This document shows positions 1 to 64,000 of a DNA stretch of 64,000 nucleotides, piece after piece. Under the pieces are notes generated by a model, which was not told where the DNA came from, made no database searches, and saw only the letters and a program-made list of their open reading frames with translations. How positions within the stretch are numbered: position 1 is the first letter of the stretch; each line of letters starts with the position of its first letter. The stretch is from the NCBI RefSeq assembly GCF_022809125.1, contig NZ_JALGBI010000001.1, forward strand, positions 1,116,001 through 1,180,000, written 5' to 3'. The DNA is from Variovorax terrae (GTDB lineage: Bacteria > Pseudomonadota > Gammaproteobacteria > Burkholderiales > Burkholderiaceae_C). The translations under genes and the position numbers were made by a program.

Positions 1-46
1 CGACGGTGGCCGTCGCTTCGCGGGCAGCGGTTTCTACAATGGGCAG

Positions 47-1150
47 GTGACGTTCAGCAGCACTCAGATCGACAGTCCTCAGCTCGTTGGGCAGATCCAG
101 GCCTGGGCCCGTGAACTGGGATTTTCCCAAATTGGCGTGGCCGGTGTGGATTTATCGTCCTCCGAGGCGGGTTTGCTTGAATGGTTATCGCTTGGCTTTC
201 ACGGCGAGATGGGCTACATGGCCCAGCACGGACTCAAGCGCGCGCGCCCCGCCGAGCTGGTGCCGGGCACCGTGAGCGTGATCACGGCGCGCATGGACTA
301 CCTGGCGGCCGCCACGCCCGAGGGCTGGCAGGCCGTCGAGTTCGCGCGCCTGCAGCGTCCGGCGGAAGGCATCGTCTCGATGTACGCGCGGGGCCGCGAC
401 TACCACAAGGTGCTGCGCTCCCGGCTGCAGAAGCTGAGCGACCGCATCGCGCAGCACATCGGTCCGTTCGGCCACCGCGTGTTCACCGATTCGGCCCCGG
501 TGCTGGAGGCCGAGCTGGCGGCCCGCAGCGGCCAGGGCTGGCGCGGCAAGCACACGCTGGTGCTGAACCGCGAGGCCGGGTCGATGTTCTTTCTCGGCGA
601 GATCTACATCGACCTGGCCCTGCCGCCCAGCGATCCGGTGTCGGCCCATTGCGGCAGCTGCCAGGCCTGCCTCGACATCTGCCCCACGCAGGCCATCGTG
701 GCGCCGCACCGGCTCGATGCGCGGCGCTGCATTTCCTACCTGACGATCGAGCACGCCGGCCTGATTCCGCTCGAATTGCGCCCGCTGATCGCCAACCGCA
801 TCTATGGCTGCGACGACTGCCAGCTGGTCTGCCCCTGGAACAAGTTCGCGCAGCGCAACGCGCTGCCCGATTTCGACGAACGGGCCGGGCTCAGCGGCCA
901 GCAGCTCACCACGCTCTGGGCCTGGCGCGAGGAGGATTTCCTGCGCCATACCGAAGGCAGCCCGATCCGGCGCATCGGCCACGAGCGCTGGCTGCGCAAC
1001 ATCGCGGTGGCCCTGGGCAACGCGCTGCGCACGGGCCCGGCGCAAGCCGAGGCCTTGCGTTCGGCGCTGCAGGCGCGCCGGCACAGCGCCTCGCCCCTGG
1101 TGCGCGAGCACCTCGACTGGGCGCTGATGCAATCCGCATCGCCGGACTGA
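47..1150 (+). CDS. queG: Epoxyqueuosine reductase QueG
   Basis: This cytosolic enzyme performs the last step of queuosine synthesis, reducing epoxyqueuosine to queuosine in tRNA with a cobalamin and two [4Fe-4S] clusters. The protein is 367 aa, close to the usual 370-380. The C-terminal half shows the two cluster motifs expected of the family, CGSCQACLDICPTQAI and CDDCQLVCPW. The start is GTG at 47; the ATG at 39 is in another frame and closes at once, so the start is uncertain by a few residues. No partner gene for the pathway is visible in the window. Confidence 0.95.
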   Translation: MTFSSTQIDSPQLVGQIQAWARELGFSQIGVAGVDLSSSEAGLLEWLSLGFHGEMGYMAQHGLKRARPAELVPGTVSVITARMDYLAAATPEGWQAVEFARLQRPAEGIVSMYARGRDYHKVLRSRLQKLSDRIAQHIGPFGHRVFTDSAPVLEAELAARSGQGWRGKHTLVLNREAGSMFFLGEIYIDLALPPSDPVSAHCGSCQACLDICPTQAIVAPHRLDARRCISYLTIEHAGLIPLELRPLIANRIYGCDDCQLVCPWNKFAQRNALPDFDERAGLSGQQLTTLWAWREEDFLRHTEGSPIRRIGHERWLRNIAVALGNALRTGPAQAEALRSALQARRHSASPLVREHLDWALMQSASPD

Positions 1151-1204
1151 ACACCTGCGGCGCGCAGGAAGCGCCGCGGCCCGAGAGCGGCGGCACCCGC
1201 GGAC

Positions 1205-1210
1205 TATAAT
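1205..1210 (+). promoter_or_regulatory. Candidate -10 box TATAAT upstream of the ABC importer operon
   Basis: A perfect TATAAT lies 90 bp upstream of the substrate-binding protein start, in an otherwise GC-rich gap. No convincing -35 hexamer is seen at 16-18 bp. A ribosome binding site (GGAG) sits about 10 bp before the ATG at 1300. Confidence 0.4.
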
Positions 1211-1299
1211 TTTCCCTCTCTGCGAGCGGGCCGCGCGCATGCCTCCGCGCACTTGGCCGCCCGATCGATTTCCCCCTGTATTTCCCGGAGATATCAAAG

Positions 1300-2277
1300 A
1301 TGTTCAAGGCAAGCAAGACCGCACTGGGCGCGGCACTGGGCGCTATGGCGATGGCCGCGGCTTTTTCCGCGCCGGCCTGGGCGGCCGACAAGGCCGTGGC
1401 GGTGACGGCGATCGTCGAGCACCCCGCGCTCAATGCCATCCGCGACGGCGTGAAGGATGAGCTCAAGGCCCAGGGCTACGAGGCCGGCAAGAACCTCAAG
1501 TGGGAATACCAGAGCGCCCAGGGCAACCCCGGCACGGCCGCGCAGATCGCGCGCAAGTTCATCGGCGACAAGCCCGATGTGATCGTGGCGATTGCCACGC
1601 CGTCGGCGCAGGCCGTGGTGGCCGCGACCAAGAGCCTCCCCCTGGTCTACAGCGGCGTGACCGACCCGGTGGCCGCGCAGCTGGTCAAGGACTGGAAGCC
1701 TTCGGGCACCAACGTGACCGGCGTGTCCGACCAGCTCGTGCTGGAAAAGCAGATCGAGCTGCTCAAGAAGGTGGTGCCCGGCGTCAAGCGCCTGGGCATG
1801 GTCTACAACCCCGGCGAGGCCAACTCGGTGGTGGTGGTCAACGAGTTCAAGAAGCTGCTGCCCGCGCACGGCATCACGCTGGTGGAGGCCGCGGCGCCCC
1901 GTACGGTGGACATCAGCTCCGCCGCCAAGAGCCTGATCGGCAAGGTGGACGCGATCTACACCAACACCGACAACAACGTGGTGTCGGCCTACGAGGCGCT
2001 GGTCAAGGTGGGCAACGACGCCAAGATCCCGTTGATCGCCTCCGACACCGACAGCGTCAAGCGTGGCGCCATTGCGGCCCTGGGCATCAACTACTACGAC
2101 CTGGGCCGCCAGACCGGCAAGGTGGTGGTGCGCATCCTCAAGGGCGAGCAGCCCGGCGCGATCGCCTCCGAAACCAGCGACAAGCTCGAACTGTTCGTCA
2201 ACACCACGGCGGCCGAGAAGCAGGGCGTCAAGCTGCCGGCCGATTTCCTGAAGTCGGCCAAGACCATCATCAAGTAG
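1300..2277 (+). CDS. ABC transporter substrate-binding protein (TrpX-like, ABC_sub_bind family)
   Basis: Periplasmic binding protein of an ABC importer. The 325-aa product starts with a clear Sec signal peptide ending near AWA-ADK (residues 27-30). The rest matches the two-lobed ABC_sub_bind (PF04392) fold, with segments such as VIVAIATPSAQAVV and YTNTDNNVV. It is the first gene of a three-gene importer operon with a permease and an ATPase downstream. Family members bind tryptophan or other aromatic or small solutes; the actual ligand cannot be read from the sequence. Confidence 0.9.
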   Translation: MFKASKTALGAALGAMAMAAAFSAPAWAADKAVAVTAIVEHPALNAIRDGVKDELKAQGYEAGKNLKWEYQSAQGNPGTAAQIARKFIGDKPDVIVAIATPSAQAVVAATKSLPLVYSGVTDPVAAQLVKDWKPSGTNVTGVSDQLVLEKQIELLKKVVPGVKRLGMVYNPGEANSVVVVNEFKKLLPAHGITLVEAAAPRTVDISSAAKSLIGKVDAIYTNTDNNVVSAYEALVKVGNDAKIPLIASDTDSVKRGAIAALGINYYDLGRQTGKVVVRILKGEQPGAIASETSDKLELFVNTTAAEKQGVKLPADFLKSAKTIIK

Positions 2278-2346
2278 GCTGCGGCCGTCTCGCGCGGCGG
2301 GCGTCCGGCCCGGCTGCGCGGCCCGATCCTCCGGCGACCAAGCGAC

Positions 2347-3243
2347 ATGACCTTCTATTCCTTCCTCGGCTCGCTGGAAATCGGCCTGATCTTCAGCCTC
2401 GTTGCGCTCGGGGTGCTGATTTCCTTTCGCATCCTCAATTTCCCCGACCTGACCGTTGACGGCAGCTTCCCGCTGGGCGGCGCCGTGGCGGCTACCATGA
2501 TCGCCGCCGGCGCCAACCCGTTCCTCGCCACCGCCGTGGCGGTGCTGGCGGGCGCGCTGGCCGGGCTGCTGACCGGCTGGTTCAACGTGCGCCTCAAGAT
2601 CATGGACCTGCTGGCCGGCATCCTGCTGATGACGGCGCTGTACTCGATCAACCTGCGCATCATGGGCAAGCCCAATGTGCCGCTGATCACCGAGCCGACC
2701 GTCTTCACGCTGCTGCTGCCCGAGCTGCTGCCCGACTATGTCGAGCGCCCGCTGGTGCTGCTGGTCGTGGTGATCGCGGCCAAGCTGCTGCTCGACTGGT
2801 TCTTTTCCTCCCAGATCGGGCTGGCGCTGCGCGCCACCGGCGCCAACCCGCGCATGGCCCGGGCCCAGGGCGTGCCGACCGGCCTGGCCACGATGGCGGG
2901 GCTGGCGCTGTCCAACGCCCTGGTGGCGCTGGGCGGCGCGCTGTTCGCGCAAAGCCAGGGCGGGGCCGATATTTCCATGGGCATCGGCACCATCGTGATC
3001 GGGCTGGCGGCCGTGATCATCGGCGAGAGCATCCTGCCCGCGCGCCGGCTGGTCTGGGTCACACTGGCGGTGATCCTGGGCGCCATCCTGTACCGCTTCT
3101 TCATCGCGCTGGCCCTCAACAGCGACCTGATCGGCCTCAAGTCGCAGGACCTGAACCTGGTGGCGGCCCTGCTGGTGACCTTCGCGCTGGTGCTGCCGAT
3201 GCTCCGGCGCAAGTGGCGCTCCGGGCGCGGGGCGGGGGGCTGA
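2347..3243 (+). CDS. ABC transporter permease (branched-chain/TrpY-type)
   Basis: Inner-membrane permease of 298 aa with about eight or nine hydrophobic segments and the BPD_transp_2 signature region GLALRATGANPRMARAQG near residue 158, the loop that contacts the ATPase. It lies 69 bp after the binding protein and only 1 bp before the ATPase, so the three are co-transcribed. With its neighbours it forms a single-permease importer as in TrpXYZ systems. Confidence 0.9.
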   Translation: MTFYSFLGSLEIGLIFSLVALGVLISFRILNFPDLTVDGSFPLGGAVAATMIAAGANPFLATAVAVLAGALAGLLTGWFNVRLKIMDLLAGILLMTALYSINLRIMGKPNVPLITEPTVFTLLLPELLPDYVERPLVLLVVVIAAKLLLDWFFSSQIGLALRATGANPRMARAQGVPTGLATMAGLALSNALVALGGALFAQSQGGADISMGIGTIVIGLAAVIIGESILPARRLVWVTLAVILGAILYRFFIALALNSDLIGLKSQDLNLVAALLVTFALVLPMLRRKWRSGRGAGG

Positions 3244-3244
3244 C

Positions 3245-4039
3245 ATGCTGCACGCCAAGGACCTTCGCGTCACCTTCAACCCGGGCACGCCGATCGAGAA
3301 CAAGGCGCTGCGCGGCCTGAGCCTGGACATCCCGGCCGGCCAGTTCGTCACCGTGATCGGCTCCAACGGCGCTGGCAAATCCACGTTCCTGAATGCGATC
3401 TCGGGCGACCTGCTGATGGACGAGGGCCGCATCGAGATCGACGGCGTGGACGTCAGCCGCCGCCAGGCCTGGCAGCGCGCCGACCTGGTGGCCCGGGTCT
3501 TCCAGGACCCGATGGCCGGCACCTGCGAGGCGCTCACGATCGAGGAGAACATGGCGCTGGCCATGTCGCGCGGCGAACGCCGGGGCTTCGGCTTCGCGCT
3601 GAACCGCCGCCTGCGCGAGCTGTTCCGTGAGCGGCTCTCGATCCTCAACCTCGGCCTCGAACACCGGCTGACCGACCGCATCGGCCTGCTGTCGGGCGGG
3701 CAGCGGCAGGCCGTGAGCCTGCTGATGGCCTCGCTCAAGCCCTCGCGCATCCTGCTGCTGGACGAGCACACGGCCGCTCTCGACCCGAAGACCGCGGCGT
3801 TCGTGCTGGAGCTGACCGACCGGATCGTGCGCGAGAGCCGGCTCACGGCCATGATGGTGACGCACAGCATGCGCCAGGCGCTGGACCACGGCGACCGCAC
3901 CGTGATGCTGCACCAGGGCCAGGTGGTGCTCGACGTGGCGGGCAGCGAGCGCGCCGGGCTCGACGTGCCCGACCTGCTGCGCCTGTTCGAGCGCACGCGC
4001 GGGGAGAAGGTCTCCGACGACGCGCTGCTGCTGGGCTAG
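3245..4039 (+). CDS. ABC transporter ATP-binding protein (TrpZ-like)
   Basis: Cytosolic ATPase of the importer, 264 aa. The Walker A motif GSNGAGKST (about residues 39-47), signature LSGGQRQAVSLL, Walker B ILLLDEHTAALDP and switch histidine MMVTHSM are all intact. Its stop overlaps by 4 bp the end of the convergent AraC-type gene, leaving no room for a conventional terminator. Confidence 0.93.
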   Translation: MLHAKDLRVTFNPGTPIENKALRGLSLDIPAGQFVTVIGSNGAGKSTFLNAISGDLLMDEGRIEIDGVDVSRRQAWQRADLVARVFQDPMAGTCEALTIEENMALAMSRGERRGFGFALNRRLRELFRERLSILNLGLEHRLTDRIGLLSGGQRQAVSLLMASLKPSRILLLDEHTAALDPKTAAFVLELTDRIVRESRLTAMMVTHSMRQALDHGDRTVMLHQGQVVLDVAGSERAGLDVPDLLRLFERTRGEKVSDDALLLG

Positions 4040-5091
4040 GCGCCTGTGAACAGTCCCTGACTCCCGCAGGCCCGCGCCTCGCGCGGCGCCATCCCGTAGC
4101 GCCGCCGGAACATGTGGCTGAAGCCTGAAGCGTCCAGAAAGCCGCAGCGCAGGGCGATGCCCGCCAGGCTGAGCCGGGCGTTCGCCGGCGAGGCCAGCAG
4201 CCGGGCGGCGGCTTCCAGTCGCGCTTCCCAGATGCGCTGCGTGATGCCCTCGCCCTTGCCCTCATCGCCATGCAGGCGGAAGGCCCGGTACAGCGTGGCG
4301 CGCGAGCAGCCCAGGGCCTGGGCCAGCGCGTCGGGCGTCAGCGCGGGGTCGGCACAGCGCGCTTCGATCAACTGGCAGGCGGCGTGGTACAACCCGGTGT
4401 GCTGCGGCGCGGCCCGGTGGGCCTCGCTCGCTGAACGCAGCGCCAGCAGCGCGACGTCCGTGCAGGCGGAGATCAGGACGATGCGTTCCTCGGGCGCCAT
4501 GCGCCGCGCGTTGGCGGCGATCGCCCGCATCTGCGCGCGCAGCGCGGCACCCACGCCGCTGGCCAGCAGCCCTTGCGCCGGCACCTGCCGTGGCACCTGG
4601 CCCAGCGCCTCGATCACCCGTTCGCGCGGCAGAAACAGCGACAGCGTGCTGTGGCGCGGCATGTGGAAGCGGATCGGTTCGGCCGAATCGACGAAATAGC
4701 CCATGCCCGCGCGCAGCCGCTGCACCTGGCCCTGGTGCTCCACCACGCAGCCGCTGCCCTGGGTGATGAGGTTGATGCTCAGGTAGTCCACTCCGTCGCG
4801 CGCCGCTTGCGCGGGGGTGCGCTCGGCGATCAGGCCGTCGGAGATGTTCTCCATCAGGTGCGTGTCAAGTCCCAGGATGCGCTGAATGTGGAGATCGAAG
4901 GGGCGTTCCCGCCCTTCGTCCGGGCGCTGCAGCGTCATGCGTCCGAGGTGGGCGGCGCGCACGGCCTCGAAGCGCTCGCGGTGGGGAATGGGGCCGGTCG
5001 AGAAGGTATGGAGCTGGCCCGGCACGCCCGCGTGCGAACGGGTGTGCGGCAGCCGGTTGACCAGGGGGCCGAGCTGGCGGGTGGCAGTCAT
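4036..5091 (-). CDS. AraC family transcriptional regulator
   Basis: DNA-binding regulator of 351 aa. The N-terminal two thirds resemble the AraC_binding_2-type sensor domain (AGMGYFVDSAEPIRFHM region). The C-terminal 100 aa form a double HTH (LAQALGCSRATLYRAFRLHG and SLAGIALRCGFLDASGFSHMFRRRYG). The ATG at 5091 (MTATRQLG) was chosen over an upstream in-frame extension to 5211, which would overlap the divergent promoter region. It is divergent from the lipoprotein pair starting at 5204 and is a plausible regulator of it. Confidence 0.88.
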   Translation of the reverse strand: MTATRQLGPLVNRLPHTRSHAGVPGQLHTFSTGPIPHRERFEAVRAAHLGRMTLQRPDEGRERPFDLHIQRILGLDTHLMENISDGLIAERTPAQAARDGVDYLSINLITQGSGCVVEHQGQVQRLRAGMGYFVDSAEPIRFHMPRHSTLSLFLPRERVIEALGQVPRQVPAQGLLASGVGAALRAQMRAIAANARRMAPEERIVLISACTDVALLALRSASEAHRAAPQHTGLYHAACQLIEARCADPALTPDALAQALGCSRATLYRAFRLHGDEGKGEGITQRIWEARLEAAARLLASPANARLSLAGIALRCGFLDASGFSHMFRRRYGMAPREARACGSQGLFTGA

Positions 5092-5203
5092 GGCGGTACG
5101 GAGCTCATGTACGGCTGTGTCGTGAAGGCCCGCCACATTGAGACGCCGCATCAAGAGCGTGGCGGTGGGGTTTTTTACGATATTTACGTATTTTGACGCC
5201 CCT

Positions 5204-7873
5204 ATGCCCATCCTTCAATCCTTCTCCCAGTTCTGCCCGGCGCGGCCACGCGCGCCGGGGGGGTGCGCGGTTGCCTTGGCGGCCATCCTGGCGCTGTCGT
5301 CCTGTGGCGGCGGCTCGGGCGGCGTGTCGGGGCCGGGCGATGCGCCGGCACGGGTCGGCGTGGCCAGTCTGTTGTCGACGGTGGACGTGTTGGAGCTGCC
5401 GTTGTTGCAGGCCGGCGACCAGTGGTACGCCCATGTGCGCCTGAAGCTGGCGGACGACGGCAGCGTATCCCTGCTGGGTTATCAGGTCGTCGAGGCACGG
5501 CCGCTGGAGAACCACGCGACACTGAGCCCCGCGGCGGCGCTGGAGCAGTTGCCTACCGCCACCGGGCCTTTCCTGCTGACCGTGCCCCGGCTGCACATGG
5601 ACGTGGAAGTATTCCAGGACGTGCGCGTGCTCATTGCGGGCGGCACCTGGCGCTATGCCGAGCCGCCGGCGCCGGCGCAGTCATTGAACGCCGCGGACCT
5701 GCAGGGCGACTCCACTCTGGTGGCGCGGGCGGACCAGGTGGTGGTGCTGGGCGGCACCTCATCGGCGCAGACCGTGCAGTACCCGATGCAGTTGGAGCAA
5801 CGCAGCTACCGCTTCTGTGTGGACGGGCAGGACAGCGCCGCCGACGGCCTGACCGTGATCGACCCGCAGGGCCGCACGGCGCTGGCGATCAGCCAGGCGG
5901 GCGACTGCGGGCAGTTCGATGCCCAGTCCGGCGTCCACCAGGTGCGGGTGCATCTGCTGCCGGCGGGACAGGACGAGCCGCGCCCGGTGTTCGTACAGAT
6001 GCCGCAGGCCCAGCAGCAGGCGGCGACGCAGCGCCTGCTGGGGGCATCGGCGGATGACGACGACTACTACCTGATCGAGGCGGTGTCCGCCCTGGGCAAC
6101 GGGGTGTTCACCCCGGCGGTGGTCTATGCCACGGAAATCGACCCTTATCTCACGTGTGCCGGGATGCTGGCGGTGGCGACCCATCCCAAGTCGCGCGCGG
6201 CCTACGTCTTCGATCGCGCCAACTTCTTCAAATTCACGAAAGACGCCAGAGGCCGGCTGTCGCAACTCGGCAAGCCCTACAAATGCTCTGACAAGGCCGT
6301 ACCCTCGGTCGCGGTGGCGGATTCAGCCGTGTTCCCGTTGGTGGGCTTCGGGTGGGATGTCATTGATGCGTACTACCATCTGCACCCGGCGGCGGGGCCG
6401 GTCTTCGTCAGCGCCTACGAGCCCCAGGGGCGTACCTTCGGGCTGCGTGCCGACCTGCCCGCGCCGGGGCCGTACGGGCATGCCGAACGGCAGATCGAGG
6501 TGATCGACTCGTTGTTCGGCGTGGACCTCTTCCTGGGCGCGATGTTCTCGTCCAGTACGCAGCAGATCCGCTACCGGGCCAAGTACCGGCTACGGCCCTC
6601 CGGCTTTTTGGCGGCGGCCTACCCCGTGCCGGGCGAAGTGGCGCTGTTCAGTGCGCCGGATTGCAGCGGGCCGGCGCTGCTGCTGGACCAGTACGACCTG
6701 CCCGTGCTGTCGCCGGGCTCGGCCGGCAGCTTCGACGGCTCCATGAAGCTGGGCGGCGCCACCCAGGCGGTGCTCTACAACCGGCCCTACATGAGCGAAC
6801 TGGGCGGCTCGCGCCAGGTGTGGTCGCCGGGCTGCCACCGCCTGGACGGCGCGGTGAAGTCGGTCAAGGTGGTGCGCAACACGGTGGACGTCGTGGTGTC
6901 CAGCAAGAGCTGCGAGAACTGCAACCTCTCGGGCCTGAATTTTGCGGGCCGGGACCTGCGCGGCGCCAGGCTGGCCCGCGCCAACCTGACCGATGCCGAA
7001 CTGGCCGGCGCGAACTTGCGCGGAGCCGACCTGCGCACCACCTACCTGCACCACGCCAATCTGTCGAACGCCAACCTCGACGAGGCCAACCTGTGCGGGG
7101 CGCAGTTGCAGGCCAGGGCGTCCGTCGCCTCGGGCGACCAGCAGACGCCGGCCACGCTCAGCGGCGCCTATCTGCGCAACGCCAACCTGTCGCGCGCCAA
7201 CCTGACGGGCGTCTCGCTGTCGTACGCCAGCTTCTTCAGCGGGACCACGCAGAACACCTGCAAGCCCAGCACCTCGTGCGACGTGTACGAAAAGCTCAAC
7301 TGCGCTAGCGCCTCGGGCGCGACCCTGGACGGGGCCAAGTTCGACAACGCCTACCTGGCCGGCCTCGGGCTGGACGGCGTGTCGGCCCGGGGCGTGAGCT
7401 TCGAGAAGGCTGTGCTGGTGGGCGCCAACCTGAGTCAGGCGCAGCTCAAGCCGCTGTCGATCCTGGCCACCAATTTTGCCGGCGCCTACCTGCAAGGGGT
7501 GGACTTCAGCAACGTGGATGCAGCCGACATCCGCGCGGCCTGGTGGACGGGGGCGGTGATTCAGCCCAACCCGGTGACCGGCTGCGCCATGCAGTTCAAG
7601 CTGGAGAAGCCTCTGCTCGGCTTCCCTGGCTTTCAGTCGGGCAAGTCCTTGTCCACCTGCATCACCGAGAGCAAGCCCGAATCCACCTGCGTGGGGTACA
7701 CGTACCAGCGTCCCACGGTGCTGCCGGTCAGCCCCCAGGGCGCCACGAGCGCGCTGGACCCGGGCTCGAAAGCGGCCTCCGACGGTTGCCAGCCTCCGCC
7801 CGCCGGGCCGGCACCGCTGTGCGGCTCGGGCTTCACCGCGAACGTCAACACCTGCTGGTCCCTGCACAACTAA
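5204..7873 (+). CDS. Large lipoprotein with pentapeptide repeats
   Basis: Predicted exported lipoprotein of 889 aa, function unknown. The ATG at 5204 gives a signal peptide with lipobox ALSSC followed by GGGSGG. The first about 560 residues are not recognised. Around residues 569-670 and again 705-770 lie A(N/D)LxxAxL-type pentapeptide repeats (for example LARANLTDAELAGANL), which fold as a right-handed quadrilateral beta-helix. The two repeat blocks are split by a Cys-containing insert (TCKPSTSCDVYEKLNC). It is followed after 32 bp by another large lipoprotein, probably one operon. Confidence 0.8.
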   Translation: MPILQSFSQFCPARPRAPGGCAVALAAILALSSCGGGSGGVSGPGDAPARVGVASLLSTVDVLELPLLQAGDQWYAHVRLKLADDGSVSLLGYQVVEARPLENHATLSPAAALEQLPTATGPFLLTVPRLHMDVEVFQDVRVLIAGGTWRYAEPPAPAQSLNAADLQGDSTLVARADQVVVLGGTSSAQTVQYPMQLEQRSYRFCVDGQDSAADGLTVIDPQGRTALAISQAGDCGQFDAQSGVHQVRVHLLPAGQDEPRPVFVQMPQAQQQAATQRLLGASADDDDYYLIEAVSALGNGVFTPAVVYATEIDPYLTCAGMLAVATHPKSRAAYVFDRANFFKFTKDARGRLSQLGKPYKCSDKAVPSVAVADSAVFPLVGFGWDVIDAYYHLHPAAGPVFVSAYEPQGRTFGLRADLPAPGPYGHAERQIEVIDSLFGVDLFLGAMFSSSTQQIRYRAKYRLRPSGFLAAAYPVPGEVALFSAPDCSGPALLLDQYDLPVLSPGSAGSFDGSMKLGGATQAVLYNRPYMSELGGSRQVWSPGCHRLDGAVKSVKVVRNTVDVVVSSKSCENCNLSGLNFAGRDLRGARLARANLTDAELAGANLRGADLRTTYLHHANLSNANLDEANLCGAQLQARASVASGDQQTPATLSGAYLRNANLSRANLTGVSLSYASFFSGTTQNTCKPSTSCDVYEKLNCASASGATLDGAKFDNAYLAGLGLDGVSARGVSFEKAVLVGANLSQAQLKPLSILATNFAGAYLQGVDFSNVDAADIRAAWWTGAVIQPNPVTGCAMQFKLEKPLLGFPGFQSGKSLSTCITESKPESTCVGYTYQRPTVLPVSPQGATSALDPGSKAASDGCQPPPAGPAPLCGSGFTANVNTCWSLHN

Positions 7874-7905
7874 CTAGCCAGCGATTTCTGGAGAGAGGAA
7901 GCGCC

Positions 7906-10900
7906 ATGCCATCCACCAACACCCTGTTTGACCGCCTGATGGCGGGTTTCCTGGACGAGGTCCAGACCGACCGCCGGAACTTCCTGCGCTGGGGCGGCGG
8001 CCTGGGGCTGGGCCTAGGGGCGATGCCGCTGCTCAAGGGCTGCGGCGGCAGCGACGGCACCGTGGCCGGCGATCCGGCCGCCCGGGAACAGCGCCAGTAT
8101 TTCTTCAACCTTGGGCCGGCGGCGGCCAGCAACGGCAGTTCACGCTTCGTGCTGGTGGCGGGCAGCCAGGAGACGCCGCTGCAGCGCGCCACGCCGCAGA
8201 ACCTGCAGGCCATCCGCCAGGAGATTCCCACGCTGCCCGACGATGCGCTGACGCATGTGGTGTCGGCCTCGCTCACGGCCAGCAGCCCGCAGCTGTGCTA
8301 CGTGAAGGAGATCCTGGACGGCTCGTCGGCCGACTGGCGCCTGCACACGATGTTCTACCACGTGCCCCAGGCGGCGGCCTCGGCTGCCAAGCCCCTGTTG
8401 AGCACCACCTGCAAGGCCGAGGGCGATCTGCTGCGCCAGGCTTTCTCCGCCTGCCCCAGCGGCCTGTCCACCCAGGGCATCCAGGCGCTGGCGGCCAGCG
8501 CCTCGTTCTGCGTGGGACCGGAGTACGACGAGTACAAGGACTACTTCGACCAGGCCATTGCCCTGGTGTCCAACCACCCGGAAGTGGGTTCGTTCGATGC
8601 GCCGACACTGAGCTATATCCAGACGGAAATCCTGTGCCGCAACCAGTTCGTCTACGACCTGGCGGTGTCGATCTTCACGCAGGGGCCGGCTGCCACCCAG
8701 CCCGGCGGCTGGGCCACGCTGGAGCCGGTCGTCGATAGCGACACCGGCCGCCCTCTGCTGGACGCCGACGGCACCCAGGTCTGCGCGCTGAAATACTCGC
8801 AGGAAACGCTGCTGAAGATGGGCGCGGCCATCGTCCAGGTGACCGGCCTCATCAAGAACGACCCCAACCTGGGGGCCAACATCACCGGTCTGGACCCGGC
8901 GCAGGCCGCCGAGGCGCTGCGCGGCAAGAGCTGGTTCGTTAACGACGGCACGCCCACCGCGGCGGGCCAGGGGTCGGGGCTGCTGAAGGCGGGGGCTGGA
9001 CTGGCCGCCGACAAGGTCGAGAGCTTCACGCGGCGCGACGTTTCCGGCGGCGCGGGCTTCTACGTGGAGAACCTGAGCAACACCAACCGCACGGTGAGCT
9101 TCCGGGTGCGCAACTCCTACCTGCGCTACCTGGGGCTGTACGCCCGCTTCCTGGACGCCGCCGGCAAGCCGATCGCGCTGACCCAGTTGGCCGACGCGGC
9201 GCGGCGTTACCCCTACGCCAACCTCAACGGCGACCTGGACGGCTTCCTGCGGCTGATCAACCAGCAGTTCGCCATCCTGGGCATCCCGATTTCCGACGAA
9301 GTGGTGGACGTCAGCATCGCCCTGCCCACGCAGGCGTCCACGCTGATGATCCTGGCCGGCGGGCTGGGCGCGGGCAGCAAGACCTACCCGGCCACCATCG
9401 ATGCCGGAGCCATCATGACCGCGGTGCTGTGCCTGGCGGTGCCCGGCATCTTCCTGGTGTCTGGCGCCTGCGCAGGCTACGCCAACTTCTGCCGCAAGCT
9501 CACGCGCGCCGCCGACCTGGCGCTGACGGTGGCCGAGGCCGTGGTCAAAGCCATGGTGGCCATCGGCCTGTCCGGCACGTACCACGACACCAGTACGTAC
9601 AACTCCCTGATCATTCCGATACTCAACGTCCTGCGAAAGGGGGTACCGCTGCTGTTCGAGCTGATGACGGACTCGCTCATCGAGGGCCAGACCGTGGCCG
9701 CGGCGTCCAGCGCCACCACCTTCGGCATCGGGCTGATCCTGCAGGCCGTGATGGCCGCCGGCCTGGCGGCGCAGATCACGCGCACCTCCATCAACGTGGC
9801 CAACTCGCCCTGGACCTATGCCATCGAGGTCGGCCTCACGCACGACCTGGCCGTGACCATCCACCACGACCCGGCGCACGCGGCGGGCTTTCCGAACGCG
9901 GCAGCCAGCTACGAACTCGTTGCCGTGTGCGACGGCGCCTCGCCGCGCAAGTCCGGAGCCATCGCCATGCCCTCGACCACGCGCACCGCGCCGCTGGTCT
10001 ACACCTTCCAGGGCCTGCCGCAGGGCGGCAAGGTCAACCTGACCGTGACCTTCCTCACCGCCAGCGGCGAGCTGGTGGGCAGCGGCGCGGCCAGCGAGGT
10101 GGACAACACGCAGAACGCCGCCAGCCTGACCATCAAGGAAATCCCGCCGATGATCGGCAGCCGCACGCGCTACGCCCACAAGCAGAAGACCGCGCTGGAT
10201 GGCGGCGGCAACCACGTCTGGGCGGCCACCGCCACCCCGCCCGACAACCCGCTGGACTGCCTGCAGGCCGGCCAGCTCTGCGAGCTGATGGGCATCACCC
10301 TGAGCGACCCGCGCGGCGCGGTCGGCTACGGCTGGCGGGCCCGGATCGACGGCGTGAGCACGCGCGACGGCTCGGGCTCGGGCCAGCTCTACCACCTGGC
10401 GGCGCTGTCGGTCACCGACACGCCCCAGGCCGGCTTCACGCGGCTGCCGTATGGCTTCTCCACGCCGCCGCGCATCGCCTATGACCGGGACAGCCCCTCG
10501 GGGCGCGGTTTCTACATCGACACCACGCTGGGCCAGACGGTGGTGCGCCGCGTGACCACGCCCGGCGTGAACATGCCGGCGGCGTTCGACGGCGCGGGCC
10601 AGGCCGTGGGGCGCTTCAACCTGTCGTCCGACGCCTTCCTGATCCACCCCACGGGCAAGCTCATCAGCTTCAACTCGGCCGACAGCAAGATGGAGGTGCT
10701 CACGCCCGCGGCGAATCCCGTGGCCGACGCGGACGCGCCGCTGGCCCAGTCCCTGGCCGGCCCGGGCCAGCGCGACGGGCTGATGCTGGGCCCCGTGGTG
10801 GCCACCGTGATGCATGACGGCACCATCCTGGTGGTGGAGGCGCGCAACAGCCGCGTGCAGGCCTTCGACACCGGCGCCAACCCGGTGCGCATCTTCAAGG

Positions 10901-11199
10901 CTTCCACCTGGTTCGCACTGCGCAGCATCGACAGCCCCGTGGCCTACCTCGACATTTCCACGGAGGCCACGGGCCTGATCTACGTGCTGCTGCGCAACAC
11001 GGCAACCGGCCAGTACTTCATGGACATCTACGACAAGACCGGCACCTTCGTCGCCAGCACGCCCAACGTGGTGGCCGGCAAGCTGGCGGTGAGCGTGTTC
11101 CGCGACGTCTACACGCTGAACTACGAAAACCTCTACGCGGGCCGCGGCACCGGGCAGGCCGAGCCCTCGGTCAGCCTCTGGATCCCCGGCGTGATCTGA
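7906..11199 (+). CDS. Tat-type exported lipoprotein of unknown function
   Basis: A 1097-aa protein of unknown function. The ATG at 7906 has a good GGAGAGAGG ribosome site. The N-terminus carries a twin-arginine motif (DRRNFLRWGG, residues about 23-32), a hydrophobic stretch and a lipobox-like LLKGC, pointing to Tat export and lipid anchoring. Around residues 500-650 there are hydrophobic segments; the C-terminal about 200 residues contain strand-rich repeats (DGTILVVEARNSRVQAFD) reminiscent of NHL or beta-propeller blades. It is co-oriented with and 32 bp after the pentapeptide lipoprotein. Confidence 0.75.
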   Translation: MPSTNTLFDRLMAGFLDEVQTDRRNFLRWGGGLGLGLGAMPLLKGCGGSDGTVAGDPAAREQRQYFFNLGPAAASNGSSRFVLVAGSQETPLQRATPQNLQAIRQEIPTLPDDALTHVVSASLTASSPQLCYVKEILDGSSADWRLHTMFYHVPQAAASAAKPLLSTTCKAEGDLLRQAFSACPSGLSTQGIQALAASASFCVGPEYDEYKDYFDQAIALVSNHPEVGSFDAPTLSYIQTEILCRNQFVYDLAVSIFTQGPAATQPGGWATLEPVVDSDTGRPLLDADGTQVCALKYSQETLLKMGAAIVQVTGLIKNDPNLGANITGLDPAQAAEALRGKSWFVNDGTPTAAGQGSGLLKAGAGLAADKVESFTRRDVSGGAGFYVENLSNTNRTVSFRVRNSYLRYLGLYARFLDAAGKPIALTQLADAARRYPYANLNGDLDGFLRLINQQFAILGIPISDEVVDVSIALPTQASTLMILAGGLGAGSKTYPATIDAGAIMTAVLCLAVPGIFLVSGACAGYANFCRKLTRAADLALTVAEAVVKAMVAIGLSGTYHDTSTYNSLIIPILNVLRKGVPLLFELMTDSLIEGQTVAAASSATTFGIGLILQAVMAAGLAAQITRTSINVANSPWTYAIEVGLTHDLAVTIHHDPAHAAGFPNAAASYELVAVCDGASPRKSGAIAMPSTTRTAPLVYTFQGLPQGGKVNLTVTFLTASGELVGSGAASEVDNTQNAASLTIKEIPPMIGSRTRYAHKQKTALDGGGNHVWAATATPPDNPLDCLQAGQLCELMGITLSDPRGAVGYGWRARIDGVSTRDGSGSGQLYHLAALSVTDTPQAGFTRLPYGFSTPPRIAYDRDSPSGRGFYIDTTLGQTVVRRVTTPGVNMPAAFDGAGQAVGRFNLSSDAFLIHPTGKLISFNSADSKMEVLTPAANPVADADAPLAQSLAGPGQRDGLMLGPVVATVMHDGTILVVEARNSRVQAFDTGANPVRIFKASTWFALRSIDSPVAYLDISTEATGLIYVLLRNTATGQYFMDIYDKTGTFVASTPNVVAGKLAVSVFRDVYTLNYENLYAGRGTGQAEPSVSLWIPGVI

Positions 11200-11211
11200 A
11201 AAACCCGAAAT

Positions 11212-11276
11212 ATCAGGGAAATAGGGCGAAGGTCCGCATCGGGCGGTGATTGTTTGCTACGTTAAAGATAGCATTC
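11212..11276 (+). repeat. Dispersed Comamonadaceae-type repeat, copy 1
   Basis: This segment shares blocks (GAAAT, GGCGNAGGTCCGCATC, GCGGTNATT) and the terminal hairpin TTTGCTAC-N5-GATAGCA with copies at 22280-22350 and 29350-29416. It lies between two convergent genes and just reaches the stop codon of the AEC transporter. Confidence 0.75.
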
Positions 11277-12198
11277 ACCGCAGCACGCCCAGCGCGAACG
11301 GCAGGCTGGCCATGCCCAGCACCGTGGACAGCGTGACCAGCCCGGCCACATACGAGCCGTTGTAGCCCATGCGCGCGGCGAGCACATAGCAGCTCGACGC
11401 CGTGGGCAGGGCCGAGAAGCACAGCAGCACCGTGGTCTGCACCGAGTCGAGCCGGAACAGGCGCGACAGGCCGAGCGCCACCAGCGGCAGCAGCAGGTGG
11501 CGGATGCCCAGCACGCTCACCGCCAGGGTCTTGGCCCGCGCCAGCGTGCCGAGCTGCATGCCGGCGCCGGCCGCCATCAGCCCGAGCGCCAGCGAGGCCG
11601 CGCCGATGCGCGTGATGGTGGGCTCCAGCCAGACCGGAATGCGGAACCCCAGCAGATTGGCCAGCAGCCCCGAGGCGGTGCCGATGATCAGCGGGTTGCG
11701 CAGCAGCTCGCGCAGGAAGCCGCGCTGCGCATGGCGCGCCATGGGCCAGACGGCGCCCACGTTGAACAGCGGCACGCAGACGCCGATCAGCACCGCGATC
11801 AGCAGCAGCCCCTGCGGGCCGGCCAGTCGATCGGCCAGCGCGAGTGCGATGAACGAGTTGAAGCGGAACGCCACCTGGGCGCTGGCCGCATGTTCGCGCC
11901 GGTCGATGCGCGCGCCGATCCAGGGCAGGTGCGGCAGCGAATAGGCCAGCGCGATGCCGATCACGCCCATGAGCAGCCCGGCGCCGATCAGGCTCGACGC
12001 CTCGCCCAGGTCCAGCGGGCTCTTGACGATGGACTGGAACAGCAGCACCGGGAACAGGAAGTAATAGACCAGGCTCTCCACCTGGTCCCAGACGGTGCGG
12101 TTGAGGGCGGTGTAGCGGCAGACCAGGTAGCCGCAGAGGATGAGGGTGAAGTCGGGAAAGAGGAGTTGGGCGTAGTTCACCGGCTGAGAATAACCCAT
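11275..12198 (-). CDS. AEC family transporter (auxin efflux carrier superfamily)
   Basis: Inner-membrane transporter of 307 aa with about ten hydrophobic segments and the family-typical break between two five-helix halves. Bacterial members often carry malonate, malate or other organic acids; the substrate is not evident here. ATG at 12198 is used, but GTG six codons downstream (12180, [10 protein letters not shown]) is equally plausible. The gene diverges from a Bug receptor gene. Its 3' end touches a dispersed repeat. Confidence 0.88.
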
Positions 12199-12298
12199 GG
12201 ACTTCGGGTTTGCCCTTATGCGTAATCCACAGCATGAGGGAACGACTCTTGCGTTTACGATGCCCCATTCGTCCCGTCACCCTCAAGGAGATTCTCGT

Positions 12299-13261
12299 AT
12301 GCAACGCCGTCAATGGATTGCCCTCACGATTGCAGCAGCGGCAAGCTCGGCCTTTGCCCAAGCCTATCCCACCAAACCGATCCAGCTGGTCGTGCCGTTC
12401 GCGCCCGGCGGCACCACCGACATCGTGGCCCGCACCATCGCCGACCCGCTGGGCAAGGTGCTGGGCCAGCCGGTGGTGGTGGTCAACCGTGCCGGCGGCG
12501 GCGGCGTGGTGGGCGCCAACGAGACGGCCCATGCCGTGCCCGATGGCTATGCGCTGGGGGTGGCCACGGTCTCCACCGTGGCGGCCAATCCCGCGATCAA
12601 CCCCAAGATCCCGTACAACTCCCTCACCGACTTCGTGCCCATCGTCAACATCGCGGCCACGCCTAACGTGATCGCGGTGCACCCGGGCTTCCCGGCCAAG
12701 GACTACAAGAGCTACGTGGCCGAGCTCAAGAAATCGCCCGGCAAGTACTCGTACTCGTCCTCCGGCACCGGCGGCATCGGCCATCTGCAGATGGAGCTGT
12801 ACAAGAACCTCAGCGGCACCTTCGTGACGCACATCCCCTACCGCGGCGCCGGCCCGGCGCTCAACGACACGGTGGCCGGCCAGGTGCCGATGATCTTCGA
12901 CAACCTGCCGTCCGCGCTGCCCTTCATCAAGGACAACCGCCTGGTGCCCATCGTGGTGGCCGCGCCGACCCGCCTGGCGGTGCTGCCCAACGTGCCGACC
13001 TTCAAGGAAGTGGGGCTGGAGCCGGTCAACCGCATGGCGTTCTACGGCCTCTACGGGCCCAAGGGCCTGCCCAAGGACATCGTGGACAAGGTCAACGCCG
13101 CCGTGCGCAAGGTGCTCGAGGAGCCGGCCGTGCGCCGCCGCATCGAGGACACGGGCTCGCTGATCATCGGCAACACGCCCGAGCAGTTCGCCGCCGAGAT
13201 CAAGGCCGAGTACGGCGTCTACAAGAAGGTGGTGGACGACGCCAAGCTCCGGCTCGAGTGA
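12299..13261 (+). CDS. Tripartite tricarboxylate transporter substrate-binding protein (Bug/TctC)
   Basis: Periplasmic solute receptor of 320 aa. The ATG at 12299 follows an AAGGAG site; a Sec signal ends near AFAQA (residue 19-20). Family marks are [19 protein letters not shown], the following G-rich loop and [21 protein letters not shown]. No TctA or TctB membrane genes are nearby, so it is an orphan receptor, as is common in Comamonadaceae and Bordetella. A terminator follows. Confidence 0.93.
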
Positions 13262-13280
13262 TGGCGTTGCCCTCCTGACC

Positions 13281-13310
13281 AAAGGCCGCCCCAGGGCGGC
13301 CTTTGTGTTT
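13281..13310 (+). terminator. Rho-independent terminator after the Bug receptor gene
   Basis: AAAGGCCGCC-CCAG-GGCGGCCTTT is a perfect 10-bp stem with a 4-nt loop, followed by a T-rich tail. It separates the receptor gene from the two-component genes. Confidence 0.9.
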
Positions 13311-13348
13311 TGAGCCGCTATCATCCGAACAACCTCTCGTCCCGCGCC

Positions 13349-13741
13349 ATGACCGCTTTCGATACAGACCCCGGGCTGCCGCTCATCCTCGTCATCGATG
13401 ACGACCACGCAGTCGCGGTGGCCCTGCGGGCCCGGCTGGCGGGCCACTACCGCGTTTCCGGGCTGACCGACCCCGCGGCGGCGGTGGAGCTGGTGCGCGG
13501 CCTCAAGCCCCGCCTGGTGATGTGCGACATCAACATGCCCCGCATGACGGGCGACGAGGTGGCCCTGGCGCTGTCGCTGGACGAGCAGACCCGCTTCACG
13601 CCGGTGGTGTTCCTGACCTCCCTGCTGCCGCGGCGTGCCGTGGTCGAACTGGGCGACCAGTTTGGCGGCTACATGGGCATCTCCAAGCATTCGGACACCG
13701 GGCAACTGCTCGAAGTGATCCGCGGCGCACTGGTCGGCTGA
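13349..13741 (+). CDS. Single-domain response regulator
   Basis: A 130-aa receiver domain without an output domain. The acidic triad DDD is at 17-19, the phosphoacceptor Asp at 60 (MCDINMP) and the conserved Lys at 113 (ISKHSD). The ATG at 13349 was chosen because the upstream in-frame TTG lies within the terminator tail. It lies 18 bp before a hybrid histidine kinase and probably works in a phosphorelay with it. Confidence 0.9.
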   Translation: MTAFDTDPGLPLILVIDDDHAVAVALRARLAGHYRVSGLTDPAAAVELVRGLKPRLVMCDINMPRMTGDEVALALSLDEQTRFTPVVFLTSLLPRRAVVELGDQFGGYMGISKHSDTGQLLEVIRGALVG

Positions 13742-13759
13742 CGCCGGCCTCTCCACATC

Positions 13760-16700
13760 GTGCCAGGCCCGAACTTGCCGCAACGCCTGCCGGGCCTGAT
13801 GGGGCGGGCCGGGTGGCTGCTGCTGTGGGTCTGGCTGCTGCCTTCGTTCGCCGGCGCGGCGGGCGCACCTCTCGCGCTCCAGGGCGTCATGACGCTGGAC
13901 GAGGTGCCGGCGCGTGGGATCGCGCTCGAAGGGCAATGGCTGTTTGCCGCGCACCGGTTTCTCGACCCCTCGTCGCCCGAACTGCCCACCCAGGCCATTG
14001 CGGTACCCGGTGCCTGGAACGACGCCTGGCCCGCCACGGCGCAGGCGGCCGGGGGCGACGGCTGGGGCACCTATGCGCTGAGGCTGCAGTGCCCGGCCGG
14101 TGAATCGCTGGCCCTGGCGCTGCCGCAGGAGCGCAGCGCCGCGCGGTTCTATGTGAACGGCCGGCTGGTCGCCCAGCAGGGCGAGCCTGGCACGCAGGCG
14201 GAAGCGGCCCGCCCGGCCCCCAGCCCGCGCATCACGATTTCCGAATCGTTCGCCTGTCCGCTCGACATCCGCGTGCAGGTGTCCAACTTCAGCCACCGCC
14301 TGGGCGGCATGGTGCGCGCGCCGCAGGCCGGGCCGCGCGATGTCCTGGTGCGCGACGCGCGCCGGCAGCTGGCCAGCAGCGCGGCGCTGCTGGGCGGCTA
14401 TGCGGTGCTGCTGCTGCTCTCGGCCTTCTTCTATGCCACCCGCCGCAAGGACGCCACGCCGCTGTTCTTCGGGCTGTTCTGCCTGGCGGAGGCCACGTTC
14501 TCGGACATGATGGGTGAGCGGCTGCTGCTGCTGTCCTTCCCGTTCCAGGTTGGCTGGGAAACCTACCTGCACATCGAGTACTTCTCGTGGTACGCCTGCA
14601 TGGCCACCTTCCTGCTGCTGGTGCACAACCTGTTTCCCGGCGAGATGCGCTGGCGCGTGGTGCGCGTGTTCCTGGCCATCCTCGGGCTGGCCATGGCCAC
14701 GGTGCTGGTGACGCCGGCACGCCTGTCGAGCCACCTCGTGCCCTTCGGCCAGGCCCTGTGCGTGGCCATGGGGCTTTACATCACCCGGGCCGTGGCGGTG
14801 GCCGCACGGCGGCGCGGCGTGGAGGCCGCGATCCTGCTGGCCGGCCTGGTCGTGCTGCTGCTCGTGGTGGCGGTGGATGCCGCGCTCTACAGCGCGGGCT
14901 TCTGGCTGCGCAGCCTCACGCCGCTGGGGCTGCTGGCCTTTGCGCTGGCGCCGGGCATCGTGATCGCGCGCCGGCTCACGCGCGCGCTCAACGCCGAGGA
15001 GCTGCGTGCGCTGGAGCAGCGTGTGCGCGGCGACCTGCTGGTGCGCACCACGCAGGCCGGCATCTTCGACTGGGACAGCTCGCTCAACCGCCATGGCTAT
15101 TCGCCGCGCCTGTGCGAGATGCTGGGCCACCCGCCCGGAGCCGCCCAGGGCGAGGGGCCGGTCTTCCACGCCTTCGTCCATCCCGAGGACCGCGAGACCG
15201 TGGTGCAGCAGTTCGAGCAGCGGCTGGCGGACCGCAGCGTGGCCAGCGGCGAGGTCCGTCATCCGCCGAGCGAGTACCGCCTGGTGCGCACCGACGGCCG
15301 CGTGCTGTGGGTGCTGGCCGAGGCCATCAGCCTGACCGGCAGCGACGGCGCCACGCTGCGTTACCTGTGCTCGTTCATCGACATCAGCGCACGCCGGGCG
15401 ATGGAAGAGGGGCTCAAGGCCTCGCACGACCAGGTGGCCGAGCAGGCCGGGCGGCTGGCGCGGCAGAACGCCCAGCTCGAACGCGATGCCCGGCTGCGCG
15501 AGGACGTGGAGCGCATGGCGCGGCACGACCTGAAGACGCCGCTCAACAGCCTGCTGGGCCTGCTGCGCATGGCGCGCGACGAGGAGCAGACCGCGCCGGC
15601 CGTCCGGCAGGAGCTGCTGGCGGCGGCCGAGCGCGCGGGCTACCGCCTGCTGGAGATGGTCAACCTCTCGCTGGGCCTGTTCCGCATGGAACTCGGGCGC
15701 TACGTGTTCACGCCGCAGGCGGTGGACCTGGCGGCGGTGGCCGCGCGCGTGCTGGCCGACCTGCGCGGCCTGGCCGAGGGCAGCGGCGTCGCCATCCGCT
15801 TCACGCTGGGCGAGCCCGCGCTGCGCGTGCGCGGGGAGGACCTGCTGTGCTACGCCATCGTGGCCAACCTCGTGAAGAACGCCATCGAAGCCACGCCGCC
15901 CGGCGGCTGCGTGAGCGTGACCCTCGAGCCCGGCGCGCCGGTGCGGCTGCGCATCCACAACCCCGGCATGCTGATGCCCGAGGTGGCGCGCAGCTTCTTC
16001 GACAAGTATTTCAGCCAGGGCAAGGCGGGCGGCACCGGGCTGGGCACCTATTCCGCGCGGCTCATGGCGCGCGTGCAGGGCGGCGATCTGGCGCTGGAGC
16101 ATGTGCCGGGGCAGGGCGTTGCCGTCGTCTTGTCGCTGGCGCCTGCAGAGCCGGCACTGGCGCCCGCCGTGCCCGGCCCGGTGCGGCCCAAGCTGCCCGC
16201 AGCGGCAGGCGCGGCGCCCCCGCTGGCGGGCCGGCTGCTGGTGGTGGACGATGACGAATACAGCCGGCTCGTGATCGAACGCAGCCTGCCGGGCGCCTCG
16301 CTGGTCATCGACATGGCGGCGCACGGCCGCGCCGCGCTCGATGCCGCACAGCGCCACTGGCCGGATGCGCTGCTGATCGACCTGGAAATGCCGGTGATGG
16401 ACGGGCTGGAAACCATCCGGCAACTGCGTGCGCGGCAGGCGGCGCACCAGCTGCCGGCCTGCGGCATCGTCATGATGTCGTCCGACGATTCGCCGCAGGC
16501 CGCCGAGTGGGCACTGGCGGCCGGTGCAGACCGCTTCCTGGCGAAGCCGATCCTGCGCGACACGCTGCGCGCCACATTGGCGCCGTGGCTGGCGCGGCCC
16601 CCGCGGGCCATGGCGCCGCTGGACCCGGCGCTGCAGGCCGAGGCGCCGGCCTTTCTCGCATCCCGCGCCGACCTGGTTCAGGCCATGCGCGAGGCATGGG

Positions 16701-16903
16701 CCGCGCAGGACCGGCGCGAACTGCGCGAACTCGCGCACCGCTGCGGGGGCGGGCTGGGCATGTGGGGCTTCGAGGAGATGGCCCGGCTGTGCGAGGCCAT
16801 TGAACACGCGGCCGACGGCGAGGACGCCCAGGTGCTGGAGCAGGCCATCGCGCGGCTGGAAGCGCGGATTGCGCAGGAACGGGCCTCGCTGCAGCCATCA
16901 TGA
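13760..16903 (+). CDS. Hybrid sensor histidine kinase (7TMR-DISM type) with REC and Hpt domains
   Basis: Inner-membrane sensor of 1047 aa. In order: signal peptide (to about 33), periplasmic DISMED2-like jelly roll (about 35-195), a seven-helix 7TM block (about 200-405), PAS-like domain (about 415-550), short coiled coil, HisKA with His589 (ARHDLKTPLNSLL), HATPase with N-box VKNAIEAT near 702 and GGTGLGTY, REC with Asp874 (LLIDLEMPVMDG), and an Hpt with His993 (ELAHRCGGG). The GTG start at 13760 is tentative; ATG 13799 is possible. A 4-bp overlap couples it to xerD. Confidence 0.92.
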   Translation: MPGPNLPQRLPGLMGRAGWLLLWVWLLPSFAGAAGAPLALQGVMTLDEVPARGIALEGQWLFAAHRFLDPSSPELPTQAIAVPGAWNDAWPATAQAAGGDGWGTYALRLQCPAGESLALALPQERSAARFYVNGRLVAQQGEPGTQAEAARPAPSPRITISESFACPLDIRVQVSNFSHRLGGMVRAPQAGPRDVLVRDARRQLASSAALLGGYAVLLLLSAFFYATRRKDATPLFFGLFCLAEATFSDMMGERLLLLSFPFQVGWETYLHIEYFSWYACMATFLLLVHNLFPGEMRWRVVRVFLAILGLAMATVLVTPARLSSHLVPFGQALCVAMGLYITRAVAVAARRRGVEAAILLAGLVVLLLVVAVDAALYSAGFWLRSLTPLGLLAFALAPGIVIARRLTRALNAEELRALEQRVRGDLLVRTTQAGIFDWDSSLNRHGYSPRLCEMLGHPPGAAQGEGPVFHAFVHPEDRETVVQQFEQRLADRSVASGEVRHPPSEYRLVRTDGRVLWVLAEAISLTGSDGATLRYLCSFIDISARRAMEEGLKASHDQVAEQAGRLARQNAQLERDARLREDVERMARHDLKTPLNSLLGLLRMARDEEQTAPAVRQELLAAAERAGYRLLEMVNLSLGLFRMELGRYVFTPQAVDLAAVAARVLADLRGLAEGSGVAIRFTLGEPALRVRGEDLLCYAIVANLVKNAIEATPPGGCVSVTLEPGAPVRLRIHNPGMLMPEVARSFFDKYFSQGKAGGTGLGTYSARLMARVQGGDLALEHVPGQGVAVVLSLAPAEPALAPAVPGPVRPKLPAAAGAAPPLAGRLLVVDDDEYSRLVIERSLPGASLVIDMAAHGRAALDAAQRHWPDALLIDLEMPVMDGLETIRQLRARQAAHQLPACGIVMMSSDDSPQAAEWALAAGADRFLAKPILRDTLRATLAPWLARPPRAMAPLDPALQAEAPAFLASRADLVQAMREAWAAQDRRELRELAHRCGGGLGMWGFEEMARLCEAIEHAADGEDAQVLEQAIARLEARIAQERASLQPS

Positions 16904-17838
16904 CGCCAACGCTTTCGAAGACGGGCACCGAGGCTGCCCGCGCCGACGCCGGGATCGACGCCTTCATCGATGCTTTCGTGGATGCACTCTGGCTTGAAGA
17001 CGGCCTGTCGCGCAACACGCTGGCCGCCTACCGGCGCGACCTGGCGCTCTACAGCCGCTGGCTGGCCGGGCAGGGCCGCACGCTGCCGCAGACCCAGGAG
17101 GCCGACCTCAACGACTACATGGCGCTGCGCTACCGCGAGAAGGGCAAGGCCACCTCGGCCAACCGGCGGCTCACAGTGTTCAAGCGCTATTTCCGCTGGG
17201 CGCTGCGCGAGCGCCTGATCACCGCCGATCCCACCCTGCGCCTGCAGGCGGGCAAGCAGGCCCTGCGCGTGCCCAAGACGCTGACCGAGCATCAGGTGGA
17301 AACGCTGCTGGCCGCGCCCGACGCGGACACGCTGCTGGGCCTGCGCGACCGCACCATGCTGGAGCTGATGTACGCCAGCGGCCTGCGCGTGAGCGAGCTG
17401 GTGACGCTCAAGACCTTCAACGTGAGCATGAGCGAAGGCGTGCTGCGCGTGCTGGGCAAGGGCAGCAAGGAGCGCCTGGTGCCGTTCGGCGAGGTGGCGC
17501 GCGAGTGGATCGAGCGCTACCTGGATGAGGCGCGCGCCGCCATCCTGGGGGGGCAGCAGACGGAAGACCTGTTCGTGACGGGCCGTGGCGCGGGCATGAG
17601 CCGCGTGATGTTCTGGATCATCGTGAAGAAGCATGCCCTGGCCGCCGGCATCACGGTGCCGCTGTCGCCGCACACCCTGCGCCATGCGTTCGCCACCCAT
17701 CTGCTGAACCACGGCGCCGACCTGCGCGCGGTGCAGATGCTGCTGGGCCATGCCGACATCTCCACCACCACCATCTACACGCACGTGGCGCGCGAGCGGC
17801 TCAAGCAGCTGCATGCGCAGCACCATCCGCGCGGTTGA
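16900..17838 (+). CDS. xerD: Site-specific tyrosine recombinase XerD
   Basis: Acts with XerC at dif to resolve chromosome dimers. The 312-aa protein has an N-terminal core-binding (SAM-like) domain and a catalytic domain with Arg163 (SGLRVSEL), His258-x-x-Arg261 (HTLRHAFATH), His284 (LGHADIS) and nucleophile Tyr293 (TTTIYTH). It is slightly longer at the N-terminus than the usual 298 aa. The start overlaps the kinase stop by ATGA. Confidence 0.96.
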   Translation: MTPTLSKTGTEAARADAGIDAFIDAFVDALWLEDGLSRNTLAAYRRDLALYSRWLAGQGRTLPQTQEADLNDYMALRYREKGKATSANRRLTVFKRYFRWALRERLITADPTLRLQAGKQALRVPKTLTEHQVETLLAAPDADTLLGLRDRTMLELMYASGLRVSELVTLKTFNVSMSEGVLRVLGKGSKERLVPFGEVAREWIERYLDEARAAILGGQQTEDLFVTGRGAGMSRVMFWIIVKKHALAAGITVPLSPHTLRHAFATHLLNHGADLRAVQMLLGHADISTTTIYTHVARERLKQLHAQHHPRG

Positions 17839-17916
17839 CATCCGTTCGTTACCGGTTCGTACCCCCGGCGCCGAAGGGGCTTTCATAATGGCGCCACCAA
17901 CAACGAGGAGACCTCC

Positions 17917-18879
17917 ATGAAGAAATTTCTGGCCGCCGCGGCGCTGCTCGGCGCCACCGGCCTGGCTCTGGCCCAGGCCTGGCCCACGGCCAAACCCATC
18001 CGCCTGATCGTGGGCTACCCGCCCGGTGGCGGCATCGACTTCGCGGCGCGCACGGTGCAGGTGCCGCTGCAGGAGGCGCTCAAGCAGCAGATCGTGGTGG
18101 ACTACAAGCCCGGTGCCGGCGGCATGCTGGCGGCCACCGAGCTCACGCGCGCCGCACCCGACGGCTACACCATCCTGCTGGCCAACACCGGGCCGTTCGC
18201 GATCGCGCCCTACCTGCTGCAGAAGATGCCTTACGACCCGGTGCGGCAGTTCACCTACATCGGGCAGATCAGCCAGGGCAGCTACATCGCGGTCACGCGG
18301 CCCGACCATCCCGCGAAAGACCTCAAGGAGTTCGTGGCCTGGGCCCGCGCCCGTGCCGGCAAGGTCAACTTTGCTTCGGGCGGGGCCGGCACCTCCACCC
18401 ACCTGAATGGCGAGCTCATGAACCAGACCACCGGGCTCGACGTGACGCACGTGCCCTACAAGGGCAGCGCCCCGGCCGTGCAGGACCTGATCGGTGGGCA
18501 GACCCAGCTGCTGATCGACGCGGGCAGCGTGCTGCTGCCGCAGGTCAAGAGCGGCAAGCTCAAGGCGCTGGCGGTGACCGGCCCGAAGCGCGACCCGCAG
18601 CTGCCCGACGTGCCCACGGTGCGCGAGCTGGGCCTGGGCGGCATGGAGTCGGTCGGCTTCCAGGGGCTGGTCGGCCCGGCCGGCCTGCCCAGGGAGGTGG
18701 TGGACCGGCTGGCGGCCGAGCTGGCCAAGGTGCTGGCCCAGCCTGACATCCAGGCCCGGTTCGCCGGCGCGGGGGCCGAGGTGCACGGCAGCGGCCCGGC
18801 CGAGTTCACGGCCTTCGTCAAGGCCGACAATGAAAAATGGGCCAAGCTGATCCGCGAGCGCAAGCTGCAGCTCGATTGA
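17917..18879 (+). CDS. Bug/TctC-family solute-binding protein
   Basis: Periplasmic receptor of 320 aa with a signal peptide ending near LALAQA and the family motif KPIRLIVGYPPGGGIDFAAR. The later block VTHVPYKGSAPAVQDLIGGQ is also typical. The ATG at 17917 follows GAGGAG. It is followed after 22 bp by a second Bug receptor, with no membrane components, so the two form a receptor-only unit. Confidence 0.93.
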   Translation: MKKFLAAAALLGATGLALAQAWPTAKPIRLIVGYPPGGGIDFAARTVQVPLQEALKQQIVVDYKPGAGGMLAATELTRAAPDGYTILLANTGPFAIAPYLLQKMPYDPVRQFTYIGQISQGSYIAVTRPDHPAKDLKEFVAWARARAGKVNFASGGAGTSTHLNGELMNQTTGLDVTHVPYKGSAPAVQDLIGGQTQLLIDAGSVLLPQVKSGKLKALAVTGPKRDPQLPDVPTVRELGLGGMESVGFQGLVGPAGLPREVVDRLAAELAKVLAQPDIQARFAGAGAEVHGSGPAEFTAFVKADNEKWAKLIRERKLQLD

Positions 18880-18901
18880 TGTTTTTCAAAAGGATGACTC
18901 C

Positions 18902-19876
18902 ATGACTGTTTCCCGACGGGCCGCACTGCCGGCCATGGCGCTGCTGGCCCTGGGGCCGGCGCTGGCACGGGCCCAGGCCTGGCCCGCCAAGCCGCTGCGC
19001 ATCGTGGTGGCCTACCCGGCCGGCGGCGTGAGCGACACGGTGGCGCGCACGCTCGGCGACCGGCTGGCCGCGCAGCTGGGCACCCCGGTGGTGATCGACA
19101 ACCGGGCCGGCGCGAGCGGCAGCATCGGCATGGACGCCGTGGCCAAGGCCGCGCCCGACGGCTACACGCTGGGCTTCGCGGCCATCAGCCCGCTGGTGCT
19201 CAACCCGCATCTGGGCAAGTCGCCGTTCGATCCGCAGAAGGACATCGCGCCGGTGGCCAGCGTCATGTACTCGCCGGTGCTGCTGCTGGCCACGCCGGCC
19301 TGCGACAGCAAGGATTTCCGCGCGCTGCTGGCAACGGCGCAAGCCCGGCCGGGCGCCGTGCGCTGGGCCACCTCGGGCCTGGCCTCGGTCGGGCACATCA
19401 TGCTGGCGCAGATCATGGGCGCGGCCCGGGTCGAGATCACGCACGTGCCCTACAAGGGCGGCGGCCAGCAGATGAACGACGCGCTGTCGGGCCAGTTCGA
19501 GATTCTCTCGACCAACGCCGGCCCGGCCGTGATGCAGCACATCCAGGCCGGCAAGCTGCGCCCGCTGGCCGTGGGGGCGCCGGCGCGGCTGGACGCGCTG
19601 CCGGGCGTGCCCACGCTGGCCGAGCTGGGCCTGGGCGCGGCCAACCTGAGCTCGCTGTTCGGCGTCTTCGCGCCGGCCCAGACGCCCGCGGCCGTGCTGG
19701 AGCGCCTCAACGCCGAGATCAACAAGGCGCTGGCGCTGCCCGAGATCCGCCGCAAGCTCGAAGCCACCGACAACGTGCCCACGGGCGGGCGGGCCGCCGA
19801 TTTCGCGCGCGCCATCGCCACCGAATCCGAGAACAACGGCCGCATCATCAAGGCGGCCGGCATCCGCCCGGAGTAG
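18902..19876 (+). CDS. Bug/TctC-family solute-binding protein
   Basis: Paralogue of the preceding gene, 324 aa, with a TVSRRAALPAM signal start that could be Tat-like, cleavage near ARAQA, and motifs KPLRIVVAYPAGGVSDTVAR and THVPYKGGGQQMNDALSGQ. The 3' end converges on the DUF455 gene with a 16-bp gap. The ligand is unknown. Confidence 0.93.
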   Translation: MTVSRRAALPAMALLALGPALARAQAWPAKPLRIVVAYPAGGVSDTVARTLGDRLAAQLGTPVVIDNRAGASGSIGMDAVAKAAPDGYTLGFAAISPLVLNPHLGKSPFDPQKDIAPVASVMYSPVLLLATPACDSKDFRALLATAQARPGAVRWATSGLASVGHIMLAQIMGAARVEITHVPYKGGGQQMNDALSGQFEILSTNAGPAVMQHIQAGKLRPLAVGAPARLDALPGVPTLAELGLGAANLSSLFGVFAPAQTPAAVLERLNAEINKALALPEIRRKLEATDNVPTGGRAADFARAIATESENNGRIIKAAGIRPE

Positions 19877-19892
19877 GCGAGGCCGCTGCTCG

Positions 19893-20684
19893 CTACTGCA
19901 GCAGCCAGGCCAGCTCTTCCGGCGTGAAGCCGGCCTGCCGGCGCGCCGCTTCGTTGAAGGGCGGCTTGAGCCGGGGGGCTTCGTAGCGCTGGACCAGCAC
20001 GCCGTAGTGGCGCACGGGGTCGAGCCCGTCGCGCGCGCACAGTTGCCGGTACCAGTGGTTGCCGATCGCCACGTGGCCGACCTCGTCGCGCAGGATGAGG
20101 TCGAGAATCTCCACCGCGCGCAGCGCATCAGGCGTGCCCACCTTGCGCAGCTTGGCCTGGATCTGGGGCGTGGCGTCGAGCCCGCGCGCCTCCAGGGTGC
20201 GCGGCACCAGCGCCATGCGCGCCACGATGTCGCCGCGGGTCTTCTCGCACATGGCCCACAGGCCGTCGTGCGCGCTGAAGTCGCCGTAGTCGTGGCCCAT
20301 GCCCTGCAGGTGCTCGCGCAGCAGCGTGAAATGCAAGGCCTCCTCGGCGGCCACGCGCAGCCAGTCGAGATGGAACTCGCGCGGCATGCCGTCGAAGCGC
20401 CAGACCGCGTCGAGCGCCAGATTGATGGCGTTGAATTCGATGTGGCAGATCGAATGGATCAGCGCGGCCCGGCCCTCGGGCGTGAAGGGCGAGCGCCTGG
20501 GCACCTGCAGGTGGGCGATCAGGGCCGGGCACGGCGGGCGCCCCGGCAGGCCGGCGGGCTCGGCCGGAGGCTGGCCTGCTATCGAAAACATAGCTGCCTG
20601 CGACCACAGGGCCTGGACTTCAGCCACTTTGGAGGCCGGATCGGGGGTTTGAAGGGCGGCAAGGGCACGCTGGCGCAGATCCAT
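19893..20684 (-). CDS. DUF455 ferritin-like domain protein
   Basis: A 263-aa protein matching the DUF455 (PF04305) ferritin-like four-helix family. It has candidate di-metal ligands in [29 protein letters not shown] and [13 protein letters not shown]. Relatives resemble MiaE-type hydroxylases, but the substrate is unknown. Codons about 15-36 ([20 protein letters not shown]) come from a dispersed repeat that reads through in frame, so this N-terminal stretch is probably not part of the ancestral protein. Confidence 0.85.
20577..20642 (+). repeat. Dispersed Comamonadaceae-type repeat, copy 2, inside a gene
   Basis: TGCTATCGAAAACATAGC forms the terminal hairpin, then TGCCTGCG, AGGGCCTGGACTT and GGAGGCCGGAT follow, the block order I recall for this repeat family in Comamonadaceae. 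It sits wholly inside the N-terminal coding part of the DUF455 gene without breaking the frame. Confidence 0.7.
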
Positions 20685-20718
20685 CCCTACAATTCTAGTT
20701 TTTGCGAGGATTCAGGCG

Positions 20719-21243
20719 ATGGCCATTTACGAACTCGACGGCGCAGCGCCGAAACTCGGCGCCGGCGCCTGGGTCGCCGACAGCGCCCAGGTGATCGGCG
20801 CGGTGGAACTGGCGGACAACGCCAGCGTCTGGTTCGGCGCGGTGATCCGCGGCGACACCGAGACCCTCAGGATCGGGCGCAACAGCAACATCCAGGACCT
20901 GAGCGTGCTGCATGCCGACATCGGCTACCCGCTCACGATCGGCGACAACGTGACGGTGGGCCACCAGGTCATGCTGCACGGCTGCACCGTCGGCGACAAC
21001 ACGCTGATCGGCATCCAGGCCGTGGTGCTCAACGGCGCGAAGATCGGGCGCAACTGCATCGTGGGCGCCGGCAGCGTGGTGACCGAGGGCAAGGAGTTCC
21101 CCGACAACTCGCTGATCATCGGCGCGCCGGCCAAGGTGGTGCGCACGCTGGACGAGGCCGCGGCCGCCAGGCTGCGCCAGAGCGCCGAGCACTACGTTGA
21201 GAACGCCCACCGCTTCGCCCGCGGCCTGAAGAAGATCGCCTGA
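20719..21243 (+). CDS. Gamma-class carbonic anhydrase family protein
   Basis: Left-handed beta-helix protein of 174 aa with hexapeptide repeats. Ligand histidines and neighbours are seen in [29 protein letters not shown], where three His residues are spaced as in YrdA/PaaY proteins. It probably binds zinc or iron as a trimer in the cytosol. It overlaps hslO by 1 bp (TGATG), so the two are translationally coupled. Confidence 0.92.
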
Positions 21244-22220
21244 TGTCGGAGCTGCACAAATTCCTGTTCGACGGCCTGCCGGTGCGCGGCATGATCGTGC
21301 GCCTGACCGACGCCTGGACCGAGATCCTGCGCCGGCGCGCCGGCAACAGCGCGACCGGGGCCTACCCGGCGCCGGTCAGCGAGCTGCTGGGCGAGATGGC
21401 CGCGGCCGGCGTGCTGATGCAGTCCAACATCAAGTTCAACGGCGCGCTGGTGCTGCAGATCTTCGGCGACGGCCCGGTGAAGGTGGCGGTGGCCGAGGTG
21501 CAGCACGACCTGAGCCTGCGCGCCACGGCCAAGGTGATGGGCGAGGTGCCCGAAGGCGCGCGCCTGAGCGACATGGTGAATGCCGGCAACCAGGGGCGCT
21601 GCGCCATCACGCTCGACCCGAAGGACCGCTTCCCGGGCCAGCAGCCCTACCAGGGCGTGGTGCCGCTGTTCGGCGACCAGCGCCAGAAGCTGGACCGGCT
21701 CAGCGACGTGCTGCAGCACTACATGCTGCAAAGCGAGCAGCTCGATACCACGCTGGTGCTGGCCGCCAACGGCGAGGTGGCGGCGGGGCTGATGATCCAG
21801 CGCCTGCCGGTGCAGGGCGAGGGCAATCTCGCCGGCAGCCTGGTCAGCCGGGCCAACGAAGACGAGATCGGCCGCAACGAGGACTACAACCGCATCGCCA
21901 CGCTGGCGGCCAGCCTGACGCGCGAGGAACTGCTGACGCTCGACGTGGACACCGTCCTGCGCCGCCTGTTCTGGGAGGAGAAGCTGCTGCGCTTCGAGCC
22001 GCAGCGGCCGCGCTTCGCCTGCACCTGCAGCCGCGAGCGCGTGGGCAACATGATCCGCGGCCTGGGCGCGCAGGAGGCCGAGGAGATCATCGCCGAGCGC
22101 GGCGACATCGAGGTGGGCTGCGATTTCTGCGGCCGCCAGTACCGCTTCGACGCGGTGGACGCGGCGCAGATCTTCAAGGCGCCGGGCGACCAGCCGCCTT
22201 CGAGCCCAGCAGTCCAGTGA
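21243..22220 (+). CDS. hslO: Redox-regulated chaperone Hsp33
   Basis: Cytosolic holdase activated by oxidation, 325 aa. The C-terminal zinc switch is complete: CTCSRERV followed by CDFC near residues 260-300. It is coupled to the upstream carbonic-anhydrase-like gene. The last 47 bp overlap the convergent kinase gene, giving an unusual 3'-3' coding overlap. Confidence 0.95.
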   Translation: MSELHKFLFDGLPVRGMIVRLTDAWTEILRRRAGNSATGAYPAPVSELLGEMAAAGVLMQSNIKFNGALVLQIFGDGPVKVAVAEVQHDLSLRATAKVMGEVPEGARLSDMVNAGNQGRCAITLDPKDRFPGQQPYQGVVPLFGDQRQKLDRLSDVLQHYMLQSEQLDTTLVLAANGEVAAGLMIQRLPVQGEGNLAGSLVSRANEDEIGRNEDYNRIATLAASLTREELLTLDVDTVLRRLFWEEKLLRFEPQRPRFACTCSRERVGNMIRGLGAQEAEEIIAERGDIEVGCDFCGRQYRFDAVDAAQIFKAPGDQPPSSPAVQ

Positions 22221-22860
22221 ACAGCCGGTGCTCGCAGTCCGGGTCGCTGCATTTTTCGCAGACCCAGGCCCAGGCGCCGGTTTTTGAAGGAAATTGGCCA
22301 GATGTCCTCGTCGGGTGGTCATTTGTTGCTATTGAATCGATAGCATTGAGGGCGTTGCGCAGGCGCTCGCCCTCCAGGCCGTACACCACCTGGTAGGCCA
22401 CGCCGGCACGCGCAAGCGCCGCGCGCAGCAGCGCATCGACCGGCTCGCGCACATGGGCGCCGTCGCGCTGCAGGCCGTCGGCCACCCAGGGCAGATCCAG
22501 CCCGGTGACCAGGGTCAGGTGGTAGCGGCGCTGGTGGGCCTCGGCGGCGGCGTACAGCGAGGTGTCGCCAAACAGCAGCTCGCTGTAGATGGCGGTCATC
22601 AGCGGCGTGGTGTCGGCGATGACCACGCTGCCGGCGGCGGCTGCCGCCTCCACGCGCCGCTGCTGTTCCTGCGCGATGGCGGCCTGCTCGTCGGCGCGCG
22701 GCGTGCGGCCCTCCCGGTCGCACCATTCGCGCAGCAGCTCGGGCACCACGGTGGCCGGCCGGCCCTGGGCGCGCAGATGCGCCGCCAGCTGGAGCGCGAG
22801 CTGGGTCTTGCCGGTGCTCTCGGCGCCGAGCAAGGCGATCTGGCAGGGAGCCGATGCCAT
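22174..22860 (-). CDS. NadR-like AAA ATPase / nicotinamide riboside kinase
   Basis: A 228-aa P-loop protein (Walker A GAESTGKTQ, residues about 10-18) resembling the ribosylnicotinamide kinase domain of NadR; the NMN adenylyltransferase domain is absent. It lies 8 bp after pnuC, so the pair would import and phosphorylate nicotinamide riboside. Codons for AIDSIATNDHPTRTSGQFPS derive from a dispersed repeat. Beyond it is a Cys-rich tail (VCEKCSDPDCEH), and the final 47 bp overlap hslO. The ATG at 22860 is the only good start. Confidence 0.85.
   Translation of the reverse strand: MASAPCQIALLGAESTGKTQLALQLAAHLRAQGRPATVVPELLREWCDREGRTPRADEQAAIAQEQQRRVEAAAAAGSVVIADTTPLMTAIYSELLFGDTSLYAAAEAHQRRYHLTLVTGLDLPWVADGLQRDGAHVREPVDALLRAALARAGVAYQVVYGLEGERLRNALNAIDSIATNDHPTRTSGQFPSKTGAWAWVCEKCSDPDCEHRLFTGLLGSKAAGRPAP
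22280..22350 (+). repeat. Dispersed Comamonadaceae-type repeat, copy 3, inside a gene
   Basis: It begins TTTTTGAAGGAAATTGGCC, continues GTCCTCGTCGGGTGGTCATT and ends in the hairpin TTGCTATTGAATCGATAGCA. It lies within the NadR-like kinase gene and is translated in frame as part of that protein. Confidence 0.75.
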
Positions 22861-22868
22861 GGCGGTTC

Positions 22869-23471
22869 TCAGAGCTGGCGCCGCCAGGCGCGCCAGCCCA
22901 CCACGCTCAGGACCGCGAACAGCGCGTAGAGGATCACCGTGAGCCACAGGCCCTTGTAGGCGAACAGGCCCACGCCGACCGCGTTCACGGCGATCCACAG
23001 CAGCCAGTTCTCGATGAACTTGCGGCCCAGCAGGAACTGGCCGACCACGCTGACGGCGGTGGGAAAGGCGTCCCACCAGGGCACGTCGGTGTCGGTGAAG
23101 TGCTTGAGGAACAGCCCGGTGGCGGGCCAGAGCAGGGCGCAGGCGGCGAGGGTGCCGATCCGGCCCGCGCGGCCGAGCCGCATGACGGCGAGCGCGCTGC
23201 CGTCGCCGCGCCGCCCGCGCAGCCACTGGAACCAGCCCCAGAACGCCACCACGGCAAAGAAGACCTGCAGCGAGGCATCGCCATACAGCCGGTGGCGCCA
23301 GAACAGCGCAAAGTACATCAGCGAGCTGACGATGGCCAGCGGCCAGCCCCAGTGGATCTCGCGGATGTTGCAGCCCACCATGGCCAGCGCCAGCACGAAG
23401 GCGGCCACCTCCAGCCAGGTGGTGGGCGAACCCCAGAGGGTGAACGCCTCGGCGAACAGCCACTCAAGCAT
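22869..23471 (-). CDS. pnuC: Nicotinamide riboside transporter PnuC
   Basis: Inner-membrane transporter of 200 aa with about seven hydrophobic segments and the PnuC-typical pattern NIREIHWGWPLAIVSSLMYF and GDASLQVFFAVVAFWGWFQW. It facilitates nicotinamide riboside uptake that is trapped by phosphorylation. The kinase expected to do this is encoded immediately downstream. Confidence 0.92.
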   Translation of the reverse strand: MLEWLFAEAFTLWGSPTTWLEVAAFVLALAMVGCNIREIHWGWPLAIVSSLMYFALFWRHRLYGDASLQVFFAVVAFWGWFQWLRGRRGDGSALAVMRLGRAGRIGTLAACALLWPATGLFLKHFTDTDVPWWDAFPTAVSVVGQFLLGRKFIENWLLWIAVNAVGVGLFAYKGLWLTVILYALFAVLSVVGWRAWRRQL

Positions 23472-23500
23472 CAGGCGAAGAAGGCCGGGCCGCTGGTGTT

Positions 23501-23546
23501 GCCCCCTGCAGGGGGGAGGCGCAGCGAAGCGGAGCCTGGGGGGAGC
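23501..23546 (+). repeat. GC-rich palindromic repeat between pnuC and ftsB
   Basis: CCCCCTGCAGGGGG is followed by AGGCGCAGCGAAGCGGAGC and a run of six G. The core GCGCAGCG-N2-GCGGAGC-N-TGGGGGG recurs at 60631-60654. The end abuts the stop codon of ftsB, and the element may serve as its terminator. Confidence 0.6.
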
Positions 23547-23822
23547 TCATCGCGCAATCTGCACGTAGATCTCGTTGGGTTTGACCATGCCGAGTTCCAT
23601 GCGCGCTTTTTCCTCCACCATCTCGAGGCCCTCCTTGAGGTCGCGCACTTCTGCCGCGAGGCGGTCGTTGGCTTGCTGGGCCTGCGCGTTCTGCAGCCGC
23701 TGTGCATCCAGCTTCTGCTGCATCTGGGTCACGTTGGGAAGGCTGCCTCGCCCGAACCACAGCTGCGCGTGCACGATCCCGAGCAGCACCAGCAGGATGA
23801 CCGGAACGAGGCGGTTGCCCAT
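23547..23822 (-). CDS. ftsB: Cell division protein FtsB
   Basis: Small bitopic divisome protein, 91 aa. One N-terminal membrane segment (LVPVILLVLLGIVHAQLWFG) is followed by a coiled coil (residues about 30-70) and the family end motif ARMELGMVKPNEIYVQI. It bridges FtsL and FtsQ. Its position just downstream of eno is the usual one in proteobacteria. Confidence 0.93.
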   Translation of the reverse strand: MGNRLVPVILLVLLGIVHAQLWFGRGSLPNVTQMQQKLDAQRLQNAQAQQANDRLAAEVRDLKEGLEMVEEKARMELGMVKPNEIYVQIAR

Positions 23823-23929
23823 GGCCGCTCAGGTCCTCGCCGGGCCGCTTGCAGCGAGGCCCAGGCCTCCGGGAAGCCGTGCAGCGGCACGGCCGCGGGC
23901 GTGGAGGGTGGCCGCCATGCGCTTGCGGG

Positions 23930-25246
<1,317 letters not shown>

Positions 25247-25537
25247 TCAGGCGCCTTCGACCAGCACCATGCGCATCACGGCCGCGCCCTGGCGCGCCTG
25301 GCGCGCGGCATCGTACTCGACCGAATCGTTGAAGGCGCGGGCCTGTTCGACCGAAGGGAATTTGAGCAGCACCAGCCGGGTGGGGGCCCAGTCGCCCTCC
25401 AGTACCTCGATGCTGCCGCCGCGCACGCAGACCTCGGCGCCATGCGCCTTCATGGCGAGGGTGGACAGCTTCTTGTACTCTTCGTATTGCGCGGGGTTGG
25501 TGACGGTGACGTTGGCGATGATGTAGGCACTGCTCAT
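25247..25537 (-). CDS. DUF1330 domain protein
   Basis: A 96-aa small alpha/beta protein of the DUF1330 (PF07045) dimeric ferredoxin-like family (YIIANVTVTNPAQYEEYKKL; PTRLVLLKFPSVEQARAFNDS). No enzymatic role is established. It is 11 bp from kdsA and 33 bp from eno, so probably part of the same transcript. Confidence 0.85.
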   Translation of the reverse strand: MSSAYIIANVTVTNPAQYEEYKKLSTLAMKAHGAEVCVRGGSIEVLEGDWAPTRLVLLKFPSVEQARAFNDSVEYDAARQARQGAAVMRMVLVEGA

Positions 25538-25548
25538 GGGGATGTTCT

Positions 25549-28115
<2,567 letters not shown>

Positions 28116-28184
28116 TTATAGGCGGGTCGCCTGTTCCCTTCGCCGTGAAGGCCTTGCGGCCGTCAAACTGATACATTCCTGCCC

Positions 28185-29405
28185 ATGAACGAGCTTGCCG
28201 GCAAACACGTGGTTCTGGGTCTGACGGGCGGCATCGCCTGCTACAAGGCGGCCGAGTTGTGCCGCGCGCTGATCAAGGCCGGCGCCACCGTGCAGGTGGT
28301 GATGACCGAGGCCGCCGAGCAGTTCATCACGCCGGTGACGATGCAGGCGCTGAGCAACCGGCCGGTCTACGGCTCGCAGTGGGACAGCCGCGAAGCCAAC
28401 AACATGCCGCACATCAACCTCTCGCGCGAGGCCGATGCGATTCTCATCGCGCCGTGCAGCGCCGACTTCATGGCCAAGCTGCTGCATGGGCGGGCCGACG
28501 AGCTGTTGAGCCTGATGTGCCTGGCGCGCCCGATCGAGCAGGTGCCGCTGCTGATTGCGCCCGCGATGAACCGCGAGATGTGGGCGCACCCGGCCACGCA
28601 GCGCAACATGGCGCAGCTCAGCGCCGACGGCGCCACCATCCTCGGCGTGGGCAGCGGCTTCCAGGCCTGCGGCGAAACCGGCGACGGCCGCATGCTGGAG
28701 CCGCCCGAGCTGCTCGAGGACATCATCGCCTTCTTCAGCCCCAAGCCGCTGGCCGGCCAGACCGTGCTGGTGACGGCGGGGCCGACCTACGAGGCGATCG
28801 ACCCGGTGCGCGGCATCACCAACCTGTCGAGCGGCAAGATGGGCTTTGCCATCGCGCGCGCGGCGCGCGAGGCGGGCGCCCAGGTCACGCTGGTGGCCGG
28901 GCCCGTGAGCCTGCCCACGCCGCGCGGCGTCACACGGGTGGACGTGCGTTCGGCGCGCGAGATGCTGCAGGCCGTGCAGCAGCAGGTGCCGGCGGCGACG
29001 GTGTTCGTCGCCACCGCCGCGGTGGCCGACTGGCGGCCCGCCGCGCCGGCCGAGCAGAAGATCAAGAAGGACGGCTCGGGCCAGGCGCCCGCGCTGGCCT
29101 TCACCGAAAACCCCGACATCCTGGCCACGGTGGCGCAGTCGGCGCGCGCGGCCAGCGGTGCGCTGTTCTGCGTGGGCTTTGCGGCCGAGAGCCAGGACCT
29201 CGCCGCCAACGCCCAGGCCAAGCGCGTGCGCAAGCAGGTGCCGCTGCTGGTGGGCAACCTCGGGCCGGCCACTTTCGGGCAGGACGACAACGCGCTGCTG
29301 CTGGTGGACGCGCAGGGCACGCAGGAGCTGCCGCGCGCGCCCAAGCTCGAGCTTGCTCGCAAATTGATAGCAGAGATTGACCGCAGGATGCGGACCTCCG
29401 CCTGA
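28185..29405 (+). CDS. coaBC: Bifunctional phosphopantothenoylcysteine decarboxylase/phosphopantothenate-cysteine ligase
   Basis: Two consecutive steps of coenzyme A synthesis in one 406-aa protein. The N-terminal flavoprotein domain ([23 protein letters not shown]) is CoaC; the C-terminal half ([25 protein letters not shown]) is CoaB. The last about 17 codons ([14 protein letters not shown]) are encoded by a dispersed repeat, so the native C-terminus has been replaced or extended. dut follows after 16 bp. Confidence 0.96.
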
Positions 29406-29416
29406 TTTCTTTCAAA
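29350..29416 (-). repeat. Dispersed Comamonadaceae-type repeat, copy 4, at the coaBC end
   Basis: On the minus strand this reads TTTTGAAAGAAATCAGGCGG, then AGGTCCGCATCCTGCGGTC and a degenerate hairpin GCTATCAATTTGCGAGC. It supplies the last codons and stop of coaBC and ends 5 bp before dut. Confidence 0.75.
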
Positions 29417-29421
29417 ATTCC

Positions 29422-29868
29422 ATGAATATCGACGTCAAGATCCTTGATCCGCGCATGACGGATCAGCTCCCCGCCTATGCCACGCCCGGCAGCGCCGGCC
29501 TCGACCTGCGCGCCTGCCTGGACGCGCCGCTCACGCTGGCGCCCAACGCCTGGCAACTGGTGCCCACCGGCATCGCGATCTACCTGCAGGACCCGGGCTA
29601 CGCCGCCTTGATCCTGCCGCGCTCGGGCCTGGGCCACAAGCACGGCATCGTGCTCGGCAACCTGGTGGGCCTGATCGACAGCGACTACCAGGGCCAGCTC
29701 ATGGTGAGCGCCTGGAACCGCAGCGACGTGGCCTTCACCATCGAGCCGATGGAGCGCATCGCGCAACTCGTGATCGTGCCGGTGGTGCAGGCGCGGTTCA
29801 AGGTGGTGAGCGAATTCCCCGCCAGCCAGCGCGGCGAGGGCGGCTACGGCTCCACCGGCAAGGGCTGA
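29422..29868 (+). CDS. dut: dUTP diphosphatase
   Basis: Trimeric dUTPase of 148 aa that removes dUTP and supplies dUMP. All five motifs are present: [42 protein letters not shown] and the C-terminal [10 protein letters not shown]. The ATG at 29422 is 16 bp after coaBC, a common gene pair. Confidence 0.97.
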
Positions 29869-30052
29869 GCGCCCGCCGGCCGCGCCGCGGCTGTCGGCGC
29901 ACTCCTACAAGGCATGGTGCCCCCGGCCCACAGGGGCTGGCGCGGCTGCCTGACCGCGCGCCGCCGCCGGCTGGCCTGTAATGAAGTGAAGGCGTGTGCG
30001 CGGCAAGGCCCTTGCGGCGCACACAGGGTTCACCCATTCACAGGAGATTCCC

Positions 30053-30580
30053 ATGCGCACGCATTCACGCATTGTTTCCACGGTGTTGACGGCCGCCCTG
30101 CTGGCGGCGCTGGCGGCCTGCGGGGCGCCAGCGCCGGCGCCGCAGGAGCAGATGGCCACGCCGTACTACCCGGCGCCGGCCTACCAGGCGCCGGTGGCGG
30201 CTCCCACCTACCAGGCACCGGCCACCGCGCCGGCCTATGTCGAGTACGGGCGCGTGGCCAACATCGAGATGATCCGCACCACCGACCCGGGCCGCACCAG
30301 CGGAGCCGGTGCCGTGATCGGCGGGCTGGCCGGCGCCGTGATCGGCCACCAGATCGGCGGCGGCCTCGGCAAGGACCTGGCCACGGCGGCGGGCGCCGTC
30401 GGCGGTGCCGTGGTGGGCAACAACGTCGAGCGGAACAACCGGACGCAGGAGCGCGACAGCTACCGCGTCTCGATCCAGGTGGACAACGGCGCCTACCGCT
30501 CGTTCAACGTGGCTTCGCCGGGCGACCTGCGCATCGGCGACCGCGTGCGGCTCGAGAACAACCAGATCTTCCGGATGTAA
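30053..30580 (+). CDS. Glycine-zipper 2TM lipoprotein (SlyB/PcP-like)
   Basis: Outer-membrane lipoprotein of 175 aa. The ATG at 30053 follows CAGGAG; the lipobox is LAALAAC with Cys near 24. A Pro/Ala-rich linker (APAYQAPVAAPTYQAP) leads to the glycine-zipper segment GAGAVIGGLAGAVIGHQIGG (about 84-103) and a C-terminal beta-rich part ending LENNQIFRM. Relatives stabilise the outer membrane; the exact role is unknown. Confidence 0.85.
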   Translation: MRTHSRIVSTVLTAALLAALAACGAPAPAPQEQMATPYYPAPAYQAPVAAPTYQAPATAPAYVEYGRVANIEMIRTTDPGRTSGAGAVIGGLAGAVIGHQIGGGLGKDLATAAGAVGGAVVGNNVERNNRTQERDSYRVSIQVDNGAYRSFNVASPGDLRIGDRVRLENNQIFRM

Positions 30581-30604
30581 GCCGAACGCTGCGGCGCCGG
30601 GCCT

Positions 30605-31123
30605 TCAGTGCAGCAGGCTGCCGCCGGGCGCCTGCGGCTGCACCTTGAAGAAGCCGGTGCCGGCCGTGCCGCGCCCGATCTCCTCCTCGGTGGCATCGCG
30701 CACGGCTTCCACCCGCAGGCTGAGGCGGATCGCGATGCCCGCGAGCGGGTGGTTGCCGTCCAGCACCACATGCTCGGGGTAGATCTCGGTCACGGTGTAG
30801 AGCAGATTCCTGGGCGCGTCGGGGTTGCCGCCGGCCGGCAGGCCTTCGTAGGTCATGCCTTCCTCGAGTTCGGCCGGGAACAGGCTGCGCGGTTCGAGGA
30901 AGACCAGCTGGTCGTCGTAGTCGCCGAAGGCCTGCTCGGGTTCGAGGTGCAGGTCCAGCCGCGCGCCGGGCTCGTGGCCCTGCAGCGCTTCCTCGAGCTT
31001 TTCCAGCAGGTCATCGCCGCCCACCAGGAACTCCACCGGTTCGTCGAGCACGTCGAGCACTTCGCCGAGGGTGTCCTTGAGCGTCCAGGTCAGCGCGACC
31101 ACGCATTGTTGAGTGATTTCCAT
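30605..31123 (-). CDS. FKBP-type peptidyl-prolyl isomerase (SlyD-like)
   Basis: A 172-aa cytosolic isomerase/chaperone. FKBP elements are seen in VALTWTLKDTLGEVLD, EPEQAFGDYDDQLV and the family end VLDGNHPLAGIAIRLSLRV. The metal-binding His-rich tail of E. coli SlyD is missing. ATG at 31123; an upstream in-frame extension would run into the divergent oxygenase gene. Confidence 0.88.
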   Translation of the reverse strand: MEITQQCVVALTWTLKDTLGEVLDVLDEPVEFLVGGDDLLEKLEEALQGHEPGARLDLHLEPEQAFGDYDDQLVFLEPRSLFPAELEEGMTYEGLPAGGNPDAPRNLLYTVTEIYPEHVVLDGNHPLAGIAIRLSLRVEAVRDATEEEIGRGTAGTGFFKVQPQAPGGSLLH

Positions 31124-31178
31124 AGGAGAATTGTCGCAGTTTGGCGCCTGCGCCCGGTAACCGCACTTTTCAATTCCG

Positions 31179-32297
31179 ATGGACACCACCCAACCGTTGC
31201 CCCTGCTCGCGGGGCTGAGCCCGCAGCAGTTCATGAAGCGCCACTGGCAGAAAAAGCCCCTGCTGGTGCGCCAGGCCATACCCGGCCTGCGGCCGCTGCT
31301 GGACCGCGCGGAGTTGTTCGGGCTGGCGGCGCAGGAGGCGGTGGAGTCGCGCCTGGTGGTGCAGGGCACCGACGGCTGGCGCTTTCGGCGCGGCCCGCTG
31401 GCGCGCCGGGCCCTGCCGCCGCTCGGCCAGCCCGGCTGGACCCTGCTGGTGCAGGGCGTCGACCTGCACCACGACGGCATCCACGAGCTGCTCCAGCAGT
31501 TCCGCTTCGTGCCCGATGCCCGGCTGGACGACCTGATGATCAGCTATGCGAGCGACGGCGGCGGCGTCGGCCCGCATTTCGACAGCTACGACGTGTTTTT
31601 GCTGCAGGCCCACGGGCGGCGGCGCTGGCGCATCGGCCGGCAGACCGACTTCAGCCTGCGCGAGGGCGTGCCGCTGAAGATCCTCGCCAACTTCACGCCC
31701 GAGCAGGAGTTCGTGCTGGAGCCGGGCGACATGCTCTACCTGCCGCCGCGCTGGGCGCACGACGGCATCGCGGAAGGCGAGTGCATGACCTATTCCATCG
31801 GCTTTCGCTCGCCGGGCCGCGGCGAACTGGCGCGCGAGCTGCTGCAGCGCCTGGCCGACGACGCGCCGGAACTGGCCGGCGAGGCGCTCTACCGCGACCC
31901 GCGGCAGGAGGCGGTGGCGGCGCCCGGCGGCATTCCCGTGGCGCTGCAGGACTTCGCGCGCGAAGCGCTGCAGGCGGCGCTCAAGGACCCGCTGGCCCTG
32001 CCGCGCGCGCTCGGCGAGTCCCTGACCGAGCCCAAGGCCCAGGTCTGGTTCGAGGCCGGGCGGTCGCCGCGCCTGCGGCGCGGCGTCACGCTGGACCGGC
32101 GTACCCGCATGATGTTCGATGCGCACCACATCTTCATCAATGGCGAGAGCTACCGCGCCTCGGGCCGGGATGCCGCACTGATGCGGCGCCTGGCCGACCG
32201 GCGCGGGCTGGATGCGGCCGATCTGGCGGCCGCCGGGGCGGACGCGCTCGCGCTGCTGCGTTCCTGGTGCGAAGCGGGGTGGCTGCATGGACATTGA
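31179..32297 (+). CDS. Cupin/JmjC ribosomal oxygenase (RoxA/YcfD-like)
   Basis: A 2-oxoglutarate and Fe(II)-dependent oxygenase of 372 aa. E. coli YcfD hydroxylates an arginine of ribosomal protein L16. The metal-binding set is visible as HFDSYD (His and Asp in GVGPHFDSYDVFLLQ) and the distal His in YLPPRWAHDG. The C-terminal winged-helix-like part is present. It overlaps the next gene by 11 bp. Confidence 0.9.
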   Translation: MDTTQPLPLLAGLSPQQFMKRHWQKKPLLVRQAIPGLRPLLDRAELFGLAAQEAVESRLVVQGTDGWRFRRGPLARRALPPLGQPGWTLLVQGVDLHHDGIHELLQQFRFVPDARLDDLMISYASDGGGVGPHFDSYDVFLLQAHGRRRWRIGRQTDFSLREGVPLKILANFTPEQEFVLEPGDMLYLPPRWAHDGIAEGECMTYSIGFRSPGRGELARELLQRLADDAPELAGEALYRDPRQEAVAAPGGIPVALQDFAREALQAALKDPLALPRALGESLTEPKAQVWFEAGRSPRLRRGVTLDRRTRMMFDAHHIFINGESYRASGRDAALMRRLADRRGLDAADLAAAGADALALLRSWCEAGWLHGH

Positions 32298-32796
32298 CGA
32301 CACGGACGGCGGCGCGGCGCTGCCGCAGGGCCGGTTCTCGGGGCGCGAGGAGTTTCGCCAGCGGGTGCGCGATGCGCTGGCCTGCGCCGCGCGCGAGGGC
32401 TGGCGCGAGATCATCGTCAGCGACGCCACTTTCGAGGACTGGCCGCTGGGCGAGCGTGCGGTGGCCCAGGCGCTGCAGGACTGGTGTGTCGCCGGAAGGC
32501 GCTTCATCATGCTGGCCCAGCGCTACGACGAGGTGGTGCGCCAGCAGGCCCGCTTCGTCACCTGGCGCCAGACCTGGTCGCATCTGATCACCTGCTGGCG
32601 CTGCGCCTCGGCCGATGCGCTGGAGCTGCCCAGCGCGCTGTGGAGCCCCGGCTGGGTGATGCAGCGGCTGGACCCGGTGCGCAGCATCGGCGTCAGCGGC
32701 CGCGAGCCCGAACGCCGGGTGCTGCTGCGCGAATCACTGGACGAGTGGCTGCGCGAGGCCACCCCGGGATTCCCGAGCACCACGCTTGGCTTGTAA
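32287..32796 (+). CDS. Conserved hypothetical protein
   Basis: A 169-aa protein of unknown function, likely conserved next to roxA in relatives. It is rich in Trp and Arg (HLITCWRCASADALELP; SPGWVMQRLDPVRSIGV), has no signal or membrane segment and contains one CxxC (CWRC). ATG at 32287 overlaps the oxygenase end by 11 bp, suggesting coupling and a joint role. Confidence 0.7.
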   Translation: MDIDDTDGGAALPQGRFSGREEFRQRVRDALACAAREGWREIIVSDATFEDWPLGERAVAQALQDWCVAGRRFIMLAQRYDEVVRQQARFVTWRQTWSHLITCWRCASADALELPSALWSPGWVMQRLDPVRSIGVSGREPERRVLLRESLDEWLREATPGFPSTTLGL

Positions 32797-32848
32797 CCGG
32801 CCGTTGCTTTGTGGTAGGCAAACCGCACCATGTTGGGGGTTTCCCGCA

Positions 32849-32854
32849 TATAAT
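32849..32854 (+). promoter_or_regulatory. Candidate -10 box for the Ala-rich lipoprotein gene
   Basis: A perfect TATAAT sits in a relatively AT-rich gap; no good -35 is seen. The predicted leader of about 100 nt contains two potential stem-loops, GCAACG-N5-CGTTGC and the perfect palindrome at 32921-32938. Confidence 0.5.
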
Positions 32855-32920
32855 TTAAGGCTGAGTAGGAAGAGCTCGAGTCCTTTCGCTCGGTCACGGC
32901 AACGATAGGCGTTGCTTTTG

Positions 32921-32938
32921 ACAATTTCCGGAAATTGT
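32921..32938. repeat. Perfect 18-bp palindrome in the leader of the lipoprotein gene
   Basis: ACAATTTCCGGAAATTGT is fully self-complementary and lies 25 bp before the start codon, just before TATAAAAGGAAC. It could be an operator or a leader hairpin. Confidence 0.6.
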
Positions 32939-32963
32939 TCACCCGCTATAAAAGGAACCTGAA

Positions 32964-33266
32964 ATGAAGAAATCGCTTGTACTGGCGACCCTGATTGCCG
33001 CCGCCGCCCTGGCCGCCTGCGGTAAAAAAGAAGAACCGGCTCCTGCTCCCGCCCCGGCTCCCGCCGCCGCTCCTGCTCCCGCCCCGGCCCCCGAAGCTGC
33101 TGCTTCCGCCGCCGCTGGCGCCGCTTCCGCTGTGGCCGGCGCTGCTGATGCCGCCAAGGATGCCGCTTCCGCCGCCGGTGCCGCTGCTGGCGCTGCCGCC
33201 GACGCCGCCGGTGCTGCTGCCGATGCCGCCAAGAAGGCTGCCGAAGCCGCTGGCGCCAAGAAGTAA
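32964..33266 (+). CDS. Small alanine-rich lipoprotein
   Basis: A 100-aa lipoprotein: signal MKKSLVLATLIAAAALAAC, lipidated Cys19, then GKKEE and a Pro/Ala linker, followed by an Ala-rich helical repeat with ADAA and DAAKKAAEAAG units. Composition suggests an abundant periplasmic helical lipoprotein, analogous to Lpp in layout only. A strong promoter-like -10 and a strong terminator flank it. The island is inserted in that terminator. Confidence 0.8.
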   Translation: MKKSLVLATLIAAAALAACGKKEEPAPAPAPAPAAAPAPAPAPEAAASAAAGAASAVAGAADAAKDAASAAGAAAGAAADAAGAAADAAKKAAEAAGAKK

Positions 33267-33284
33267 TCGTTTCAGCGATTCACA

Positions 33285-33312
33285 AAAAAGCCACCGCAAG
33301 GTGGCTTTTTTC
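33285..33312 (+). terminator. Bidirectional-looking rho-independent terminator
   Basis: AAAAAAGCCACC-GCAA-GGTGGCTTTTTT is a perfect stem. Its T-run overlaps the left 8-bp repeat of the island, so termination survives insertion. Confidence 0.95.
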
Positions 33313-33314
33313 AT
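33307..33314 (+). repeat. Left attachment repeat (attL) of the integrative element
   Basis: TTTTTCAT, within the T-tract of the lipoprotein-gene terminator. An identical octamer ends the element at 60580. The 175 bp up to the integrase start contain no gene and presumably hold integrase arm or promoter sites. Confidence 0.8.
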
Positions 33315-33489
33315 TTCACCATGACTCCAGCACCGAACTTGGCTGGACTACGCCGAAGCCCGATACAGCAGGTTTATCAATAACTTAGGCGAGTTCAACA
33401 TATGCCGGTGCTTTCCGAAACCTGACCCGGCTTCCCCTCTGCTGGCCCCTAGAAGGCTCCTGGGAATCGGGTCTTTCCGAGGAGTCATC

Positions 33490-34695
33490 ATGGCGAAAAT
33501 CAAGCTCACCAAGTCCGCAGTCGATGCGGCACAACCCCAGGCACAGGCCGTCGAACTCCGGGACACCTTGGTGCCCGGCTTCCTGTGCAAGGTTACACCA
33601 GCGGGCCGCAAGGTCTTCATGGTTCAGTACCGCACGAATGCCGGCGAGCGCCGCAAGCCCGCCCTGGGCCTGTACGGGGAATTGACTGTCGAGCAGGCCC
33701 GATCGCTGGCGCAAGAGTGGCTGGCCGAGGTTCGCCGGGGCGGTGACCCCGGCGCGGCCAAGGCTGCGGCCCGTGCCGCCCCCACGGTCGCGGAATTGTG
33801 CAAGAAGTTCATGGAGGATCACTCCAAGCAGCGCAACAAGCCCAGCACACGGCGCGGCTACCAGGCTGTCATCGACCGCAACATCATCCCGATGCTCGGG
33901 CGCATGAAGGTGCAGGACGTGAAGCGTCCCGACGTGGCCGCGATGATGATGAAGATGGCGCACAAGCCGGCAGACGCCAATACCTCTTTCAGCGTGATGC
34001 GCAAGATGTTCAACCTGGCTGAGGTGTGGGGCTATCGGCCGGACGGCACTAACCCGTGTCGCCACGTCCCGATGTATCCCAACGGCAAGGCCACCCACCT
34101 CATCAGCGATGAGGAGATGGGCAAGCTGTTCCGCTATCTCGACTTTCTGGAAACCGATGGCCTGGGGCTGGATCATGCGATCCTGCCGCTGGCCATCCGA
34201 TTGCAATTCGAGTTCGCGGGCCGTCGCTCCGAGATCGTCACGCTGCAATGGGATTGGGTGGATCTGGAGAACCGGCGCGTGGTCTGGCCTGACAGTAAGA
34301 CTGGCGGCATGTCCAAACCTCTGAGTGAGGAAGCCTACCGGCTGCTGTCTACCGCGCCCCACCAGGACGATTGCCCGCACGTGTTCCCGTCTCCGAACCA
34401 TCCGGGGCAGCACATGACCACGGGCGAGTATTACGGCGGCTGGACGCGCATCCTCAAGCGGGCCGGCGTGACCCATGTGGGCACGCACGGTATCCGGCAC
34501 CGTTCGGCCACCGACATTGCCAACTCGGGGATTCCAGTGAAGGTGGGCATGGTGCTGACGGCACACAAGACCGTCGCGATGTTCATGCGCTACGTCCACA
34601 CCGAGGACAAGCCGGTGCGCGAGGCGGCCGAACTGGTGGCGAACCGGCGCAAGGCGATTACCGGGGCGCGACAGGCCGAAGAGGTGGCTGCATGA
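33490..34695 (+). CDS. int: Tyrosine-type integrase of the Tn4371 family element
   Basis: A 401-aa integrase with an N-terminal DNA-binding part (KLTKSAVDAAQ; LRDTLVPGFLCKVTPAG, DUF4102-like), a core-binding domain (about 100-190) and a complete catalytic set: Arg245 (AGRRSE), His333-x-x-Arg336 (THGIRHRS), His359 (TAHKT) and Tyr368 (MRYVH). Its position 175 bp from the left repeat is as expected. It overlaps the next gene by 4 bp. Confidence 0.93.
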   Translation: MAKIKLTKSAVDAAQPQAQAVELRDTLVPGFLCKVTPAGRKVFMVQYRTNAGERRKPALGLYGELTVEQARSLAQEWLAEVRRGGDPGAAKAAARAAPTVAELCKKFMEDHSKQRNKPSTRRGYQAVIDRNIIPMLGRMKVQDVKRPDVAAMMMKMAHKPADANTSFSVMRKMFNLAEVWGYRPDGTNPCRHVPMYPNGKATHLISDEEMGKLFRYLDFLETDGLGLDHAILPLAIRLQFEFAGRRSEIVTLQWDWVDLENRRVVWPDSKTGGMSKPLSEEAYRLLSTAPHQDDCPHVFPSPNHPGQHMTTGEYYGGWTRILKRAGVTHVGTHGIRHRSATDIANSGIPVKVGMVLTAHKTVAMFMRYVHTEDKPVREAAELVANRRKAITGARQAEEVAA

Positions 34696-35762
34696 TCCGG
34701 CGGCAGGCACCGGTTACGCCGTCCACAGCGCCTGCGGCGCTGCTGGGTGACATTCGGGCACTGATCGAGGCGGCGCGCAAGCGCGCCGCCTCGACGGTGA
34801 ACAGCGAGCTGACCATGCTCTACTGGCGCATCGGCCAGCGCATCCGCTCGCAGGTCTTAGATGGGCGCCGGGGCGCCTATGGAAAGGAAGTGCTGCCCAC
34901 TCTGGGCGCGCAGTTGGTCAAGGAGTACGGCGGCAGCTTTGCCGAGCAGAACCTGCGCCGGATGGTGCAGTTCGCGGCCACCTTCCCCGACGAGCAGATT
35001 CTCGTATCACTGATACGAGAATTGAGCTGGACACACTTCATCGCCCTGATTCCGCTGAAAGACCCGCTCCAGCGGGACTACTACGCGCAGATGGCCAGCG
35101 CCGAACGCTGGAGCGTGCGGACGCTGCGCGAGCGCATCGATTCGATGCTGTACGAGCGCACGGCGCTGTCTCAAAAACCGGACGAGACGATCGCCCAGGA
35201 ACTGGCGACGATGCGCGATGCGCAGCGCATGTCGCCCGCCCTGGTCATGCGCGACCCGTACATCCTCGACTTCCTGGGGCTGCGGGACACTTGGCAGGAA
35301 GGCGATTTGGAGGCGGCGATCATCCGCGAAATGGAGTCCTTCCTGCTGGAGCTGGGCGTGGGCTTCACGTTCGTGGCTCGGCAGAAGCGCATCCAGATCG
35401 ACGGAGAGGATTTCCACCTCGACCTGCTGTTCTACAACCGCAAGCTGCGGCGGCTGGTGGCGGTGGAGTTGAAGGTCGGCGAGTTCAAGGCCGCGTACAA
35501 GGGGCAAATGGAGCTGTACCTGCGTTGGCTCGACAAGCACGAACGGGAGACGGAGGAAGCATCCCCGCTGGGCATCATCCTCTGCACCGGCAAGAAGTCC
35601 GAGCAAATCGAACTGCTGGAGCTGGATAAATCGGGCATCCATGTTGCCGAGTACCTGACCGCGTTGCCGCCGCGCGCGGTGTTGGCGGAACGGCTGCACC
35701 AAGCAACGCGCAGGGCTGAGTTGCAGGTCGAGCGACGGCAGGACGACAACCAGAAGTCTTGA
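34692..35762 (+). CDS. PDDEXK nuclease domain protein (DUF1016/YhcG family)
   Basis: A 356-aa protein with the N-terminal DUF1016_N helical domain (LYWRIGQRIRSQVL; VSLIRELSWTHF) and a C-terminal PDDEXK nuclease-like domain (DFHLDLLFYNRKLRRLVAVELKVG, with D...E-x-K). Members occur beside integrases and restriction systems; a role in DNA processing or defence is suspected. It is coupled to int by an ATGA overlap. A 25-nt palindrome lies inside the gene. Confidence 0.88.
   Translation: MIRRQAPVTPSTAPAALLGDIRALIEAARKRAASTVNSELTMLYWRIGQRIRSQVLDGRRGAYGKEVLPTLGAQLVKEYGGSFAEQNLRRMVQFAATFPDEQILVSLIRELSWTHFIALIPLKDPLQRDYYAQMASAERWSVRTLRERIDSMLYERTALSQKPDETIAQELATMRDAQRMSPALVMRDPYILDFLGLRDTWQEGDLEAAIIREMESFLLELGVGFTFVARQKRIQIDGEDFHLDLLFYNRKLRRLVAVELKVGEFKAAYKGQMELYLRWLDKHERETEEASPLGIILCTGKKSEQIELLELDKSGIHVAEYLTALPPRAVLAERLHQATRRAELQVERRQDDNQKS
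34998..35022. repeat. Perfect 25-nt palindrome inside the DUF1016 gene
   Basis: Arms ATTCTCGTATCA and TGATACGAGAAT flank a single C. It encodes the conserved segment ILVSLIREL of the nuclease family protein. Confidence 0.8.
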
Positions 35763-35779
35763 CTTCGATGTTCAGGGCG

Positions 35780-35806
35780 CTTGGTGTTTTCACGCCAAAC
35801 ATCAAG
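35780..35806. terminator. Possible hairpin between convergent cargo genes
   Basis: CTTGGTGTTT-N7-AAACATCAAG forms a 10-bp stem with one G-T pair, between the DUF1016 gene and the convergent minus-strand gene ending at 35846. There is no strong T-run, so terminator function is uncertain. Confidence 0.35.
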
Positions 35807-35845
35807 GATTGGCGGCCGATGTGCGCCGCGCCTGCGCTCTAACCG

Positions 35846-36370
35846 CTACGCCGTACCGCCCGGCTTCGCGCCTACCAGGCCAGATAGATCGACGCTCGCT
35901 TTCATCGCCCCACACAAGTTCATCGCGATATAGGCCGGTAGCACTTCGACTCTACGAGTTCCGTTCGCGAAGGTGCATTCAGTGCAAATGGCGTCACCCT
36001 GATCGGCGACTGCCAGCGACGCCACGTAGAAGACGTCCCTCGCAGTGAAATAGTCTTCTTGCGTCAATTCCGGTCTTTCGTTGTTCAGCGTGTGCACGGG
36101 ATGCCGAGCCGGAAGCTGCCTCGCGTACTCCGAATCTTCCGATGCGCGCTGCAGGTCGGAGCCGTCGTAATGGCTCTCGCTGTAGTACTCGATGCTCCGA
36201 AGGAATTCCTGGAACACGTTGAGCGGCCAGTACGACAGGCGGCAAATCCCGTCGCGCATGGTGTACTTGATGCACACGCTATCGATGGCGCCGGTTGTGC
36301 AGGTGAACCCAACCCTGTAGCTGCTCACCACATCGAGTTCGCCATCGGTGCCGGGTTTCTCAAAGATCAT
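35846..36370 (-). CDS. Unknown protein, paralogue of the upstream gene
   Basis: A 174-aa protein I do not recognise. It aligns end to end with the product at 36394-36915: shared blocks include IDSVCIK, RLSYWP/Q, YYS-SH/MHY-GSDLQ, RHPV, ASLAV-D-G and RRVEVLPAYIAMNLCG. No signal peptide or membrane segment. ATG 36370 is used; a TTG three codons upstream is possible. It is the second gene of a minus-strand pair under an Ada-box-like promoter. Confidence 0.7.
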   Translation of the reverse strand: MIFEKPGTDGELDVVSSYRVGFTCTTGAIDSVCIKYTMRDGICRLSYWPLNVFQEFLRSIEYYSESHYDGSDLQRASEDSEYARQLPARHPVHTLNNERPELTQEDYFTARDVFYVASLAVADQGDAICTECTFANGTRRVEVLPAYIAMNLCGAMKASVDLSGLVGAKPGGTA

Positions 36371-36393
36371 GGCTCGCAATCAAATCAGCACAT

Positions 36394-36915
36394 TCATGCG
36401 GAGCCCGCTGGCTCTGCGCCCATCAACCGCGCCATATCGACGCTCGCCTTCAACGAACCGCAGAGATTCATCGCAATGTAGGCGGGCAACACCTCGATCC
36501 GGCGGTCGCCACGAATGGACGCGCACTCAATGCGGCAGGTGGCGCCTTCGTCAATCACCGCAAGCGATGCGACGGCGAACTGCTCCTTCGCCGCTTGGTG
36601 GTCTTCTTCGGTAAAGCTAGGCTTCTCGTCTTTCATCGTGCGAACCGGATGACGCTTGGGAAGGCTGGCGACGAATCCCGGTTCTTCTGCCGTTTTCTGC
36701 AGGTCGGAGCCGTAGTAGTGCATGCCGCTGTAATACTCGACGCACTCGTGAAGAGCCTGGAACCACCGGGGCTGCCAGTACGACAGTCGCGTGGTTCCAT
36801 CGAACATGGCGAACTTGATGCACACGCTGTCGATGGAGCCGGAGCCCACGAAGGCGGTGATGAAGCTGCTCACAAGATTCCGCTTGCTCCCCGATTTACG
36901 CTTTTCGACACGCAT
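36394..36915 (-). CDS. Unknown protein, first of a tandem paralogue pair under an Ada-box promoter
   Basis: A 173-aa cytosolic protein of unknown function, tandem duplicate of the downstream gene (23 bp apart). Conserved features are a paired tyrosine region VEYYSGMHYYGSDLQ and a C-terminal REVLPAYIAMNLCGxxKASVD-like motif with one conserved Cys. ATG at 36915 lies 34 bp downstream of a -10 box that is positioned by a GCAAGAAACGGAGTT element, so it should be induced with the alkylation-repair genes. Confidence 0.72.
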   Translation of the reverse strand: MRVEKRKSGSKRNLVSSFITAFVGSGSIDSVCIKFAMFDGTTRLSYWQPRWFQALHECVEYYSGMHYYGSDLQKTAEEPGFVASLPKRHPVRTMKDEKPSFTEEDHQAAKEQFAVASLAVIDEGATCRIECASIRGDRRIEVLPAYIAMNLCGSLKASVDMARLMGAEPAGSA

Positions 36916-36948
36916 CCTGCGTCACCAGATCCAACATGAAAGACTTTC

Positions 36949-36990
36949 AGTCTGGCTAACGAGCGCGTCAATGGAACTCCGTTTCTTGCG
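36949..36990 (-). promoter_or_regulatory. Ada-box-like promoter, minus strand (unknown paralogue pair)
   Basis: Read on the minus strand: GCAAGAAACGGAGTT begins at 36989 and CAGACT begins exactly 35 nt downstream at 36954. No -35 consensus is present. It drives the genes at 36915 to 35846. Confidence 0.8.
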
Positions 36991-37007
36991 CCGTATATCC
37001 GGCGCGA

Positions 37008-37490
37008 TCATCCGTCGAGCCCTGCTGTCGTTTGGATCGTCAGGATGAACATCGGGCTGAAACTGGGGCTGGCGCTCAAGCGCACCGGCAGCGCGAAGCC
37101 GACTTCGACATAGGGGCTCGTGTCGGCAAGGTCGGTCTTCGTGACCTGGAAGGCGAAGCACATCAGAAACTCGCAGTCGTGGTGCTGCGCTGCGCCGCCG
37201 AAGTCAATGGTGACCAATCGCCACTCGCCATCCTCTTTACCGAGCGGCACGAGGAGCTGACGCGCCCGCGCCTCAAGATAGGCACGGCTCTGCACGATCG
37301 CGATGGCCTTCTCGATCCCGATGGGGCTCGGCTTGCCATTCACATCGGCGACGACGATTTCAGTGCTGTCGGGGAGCACTGCCATCCATTCGTCATGCGG
37401 CGGTGTACCGAGCCGATGGATAGGCAAGAACTCGCTGGGGATGGCGAGCATTGCCAGATCGTGCAGGTTCGAGTCCAACGGCGATCTCAT
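37008..37490 (-). CDS. Unknown protein, second gene of a minus-strand pair
   Basis: About 160 aa, function unknown (172 aa if the start at 37526, overlapping the upstream gene by 29 bp, is used). The ATG at 37490 begins 7 bp after the stop of the upstream gene, which fits an operon. Visible features are IPSEFLPIHRLGTPPHDEW, EIVVADVNGKPSPIGIEKA and a C-terminal strand pattern FSPMFILTI. No signal or membrane segment. Its stop is 18 bp before the next Ada-box element. Confidence 0.6.
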   Translation of the reverse strand: MRSPLDSNLHDLAMLAIPSEFLPIHRLGTPPHDEWMAVLPDSTEIVVADVNGKPSPIGIEKAIAIVQSRAYLEARARQLLVPLGKEDGEWRLVTIDFGGAAQHHDCEFLMCFAFQVTKTDLADTSPYVEVGFALPVRLSASPSFSPMFILTIQTTAGLDG

Positions 37491-37497
37491 CCCGCGC

Positions 37498-37797
37498 TCA
37501 GCGCGCGATGGTTGCTGCGGCTGCATGGGAGAGGTGGTCGTTCAGACGCGAGCAGTGCTCGATGGCCTCAATCGTCGCCCGCCGAATACGATTGCCGGTC
37601 GAAATTTTCTCTGCAGTGAGCGCCGCTGCTTTCGCAACTCTGGCGGTTTGCGCCAGTCGCGCCAGTAGTGCATCGGCGTCAATGCGGTAGTGCCCTCCGA
37701 ACTGAGCACTCTTCTGCGTGAGGCGGGCAAGTTGGTCGCGAAGCCAAATGTCTCCGAGATCGGCGTAGGCGCTGGGCTGGGTCAAATGAATGGACAT
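37498..37797 (-). CDS. Unknown small protein
   Basis: A 99-aa protein, mostly helical and Ala-rich (DIWLRDQLARLTQKSAQFGGHYRID; DALLARLAQTARVAKAAALTAE). ATG at 37797 follows AAGGAG at the right distance. An upstream in-frame extension to 37875 was rejected because it would run into the promoter. First gene after an Ada-box-like promoter. Function unknown. Confidence 0.65.
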   Translation of the reverse strand: MSIHLTQPSAYADLGDIWLRDQLARLTQKSAQFGGHYRIDADALLARLAQTARVAKAAALTAEKISTGNRIRRATIEAIEHCSRLNDHLSHAAAATIAR

Positions 37798-37878
37798 GGC
37801 GGACTCCTTGTCGAGGCCACGGCCGGCTGACGTGCCGAACTCATGGAAGCAGGACGTTCCATGTCCTGCTTGCAAGGA

Positions 37879-37920
37879 AGCGTAGTGATCCGTCCTCGAT
37901 AGTGCTCTCTGTTTCTTGCG
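37879..37920 (-). promoter_or_regulatory. Ada-box-like promoter, minus strand (99-aa gene)
   Basis: On the minus strand GCAAGAAACAGAGAG begins at 37919 and TACGCT begins exactly 35 nt downstream at 37884. It is the most divergent box, but the spacing matches the other seven. Confidence 0.72.
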
Positions 37921-37974
37921 CTCGAAGTATTCAGTGCATGGTGTGCGCCAGGAAACTCATTCGTTCGTTTTCAC

Positions 37975-38016
37975 CGCAAGAATCGGAGTTGCCTGGCGAA
38001 GCCTCATCGGCAGAGT
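37975..38016 (+). promoter_or_regulatory. Ada-box-like promoter of the ChaC-like gene
   Basis: GCAAGAATCGGAGTT begins at 37976; the -10-like CAGAGT begins 35 nt later at 38011. It is divergent from the box at 37919, with the two box starts 57 bp apart. Confidence 0.8.
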
Positions 38017-38073
38017 GGCGTCAAGTGCGGATAACAACCCACGCGCATGACCACAAATGTTCAAGAGGTAATC

Positions 38074-38823
38074 ATGAGCGCCAGCAGCCTTTCGTCGCCA
38101 AGGGTGGCAAACCACGAAGGTCGAAATTCATCGCCTGTACTGACCCGGCAACTTCTGGAGAGGGGCCACATCGATGCGCTGGCCGCCATCGACTCGCCGA
38201 ACCTGAAGCTGCTCACCGAAGCCGATCGCGCGGCCTCGCTGCGGGAGACCCTGGCCTATCGGCCGCACGGCGATGTGTGGGTGTTCGGCTATGGCTCGCT
38301 GATCTGGAATTCGGCGATCAAATCCGTGGAGCGGCGCGTGGCCAGGATCGACGGCTGGCACCGGTCGTTTTGCATGTCCATCACCGCGTTGCGCGCCACG
38401 GCCGACAGGCCCGGATTGATGCTGGCGTTGGATCGGGGTGGGTCTTGCCAGGGAGCCGCGTACAGGATCGCGGAGGAAGATGTCGAGAGCGAATTGCTCT
38501 TGCTGTGGCGCCGCGAAATGGTGTGTCGCGGCGGCTACGCACCTGGTTGGGTCGAGTTGAAGACCCCCGACGGGCAACCCTTCGGCTGTGCCATCGCCTT
38601 CGTCATCGATGCAGACAGCCCCAAGTACGCGGGAGACCTTGATGAGGACATCGTGGTGCATCGGCTGGCCACGGCATCCGGTGGTCTGGGAAGCGCTGCC
38701 GACTATCTGTTCAGAACCTACGACGGCCTGCGCGCCAGCGGAATTCGTGACGCCAAGATGGAGCGTCTGGCTTCGCTGGTGAAGGCATCGCATGCGGATG
38801 ATCGTCTTCTCGCAGCGGCCTAG
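38074..38823 (+). CDS. Gamma-glutamylcyclotransferase, ChaC family
   Basis: A 249-aa protein of the ChaC family, which cleaves glutathione to 5-oxoproline and Cys-Gly in the cytosol. The substrate loop VFGYGSLIWNS (about 70-80) is intact, as are RSFCMSI and the GAAYRI block. ATG at 38074 follows AAGAGG; an upstream ATG at 38047 lacks a good site. Placement behind an Ada-box promoter suggests glutathione turnover as part of the alkylation response, which is inference. Confidence 0.85.
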   Translation: MSASSLSSPRVANHEGRNSSPVLTRQLLERGHIDALAAIDSPNLKLLTEADRAASLRETLAYRPHGDVWVFGYGSLIWNSAIKSVERRVARIDGWHRSFCMSITALRATADRPGLMLALDRGGSCQGAAYRIAEEDVESELLLLWRREMVCRGGYAPGWVELKTPDGQPFGCAIAFVIDADSPKYAGDLDEDIVVHRLATASGGLGSAADYLFRTYDGLRASGIRDAKMERLASLVKASHADDRLLAAA

Positions 38824-38825
38824 TT

Positions 38826-40097
38826 TTGGCGTCTCCGGCCGATGAATCGGTCGGCCGCGCTCTCGTGCTGCGCATCGAGCCTCGCTGCGCGAGTCTCGCC
38901 CCATGCGGGCTTCCATCGCTGACGCCTCCGGCCCTTGGTGAGGGCCTGCGCGCTGCGCTTGCCGAATGGCAGGTGTGTGCAGTGAGCGGGGGTGGGCCGC
39001 ATCCGGTGGTGGCTTCAGCGGCGCGCGAAGTGCTCAACAAGAGCGACAACGAGCGCTCTGGCGTGCTGTCCACGGCCATGTCGTTCCTCGGCCTGTACCG
39101 CGACCCCACAGTGGCCGAAGTCACGTCGCGTTGCGATTGGCGCATCGCCGACCTGATCGCTGCCGAGCATCCGGTATCGCTGTACCTCGTTGTTCCGCCT
39201 TCGGACATTTCACGGACGAAGCCGCTGATCCGCTTGATCCTCAACCAGATCGGACGGCGGCTGACCGAATCGCTCGATGGCAGCGACGGCATCGCGCGCC
39301 GCCACAAGCTACTGCTGATGCTCGACGAGTTCCCGGCCTTGGGGCGCCTGGACTTCTTCGAGACGGCGCTGGCCTTCATGGCGGGCTACGGCATCCGCAG
39401 CTTCCTCATTGCGCAGTCGCTCAACCAGATCGACAAGGCGTATGGGCAGAACCATTCCATCCTCGATAACTGCCATGTGCGCGTGACCTTCGCCACCAAC
39501 GACGAGCGCACAGCCAAACGGATCTCCGAAACGCTCGGCACCGCGACCGAGCTGCGTGCGCAGCGCAACTACGCGGGCCACCGGCTCGCACCGTGGCTCG
39601 GGCACCTGATGGTGTCGCGCCAGGAAACCGCGCGCCCGCTGCTGACGCCGGGCGAAGTCATGCAGCTACCACCCGATGAAGCCGTGGTGATGGTCTCCAG
39701 CGTGGCGCCGATCAAGGCCAAGAAGTTGCGCTACTACGCCGATAGCAATTTCAAGCGGCGCGTGCTGCCGGCGCCTGTACTGGCTGCCGGGCGCTATGCC
39801 GACGTGCCGCCCTTGCGGGCCGACGACTGGAGCGGATTGGCGATTCCCGCCGTTCCAGCGGCATCGGCCACCGAAGCCTTCGATGGCATCGGTACTGCCG
39901 ACGACGGCGGCCCACGCCGTCAGCCCGAACTCTCTGAAACCGTCGCCTACGACCCCGACCTGTCTGCACCTGCAGCCGACCTCGGCCTGCTCGATGACGA
40001 CGACATGCCGCTTCCCCTTCCGCGCCAGCTTGACCCGGCCCTGCAACGCACGGCCCGGCTGGCTTCCCTCGACCCCAACGACGGAATCGCGCTATGA
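38826..40097 (+). pseudogene. traG: 5'-truncated traG (VirD4-type coupling protein)
   Basis: Only the C-terminal half of a TraG coupling ATPase remains. Homology starts near 38998 (HPVVASAAREVLNKSDNERSGVLSTAM). Walker B (LLLMLDEFPALGRL) and the C-terminal region are present, but Walker A and the N-terminal membrane segments are gone. The open frame continues upstream to 38826 with unrelated codons and no proper start or ribosome site. The junction with the ChaC gene marks a large deletion or replacement. Confidence 0.85.
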
Positions 40098-40549
40098 GCC
40101 AGCACCGCTTGAACCTCTTCATTCAGCCCGAGCACGCCAAGCGGCTCGACGAGCTGGCCGCCACCAAAGGCGTGTCCAAATCGTCCATCGTCGCGGCCGC
40201 CTTGGCATCTTGGCTGTCTCCAGACGCTGGCGACCAGCGCGAAGCGGCAATTGCCAAGCGGCTGGATCGCCTGTCGCGCCATGCCGAGCGCCTGGAGCGC
40301 GACCAGAACATTGCCATCGAAACCTTGGCGCTGTTCATCCGCTACTACCTCACGGTCAGCACACCCGTCCCCGAGGCCCATCAAGAGGCCGCGCGTGCCC
40401 AGGGCAAGGCGCGCTTCGAGCAGTTCACCGAGCAGCTTGGCCGCCACCTGCTGCGCGGGCGCAGCCTGGTGCGAGACGTGGTGGAGGAACTGCATCCCGA
40501 CCCGATGCGGATGGCGGACACGGCCGAAGCACAGGAGCGTGCTGTATGA
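40094..40549 (+). CDS. CopG-family ribbon-helix-helix protein of the trb operon
   Basis: A 151-aa protein with an N-terminal RHH DNA-binding motif (HRLNLFIQPEHAKRLDELAATKGVSKSSIVAAAL) and a helical C-terminus. It lies between traG and trbB in Tn4371-type elements. It overlaps both neighbours by 4 bp (ATGA), so it is translated with them and may regulate transfer genes. Confidence 0.87.
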   Translation: MSQHRLNLFIQPEHAKRLDELAATKGVSKSSIVAAALASWLSPDAGDQREAAIAKRLDRLSRHAERLERDQNIAIETLALFIRYYLTVSTPVPEAHQEAARAQGKARFEQFTEQLGRHLLRGRSLVRDVVEELHPDPMRMADTAEAQERAV

Positions 40550-41580
40550 GCGCCGTTCCTTCCTTCACCGCCGTTTCCCTGGATCGCCGCATCCAGATGC
40601 TGCGCACCGCGATGGGGCCGCTGATCGCCGCCGCGCTCGAAGACCCGGACGTGGTGGAAATCATGCTCAACCCGGATCGCACCTTGTGGATCGACCGGCT
40701 TTCATCGGGGCGCTCACCGATGGGCGTGGAGCTGTCCGAAGCGGACGGCGAACGCATCATCCGCCTTGTGGCCGCCCATGTCGGCGCCGAAGTCCATCGG
40801 GGCCAGCCGCTGTTGACGGCAGAGCTGCCGGAGACCGGCGAGCGCTTCGAGGGCATCCTGCCGCCCGCTGCGCCGGGGCCGGCCTTCGCCTTGCGCAAGC
40901 GTGCCTTTGGCGTGATCCCACTGTCGCGCTACATCGAGGACGGGATGATGACCGCCGCGCAGGCGGGCCTGCTGGTGCGCGCCGTGCGTGAGCGCCAGAA
41001 CGTCCTGATCGCTGGCGGCACCAGCACGGGCAAGACGACCTTGGCGAATGCCTTGCTCGCCGAGATCGCCGCCACGGGCGACCGCGTGCTGGTGCTCGAA
41101 GACACGGTGGAGCTGCAATGCGCGGCCCGCGACCACGTACCGCTGCGCACGCGCGCAGGCGTGGTGTCCATGACTGAGCTGGTGCGCTCGTCGATGCGCC
41201 TGCGGCCTGATCGCGTCGTCGTTGGCGAAGTGCGCGGTGCCGAGGCACTGGATCTCATCAAGGTCTGGGGCACCGGCCATCCGGGAGGTATTGCCACGAT
41301 CCACGCCGGCTCCGCACTGGGCGCACTGCTGCGCCTGGAGCAACTGATTCTCGAAGTGGCGGTGAACCCGCCCCGTGCGCTGATCGCGGAAGCGGTCAAC
41401 GTGGTCATCCACATCGCCGGGCGCGGGCGCAAGCGCCGCATCGAGAGCATCGCCCGCGTCGTCGGCTTCGATGGCGTGGGCTACCACCTGGCGGATGCGC
41501 TGGAGGCTCCATTCCCGGAGCTGCTGTCGCAGTCCGACCTTTCCTCCCTGTCCCCTGACCACTCTGGAGAACTGCCATGA
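40546..41580 (+). CDS. trbB: Conjugal transfer ATPase TrbB (VirB11 family)
   Basis: Cytosolic hexameric traffic ATPase of the type IV secretion system, 344 aa. Walker A GGTSTGKTT with Lys163, Asp box LVLEDTVELQ, Walker B-like RVVVGEVRGAEAL and His box GGIATIHAGS are all present. ATG at 40546 overlaps the CopG gene by 4 bp; an upstream in-frame extension was rejected. Confidence 0.95.
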   Translation: MSAVPSFTAVSLDRRIQMLRTAMGPLIAAALEDPDVVEIMLNPDRTLWIDRLSSGRSPMGVELSEADGERIIRLVAAHVGAEVHRGQPLLTAELPETGERFEGILPPAAPGPAFALRKRAFGVIPLSRYIEDGMMTAAQAGLLVRAVRERQNVLIAGGTSTGKTTLANALLAEIAATGDRVLVLEDTVELQCAARDHVPLRTRAGVVSMTELVRSSMRLRPDRVVVGEVRGAEALDLIKVWGTGHPGGIATIHAGSALGALLRLEQLILEVAVNPPRALIAEAVNVVIHIAGRGRKRRIESIARVVGFDGVGYHLADALEAPFPELLSQSDLSSLSPDHSGELP

Positions 41581-41969
41581 CGCAGATGATCGTTCCTGCT
41601 TTCCGTATTTCCGCAAATCCGTTTCTTCGCCGCTCCAGCCCCGCGCGACTGGATGGCCTGGCTCGCCCGGCCCTGCAGGGCCTGATGCTCGCTGCGTTGA
41701 TGCTGCTGCTCGCGGGTACGGCCCAGGCCGCCGGTTCCTCGATGCCCTGGGAGGGGCCGCTGCAATCCATTCTGGAGTCGATTCAGGGCCCGGTGGCCCG
41801 GATCGTCGCGGTCATCATCATCATCGCCACGGGCCTGGCGCTGGCCTTTGGCGATACCTCCGGCGGGTTCCGCAAGCTGATTCAGATCGTCTTCGGTCTG
41901 TCGATCGCGTTTGCCGCGTCCTCGTTCTTCCTGTCGTTCTTCAGCTTCTCCGGTGGGGCCGTTGTATGA
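41577..41969 (+). CDS. trbC: TrbC, pilin subunit of the mating apparatus
   Basis: A 130-aa VirB2-type prepilin with a long N-terminal leader (processing near AQAAGSS, about residue 51) and two hydrophobic segments (VARIVAVIIIIATGLALAFG; IVFGLSIAFAASSFFLSFF). It overlaps trbB and trbD by 4 bp each. Confidence 0.92.
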   Translation: MTQMIVPAFRISANPFLRRSSPARLDGLARPALQGLMLAALMLLLAGTAQAAGSSMPWEGPLQSILESIQGPVARIVAVIIIIATGLALAFGDTSGGFRKLIQIVFGLSIAFAASSFFLSFFSFSGGAVV

Positions 41970-42250
41970 ACGGCCAACACGATGGAACGCAGGGCTTCGC
42001 CCCTGGTTTCGAGATTCCGCTGCATCGGTCTCTGACCGAGCCGATTTTGATGGGCGGTGCTCCGCGCACCGTGGCCATCACCAACGGCACCTTGGCCGCT
42101 GCCGTGGGCCTGGGCTTGCAGATGTGGATTCCTGGCGTGGTGCTCTGGATCGTCGGCCATTCGCTGGCGGTCTGGGGCGCGCGCGTCGATCCGCAGTTCA
42201 TGCAGGTCTTCGCCCGTCACATCAAGCACCGGCCGCTGCTGGACGTGTAG
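41966..42250 (+). CDS. trbD: TrbD, VirB3-like inner-membrane protein
   Basis: A 94-aa protein with the VirB3-type start (FEIPLHRSLTEPILMGGAPR) and two adjacent membrane segments. ATG at 41966 overlaps trbC by 4 bp. It acts with the TrbE ATPase. Confidence 0.92.
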   Translation: MNGQHDGTQGFAPGFEIPLHRSLTEPILMGGAPRTVAITNGTLAAAVGLGLQMWIPGVVLWIVGHSLAVWGARVDPQFMQVFARHIKHRPLLDV

Positions 42251-42262
42251 GGGGATGCCGCC

Positions 42263-44713
42263 ATGCTGAACCTTGCCGAATACCGCCAGCGGCCCGCGCT
42301 GCTCGCCGATTGGCTACCTTGGGCCGGGCTGGTCGCGCCGGGCGTCGTCTTGAACAAGGATGGCTCCTTCCAGCGCACGGCGCGGTTCCGTGGCCCCGAC
42401 CTCGACAGCGCGACGCAAGGCGAGCTGATCGCCACGTCGGCGCGGCTGAACAACGCGCTGCGCCGCTTGGGTTCGGGTTGGGCCTTGTTCATCGAAGCCG
42501 AGCGCCGGCCTGCGGCTGACTACCCGCGCTCGGATTTCCCGGAACCGCTGTCCTGGCTGGTCGATGAGGAACGCCGGGCCGCCTTCGAGGACTCGGGCAA
42601 CCACTTCGAGAGCGGCTACCACCTCACGCTGGTGTACCTGCCGCCGGAGGAAGCCCGCGCCCGTGCAGCAGGGATGCTCTACGAAAACCGGCCCACGGAG
42701 GGCGTGGACTGGCGCGAGCGCCTGACTGCCTTCGTCGCGGAGACGGATCGGATTTTCGACCTGCTCGACGGCGTGATGCCGGAGATCGCGTGGCTGGACG
42801 ACAGCCAGACGCTGACCTATCTGCACTCGACCATCTCCACGCGGCGCTACCGCGTGAGCGTGCCCGAGGTGCCATTCCACCTCGACGCGCTGCTGGCCGA
42901 CGCGCCGCTGATCGGTGGACTGGCGCCGATGCTGGGCGACCAGCACCTGCGCGTGGCGACGGTGCGGGGCTTCCCGACCTCGACCTGGCCGGGGATTCTG
43001 GACGACCTCAACCGCCTCGGTTTTGGCTATCGCTGGTCAACCCGGTTCCTTTGCATGGACAAAGCCGATGCGGAAAAGGAGCTGTCCCGCCTGCGCCGCC
43101 AGTGGTTCGCCAAGCGCAAGAACGTCATCGCGCTGCTGCGCGAAACCATCTTCCAGCAGGAATCCCCGCTGGTGGATACCGACGCCAGCAACAAATCGGC
43201 TGATGCTGATGCGGCCCTGCAGGAGCTGGGCAGCGATCAGGTCGCCTTCGGCTATGTCACCACCACGGTGACGGTGCTCGATGCCGACCCGGCGAAGGCC
43301 GACGAGAAGCTGCGCATGGTGGAGCGCGTCATCCAGGGGCGCGGGTTCGTGACCATCCCCGAAACGCTCAATGCCGTGGATGCGTGGCTGTCGTCCATTC
43401 CTGGTCACGCCTACGCGAACGTGCGCCAGCCCATTGTCTCGACGCTGAACCTGGCGCACCTGATGCCGGTGTCGGCGGTATGGGCCGGCCCGGAGCGCAA
43501 TGACCATCTCGACGGGCCACCGCTGATTGTCACGCGCACCGAGGGCGCGACGCCGTTCCGGCTGGTGACGCACATCGGCGACGTGGGCCACACGCTGGTT
43601 GCGGGGCCGACCGGCATGGGCAAGTCGGTGCTGCTCGCCACCTTGGCGATGCAGTTCCGCCGCTACCGCGGCTCGCGCATCTTCGCTTTCGACATGGGGC
43701 GCTCGATGCGTGCCACGATCCTGGGCCTGGGCGGCGAGCACTACGACCTGGGCACGGATGGCGAAATCGCCTTCCAGCCGCTCGCGCGCATCGACCGCGA
43801 GGGCTACCGCACCTGGGCGGCCGAATGGATCGAAGGCCGACTGCGACATGAGGGGGTGGCCGTCGGCCCCGAAGAGAAGGCCGCCATCTGGTCGGCGCTG
43901 GGAAGCCTGGCCGGTGCTCCGCTGGAGCAGCGCACGATGACGGGGCTGTCGGTGCTGCTGCAATCGAACGCGCTGCGGCAGGCGCTTGCGCCCTATGTGC
44001 TGGGCGGTGCCCACGGCAAGCTGCTGGACGCCGATCACGACCGGCTGGGCGCTGGCTCCGTGCAGTGCTTCGAGATGGAGGAGCTGATGCACAGCAAGGC
44101 CGCCGTCATGGCCGTGCTGCACTACCTCTTTGCGCGCTTCGATGAACGCTTCGATGGGGCGCCTACGCTGCTGATCCTCGATGAGGCGTGGCTGTTCCTC
44201 GATGACCCGGTGTTTGCGGCCCGTATCCGCCAGTGGCTCAAGACGCTGCGCAAGAAGAACGTATCGGTCATCTTCGCCACGCAGAGTCTGGCCGATATCA
44301 AGGATTCGAGCATTGCACCCGCGATCATTGAGAGCTGCGCCAGCCGCATCTTCCTGCCGAATCCGCAGGCGACCGAGCCGCAGATTCGCACGATCTACGA
44401 GGGCTTCGGCCTCAACCAGCGGCAGATCGAAATCGTCGCCACCGCGCAGCCCAAACGGGACTACTACTACCAATCCCGTCTCGGCAACCGCCTGTTCGAC
44501 CTCGACCTGGGCGCCGCGACCTTGGCCTTTGCGGGTGCTTCCACGCCGCAAGACCAGCGCGACATCGACGTGGTGCTCGCTGCCGCCACCACCTCCACGC
44601 CTTCCGCTTCCACCCCGTTCGCAGCCACCTGGCTGCGCCATCGCGGCCTGCACTGGGCCGCCGATCTGCTGTCCTCGTTCCCGTCCACCAACCCCCAGGA
44701 GAGCCCATCATGA
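42263..44713 (+). CDS. trbE: TrbE, VirB4-family transfer ATPase
   Basis: Largest ATPase of the mating apparatus, 816 aa, full length. Walker A is GPTGMGKS with Lys454, Walker B is PTLLILDEAWLFLDD, and the C-terminal ATQSLADI and LPNPQATEPQIRTIYEGFGLN blocks are intact. A 4-bp overlap leads into trbJ. Confidence 0.95.
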   Translation: MLNLAEYRQRPALLADWLPWAGLVAPGVVLNKDGSFQRTARFRGPDLDSATQGELIATSARLNNALRRLGSGWALFIEAERRPAADYPRSDFPEPLSWLVDEERRAAFEDSGNHFESGYHLTLVYLPPEEARARAAGMLYENRPTEGVDWRERLTAFVAETDRIFDLLDGVMPEIAWLDDSQTLTYLHSTISTRRYRVSVPEVPFHLDALLADAPLIGGLAPMLGDQHLRVATVRGFPTSTWPGILDDLNRLGFGYRWSTRFLCMDKADAEKELSRLRRQWFAKRKNVIALLRETIFQQESPLVDTDASNKSADADAALQELGSDQVAFGYVTTTVTVLDADPAKADEKLRMVERVIQGRGFVTIPETLNAVDAWLSSIPGHAYANVRQPIVSTLNLAHLMPVSAVWAGPERNDHLDGPPLIVTRTEGATPFRLVTHIGDVGHTLVAGPTGMGKSVLLATLAMQFRRYRGSRIFAFDMGRSMRATILGLGGEHYDLGTDGEIAFQPLARIDREGYRTWAAEWIEGRLRHEGVAVGPEEKAAIWSALGSLAGAPLEQRTMTGLSVLLQSNALRQALAPYVLGGAHGKLLDADHDRLGAGSVQCFEMEELMHSKAAVMAVLHYLFARFDERFDGAPTLLILDEAWLFLDDPVFAARIRQWLKTLRKKNVSVIFATQSLADIKDSSIAPAIIESCASRIFLPNPQATEPQIRTIYEGFGLNQRQIEIVATAQPKRDYYYQSRLGNRLFDLDLGAATLAFAGASTPQDQRDIDVVLAAATTSTPSASTPFAATWLRHRGLHWAADLLSSFPSTNPQESPS

Positions 44714-45438
44714 AAAAGCGTCTTATCGCAGCCGCCGTCGCGGCCATGCTCTGCACCGTTTCCACCGTGCAGGCGCAATGGGTCGTGATCGACCCCACGA
44801 ACCTCGTGCAGAACACGCTGACCGCGATCCGCACGCTGGAGCAGATCAACAACCAGATCAAGCAGCTCCAGAACGAGGCGCAGATGCTCATCAACCAGGC
44901 GCGCAACCTCGCCAGCCTGCCGTCCAGCGTGGTGGGCCAGTTGCGCGCCAATCTGGCGACCACGCAGCGGCTGATCGCGCAGGCCAAGGGCCTGGCCTAT
45001 GACGTGACGAATCTGGATCGGGAGTTCCAGCGCCTGTATCCCGAGCAATACGCCGCCACCGTCAGCGGCAATCAGATGTACCGCGACGCGCAGGAACGCT
45101 GGAAGAACACGCTCACCGGTCTGCAGACCACCATGCAGATGCAGGCCCAGGCGTCGCAGAACCTGAGCGACGACGAAGGCGTGCTGGCCGACCTCGTGAG
45201 CAAGAGCCAATCGGCAGTGGGTGCCTTGCAAGCGATGCAGGCCATGAATCAGTTGCTGGCCTTGCAGGCCAAGCAGTCCATCCAGACGCAGCGCCTGAGC
45301 ATCACCCAGGATCGTGCCGCTTCGCTGGAGCTGGCGCGGCAGGCCGCCGCTGTGGAGCGTGGCCGCGAGGTGAACCGGCGTTTCCTGGGTGAAGGCACGC
45401 CGTACACACCGCAGTCCGTCGATTTCTACGGCCGTTGA
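44710..45438 (+). CDS. trbJ: TrbJ, VirB5-like pilus-tip/channel protein
   Basis: A 242-aa exported protein with a signal peptide (MKKRLIAAAVAAMLCTVSTVQA) and a long coiled-coil helical body (EQINNQIKQLQNEAQMLINQARN). It overlaps trbE by 4 bp. Confidence 0.93.
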   Translation: MKKRLIAAAVAAMLCTVSTVQAQWVVIDPTNLVQNTLTAIRTLEQINNQIKQLQNEAQMLINQARNLASLPSSVVGQLRANLATTQRLIAQAKGLAYDVTNLDREFQRLYPEQYAATVSGNQMYRDAQERWKNTLTGLQTTMQMQAQASQNLSDDEGVLADLVSKSQSAVGALQAMQAMNQLLALQAKQSIQTQRLSITQDRAASLELARQAAAVERGREVNRRFLGEGTPYTPQSVDFYGR

Positions 45439-45449
45439 CGGGTGCTGCC

Positions 45450-45779
45450 ATGACCCGCGCGTCTGTTCTCTGCGGTTTTGTGCTCCTGCTGGCCGGTTGC
45501 GGCCAGCAGGAGGTGCCTTCGGTCGATGCGCTCTCAGCAGATCCGTCGCGGCTGCGCTTGCTCAAGGAGCAATGCCGCGCGGGCCAGCTCGACGGCGCGT
45601 TGTGCGCGCAGGTGGCCCAGGCCGACCTGCGCCGCTTTTTCTCCGGCAAAGCCGGGCCGGATGAATACCGGACGCTGGCCGACCTGCCACCGATTCCACC
45701 CAGCTTCGATGAACCCGCCGAGGACAGCGAGGCGGTGGCCGTGGCCGCGGCCTTGCCTGGGCAGGAGGACTCGCCATGA
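45450..45779 (+). CDS. trbK: TrbK, entry-exclusion lipoprotein
   Basis: A 109-aa lipoprotein with lipobox LLAGC (Cys about 17); the ATG at 45450 is preferred over a TTG at 45435. TrbK lipoproteins prevent transfer into cells that already carry the element. The body contains a CRAGQLDGALCAQV motif. It overlaps trbL by 4 bp. Confidence 0.85.
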   Translation: MTRASVLCGFVLLLAGCGQQEVPSVDALSADPSRLRLLKEQCRAGQLDGALCAQVAQADLRRFFSGKAGPDEYRTLADLPPIPPSFDEPAEDSEAVAVAAALPGQEDSP

Positions 45780-47110
45780 ATGACATTTCGGTCATTGACC
45801 ATTTCCTCGATGTGTTCTCGCGCTACATCGACTCGGGATTCGGTCTGCTGCACGGCGAGGTGGCGTTCCTCACAGCCACGCTGATCGTCATCGACATGAC
45901 GCTCGCCGGGCTGTTCTGGGCGATGGGCCATGCCACCGGCCAGGGCGAGGACGTGATCGCCAAGCTGATCCGCAAGGTGCTGTACGTCGGCGCCTTCGCC
46001 TACATCATCGGCAACTTCAACATGCTGGCCAGCGTGGTGTTCCGCTCCTTCGCGGGCCTGGGCCTCACGGCCAGCGGCTCCAGCCTGAGCATGGGCAACT
46101 TCCTGCAGCCGGGGCGACTCGCGAAGGTGGGCATCGACGCCGGGGCGCCCATTCTTGAGCAGATCAAGCAGATGGCGGGCTTCCCCGAGGTGTTCATCCA
46201 CCTCGCGCCCATCGTCGTGCTGTTCTTCGCGTGGTTGGTGGTCATCGTCAGCTTCTTCGTGTTGGCGGTGCAGCTCTTCGTCACGCTGATCGAGTTCAAG
46301 CTGACCACGCTGGCGGGCTTCGTGCTGGTGCCGTTCGCCCTGTGGAACAAGACGGCGTTCCTGGCCGAGAAGGTCTTGGGCAACGTGGTGTCCTCGGGCA
46401 TCAAGGTGCTGGTGTTGGCCGTCATCGTGGGCATCGGCTCGGGGCTGTTCTCCGAGTTCAACATCCCGGCCGGCGCGGAGCCCTCGATCGACCGGGCGCT
46501 GGTCATCATGCTGGCCTCGCTGTCCCTGCTGGCCCTGGGCATCTTCGGGCCGGGCATTGCGACGGGGCTGGTGTCCGGTGGGCCGCAGCTCGGCGCGGGC
46601 GCGATGGCCGGTGCTGCCATTGGCGCAGCCGGAACCGCCGTTGCTGTCGGTGCCGCGGCCTCTGGCGTAGGGAGTGCCGTGGCGGCTGGGGCGCGCATGG
46701 CACCTGCCGCCGCTCGCTCGGTGGCATCGACTGCTAACAGCGCCAGGTCGGCCTATCAGGCGGGCTCCGCCTCGGCCGGTGGCGGCCTCAAGGGTGCCGC
46801 CGCCGGCGTGGGCAATGTTGCCAAGACCGGCGCGCAGGCGGCTGGGCAGAAGATGGCCGATGGGGCGCGCTCGATGAAGGAGCGCGTGGCGGCGGCCTTT
46901 CGGCCCGATGACGCGCCGGGCTCCGGCGCAGCACCCGCCGGCCCTGACGCTGCCGGATCGGCTCCGTCTGCCAAGCAGCCTGCCTGGGCCAAGCGCCTGC
47001 ATCGCAGGCAGCAGCTCACCCATGCCGCGACGACTGCTGCCCACACGCTGCGCGGCGGCGACGGCGGCAGTTCTAGCCAAGGCCCGAGCCTGCGTGATTC
47101 CGATTCCTGA
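45776..47110 (+). CDS. trbL: TrbL, VirB6-like polytopic membrane protein
   Basis: A 444-aa inner-membrane protein with about six hydrophobic segments between residues 25 and 265, followed by a Gly/Ala-rich low-complexity tail with a basic end (WAKRLHRRQQ). The layout is normal for TrbL. Confidence 0.94.
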   Translation: MNDISVIDHFLDVFSRYIDSGFGLLHGEVAFLTATLIVIDMTLAGLFWAMGHATGQGEDVIAKLIRKVLYVGAFAYIIGNFNMLASVVFRSFAGLGLTASGSSLSMGNFLQPGRLAKVGIDAGAPILEQIKQMAGFPEVFIHLAPIVVLFFAWLVVIVSFFVLAVQLFVTLIEFKLTTLAGFVLVPFALWNKTAFLAEKVLGNVVSSGIKVLVLAVIVGIGSGLFSEFNIPAGAEPSIDRALVIMLASLSLLALGIFGPGIATGLVSGGPQLGAGAMAGAAIGAAGTAVAVGAAASGVGSAVAAGARMAPAAARSVASTANSARSAYQAGSASAGGGLKGAAAGVGNVAKTGAQAAGQKMADGARSMKERVAAAFRPDDAPGSGAAPAGPDAAGSAPSAKQPAWAKRLHRRQQLTHAATTAAHTLRGGDGGSSSQGPSLRDSDS

Positions 47111-47128
47111 TCTTCAAGGAGAACTCCC

Positions 47129-47833
47129 ATGCGATTCAAACGACCGCAGGTGCGCTACGCCGATACGCCGCAGCCTGCTACTCCGTATCAATCCGCCGCC
47201 CAGGTCTGGGACGAGCGCATCGGCTCGGCCCGCGTGCAGGCGAAGAACTGGCGCTTCATGGCCTTTGGCTGCCTCACGCTGGCTGTGCTGATGGCGGGCG
47301 GGCTGGTCTGGCGCTCGGCGCAATCCATCGTGACGCCCTACGTCATCGAGGTGGACAACGCGGGCCAGGTGCGTGCCGTCGGCGAAGCCGCCACGCCGTA
47401 CCGGCCCAGCGATGCGCAGGTGGCTTACCACCTGGGGCGGTTCATCGGCCTGGTGCGCTCGCTGTCCATCGACCCGATCGTGGTGCGGCAGAACTGGCTC
47501 GATGCCTACGACTACACGACCGACAAGGGCGCGGTCGTGCTCAACGAGTACGCCCGCGTGAACGATCCGTTCGCGCGCATCGGCAAGGAGTCGGTGACGG
47601 TGCAGATCACCAGCGTGACCCGCGCCAGCGACACGTCTTTCAACGTGCGCTGGACGGAGACGCGCTTCGTCAACGGTGCGCTGGATCGCACCGAACGCTG
47701 GAACGCCGTGGTTTCCATCGTGCAGCAAACGCCGCGCACCGAGCAGCGCGTGCGCAAGAACCCCCTGGGCATCTACGTCAACGGGCTGTCGTGGAGCCGC
47801 GCACTGGAAGCGAATGAAGGAGCAAAACCATGA
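47129..47833 (+). CDS. trbF: TrbF, VirB8-like assembly protein
   Basis: A 234-aa bitopic protein with one membrane segment near 45-65 (FMAFGCLTLAVLMAGGLVW) and a periplasmic NTF2-like VirB8 domain (TPYVIEVDNAGQVRAVG; KNPLGIYVNGLSWSR). The ATG follows AAGGAG. It overlaps trbG by 4 bp. Confidence 0.94.
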   Translation: MRFKRPQVRYADTPQPATPYQSAAQVWDERIGSARVQAKNWRFMAFGCLTLAVLMAGGLVWRSAQSIVTPYVIEVDNAGQVRAVGEAATPYRPSDAQVAYHLGRFIGLVRSLSIDPIVVRQNWLDAYDYTTDKGAVVLNEYARVNDPFARIGKESVTVQITSVTRASDTSFNVRWTETRFVNGALDRTERWNAVVSIVQQTPRTEQRVRKNPLGIYVNGLSWSRALEANEGAKP

Positions 47834-48831
47834 ATGCACATTTCTGTAAATCCGCCTTGCCGGTGATCTTGCTGGCATCCACCGTCCTATTTGCAGGCTG
47901 CGCTACGCAGGGCAAGCCGCCACCGTCCATCTCGCTGGATGAGTCGGTGCAGGCCCAGCCGCTGCCCGAAGCTCCGAAGCCGGTGGAGGTGGTCGGCGTG
48001 CCCGAGCCGCTCGCGCTTCCCGGTCAGATGAAGCCGTTGCCCGGCGCGGCGGATGCCAAGGCATCGCCGGAACCCTCTGACGAGAAGCTGCGCGTCTCGC
48101 GCGCCAATGCGGAAGCGCGCATCGCGCCCACGCGAGAGGGCTATGTGAATGCCATTCAGGTCTGGCCCTTCACCGATGGCGCGCTGTACCAAGTCTATGC
48201 GGCCGTGGGGCGCGTGACGGTAGTTTCGCTCCAGCCTGGTGAAGAGCTGGTGACGGTCGCCGCCGGTGACACGGTGCGCTGGATCGTGGGCGACACGTCC
48301 AGCGGTTCCGGCGCGGACTTGCGGGTCAATGTGATGGTCAAGCCGATCCGCTCCGGCCTGAAGACCAATCTGGTCATCACCACCAGCCGCAGGACGTACC
48401 TGCTGGAGCTGACCTCGACCGAGAAGACGTGGATGGCGTCGGTGTCCTGGGAATATCCCAAGGACAAGATGCTGGCTTTGCAGCGCCAGTCGCAGGCGGC
48501 CAGCGCCGCCGCGCCGGTCGATGTCGGCCTGTCGCTGGAGAAGATCCGTTTCCGCTACGCGGTCAGCGGCAGCAATCCGCCGTGGAAGCCGCTACGCGCT
48601 TTCGACGATGGCGAGAAGGTCTACATCCAGTTCCCGCCGGGCATCGCCCAGGGCGAGCTGCCGCCGCTGTTCGTGATCGGCGCGCAGGGCGATGGGCAAT
48701 TGGTGAACTACCGCTTCCGCTCGCCGTACTACATCGTGGATCGCCTGTTCGGCGCGGCCGAACTGCGCCTGGGTGGCGACAAGGGCGACGTGGTGCGGAT
48801 TGAGCGCACGGATGGCGTGCGGAGGAACTGA
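47830..48831 (+). CDS. trbG: TrbG, VirB9-like outer-membrane channel component
   Basis: A 333-aa protein with a lipoprotein-like signal (ILLASTVLFAGC) and the VirB9/CagX fold in the C-terminal half (VFPFTDGALYQVYAAVGRVTVVSLQPGEEL-type strand order; RFRSPYYIVDRLF). It forms the core complex with TrbI and a lipoprotein partner. Confidence 0.93.
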   Translation: MNAHFCKSALPVILLASTVLFAGCATQGKPPPSISLDESVQAQPLPEAPKPVEVVGVPEPLALPGQMKPLPGAADAKASPEPSDEKLRVSRANAEARIAPTREGYVNAIQVWPFTDGALYQVYAAVGRVTVVSLQPGEELVTVAAGDTVRWIVGDTSSGSGADLRVNVMVKPIRSGLKTNLVITTSRRTYLLELTSTEKTWMASVSWEYPKDKMLALQRQSQAASAAAPVDVGLSLEKIRFRYAVSGSNPPWKPLRAFDDGEKVYIQFPPGIAQGELPPLFVIGAQGDGQLVNYRFRSPYYIVDRLFGAAELRLGGDKGDVVRIERTDGVRRN

Positions 48832-48833
48832 CC

Positions 48834-50105
48834 ATGAGCCAGGATGATGATTCCCCTGACCTTGCACCGCAGGCGGGCAAGGTCGCGCCCGAGGCGGTGG
48901 CGCTGCGCGCCCCACCGCGCCCGGTCACGCGCCTGAACCGGCGCACCTTGGCCATCCTCACGGGTGGCCTGTCGGTCGCCGTGCTCGGGGCCACGATCTG
49001 GTCTTTGCAGCCGCATCGGCGTGGCGCGGGCGAGCAGACCGAGCTGTACAACGTGGATCGCATCTCGAAGTCGGAAGGGCTGGATGGCCTGCCTTCGGAC
49101 TACTCCAAGCTGCCGGCGAAGGTGCCCGAGCTGGGGCCACCGCTGCCGGGCGATCTTGGCCCGGCCATCGTGAAGTCGCAGCAGCCGGTGACGCCGACGT
49201 ATGCGCCACCGGGTCATGACCCGGAGGATGCGCGGCGCAAGGAAGCCGAAGCAGCCGCAGCTTCCTCGGTGTTCTTCCGCTCGGGCACGCCCGGCAAGAG
49301 CGCTGCGCCGGCCACTGCGCAGGTCGCGGCGGCCGGCTCGGCATCGGCTTTGGCGGGCTTCGACCCGCTCGCCGCTGGCCCGGCCTCGACGGCGGCCCAG
49401 CCCGCCGATCCCACTGCTGTGCAGAACCGGCAAGACCAGAAAGAGGCTTTCCTGAAAGGCGGCTCTACGGAAACCCGCAATTCCGGCAATCTGCAAATGC
49501 CGTCCTCGCCGTATCAGGTCATGGCCGGAACGGTGATCGCCGGGGCGCTGGTGACGGGCATCAAGTCTGACCTGCCGGGCGACGTGATCGCCACGGTGAC
49601 GGAGCCGGTGTACGACACCGCCACGGGCAAGTTCCTGCTGATCCCGCAGGGCTCGCGCATCCTGGGCAAGTACAACAGCCAGGTGAGCTATGGGCAAAGC
49701 CGCGTGCAGGTGGTGTGGAACCGCATCATCCTGCCGGACACGTCTTCGCTGAAGCTCGACAACCTCGCGGGCACCGATCCGGCTGGCTACGCCGGTTTGG
49801 AGGATGGCGTCGATTGGCATTGGGATCGCATCTTCGCCGGCGCGGCGTTGACGACTCTGCTGGGCGTGGGCGCCGAGCTGGCCGCGCCCGAGAACCGGCA
49901 GAACGGCAACCGTATCGTGATCGCCGGGCGTGACAGCGCGCAGGACAGCGTGAACCACGTGGGCCAGGAGATGACCCGGCGCAACATGAACATCCAGCCG
50001 ACGCTGACCGAGCGGCCGGGCCTGCCGGTGCGGATCATCGTCAACCGCGATTTGGTGCTGCGGCCGTACCAGCCGATGTTCTTCCAACGGGGCGGAATGC
50101 AATGA
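48834..50105 (+). CDS. trbI: TrbI, VirB10-like core-complex protein
   Basis: A 423-aa protein with a short cytosolic N-terminus, one membrane segment near 40-60, a Pro/Ala-rich periplasmic linker and the C-terminal VirB10 barrel domain (VMAGTVIAGALVTGIKSDLPGDVIATVTE; GSRILGKYNSQV). It is 2 bp after trbG and overlaps the next gene by 4 bp. Confidence 0.95.
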   Translation: MSQDDDSPDLAPQAGKVAPEAVALRAPPRPVTRLNRRTLAILTGGLSVAVLGATIWSLQPHRRGAGEQTELYNVDRISKSEGLDGLPSDYSKLPAKVPELGPPLPGDLGPAIVKSQQPVTPTYAPPGHDPEDARRKEAEAAAASSVFFRSGTPGKSAAPATAQVAAAGSASALAGFDPLAAGPASTAAQPADPTAVQNRQDQKEAFLKGGSTETRNSGNLQMPSSPYQVMAGTVIAGALVTGIKSDLPGDVIATVTEPVYDTATGKFLLIPQGSRILGKYNSQVSYGQSRVQVVWNRIILPDTSSLKLDNLAGTDPAGYAGLEDGVDWHWDRIFAGAALTTLLGVGAELAAPENRQNGNRIVIAGRDSAQDSVNHVGQEMTRRNMNIQPTLTERPGLPVRIIVNRDLVLRPYQPMFFQRGGMQ

Positions 50106-50344
50106 ACACGACCAAGAAGCTGCGACTCGGGCCGCTGCCCAAGACTGAGAGCGCGAAGCTCACGTTCTCGTGCCCGGCCAGCCTCAAGGCTGACCTTGAC
50201 CGCTACGCCGCGCTGCACGCACAGACCTACGGCGAGGCAGTGGATGCCGTCACGCTGATTCCGCACATGCTGGAAGCGTTCATGACAGGTGATCGAGGCT
50301 TCCGCCGAAAGGAGCAAAGGGCAATCTCTCCGACCAAGTCATAG
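50102..50344 (+). CDS. DUF2274 small protein at the end of the trb operon
   Basis: An 80-aa protein (KLRLGPLPKTESAKLTFSCPASLKADLDRYAALHA) of the DUF2274 family that regularly closes Tn4371-type trb operons. The motif resembles a truncated ribbon-helix-helix. Its role is unknown. The first Ada-box-like promoter of the right cargo starts 15 bp after its stop. Confidence 0.88.
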   Translation: MNTTKKLRLGPLPKTESAKLTFSCPASLKADLDRYAALHAQTYGEAVDAVTLIPHMLEAFMTGDRGFRRKEQRAISPTKS

Positions 50345-50358
50345 ATCGAATTTGCGCA

Positions 50359-50399
50359 GCAAGAATCGGAGTTTCAGGCAGCGGCTCGATGCCTATTCT
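50359..50399 (+). promoter_or_regulatory. Ada-box-like promoter of the SnoaL-like gene
   Basis: GCAAGAATCGGAGTT begins at 50359; the -10-like TATTCT begins 35 nt later at 50394. An inverted half-site (CGCAAGAATA on the minus strand, 50394-50403) overlaps the -10 box. Confidence 0.82.
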
Positions 50400-50460
50400 T
50401 GCGTCCAAGTCATCGAGCGGTTTCGGTGACTGTCCCGAAACTACTTGTGAGGATTTTCAA

Positions 50461-50934
50461 ATGAGCAAAGAAGACGACAACAAGGCCGTGGTCGGCCGCT
50501 GGTTCACCGAGTTCTGGGGCAAGACTCCCAATCTGGCCGTGATCGACGAAATCGCCGCGCCCGACATGCTGCTGCACTATTCGCTGCACGAGCCCCGTCG
50601 TGGCCGCGCGGACATCCGCGACTTCATGACCAACTTCCGTGCAGCGTTCCCCGACCTGAACTTCTGGGGCACCGCTGACCTGATCGCCGAGGGCGACTAC
50701 GTCGTGGGCCAATGGGAAGGTGGCGGCACCCATACCGGCGCAGCCTGGGATGATGTCCTGCCCGGCTACGACGCCCTTCCCGCCGCGACCGGCCGCAAGA
50801 TGCACTTCACCGGCACCACGGTGCTGAAGGTGGTCAACGGCAAGATCGTGGAAGAGCGTGGTCTGGACGATGGCGTGACTGCACTGACCCAGCTCGGTCT
50901 CATCAAGTCCACCTCTGTGAACGGCGACGCTTGA
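50461..50934 (+). CDS. SnoaL-like / ester cyclase family protein
   Basis: A 157-aa NTF2-fold protein of the SnoaL-like or ester cyclase family (WFTEFWGKTPNLAVIDEIAAPDMLLHYSLHEP; ADIRDFMTNFRAAFPDL). These form a hydrophobic pocket for small-molecule hydrolysis or isomerisation; the substrate is unknown. ATG at 50461 follows GTGAGG. It is a single-gene unit between an Ada-box promoter and a terminator. Confidence 0.82.
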   Translation: MSKEDDNKAVVGRWFTEFWGKTPNLAVIDEIAAPDMLLHYSLHEPRRGRADIRDFMTNFRAAFPDLNFWGTADLIAEGDYVVGQWEGGGTHTGAAWDDVLPGYDALPAATGRKMHFTGTTVLKVVNGKIVEERGLDDGVTALTQLGLIKSTSVNGDA

Positions 50935-51001
50935 TGCTCCCGAAATAGGGGCGGTATTTCACGCCTTTCTGGTGTGAGATAAAACCCCTGGTCTGCATAA
51001 G

Positions 51002-51026
51002 AGGCCCGCATTTTTGCGGGCCTTTT
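51002..51026 (+). terminator. Rho-independent terminator after the SnoaL-like gene
   Basis: AGGCCCGC-ATTTTT-GCGGGCCT followed by TTT. A looser inverted repeat (AGGGG... to CCCCT at 50946-50988) precedes it. Confidence 0.9.
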
Positions 51027-51073
51027 CAATTTGGTGGATTCGTCTTTGAGTGGTGTGATTTTTTAATTTCGGA

Positions 51074-51114
51074 GCAAGAAACGGAACGTACTGAAAAGAG
51101 CGCGGCAGTAAATT
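51074..51114 (+). promoter_or_regulatory. Ada-box-like promoter of the cytidylyltransferase unit
   Basis: GCAAGAAACGGAACG begins at 51074, TAAATT 35 nt later at 51109. AAT lies six bases before GCAA, the E. coli Ada-box arrangement. Confidence 0.8.
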
Positions 51115-51155
51115 TCCAAACACTGATCCTCAATCTCTTGTTGGAGACCACTGCC

Positions 51156-51629
51156 ATGATCCGCATCGGTTATGCACCTGGCGCCTACGACCTCTTTCAC
51201 GTCGGGCACCTCAATCTCCTGAAGCAAGCCAAGGAACATTGCGATTTCCTCATTGCCGGCGTCGTGGCCGACGATGTACTCATCCAGCACAAGGGCGTGA
51301 AGCCAGTCGTTCCGTTGGCTGAGCGGCTGGAGATCGTGCGCAACGTGCGCTACGTCGACGAGGCTCATCCGGCGTTCACGAATGACAAGGTGGCGATCTG
51401 GAAAGACCTTCGCTTCAACGTGATGTTCAAGGGCGACGACTGGAAGGGCACCGAAAAGGGCCTCCAACTCGAACGTGCCTTCGGCGAATTGGGCGTGGAG
51501 ATCGTGTACTTCCCCTACGGAAAGATCACGTCGAGCAGCGCACTGCGCCGCACGCTGAAGAACATCGATGAACTCGCCCGCCGGGTGCGCGAACGCCCCT
51601 CCGCGATGGAACCTGCTTTCGCCTTTTGA
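51156..51629 (+). CDS. Glycerol-3-phosphate cytidylyltransferase-like protein (TagD-like)
   Basis: A 157-aa nucleotidyltransferase with the HxGH signature (His15-Val-Gly-His18) and the C-terminal loop ITSSSALRRTL, comparable to RTEGISTS in TagD. TagD-type enzymes make CDP-glycerol from CTP and glycerol 3-phosphate. The ATG at 51156 has GGAG upstream. It is the first gene after an Ada-box promoter. A CDP-alcohol phosphotransferase gene at 59746 in the same regulon is a possible partner. Confidence 0.83.
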   Translation: MIRIGYAPGAYDLFHVGHLNLLKQAKEHCDFLIAGVVADDVLIQHKGVKPVVPLAERLEIVRNVRYVDEAHPAFTNDKVAIWKDLRFNVMFKGDDWKGTEKGLQLERAFGELGVEIVYFPYGKITSSSALRRTLKNIDELARRVRERPSAMEPAFAF

Positions 51630-51680
51630 TGGCAGCGGTATCCGCCAAGCGTCGTTCCGAAGTACCTCTGGAATCAAATC

Positions 51681-52550
51681 ATGATCATCACATCTCCTGT
51701 TGGTATGCAGAGCTTGCCTCAGTCCGAAGTCGCGCGGCTCGACGCGCGCTTTCCGACGCGAAGCGTGCCGGTGAATGGCGACGTGGTTTCCGTGCGTGAA
51801 TGCGGCGCAGGGCCGGTCGTGGTGTGCCTGCATGGGATCGGCTCGGGCGCGGCGTCGTGGCTCGACACGGCATTGCTGCTGGTGCCGCATGTACGCCTGA
51901 TCGCCTGGGATGCGCCCGGCTATGGCGAATCGACGCCCTTGATACCCGAGGCGCCCACCGCTGCGGACTATGCGCAACGGCTGCACGCCTTGCTCGATGC
52001 GATGGAGATCGACTCCTGTGTACTGGTCGGACATTCGCTCGGCGCGCTCACCGCAGCGTTCGCCGCGCGTGCGGGTTCGCCGCTGGTCGCGCGCATCACG
52101 CGGCTGGTTCTTCTCGATCCGACCGGCGGATACGGTGCGCCTGTGCGTGCGGAGGCACGCCAACGTGTTCATACCGAGAGGCTCAACACCTTGGCCACGT
52201 TGGGCATTGCTGGCATGGCCGCGCAACGCTCGGGCCGTCTGCTATCGGAGAACGCGAGCGAACTCGCGCGGCAATGGGTGCGCTGGAATATGTCGCGCCT
52301 GAACGATCACGGCTACCGCCAGGCCGTCGAATTGCTTTGCGGCGGCGATCTGGTTTCCGATCTACCGCCCGCGATGCCGGTGCGCGTGGCCTGCGGCTCG
52401 CTCGATGTCGTCACACCGCCCACCTGGTGCGACGAGGTGGCGCGCAAATGCGGTGTCCCGCTCGAACTGATCGCGGGCGCCGGGCATGCCAGCTACGTGG
52501 AAAAGCCTGAACTCGTCGCGGCAATGCTGCGCGAAACGCTTCCTTCCTGA
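51681..52550 (+). CDS. Alpha/beta hydrolase
   Basis: A 289-aa alpha/beta-fold hydrolase: oxyanion loop VVVCLHGIGSGAASW, nucleophile Ser119 in GHSLGA, acid in GSLDVVTPP and His in GAGHASYVEKP, so the triad is complete. No signal peptide. It is probably co-transcribed with the upstream cytidylyltransferase (51-bp gap). The substrate is unknown; an ester formed or modified during alkylation stress is conceivable. Confidence 0.88.
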   Translation: MIITSPVGMQSLPQSEVARLDARFPTRSVPVNGDVVSVRECGAGPVVVCLHGIGSGAASWLDTALLLVPHVRLIAWDAPGYGESTPLIPEAPTAADYAQRLHALLDAMEIDSCVLVGHSLGALTAAFAARAGSPLVARITRLVLLDPTGGYGAPVRAEARQRVHTERLNTLATLGIAGMAAQRSGRLLSENASELARQWVRWNMSRLNDHGYRQAVELLCGGDLVSDLPPAMPVRVACGSLDVVTPPTWCDEVARKCGVPLELIAGAGHASYVEKPELVAAMLRETLPS

Positions 52551-52621
52551 ATCGAACAGACGACAGCCGCTTGCGGCCGGCGTTCTTGTTTGCTTCATCT
52601 TTTTCCCAATGGATTTACACG

Positions 52622-53194
52622 ATGACTGAAATCGCCTGCGCCGACCCTGTGGCGCAATCGCTGCTCGCTTGGATTGCGGCAGAAAAGCAGGGCATACCCC
52701 CACCGGCTGCGGCTACGTCGCTTCTCGATGAAATGCGGCTTGAAGACCTGGTGCTGAGTCTTCTCGATCTGGACATCGAAGAGGCTGCGCAGATGGATTC
52801 CCTGGCGGATGCCAACACGCCGTTCGAGCGCTCCCCAGAGTGCTTCAACGAGACCTTGCAACAGGCCCTTCGGCAACTTCGATTGTTCAAGCTGTTTGCA
52901 AGAACGCATGACGGCGAGCACCACCGGAGCATTTGCCCGGCTGCGTACAACGAGCGCATCGGTGAGCACTACCCGGAAGAGATGGCGCGCTGGCGTGCCG
53001 ACTTTCGGGCCATGTCGCCGGAGCAGCAGATGGTGGCAACCACCATCGTTTGGATGTACCGCTCAGGCCCCGACTCGATCTGGCTGCGCCGTGTCCCTTG
53101 TACGTGGAAAGCGTCCGAGGCGCTGCACTACATGCGTGACACGGGTTGCCTCGATGTGTGGCTGCAGCTCGTCGCCAGATACCCCGGCTGGTGA
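52622..53194 (+). CDS. Unknown protein
   Basis: A 190-aa protein I do not recognise. Two parts: an acidic N-terminal helical stretch (LEDLVLSLLDLDIEEAAQMDSLADANTPFE) and a C-terminal Trp-rich part (MVATTIVWMYRSGPDSIWLRRVPCTWKASEALHYMRDTGCLDVWLQ is visible in pieces such as TTIVWMYRSGPDSIW). No signal or membrane segment. ATG 52622 chosen. It ends 17 bp before the next Ada-box element and is probably the third gene of the cytidylyltransferase unit. Confidence 0.65.
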   Translation: MTEIACADPVAQSLLAWIAAEKQGIPPPAAATSLLDEMRLEDLVLSLLDLDIEEAAQMDSLADANTPFERSPECFNETLQQALRQLRLFKLFARTHDGEHHRSICPAAYNERIGEHYPEEMARWRADFRAMSPEQQMVATTIVWMYRSGPDSIWLRRVPCTWKASEALHYMRDTGCLDVWLQLVARYPGW

Positions 53195-53211
53195 GCAACA
53201 AAAATTCAACC

Positions 53212-53252
53212 GCAATTTGCGGAGTTTCAAGAAGAGAGCGAATTTCTAAACT
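53212..53252 (+). promoter_or_regulatory. Ada-box-like promoter of the ogt-oxygenase-alkB unit
   Basis: GCAATTTGCGGAGTTT begins at 53212, TAAACT 35 nt later at 53247. The upstream AATTCAACCGCAA is identical to that of the box at 55254 and has AAT six bases before GCAA. Confidence 0.8.
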
Positions 53253-53286
53253 GACTTCACTTTCATAGTTACAGAGGAACACTGCC

Positions 53287-53865
53287 ATGACAACCCGTTC
53301 CGTTTCCACGTTCAAGTACAACTTTCGCGCCCCGGGCAGCCAGGTGGAAGGCCCCGTCCGCTTCGCCATTGGCCGGACGGTGCTGGGCAAGGTGATCGTC
53401 GGCCGTAGTCAGCGCGGCATTTGTGCCATCCTCCTCGGGAACGATGTCCAGGCGCTGCGCGATCAGCTCGCGACAGCTTTTCCAGCCATCGAACTGCAGG
53501 ACGGCCAGGATGCGCTGGAACGCGAACTGAGCCAGGTCGTCGCCTTCATCGACAAGGACAGTTCCGAGGGTGTCGTGAATCTCGACATCGGCGGTACGCT
53601 CTTTCAGCAAAAGGTCTGGCATGCGCTGTGCGGCATCCCGGCAGGCAAGACCCGCAGCTATGGCGACGTGGCGCGCGACCTCGGGGTGCCCGAGGCCGTC
53701 CGTGCCGTGGCCGGTGCCTGTGCGGCCAACGTGCTAGCCATCGCCATTCCATGCCATCGCGTGGTGCGCAGTGACGGTTCGATCTCTGGTTATCGTTGGG
53801 GTGTGGATCGCAAGCGTGCGCTGCTGACCGATGAAGCGGCTGCAGCCGCGGAGCTGGCAGCGTGA
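53287..53865 (+). CDS. Methylated-DNA-protein cysteine methyltransferase, Ada C-domain type
   Basis: A 192-aa suicide repair protein that removes O6-alkyl groups from guanine. The acceptor is Cys156 in IAIPCHRVV; the Asn hinge is replaced by conserved neighbours GISGYRWG and the HTH-like RAVAGACAAN is present. The N-terminus (FAIGRTVLGKVIVGRSQRGICAILLG) matches the C-terminal domain of the island's Ada (FAVGQCSLGAILVAQSQRG), so it looks like a separated copy of that domain. Confidence 0.93.
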   Translation: MTTRSVSTFKYNFRAPGSQVEGPVRFAIGRTVLGKVIVGRSQRGICAILLGNDVQALRDQLATAFPAIELQDGQDALERELSQVVAFIDKDSSEGVVNLDIGGTLFQQKVWHALCGIPAGKTRSYGDVARDLGVPEAVRAVAGACAANVLAIAIPCHRVVRSDGSISGYRWGVDRKRALLTDEAAAAAELAA

Positions 53866-54584
53866 AAGTCACGGAGAATCAGAGCAGCATCATGAAGCCC
53901 CATGCCTACGACTGGATAGGCATCGGGCGGTCGCTGGATGCGCATGGAAATGCCGTGCTGCCCGGCCTTCTGACGGCGGAGCAATGCGATGGCCTTGCTG
54001 CCCTCTATCCGCAAGAGGAAGGCTACCGCACGCGCATCGTCATGGCCCGCCACGGGTTCGGGCGCGGCGAGTACAAATACTTCGCTTACCCGTTGCCGCC
54101 GTTGCTCGAACAACTGCGCCACGCGCTCTATCCCTGGCTGGCGCCAATTGCCAATCGCTGGAATCTGCAATTGGGCATCGACGTGCAATACCCCGACGGG
54201 CTGGCGGCATTTCTGCGGCGATGCCACGAGGCGGGCCAGACGCGGCCCACGCCACTGATCCTCCAGTACGGTGAAGGCGACTACAACTGCTTGCATCAGG
54301 ATCTCTACGGCGATCACGTTTTCCCGTTGCAGGTCGCCATTCTGTTGTCGGAGCCTGGCCAGGACTTCGCCGGCGGCGAGTTCGTCATGACGGAGTTTTC
54401 ACCCAAGGGCCAGCGCGCGGATGTGGTTCCGCTGCGCAAGGGCGACGCGGTGGTGTTCACCGTTAACCAACGGCCCGCTATGGGTCGGCGTGGCACCCGC
54501 AAGGTCGCTATGCGGCACGGCGTCAGCCGCATCCGTAGCGGCCAGCGCCACACCGTGGGCCTGATCTTTCACGACGCGAGGTGA
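53862..54584 (+). CDS. 2OG-Fe(II) oxygenase, DUF2086/Oxygenase-NA type (copy 1)
   Basis: A 240-aa oxygenase of the family annotated as acting on damaged nucleic acid (COG3826-like). The metal set is His145-x-Asp147 (CLHQDLYGDHVFPLQ) and distal His219 (MRHGVSRIRSGQRHT). GTG at 53862 overlaps the ogt stop and has GGAG upstream; ATG 53892 is an alternative. Paralogues lie at 57907 and 58937. It sits between ogt and alkB, pointing to alkylation repair, but the exact substrate is not proven. Confidence 0.87.
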   Translation: MKVTENQSSIMKPHAYDWIGIGRSLDAHGNAVLPGLLTAEQCDGLAALYPQEEGYRTRIVMARHGFGRGEYKYFAYPLPPLLEQLRHALYPWLAPIANRWNLQLGIDVQYPDGLAAFLRRCHEAGQTRPTPLILQYGEGDYNCLHQDLYGDHVFPLQVAILLSEPGQDFAGGEFVMTEFSPKGQRADVVPLRKGDAVVFTVNQRPAMGRRGTRKVAMRHGVSRIRSGQRHTVGLIFHDAR

Positions 54585-54586
54585 GC

Positions 54587-55237
54587 ATGGAAACGCTCGA
54601 ACTCTTCGAGGCTCCAACGCGGCCATCGCGCCAGCGCCTGGGGCCTGCCGCGATGGTGCTGAGGGGCTTCGCCCTGCCTTACGTGCAGGAAGTGATGCCT
54701 GCCATCGACATCATCGATGCCATGTCGCCGTTCCGGCACATGGTGACGCCGGGCGGCTTCACCATGTCGGTGGCGCTGACGAACTGCGGCGCGCTCGGAT
54801 GGACGACCGACCGACGCGGCTACCGCTACACCTCGGTCGATCCTGATACCGGGGAGCCCTGGCCAGTCATGCCGGAGGTGTTCGCCCGGCTGGCGAGCGA
54901 GGCCGCGAAGGCGGCAGGCTTCGACAGCTTCGAGCCCGATGCCTGCCTGGTCAACCGCTACACGCCGGGCGCGCGGCTGTCGCTGCACCAGGACAAGAAC
55001 GAGCGCGACTACGACGCGCCCATCGTTTCGGTGTCGCTGGGCATGCCGGCGACGTTCCTGTTCGGTGGCCATGCGCGCACCGACCCCACGGTCAAGGTGC
55101 CGTTGCAGCACGGCGACGTGGTGGTGTGGGGCGGTGCCGACCGCCTGCGCTACCACGGCGTGATGCCGCTCAAGGATGAGCCCCATGCGCTGCTCGGGAG
55201 TCAGCGCATCAATTTCACCTTCCGCAAGGCGGGCTGA
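54587..55237 (+). CDS. alkB: Alkylated DNA repair dioxygenase AlkB
   Basis: Oxidative demethylase for 1-methyladenine and 3-methylcytosine, 216 aa. Fe ligands are His134-x-Asp136 (SLHQDKNERD) and His190 (RYHGV); the 2-oxoglutarate arginines are in RINFTFR. Length matches E. coli AlkB. Start METLELFE at 54587; a GTG two codons earlier overlaps the previous stop. Third gene of the ogt unit. Confidence 0.95.
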   Translation: METLELFEAPTRPSRQRLGPAAMVLRGFALPYVQEVMPAIDIIDAMSPFRHMVTPGGFTMSVALTNCGALGWTTDRRGYRYTSVDPDTGEPWPVMPEVFARLASEAAKAAGFDSFEPDACLVNRYTPGARLSLHQDKNERDYDAPIVSVSLGMPATFLFGGHARTDPTVKVPLQHGDVVVWGGADRLRYHGVMPLKDEPHALLGSQRINFTFRKAG

Positions 55238-55253
55238 CCTTCGGAATTCAACC

Positions 55254-55294
55254 GCAAGAGACGGAGTTTTTTCTTGCGGCGACATCCCTAGAGT
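55254..55294 (+). promoter_or_regulatory. Ada-box-like promoter of the small protein-ogt-alkA unit
   Basis: GCAAGAGACGGAGTTT begins at 55254, TAGAGT 35 nt later at 55289. AAT lies six bases before GCAA. An inverted half-site TTCTTGCGG (55271-55279) follows directly. Confidence 0.82.
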
Positions 55295-55317
55295 GACCCC
55301 AGTAGCCGAGGTTTCCC

Positions 55318-55509
55318 ATGAACACGATTACCGCAGACTCGCCGAGCGAGTTGTCCGACGCGCGCAGCCAGGTCGAAGCCTATTGCCAGTCGCTGGTCGA
55401 TACCGGCGAAGCGCAATGGCGCATCAACGATGACGGGTACACCGAGCTGCACATGGAAGGTGGCGAAGCGTACCTGTTTGGCGAGTTCGGGGTGACGCGG
55501 CTGAGGTGA
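55318..55509 (+). CDS. Unknown 63-aa protein
   Basis: A small acidic protein (AQWRINDDGYTELHMEGGEAYLFGEFGVTRLR). The C-terminal half reads as three short beta strands. Unknown function. ATG at 55318 lies 29 bp after the -10 box of an Ada-box promoter, and ogt follows 38 bp later, so it is the first gene of that unit. Confidence 0.65.
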   Translation: MNTITADSPSELSDARSQVEAYCQSLVDTGEAQWRINDDGYTELHMEGGEAYLFGEFGVTRLR

Positions 55510-55547
55510 TTGAACGAAGCCCTCATCGATTCAACAAGGAGTGCATC

Positions 55548-56099
55548 ATGAAACTGTTTTTGAGCCAATTGGATTCGCCGCTGGGCGCGATGCTGCTCGT
55601 CACCGATGCGCAACACGTGGTGCGTGCGCTCGATTTCGCCGACCACGAGGCGCGGCTGCATCGCGGCCTGCGCGAGCACTATGGCGAGGTGGAACTGGCC
55701 CAGGCTCCGGCCCCGGCCGAGATTGCCGATGCCCTGGCCCGCTACTTCGATGGTGACTTGGAGGCGCTGAACGTGCTGCGCACGGCGACCGCCGGTTCGG
55801 AGCTGCAGCGCCGGGTCTGGGCGGCGCTGCGCCGCATCCCAGCGGGCACGACCACCACCTACGGCAAGCTCGCCAAGGAGCTGGGCTTTGACGATCCGCG
55901 TGCAGCCATCGCCATCGGGGCGGCCAACGGCGCCAATCCGATAGGCGTCATTGTCCCGTGCCATCGTGTCATTGCGAGCGACGGCGGCCTCAAGGGCTAT
56001 GCCTGGGGCTTGCATCGCAAGCGCTGGTTGCTGGAGCACGAGAAGGCTATCGCCCCCAAGGAGGAAGAGCCGCAGACCGCCATGTTGCTGGGGTTTTGA
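55548..56099 (+). CDS. ogt: Methylated-DNA-protein cysteine methyltransferase, Ogt type
   Basis: A 183-aa O6-alkylguanine transferase with acceptor Cys138 in VIVPCHRVIASDGGLKGYAWG and the helix RAAIAIGAANGANP. It belongs to a different branch from the copy at 53287 and is closer to E. coli Ogt. ATG at 55548 follows GGAG. The AlkA-like gene starts 2 bp after its stop. Confidence 0.95.
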   Translation: MKLFLSQLDSPLGAMLLVTDAQHVVRALDFADHEARLHRGLREHYGEVELAQAPAPAEIADALARYFDGDLEALNVLRTATAGSELQRRVWAALRRIPAGTTTTYGKLAKELGFDDPRAAIAIGAANGANPIGVIVPCHRVIASDGGLKGYAWGLHRKRWLLEHEKAIAPKEEEPQTAMLLGF

Positions 56100-56101
56100 T
56101 C

Positions 56102-56746
56102 TTGAGCGCAACCATTGCAGCCGACATTTCTCCACGCGCCTATCAGCGAGCTTCCAAGTTCTTGTCCGAGCTGGACGAGGATTGGGCTCGCCACATCGCC
56201 GCCATTGGCCCGTGCCGCCATGAGGCCAAGCCTGCGCGAGAGCCCTACGAAGCCTTGGTGCGTGCGATTGCCTACCAGCAACTGCACGCCAAGGCGGGGG
56301 ATGCGATCCTGGGCCGCCTGCTGGCGCTTTATCCGGGTGTTTCCTTTCCTACACCTGAACAATTGCTGGCGAGTGACCCTGAGACGCAGCGCGCCTGCGG
56401 CTTCTCTGCCACCAAGCTGGCGACCATCCGCGGCATCGCGCAGGCGACGGTCGAAGGCGTTGTGCCCAGCCTGAAAGAGGCACTGGGCCTGCCCGATGCT
56501 GCCCTGATCGAGCGCCTGGTCTCCTTGCGGGGTGTCGGGCGCTGGACGGTCGAGATGTTTCTGATCTATTCGCTGGAACGCTCCGACATCCTGCCGGTGG
56601 ACGACTTCGGCGTGCGGGAAGGCTATGGACGCCTCAAGGGACTGGAGAAGGCGCCCACACCGCGCCAGATGCGCGAGATCGGCGAGGCGTGGAGTCCGTT
56701 TCGGACGGTGGCGGCCTGGTATCTGTGGCGCCTTCCCGCTCGATAG
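56102..56746 (+). CDS. alkA: DNA-3-methyladenine glycosylase, AlkA/HhH-GPD family
   Basis: A 214-aa base-excision glycosylase. The helix-hairpin-helix LVSLRGVGRWTVEMFL is followed by the catalytic Asp168 in ILPVDDFGV. It lacks the N-terminal TBP-like domain of E. coli AlkA and so resembles the short AlkA/Mag1 type. The start is a TTG at 56102 after GGGG; no ATG is available in the right place, so the start is tentative. It ends 9 bp before the ada promoter box. Confidence 0.9.
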   Translation: MSATIAADISPRAYQRASKFLSELDEDWARHIAAIGPCRHEAKPAREPYEALVRAIAYQQLHAKAGDAILGRLLALYPGVSFPTPEQLLASDPETQRACGFSATKLATIRGIAQATVEGVVPSLKEALGLPDAALIERLVSLRGVGRWTVEMFLIYSLERSDILPVDDFGVREGYGRLKGLEKAPTPRQMREIGEAWSPFRTVAAWYLWRLPAR

Positions 56747-56755
56747 AGATTGACA

Positions 56756-56796
56756 GCAAGAATCGGAGTGCTTGCGACGGAAGGCCTGCGTACTCT
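56756..56796 (+). promoter_or_regulatory. Ada-box-like promoter of the ada operon
   Basis: GCAAGAATCGGAGTG begins at 56756 and TACTCT 35 nt later at 56791; an inverted CTTGCG follows the box at 56771. It implies autoregulation of ada. Confidence 0.83.
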
Positions 56797-56829
56797 GACG
56801 GTGTGATTGACGAGAACAGGATTTCTGCC

Positions 56830-57894
56830 ATGAATACGATCATTGCTTACGAAACCGACGACGAGCGCTGGGCGGCCGTGCAGGCCCGCGATGCCGGCGC
56901 CGATGGCCAATTCGTCTACGCCGTGCGCACGACCGGCGTGTACTGCCAGCCCAGCTCGTCGGCGCGACTGCCCAAGCGCGAGAACGTGGAGTTCTTCGAT
57001 ACCGCCGAAGCCGCCGAAGCAGCGGGCTACCGTGGCAGCCGCCGCGCACATGGTGACCAGACCAGTGTCGCTGCGGAACGCGCGGCGCTGGTGGCGCGCG
57101 CCTGCCGCATGATCGAGACCTCGGAGACGCCGCCCCAGCTCGACGACCTGGCAGTCGAAGTGGGCGTGAGCCCGTTCCACTTCCATCGCCTCTTCAAGGC
57201 CGAAACCGGCTTGACGCCCAAGGCGTACAGCTCGGCTTACCGAGCCCGCAAGCTGCGCGAGGAACTGAGTAGCCCGGATGCGTCGATCACCAACGCGATC
57301 TATGACAGCGGCTTCAATTCCAACAGCCGGTTCTACGAAGCCTCCGATCAGTTGCTGGGCATGCGTGCGCGCGACTACCGGGCCGGCGGCGCCGGCGCGG
57401 TCATTCGCTTCGCGGTGGGTCAATGTTCGCTGGGCGCCATTCTGGTGGCGCAGAGCCAGCGCGGCATCTGCGCGATCTTGCTGGGCGATGACCCTGACAA
57501 GCTGGTGCGCGACCTGCAGGATCAATTCCCCAAGGCCGAGATCATCGGCTGCGACGGTGAGTTCGAGCAGTTGATCGCCCAGGTGGTGGGCTTCATCGAA
57601 GCGCCTTCGATGGGGTTGCATCTGCCGCTGGACGTGCAGGGCACGGCCTTCCAGGAGCGCGTTTGGCGCGCGCTGCGCGAAATCCCGCCGGGCACCACGG
57701 TGAGCTATGCGGACATCGCCGCGCGCATCGGCTCGCCCACGGCGGTGCGCGCCGTGGCCCAGGCCTGCGCCACGAACCACATTGCCGTCGCCATTCCCTG
57801 CCACCGCGTCGTGCGGCGCGATGGCGATATTTCGGGCTATCGCTGGGGCGTGGATCGCAAGCGCGAACTGCTGCGCCGCGAAGCGCAGGCTTGA
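56830..57894 (+). CDS. ada: Ada: bifunctional regulator/O6-methylguanine transferase with degenerate zinc site
   Basis: A 354-aa protein with the three Ada parts: N-terminal Ada domain (1-80), AraC-type HTH (about 90-180; HFHRLFKAETGLTPKAY) and transferase domain with acceptor Cys324 (AIPCHRVV). In E. coli Ada four cysteines bind zinc and the first takes a methyl group from phosphotriesters. Here only that first one remains (Cys39, VYCQPSSSAR); the others are Ser43, Ser70 and Ala73 (RGSRRAHGD). Zinc binding and classical activation therefore look lost. First gene of the final operon. Confidence 0.93.
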   Translation: MNTIIAYETDDERWAAVQARDAGADGQFVYAVRTTGVYCQPSSSARLPKRENVEFFDTAEAAEAAGYRGSRRAHGDQTSVAAERAALVARACRMIETSETPPQLDDLAVEVGVSPFHFHRLFKAETGLTPKAYSSAYRARKLREELSSPDASITNAIYDSGFNSNSRFYEASDQLLGMRARDYRAGGAGAVIRFAVGQCSLGAILVAQSQRGICAILLGDDPDKLVRDLQDQFPKAEIIGCDGEFEQLIAQVVGFIEAPSMGLHLPLDVQGTAFQERVWRALREIPPGTTVSYADIAARIGSPTAVRAVAQACATNHIAVAIPCHRVVRRDGDISGYRWGVDRKRELLRREAQA

Positions 57895-57906
57895 GGGGGA
57901 ACTGCC

Positions 57907-58614
57907 ATGACTGCGATCAACACCACTATCGACCACCTGGACTGGGCCAACATCGGAGCACAGCTCGATGCCGAAGGCTACGCCTTACTGCCCGGTCTTC
58001 TGGGCGCTGACGTTGCCCGGAAACTGGCGCAGCACATGCGGACGGAGAAACATGCGAAGGGAGAGCCGCTGCACTCGGCTGATCTGGGCGGCGCTGACTT
58101 GCTCTCCTTCGGCGCGAGCCTGCCAGCGCCGCTGGATGTGTGGCGCACGGCGCTCTACGCGCACCTGGCCGTGATTGCCAATCGCTGGAACGAAACCCTG
58201 GGCATCGCTGCGCGCTATCCCACCGCGCTGGAGGAATTCCAGCGGCGCAACCAGAAGGCGGGTCAAACACGCGGGCAGTCTTATCTGAGTCGGCTCGTCA
58301 TGGGCAACCATGTGCCGCTGCACCAGCGCAGTGACGGCGAGCAGGTGTTTCCGCTGCAAGTCGTTGCGGTGTTGTCCGAGCCGGGCACGGATTTCCAAGG
58401 CGGCGAGTTCGTGATGACGGAGCAGCGCCCGCGCATGCAGTCGCGTCCGCTGGTGCTGCCGCTTCAGCTCGGCGATCTGGCCATCATCGCCACGGCCGAA
58501 CGCCCGTTCAAGGGCACGAAGGGCCACTACCGCGTCAATCTCAAGCACGCCATCAGTCGCGTGCGCAAAGGAGAGCGCATCGGCCTGGAACTGTCGTTCC
58601 ACGATGCGCCGTAA
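57907..58614 (+). CDS. 2OG-Fe(II) oxygenase-like protein (copy 2, altered metal site)
   Basis: A 235-aa paralogue of the oxygenases at 53862 and 58937. The distal His214 (KHAISR) is kept, but the first metal motif reads His139-Gln-Arg141 instead of His-x-Asp (PLHQRSDGEQVFPLQ). An Asp three residues after Gln140 might substitute, otherwise the protein is inactive as an oxygenase. It lies 12 bp after ada and overlaps the next frame by TAATG. Confidence 0.83.
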   Translation: MTAINTTIDHLDWANIGAQLDAEGYALLPGLLGADVARKLAQHMRTEKHAKGEPLHSADLGGADLLSFGASLPAPLDVWRTALYAHLAVIANRWNETLGIAARYPTALEEFQRRNQKAGQTRGQSYLSRLVMGNHVPLHQRSDGEQVFPLQVVAVLSEPGTDFQGGEFVMTEQRPRMQSRPLVLPLQLGDLAIIATAERPFKGTKGHYRVNLKHAISRVRKGERIGLELSFHDAP

Positions 58615-58643
58615 TGCACCGTGATACCTGGGGAGGATTGCAC

Positions 58644-58940
58644 GTGCTCACTCAAAACAAGGCATTCACGTTGCTCGGGACGAACGGCAAGCCGTATGCG
58701 AGCGCTGCGCCTGGAACGTTCGGCGGCCACCGGGGCGGCAAACTCTACGGCCGCCTGGATTGCCGTGCAGCGCTACAGGCGATTGCCCGTGGCGGCTATG
58801 TGAAGCACCGCGTTTTCTTCGCCAACGAGGCGACGGCCATCGCAGCCGGTTACCGGCCGTGCGCCGTCTGCATGCCGCAGGAGTACGCGGCATGGAAGAA
58901 GACCCAGCCCATCAAAACCAAAAAAGAGGCCCGCCCATGA
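58644..58940 (+). CDS. Stand-alone Ada-type metal-binding domain protein
   Basis: A 98-aa protein consisting of an Ada metal-binding-like domain: KLYGRLDC with Cys40, then AGYRPCAVC with Cys73 and Cys76. Aligned with Ada, these match zinc ligands C42, C69 and C72, while the acceptor position C38 is Gly36. GTG at 58644 is preferred because GGAGG lies 7 bp upstream and the product then begins like other solo members; ATG 58614 would add ten residues. It overlaps the next gene by ATGA. Confidence 0.83.
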   Translation: MLTQNKAFTLLGTNGKPYASAAPGTFGGHRGGKLYGRLDCRAALQAIARGGYVKHRVFFANEATAIAAGYRPCAVCMPQEYAAWKKTQPIKTKKEARP

Positions 58941-59695
58941 GCGCACTATTGTCCGCGTCCGCAGATGCGGAAATCCATGCACCGAGCGGCGCACTTGAAT
59001 CCGGCATCGACACTGCGGACTGGCGTGCGGTCGAGGACGATCTGGGACGCGACGGCTTCGCCGTGCTGCCCGCGCTGCTGACGCCGCAGCAGTGCAACGC
59101 CATCGCGGGCTACTTCTTCGAGGAGGAGCGTTTTCGCAGCCGCATCGTGATGGAGCGCTACGCCTTCGGCCGGGGCGAGTACAAGTATTTCAGCTACCCG
59201 CTGCCCGATGTGGTCGGGCGACTGCGCCAGTCGCTGTATCCGCACCTGGCGCCCATCGCCAACCGCTGGCACACCGCCATGAAGATCAACGAGCGCTTCC
59301 CGGCGACCCATGACGAATTCCGGGCGGTCTGCCATGCCGCCGGCCAGCAGCGGCCGACGCCGCTCCTGTTGCGTTATCAGGCCAATGACTATTGCTGCCT
59401 GCACCAGGATTTGTACGGCGATCACGTCTTCCCGTTCCAAGTCATCTTCCTGCTCAACGAGCCAGGGCGCGACTTCCAGGGGGGCGAACTGCTGTTGACG
59501 GAAAGCAACCCGAAGCAGCCCGGCCGCGCGGACGTGGTGCCGCTGCGCCAAGGCGATGCCGTGGTGCTGGCCGTCAACCACCGGCCCGTGCGTTCCGCGC
59601 GAGGCTTCTATCGGTCGAGCCTACGTCATGGGGTCAGCCGGCTGCACTCGGGCCAGCGGCACACACTGGGCGTCATCTTCCACGACGCTAGGTGA
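58937..59695 (+). CDS. 2OG-Fe(II) oxygenase, DUF2086/Oxygenase-NA type (copy 3)
   Basis: A 252-aa paralogue with an intact site: His156-x-Asp158 (CLHQDLYGDHVFPFQ) and His231 (LRHGVSRLHSGQRHT). It is closer to copy 1 than to copy 2. ATG at 58937 follows AGAGG and overlaps the Ada-like gene by 4 bp. Part of the ada operon; presumed to act on alkylated nucleic acid. Confidence 0.87.
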   Translation: MSALLSASADAEIHAPSGALESGIDTADWRAVEDDLGRDGFAVLPALLTPQQCNAIAGYFFEEERFRSRIVMERYAFGRGEYKYFSYPLPDVVGRLRQSLYPHLAPIANRWHTAMKINERFPATHDEFRAVCHAAGQQRPTPLLLRYQANDYCCLHQDLYGDHVFPFQVIFLLNEPGRDFQGGELLLTESNPKQPGRADVVPLRQGDAVVLAVNHRPVRSARGFYRSSLRHGVSRLHSGQRHTLGVIFHDAR

Positions 59696-59745
59696 GCCAC
59701 TGGGTTTGCAGCGGGAACTTGTTCGCCTGTCATCAGGCCGGGGCG

Positions 59746-60408
59746 ATGATGAGTGAGCGAGAAATTCAGCCACGCATGGCGTGGATGGCCGCCACGTCGC
59801 TGTCGTTGCTCAAGCCTTGGCTGCGACGCGCGCTCATGTCGTTGGCAAGCGCGCTCGCACAGCAAGGCGTAACAGCCAATCAGATCACCGTTCTGTCGAT
59901 CGTGGTTTCAGTTGCGCTGGGCGCATGCTTGGCGCTCAATCCCGGGCGACCGGTCTTGCACGCCCTTGTGCCGCTGTGGCTGGTGGGGCGCACGGTCTTG
60001 GCATCGTTGGATGGAACACTCGCCGTCTGTTTTGGACAGAAGAGCAGAATTGGTGGATTCCTCAATGAAGCGGGGGACATTGCTTCTGACATCGCGCTCT
60101 ACGCTCCCTTGGCACTGGTCAGTCCGTTCACGGCTTCGCAGGTGGCGCTGGTCTTGGCGCTGGCGGTCGCGGGCGAACTCACGGGGGTGTGCAGCGATTG
60201 GCTGGGCGCTGGCCGTCGATGCGAGGGCCCGTTGGGCAAGGCTGACCGCGCAATCGCGTTTGCCGCCCTCAATGTCTGGGTCGCTGCTCAGGGAGGACTC
60301 CCCGACTGGGCTGGCATCTTGATGCCAATCTTGGCAATATTGGCCGGTCTGACCCTCGTAAACCGCCTTAGGTTCGCTGCCTGCCAGCCAAAGGCGGGTT
60401 CAAGGTAA
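59746..60408 (+). CDS. CDP-alcohol phosphatidyltransferase family protein
   Basis: A 220-aa inner-membrane protein with about five or six hydrophobic segments and a CDP-alcohol phosphotransferase motif that runs DGTLAV ... GGFLNEAGDIASD. Asn replaces one Asp of the consensus, as in the YnbA branch as I recall it, and the usual Arg after DGxxA is Val. It would join a CDP-linked alcohol to a lipid or polyol. Start ATG 59746 (GTG 59692 overlapping the oxygenase stop is possible). Last gene of the ada operon and of the element. Confidence 0.8.
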   Translation: MMSEREIQPRMAWMAATSLSLLKPWLRRALMSLASALAQQGVTANQITVLSIVVSVALGACLALNPGRPVLHALVPLWLVGRTVLASLDGTLAVCFGQKSRIGGFLNEAGDIASDIALYAPLALVSPFTASQVALVLALAVAGELTGVCSDWLGAGRRCEGPLGKADRAIAFAALNVWVAAQGGLPDWAGILMPILAILAGLTLVNRLRFAACQPKAGSR

Positions 60409-60579
60409 GTTTGCCAGTAGCCGCCGTAGTGCTCTTTGCTTTGCCGTCGCCACGCACCTATGCGGCCCCTAGCTCCCGTTGCCCAGGCTGCGCGAAAATG
60501 CCCAGAACTGGCCTAACCCATTGCCGGGTTTAAGTTTTTTTCTTACAACGCTTCGCCGTCAAGGACTTGACAGCGGACA
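60409..60579. other. Right-end region of the element without genes
   Basis: 171 bp between the last cargo gene and the right repeat. No open frame of note, no hairpin with a T-run; an A/T-rich patch (AAGTTTTTTTCTTAC) lies at 60530-60545. It probably holds integrase binding sites. Confidence 0.5.
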
Positions 60580-60587
60580 TTTTTCAT
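60580..60587 (+). repeat. Right attachment repeat (attR) of the integrative element
   Basis: TTTTTCAT, identical to the octamer at 33307-33314. Joining the outer flanks restores GGTGGCTTTTTTCAT-TGCCGGG, that is, an intact terminator. Confidence 0.8.
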
Positions 60588-60613
60588 TGCCGGGCCGCCC
60601 CAAGATGAAAGGC

Positions 60614-60656
60614 AGCCCCCCGCTGTGAGCCGCGCAGCGGCGGAGCGTGGGGGGCT
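60614..60656 (-). terminator. Hairpin/repeat downstream of the MBL hydrolase gene
   Basis: AGCCCCCCGCT pairs with AGCGTGGGGGGCT around a loop containing GCGCAGCGGCGGAGC. It is the likely terminator for the minus-strand gene and shares its core with the repeat at 23501-23546. Confidence 0.65.
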
Positions 60657-60690
60657 TTGTCATGGGCGCTCGCCCGCCGCTGGCAGGGCT

Positions 60691-61467
60691 TCAGACGGTC
60701 AGCCAGGGGGTGCCTGCCGCGGCGTCGGCCACGCCGATGTCCGCCGGCTGGCAGCCCAGCGCCGCGGCCAGCGCAGCGCGCGCCAGTTCGGGGTGGTTGT
60801 TCTGCTCGCTCAGATGCGCCGCCACCACCTGCCGAAGCCCCGCATGATGAACCGCCTGCGCCACGGCGGCCGCGGCCGCGTTGGCCAGGTGCCCATAGGC
60901 GCCACCCACGCGCCTTTTCAGGAACGCGGGGTAGCCCGAGGCCGCCAGCAGGTCCGGATCGTGGTTGCATTCGAGCAGCAGGGCATCGCATCCCGCCAGC
61001 TGTTCCAGCACATGGGCCGTGGCATGGCCGAGGTCGGTCAGGACGCCCAGCCGCGCTGCGCCGTCCGAGCAGCACAGCTGCAGCGGCTCGCGCGCATCGT
61101 GCGGCACGGTGAAGGGGTGGAGCTGCAGCGCGCCGAGATCGATCGGCGTCGCGTCGCGCGCCACGTGCAGCAGGCCGTCGAAGTCGGGCAGGCCGAGGGC
61201 CGCATGGGTGCCGTGACTCATCCAGACCGGCAGGCGGCCGCGCAGCGCGAAGGCGCGCGCACAGCCGATGTGGTCGCCATGCTCGTGGGTGATGAAGACG
61301 GCGTCGATGTCGCCGGCCGACAGCCCGGCCCGCGCGAGCCGGGCGTCGAGATGTTTCAGCCCCAGGCCACAGTCGATCAGCAGGCGCGTGGTCTGCAGGC
61401 CGCTGCTCGCTTCGACGACCGTGGCATTGCCCGAACTGCCGCTGCCCAGGCTCCTGAAGCGCAGCAT
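60691..61467 (-). CDS. MBL-fold metallo-hydrolase (YycJ/WalJ-like)
   Basis: A 258-aa metallo-beta-lactamase-fold hydrolase. It starts MLRFRSLGSGSSGNATVVE and has the metal motif THEHGDH (about 61-67), with further ligands in VLTDLGHAT and LECNHD, typical of the YycJ/WalJ phosphodiesterase branch thought to act on DNA ends. It is the last gene of the dapA-bamC cluster, next to the island's right end. Confidence 0.9.
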   Translation of the reverse strand: MLRFRSLGSGSSGNATVVEASSGLQTTRLLIDCGLGLKHLDARLARAGLSAGDIDAVFITHEHGDHIGCARAFALRGRLPVWMSHGTHAALGLPDFDGLLHVARDATPIDLGALQLHPFTVPHDAREPLQLCCSDGAARLGVLTDLGHATAHVLEQLAGCDALLLECNHDPDLLAASGYPAFLKRRVGGAYGHLANAAAAAVAQAVHHAGLRQVVAAHLSEQNNHPELARAALAAALGCQPADIGVADAAAGTPWLTV

Positions 61468-61583
61468 TCAGGCCTTCGACGGCACGCTGCCAGGGGGCAA
61501 GGCCCGGAACACCGCGGAGCCGGCGCTGCCGGGCCGCGGGTGGCACCCCTTTACAGGGGCGCCGCCGCCGGCGCTTCGAGGGG

Positions 61584-62669
61584 TCACTTCAGGTCGTCGG
61601 CAATCACCTGGACGATGCGCTGGGCATTGGCCGAGGTTTCGGGCGCGCCCGTGGCATTGAGCACGGCGACGGTGGAGGCGTTGCCCTGGCTCTGCACTTT
61701 GATGCGGTACTTCAGCGGCGGGGTGGTCGGCGAGGAGCTGAACAGCTTGCTGAAGAAGCCGGGTTCCTTCTTGTCGGTGGTGGGATCGACGTAGCGCACG
61801 AAGTAGGTGCCCTGGCTGCGGTCGCGGTCTTCCACGGTGAAACCGGTGCGGTCGAGCGTCAGGCCGACGCGGCGCCAGGCGCGGTCGAAGTCCTCGTCGA
61901 GCTGCACCACGGGCTGGTTGTTGAGCGTCGCCACGCGTGCGCTGGCCTTGACGGCACCGCCGGCCACCAGGGCCTTCGACTGCTCCTGCGAGACGCCGAG
62001 CTTGACCATCAGGCGGCGCAGGAATTCGGCCTCGAGTTCCGGGTCGGTCGGGCGCGGCTGCCAGCGGGTGTCGGTCTTCTGCGAGTTCTCGGAGGTGTAG
62101 ACCTCGACCATGCCGCGATGGCTGATGTAGACCTCGGTGCCGCCCGAGGGCGTGCGCTCGAGCCGGGTGCGGAACTTGTCGCGCTCGCCAGTGGAGTAGA
62201 GCGAATCGAACACCTTGCCGATGGTGTTGCGGATGAAGTCCTGCGGCAGCTTGGCGCGGTTCTCGGCCCAGTCGGTTTCCATGATGCCGAGGTTCTGCTG
62301 GTCCAGCGTCAGCAGGAAGCCGTTTTCCTGCCAGAAGTCGCGCACCGGGCCCCAGAGCTGGTCGGCCGAGCGGTTGACCACCAGCCAGCGCTGGTTGCCG
62401 TCGCGCTCGATGCGCACGTCGCCGATGGCGGTGGCCGCGGTGGCCGTGGACGGATCGACCGCCCTGCCGACCTGCATGCTGGTGGCCGTGACGGCGCCGC
62501 CGGGGATCGCATAACGCGTATCGCGCGAGAGCTGGGACAGGTCGGGCGGGATCTCGAGCGAGGGCGCCTTGCCGGCGCTCTTGTAGTCGATCTTGTCGCC
62601 GTCCATGATGGTGCAGGCGGCCAGCGCCATCGAGAGGCCAAGCAGCCCGGCTCTTGCAAAATGATTCAC
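61584..62669 (-). CDS. bamC: Outer-membrane protein assembly factor BamC
   Basis: Lipoprotein of the BAM complex, 361 aa, with lipobox LSMALAAC (Cys about 19), the unstructured YKSAGKAPSLEIPPDL segment that contacts BamD, and two helix-grip domains. It lies 28 bp after dapA, the common dapA-bamC arrangement. Confidence 0.93.
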   Translation of the reverse strand: MNHFARAGLLGLSMALAACTIMDGDKIDYKSAGKAPSLEIPPDLSQLSRDTRYAIPGGAVTATSMQVGRAVDPSTATAATAIGDVRIERDGNQRWLVVNRSADQLWGPVRDFWQENGFLLTLDQQNLGIMETDWAENRAKLPQDFIRNTIGKVFDSLYSTGERDKFRTRLERTPSGGTEVYISHRGMVEVYTSENSQKTDTRWQPRPTDPELEAEFLRRLMVKLGVSQEQSKALVAGGAVKASARVATLNNQPVVQLDEDFDRAWRRVGLTLDRTGFTVEDRDRSQGTYFVRYVDPTTDKKEPGFFSKLFSSSPTTPPLKYRIKVQSQGNASTVAVLNATGAPETSANAQRIVQVIADDLK

Positions 62670-62697
62670 GTCGTGTTCCTCGGAAGGGTCGGTACTG

Positions 62698-63582
62698 TCA
62701 GATCAGGCCGCTGGCGCGCAGGGCGCCTTCAACCACGGCTTCGTTGGCCTGGGCCAGCGGCGTCATCGGCAGGCGCATGGTGCCGCCGCACAGGCTCATG
62801 CGGGCCATGGCCCACTTGAGCGGGATCGGGTTGGCTTCCACGAACAGGTGCTTGTGCACGGGCATCAGCCTGAACTGGATCTCCATGGCGCGCCGGGCGT
62901 CGCCGGCCAGCGCCGCCACGCACAGTTCATGCATGGCGCGCGGCGCGATGTTGGCCGTCACGCTGATGTTGCCCTGGCCGCCGCACAGCATCAGGGCCAC
63001 GGCCGTCGGGTCGTCGCCCGAATAGACGGCGAAGCCCTGGGGCACGTCGCGGATCAGCCACTGCGCGCGCTCGATGTTGCCCGTGGCTTCCTTGATGCCG
63101 ACGATGCCGTGCACCTGGGCCAGGCGCAGCACGGTGTCGTGCGCCATATCGGCCACGGTGCGGCCCGGCACGTTGTACAGCACGATCGGCAGGTCGCCGG
63201 TGGCTTCGGCGATCGCCTTGAAGTGCTGGTACTGGCCTTCCTGCGTGGGCTTGTTGTAGTAGGGCACGACCTGCAGCTGGCAGTCGGCGCCGACGCTCTT
63301 GGCGAAGCGCGCGAGCTCGATCGCCTCGGCCGTCGAATTGGCGCCGCAGCCGGCCATGATGGGCACCCGGCCCTTGGCCTGCTCGACCGAGACGCGGATG
63401 ATCTCGCAATGTTCTTCCACGTTGACCGTGGGCGATTCGCCTGTGGTGCCGACCACGCCAATGCAGTCGGTGCCTTCGGCGATATGCCAGTCGATCAGCT
63501 TGCGCAGGGTGGGGTAGTCCACGCTGCCGTCATCAAGCATCGGGGTCACGAGCGCCACGATGCTGCCGGTAATGGGTGTCAT
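62698..63582 (-). CDS. dapA: 4-hydroxy-tetrahydrodipicolinate synthase
   Basis: First committed enzyme of lysine and diaminopimelate synthesis, 294 aa. Schiff-base Lys in GIKEATG, Tyr in VLYNVPGRT and the start [15 protein letters not shown] are typical. Full length. Confidence 0.97.
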
Positions 63583-63616
63583 GTCCGCAGTTTTGAACGG
63601 TAAACGAGCATTTTAC

Positions 63617-64000
63617 TCAGAGCCGGTGTCGCGCCGGCGGTTCCCCGGCGGGGCCTTCGCGCACGGCGGCGATGCGCTGCACGAAGCGCGCGGGCGCTTC
63701 CAGGAAACCGTCTTCGTAGGCCACCACGCGCAGGCCCTGGCAGGCCTGCAGCAGTTCGCCGGGGCGCAGCAGGAAATCCGGGCGCGCGGGCTTGCCCACG
63801 GTTTCGTTGCCGGCTGCGAAGGTTTCATAGAGCAGCACGCCGCCCGGCGCGACGCTGGCGGCGATGACCGGCAGCAGCGGCCGCCAGAGGTAGTTCGTGA
63901 CGACCACGCCCTCGAAGCGGCGGCCGGCCAGGGGCCAGGGCCCGCCTTCGATGTCGACCAGCAGGGCCTGGCCGAGCGGCGCCACGGCCTCGATGGCCTG
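63617..64000 (-). CDS. Class I SAM-dependent methyltransferase, C-terminal part (runs off the window)
   Basis: The frame stays open to the window end, so the N-terminus with the SAM-binding loop is outside. The visible part (RRFEGVVVTNYLWRPLLPVI; APGGVLLYETFAAGNETVGKPARPDFLL) matches small TehB-like methyltransferases. The stop is at 63617, 35 bp before dapA begins. Confidence 0.8.
   Translation of the reverse strand, partial: QAIEAVAPLGQALLVDIEGGPWPLAGRRFEGVVVTNYLWRPLLPVIAASVAPGGVLLYETFAAGNETVGKPARPDFLLRPGELLQACQGLRVVAYEDGFLEAPARFVQRIAAVREGPAGEPPARHRL

Follow-up and report, generated by a model that had tools for sequence, protein, structure and literature searches.

The zinc thiolate of Ada is the textbook electrostatic switch for sensing damage. 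In the available excerpts of PMC3788762, R45 and R71 of Ada are assigned to the A box of its promoters and F114, H115 and R118 to the B box; the same excerpts state that Ada boxes could not be swapped between E. coli and P. putida, that transcription from the P. putida alkA promoter depends on Ada and rises about 60-fold with MMS, and that P. putida alkB lies outside the Ada regulon. Caulobacter Cada2, according to the accessible portion of Kamat et al. 2024 (PMC10957082), requires GCAA and CGG, at a stated distance of 3, and is activated via its PCHR cysteine. Here we describe an island in a 64,000-nucleotide stretch of Variovorax terrae DNA (the window). Judged from its sequence, we consider it probable (roughly 0.6) that this integrase/trb island carries one Ada-dependent alkylation-damage regulon, governed by an Ada without a zinc switch that would be triggered via its C-terminal cysteine.

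Eight promoters and the genes behind them

A first-pass annotation had placed a 15-nt element before eight transcription units on both strands, each followed at one fixed distance by a -10-like hexamer. All eight elements lie where it put their first G, and in 8/8 a YANNNT hexamer begins exactly 35 nt from that G (+35); the hexamers are the same eight, though it had listed them in another order.

36975..36989, minus strand: Ada-type box (B+X), hexamer CAGACT at 36949-36954, upstream of orf173 (and orf177)
37905..37919, minus strand: Ada-type box with 3 mismatches, hexamer TACGCT at 37879-37884, upstream of orf99 and orf172
37976..37990, plus strand: Ada-type box, hexamer CAGAGT at 38011-38016, upstream of chaC
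50359..50373, plus strand: Ada-type box, hexamer TATTCT at 50394-50399, upstream of the SnoaL-like gene
51074..51088, plus strand: Ada-type box with A box, hexamer TAAATT at 51109-51114, upstream of the nucleotidyltransferase unit
53212..53226, plus strand: Ada-type box with A box and 4 mismatches, hexamer TAAACT at 53247-53252, upstream of ogt1-oxy1-alkB
55254..55268, plus strand: Ada-type box with A box, hexamer TAGAGT at 55289-55294, upstream of orf63-ogt2-alkA
56756..56770, plus strand: Ada-type box, hexamer TACTCT at 56791-56796, upstream of ada-oxy2-miniAda-oxy3

As at an ada/aidB-type promoter, GCAA stands 35 nt upstream of a -10-like hexamer in all eight, and TTGACA is absent from the -35 position, as had been claimed. 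GCAA is followed at a distance of 4 by CGG, which is at +8 in 7/8 boxes (the 37919 box has CAG instead). The full AAT-N6-GCAA arrangement reported for three boxes is indeed present at 51074, 53212 and 55254; the A box is poor in several of the island promoters. Three boxes match the consensus perfectly, two differ by one base, two by three, and the 53212 box by four.

Boxes with up to three mismatches number 9 in the window against 1.62 expected, and 0 of 100 shuffles yielded 9 or more. In seven of these nine, YANNNT stands at +35; all other offsets between 25 and 46 are free of it in all nine. Raising the limit to five mismatches brings the window to 95 boxes, and those with the hexamer at +35 are exactly the eight claimed. 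First-order Markov simulations (n = 200, 3-mismatch boxes) averaged 0.01 composites in a window and never exceeded 1. In the organism's own genome (4.93 Mb), the composite GCAAGNNNCGGAGTK-N20-YANNNT occurred 11 times: five times in the window, five times in a second, diverged cargo copy at a distance of about 136 kb, and once elsewhere on contig C2. The reversed pattern had 0 matches. The motif is thus not scattered at random density through the genome, the outcome that the first-pass annotation had named as speaking against it: 10 of the 11 composites lie in the island or in the second copy. With the reversed control empty, and with shuffles and simulations far below the observed count, we rejected chance, or the composition of a GC-rich window, as the origin of the boxes; its probability is negligible. 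Among 369 genomes of the class, composites were found in 12 (11 of these with a single match) and reversed-pattern matches in about 6, numbers too sparse for a test of association; a one-mismatch scan of 100 relatives found matches in 19 genomes, mostly single.

When six promoter pairs of the window and the second copy were compared, identity was 85/90 in the box and 32/36 in the hexamer, with 82/120 in the spacer and 59/120 upstream. Boxes in the second copy include one before a gene related to that behind the 36989 box.

The genes behind the boxed promoters do include ada, two ogt genes, alkB and an alkA-type glycosylase, as had been proposed.

35846..36379, minus strand: orf177, paralogue of orf173
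36394..36915, minus strand: orf173, no assigned function, 41 database matches
37008..37526, minus strand: orf172, no assigned function, orthologue in the second copy
37498..37797, minus strand: orf99, no assigned function, orthologue in the second copy
38047..38823, plus strand: ChaC-type gamma-glutamylcyclotransferase (PF04752)
50461..50934, plus strand: SnoaL-like protein (PF07366)
51156..51629, plus strand: cytidylyltransferase-like protein (PF01467)
51681..52550, plus strand: alpha/beta hydrolase (PF12697)
52622..53194, plus strand: orf190, no family match
53287..53865, plus strand: ogt1, O6-methylguanine methyltransferase (PF01035)
53892..54584, plus strand: oxy1, Oxygenase-NA (PF09859)
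54587..55237, plus strand: alkB-type 2OG-Fe(II) oxygenase (PF13532)
55318..55509, plus strand: orf63, small conserved ORF, no Pfam match, matches in 10/80 Ada loci
55548..56099, plus strand: ogt2, O6-methylguanine methyltransferase (PF01035, PF02870)
56102..56746, plus strand: alkA-type HhH-GPD glycosylase (PF00730)
56830..57894, plus strand: ada, with an N-terminal Ada domain (C42, C69 and C72 lost, C38 kept; E. coli numbering), an AraC-type HTH pair and an O6-methylguanine methyltransferase domain
57907..58614, plus strand: oxy2, Oxygenase-NA (PF09859)
58644..58940, plus strand: mini-Ada, stand-alone Ada metal-binding-like domain (partial PF02805), matches in 18/80 Ada loci
58937..59695, plus strand: oxy3, Oxygenase-NA (PF09859)
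59692..60408, plus strand: CDP-alcohol phosphotransferase-like protein, no Pfam match, weak NCBIfam matches below cut-off

The regulon probably includes the ChaC, SnoaL-like and three oxygenase genes, and the last gene (59692..60408) probably also falls under the 56756 box. By lowering glutathione, ChaC may slow the activation of nitroso compounds.

The same promoter at other Ada loci

To the 80 Ada loci that we fetched we added the window and its second cargo copy, giving 82 sequences for the spacing count. YANNNT stood at +35 in 111 of their 123 distinct boxes; the runner-up offset had 14. The last three zinc cysteines of Ada (C42, C69, C72) are lost at 72 of the 80 loci. A box with NANNNT at +35 directly precedes ada at 68/80 loci, which is 68 of these 72 zinc-less loci, and 52 of these 68 promoters have an exact CGG at +8. 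The eight P. putida-type loci have no box right before ada; they carry it, at the same +35, before alkA, upstream of ada, as GCAAGAACCGGCGTT or with one base different and with TAAGCT as the hexamer. Both placements, together with the Ada dependence of the P. putida promoter (available excerpts of PMC3788762), bear out the earlier proposal of Ada as the activator. Because boxes and spacing exceed chance, recur at Ada loci and occur at an Ada-dependent, methylation-induced P. putida promoter, we hold with high confidence that the eight elements are Ada promoters.

Neither the box nor its distance is peculiar to the island. The box also stands before ada or alkA at other Ada loci, and the 35-nt distance extends to E. 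coli, with -10-like hexamers at +35 in aidB (CATACT) and ada (CAGCCT), and to the ada promoters of Citrobacter (CACACT), Salmonella (CACACT) and Klebsiella (CAGACT). We also rejected a restriction of the extended box to zinc-less Ada, since it is found at the four-cysteine P. putida-type loci (before alkA) and, among the mostly alphaproteobacterial four-cysteine plasmid loci (L144-L147, L149-L153), at 6/9. In a phylum-wide sample of 18 full-length Ada, the window's counted, 5 had, in the stretch searched, a box that combines an A or X element with a +35 hexamer, and 2 were zinc-less; neither the promoter architecture nor the zinc loss is therefore universal.

A SnoaL-like gene lies behind a box in 6 of the 82 sequences. 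Used as a search tool, the fixed distance of +35 between box and -10 already places non-repair genes of further genomes behind Ada boxes: ChaC, SnoaL and, by our reading, flavin reductase-like, SDR and TMEM175-like genes.

The island Ada and its trigger

The first-pass annotation had assumed an ordinary Ada. At the four zinc positions (C38, C42, C69, C72) the island protein reads C, S, S, A; with three of the four cysteines lost, the textbook trigger is not simply transferable to it. The A-box residues R45 and R71 and the B-box residues F114, H115 and R118 are all retained. Of the 76 zinc-less rows, 75 retain R45, 74 R71 and all 76 R118, and the PCHR acceptor cysteine, C321, is present in 76/76. 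C38 and C321 of E. coli correspond to C39 and C324 of the island protein. In an alignment with a Cada2-like protein (L215, GRLHD), Arg167 of the island Ada falls on the arginine of the RLHD motif, although the island protein has RFYE in its second HTH and shares the arginine alone. Position 167 is R in 76/76 zinc-less and 17/18 four-cysteine rows. The four Enterobacteriaceae Ada in the comparison have S there, and CGG is missing at +8 from their ada promoters. A quick tree of 94 rows, on which 48 of 91 inner branches were drawn open, requires at least two changes for the zinc loss. The fold model averages a pLDDT of 64.8, with high confidence for residues 11-70, fair confidence to 140 and a poor C-terminal half. 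One relative was found in viral contigs, its match limited to residues 270-352. A zinc-less Ada with 92% identity is encoded by Cupriavidus metallidurans CH34. Searches of the open-licence literature turned up no report of a zinc-less Ada, of an Ada regulon on a mobile element or of a ChaC gene under Ada control.

In the mechanism that we propose, the promoter would comprise an A box (AAT, variable), a B box (GCAA), an X box (CGG, mostly at +8), a 20-nt spacer of almost unconstrained sequence and a -10 at +35. The first HTH of the island Ada would read the B box, Arg167 in the second HTH very probably reads the X box, and the retained Arg45 and Arg71 may read the A box. Since a -35 element would be expected to start roughly at the end of the box, Ada bound there could recruit RNA polymerase. 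With C42, C69 and C72 replaced, the zinc switch is gone, and methyl-phosphotriester transfer to a zinc thiolate is therefore unlikely as the trigger. If a large Ada clade has discarded this thiolate yet kept the regulon, the promoter and the DNA contacts, the trigger must have moved. By analogy with Cada2, we infer that the island Ada would be switched on once its C-terminal acceptor cysteine (PCHR) takes up an alkyl group. The invariance of that cysteine does not prove a switch, because it is needed for repair anyway.

The same promoters and regulator might instead be triggered by zinc-free alkylation, or attack by another electrophile, at the lone C38 thiol, after which the N-domain would bind the A box. 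C38 is retained in 70/76 zinc-less rows and 116/120 of the nearest proteins, all of which have lost C42, C69 and C72. With C69 replaced by Ser in 71/76 and 120/120, respectively, the site looks remodelled rather than decayed, which suggests that C38 still does something. However, 6/76 zinc-less rows lack C38. Of the five C38-less loci among the 80, four retain the box at their own promoter, and at the fifth a box precedes the preceding oxygenase gene. A Morganella plasmid Ada lacks all four cysteines, and its alkB-ada operon still has a B+X box (+35 hexamer AATACT). We consider a C38 trigger unlikely.

Slightly less likely still is a zinc-less Ada that serves as a constitutive activator or as a repair protein only, any induction coming from another sensor such as the host AdaA-AlkA, the mini-Ada or a canonical Ada elsewhere. 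The organism's own genome does encode a four-cysteine Ada-AlkA fusion besides the mini-Ada, and at least 6 of 20 genomes searched have a further four-cysteine protein, judged from the loci read. The host fusion, however, deviates at the HTH and R45 positions, and in 8 of the 20 genomes, partly drafts, the zinc-less Ada is the sole PF02805 match besides mini-Ada. Pseudomonas simiae (L079) is an example of a genome with a single ada gene. According to the accessible portion of PMC10957082, a Cada2 mutant with constitutive activity was impaired in mitomycin C, which argues against a constitutive activator. The boxes might also be read by another regulator that simply happens to be carried along with the island, as the conserved CGGAGT bases, missing from the E. 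coli ada box, could suggest. Yet proteins of the island itself (integrase, traG or trb; eight queried) occur near only 1/80 Ada loci (L036, DUF2274 only), the B+X motif resembles the ChIP-derived Cada2 motif (same portion), and the same box serves the Ada-dependent P. putida promoter (excerpts of PMC3788762). With that promoter and 68/80 ada genes preceded by the box, we rejected a different regulator as very improbable. Activation of the island Ada via its C-terminal cysteine is the reading that we prefer.

The island and its relation to known systems

The description of the regulon as mobile held in part.

33490..34695, plus strand: tyrosine integrase (PF00589, PF13356), left end of the island
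38826..50344, plus strand: conjugation genes, a truncated traG (C-terminal part) and a trb operon with the DUF2274 gene last

The integrase, which an autonomous integrative conjugative element requires, the trb operon and the second cargo copy speak for mobility. Against it, only a C-terminal stretch of traG is present (profile positions 201-456 of 468), short of a complete coupling protein, and a PF03432 profile search found no relaxase in the island, the genome's one match being on another contig (C3). Mobility holds over evolutionary time. The second copy may be a deletion derivative, as its junction retains a 3' remnant of DUF2274. The window has no tRNA, and the end regions (32500-33600 and 60300-61500) share no exact repeat longer than 12 bases, so that the attachment site is not defined. 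A tyrosine integrase, traG and a trb operon ending in DUF2274, as in the island, are what we take to mark Tn4371-type integrative and conjugative elements; compared with these, the island lacks a PF03432 relaxase and its traG is truncated. Neither repA nor parA was found among the island genes examined.

With the E. coli Ada regulon (ada-alkB, alkA, aidB), the island system shares the domain order of Ada, R45/R71 and the HTH contacts, the PCHR cysteine, AAT-N6-GCAA at part of its promoters, and the +35 hexamer of ada and aidB. In contrast to E. coli Ada, the island protein lacks three of four zinc cysteines; CGG at +8 and Arg167 are present in the island system and absent in E. coli; and the island regulon has many more genes and sits on an integrase/trb island. 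The P. putida alkA-ada operon has the same box, +35 spacing and Arg167, but it is a two-gene operon whose Ada retains four zinc cysteines, whereas the zinc-less island Ada has a large regulon. The X box may explain why E. coli and P. putida boxes were not exchangeable.

As far as the accessible portion of PMC10957082 describes it, Cada2 has in common with the island system the GCAA B box, the CGG X box, an arginine at the RLHD position, the PCHR cysteine and the lack of a zinc switch. Unlike Cada2, which has no A-box domain, the island Ada retains one, has RFYE instead of RLHD, and is accompanied by an A box at part of its promoters and a GCAA-CGG distance of 4, not 3. By its sequence, the island Ada fits neither published class. 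We tentatively suggest, while giving it somewhat less than even odds, that it belongs to a third class of adaptive-response regulator, one that is widespread and consists of full-length Ada with a dismantled zinc switch (C-S-S-x), an A+B+X promoter locked 35 nt from the -10, and a C-terminal cysteine switch, mobilised with a large regulon that includes the glutathione-degrading ChaC. Such a class would bridge E. coli Ada and Cada2; the phosphotriester sensor would be dispensable, and E. coli would be a reduced form minus the X box.

Boxes and hexamers in the window and the second cargo cluster

The first-pass annotation had proposed eight promoters in which the same 15-nt Ada-type box precedes a -10-like hexamer by a constant 35 nt, and inspection of the window confirmed all eight boxes and the distance base by base. 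At up to 3 mismatches the window held 9 boxes against 1.62 expected, and none of 100 shuffles reached 9. A YANNNT hexamer stood at +35 (counted from the first G of the box) in 7 of the 9, and no other offset between 25 and 46 had one. With 5 mismatches allowed, the search gave 95 boxes, with the hexamer at +35 in exactly the eight originally annotated. Composites of hexamer and 3-mismatch box averaged 0.01 over 200 simulated windows. The proposed regulon also held up in motif density over the 4.93-Mb genome: the composite pattern matched 11 times, five in the window, five in a second, diverged cargo cluster (copy 2, C1:1010896-1017031) and one on contig C2, and the reversed control gave 0 matches.

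The island, an integrase/trb element, begins as follows.

left of the island: enolase, CTP synthase and coaBC-type genes
33490-34695: integrase, left part of the island, after the coaBC-type genes
34371-35762: PDDEXK nuclease gene (YhcG/DUF1016), located between the integrase and the cargo

After the nuclease gene come the minus-strand unknowns, ChaC, a traG piece (C-terminal only), the trb operon ending in a DUF2274 gene, and the repair cargo, which extends to 60408. Most of the cargo genes recur in copy 2 in unchanged order, with 74-82% DNA identity. The chaC-traG-trb stretch is absent from it, as are the nucleotidyltransferase and hydrolase genes, and a 3' remnant of DUF2274 marks its junction; we interpret copy 2 as an old island from which the transfer genes have been lost. 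Conservation across six promoter pairs was directly visible, at 85/90 positions in the box and 32/36 in the hexamer, versus 82/120 in the spacer, 76/120 downstream and 59/120 upstream. The only PF03432 relaxase match in the genome lies on a different contig from the island, within C3:645803-673960, which also holds a second TrbI gene; these might help to mobilise the island.

The same architecture around Ada relatives

Among the best 80 of 117 confirmed loci with Ada relatives, together with the window and copy 2, boxes with GCAA and at most 2 mismatches numbered 125 (123 distinct), compared with 12 for the reversed pattern in the same 82 sequences. YANNNT occupied +35 in 111 of the 123; the runner-up offset, 46, had 14. 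The consensus approximates GAATTCRACC-GCAAGAAWCGGAGTK-N20-TANNCTG, with a nearly free spacer. A box (at most 4 mismatches) with NANNNT at +35 lay upstream of ada in 68 of the 80 loci. The remaining 12 comprise eight four-cysteine P. putida-type loci, L036 (where the contig stops at the expected ada promoter), L053, L078 and L079 (where the hexamer is displaced one base further from the box). The eight P. putida-type loci each have the box ahead of alkA and ada, where the hexamer at +35 is TAAGCT; the P. putida alkA promoter is Ada-dependent, with ∼60-fold MMS induction (PMC3788762).

Counted from the G of GCAA, and thus located by offset in the sequence rather than by mapped starts, the E. coli hexamers at +35 are CATACT (aidB) and CAGCCT (ada); in the same comparison the E. 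coli alkA promoter did not fit the +35 pattern. The ada promoters of Citrobacter (CACACT), Salmonella (CACACT) and Klebsiella (CAGACT) share the distance, which thus has the look of a rule for Ada promoters of the ada/aidB type. In a phylum-wide sample only 5 of 18 full-length Ada proteins, the window's included, had the architecture in the stretch searched, which speaks against its universality.

Genes behind the boxes

Co-occurrence of particular gene families with the boxes was seen directly. Across 127 composite sites from the window and other genomes, the families included the Oxygenase-NA cluster (8), SnoaL (6), ChaC (3, one of which, at L068, is a weak, short match) and three each of flavin reductase-like, SDR and TMEM175-like genes, the last three names coming from our own reading of the sequences. 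In other genomes these stand directly after an Ada-type box at the following loci.

L038, L044, L058: TMEM175-like gene
L033, L042, L078: flavin reductase-like gene
L034, L039, L047: SDR gene

Annotated SDR, gamma-glutamylcyclotransferase or flavin reductase genes adjoin ada at L145, L150 and L152, and an ester cyclase does so at L153. chaC itself adjoins ada in the alphaproteobacterial plasmids L150 (2818, minus strand) and L152. In L150 (Pseudosulfitobacter) it is divergent from ada and has its own Ada-type box, GCAAGGAACGGAGTG, with CATACC, not YANNNT, at +35. ChaC proteins degrade glutathione, and their activity could slow the thiol activation of nitroso compounds.

Besides AlkB, the window's predicted regulon contains three Oxygenase-NA paralogues, which brings its 2OG-Fe(II)-type oxygenases to four.

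53892-54584, 54587-55237, 57907-58614, 58937-59695: 2OG-Fe(II)-type oxygenases

It also contains a cytidylyltransferase-like gene (51156-51629) and a CDP-alcohol phosphotransferase-like gene (59692-60408), a pair that hints at lipid head group synthesis. A search with orf173 returned 41 proteins, none with a functional name; two apparently come from the window's own genome, and seven more apparently share contigs with close Ada relatives, which suggests that the family moves together with the zinc-less, island-type ada.

Activation and relation to published Ada classes

Ada would occupy the box, some 47 nt ahead of the transcription start, and from there recruit RNA polymerase. By analogy with Cada2, the Caulobacter class activated through its PCHR cysteine according to Kamat et al. 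2024 (PMC10957082), the trigger is most likely alkyl transfer to this C-terminal acceptor cysteine. Rival readings would place the trigger at the lone C38 or in a sensor acting in trans, or would have Ada constitutively active. Other Ada-related proteins deserve mention. A stand-alone Ada metal-binding-like protein, mini-Ada (58644-58940), has conserved LDCR and RPCAVC and matches in 18 of the 80 Ada loci; it might carry the zinc chemistry gone from Ada. In the Ada of a Morganella plasmid (L148) none of the four zinc ligands remains, not even C38, and the alkB-ada operon there still has a B+X box upstream. The host also encodes a four-cysteine Ada-AlkA fusion (L114, G000:C1:773003-773194) in a 544-aa open frame, whose HTH residues are unlike those of the island Ada.

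The same study describes Cada2 as having no A-box domain, carrying an RLHD motif in the second HTH and binding a B box, GCAA, plus an X box, CGG (PMC10957082). In alignment, Arg167 of the island Ada falls on the arginine of the RLHD motif in a Cada2-like protein (L215). Residue 167 is Ser in the four Enterobacteriaceae Ada proteins compared, and their ada promoters lack CGG at +8; three of the four have it at +9, and in E. coli it is absent. L196 likewise has Ser at 167 and a best box without CGG at +8. This residue pattern is plain in the alignments, and the correlation between Arg167 and CGG involves few independent changes. Such a pairing would explain why the Ada boxes of E. coli and those of P. 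putida are reported not to be interchangeable (PMC3788762). Compared with E. coli Ada and Cada2, the island Ada departs from each class in a defining trait and combines features of both.
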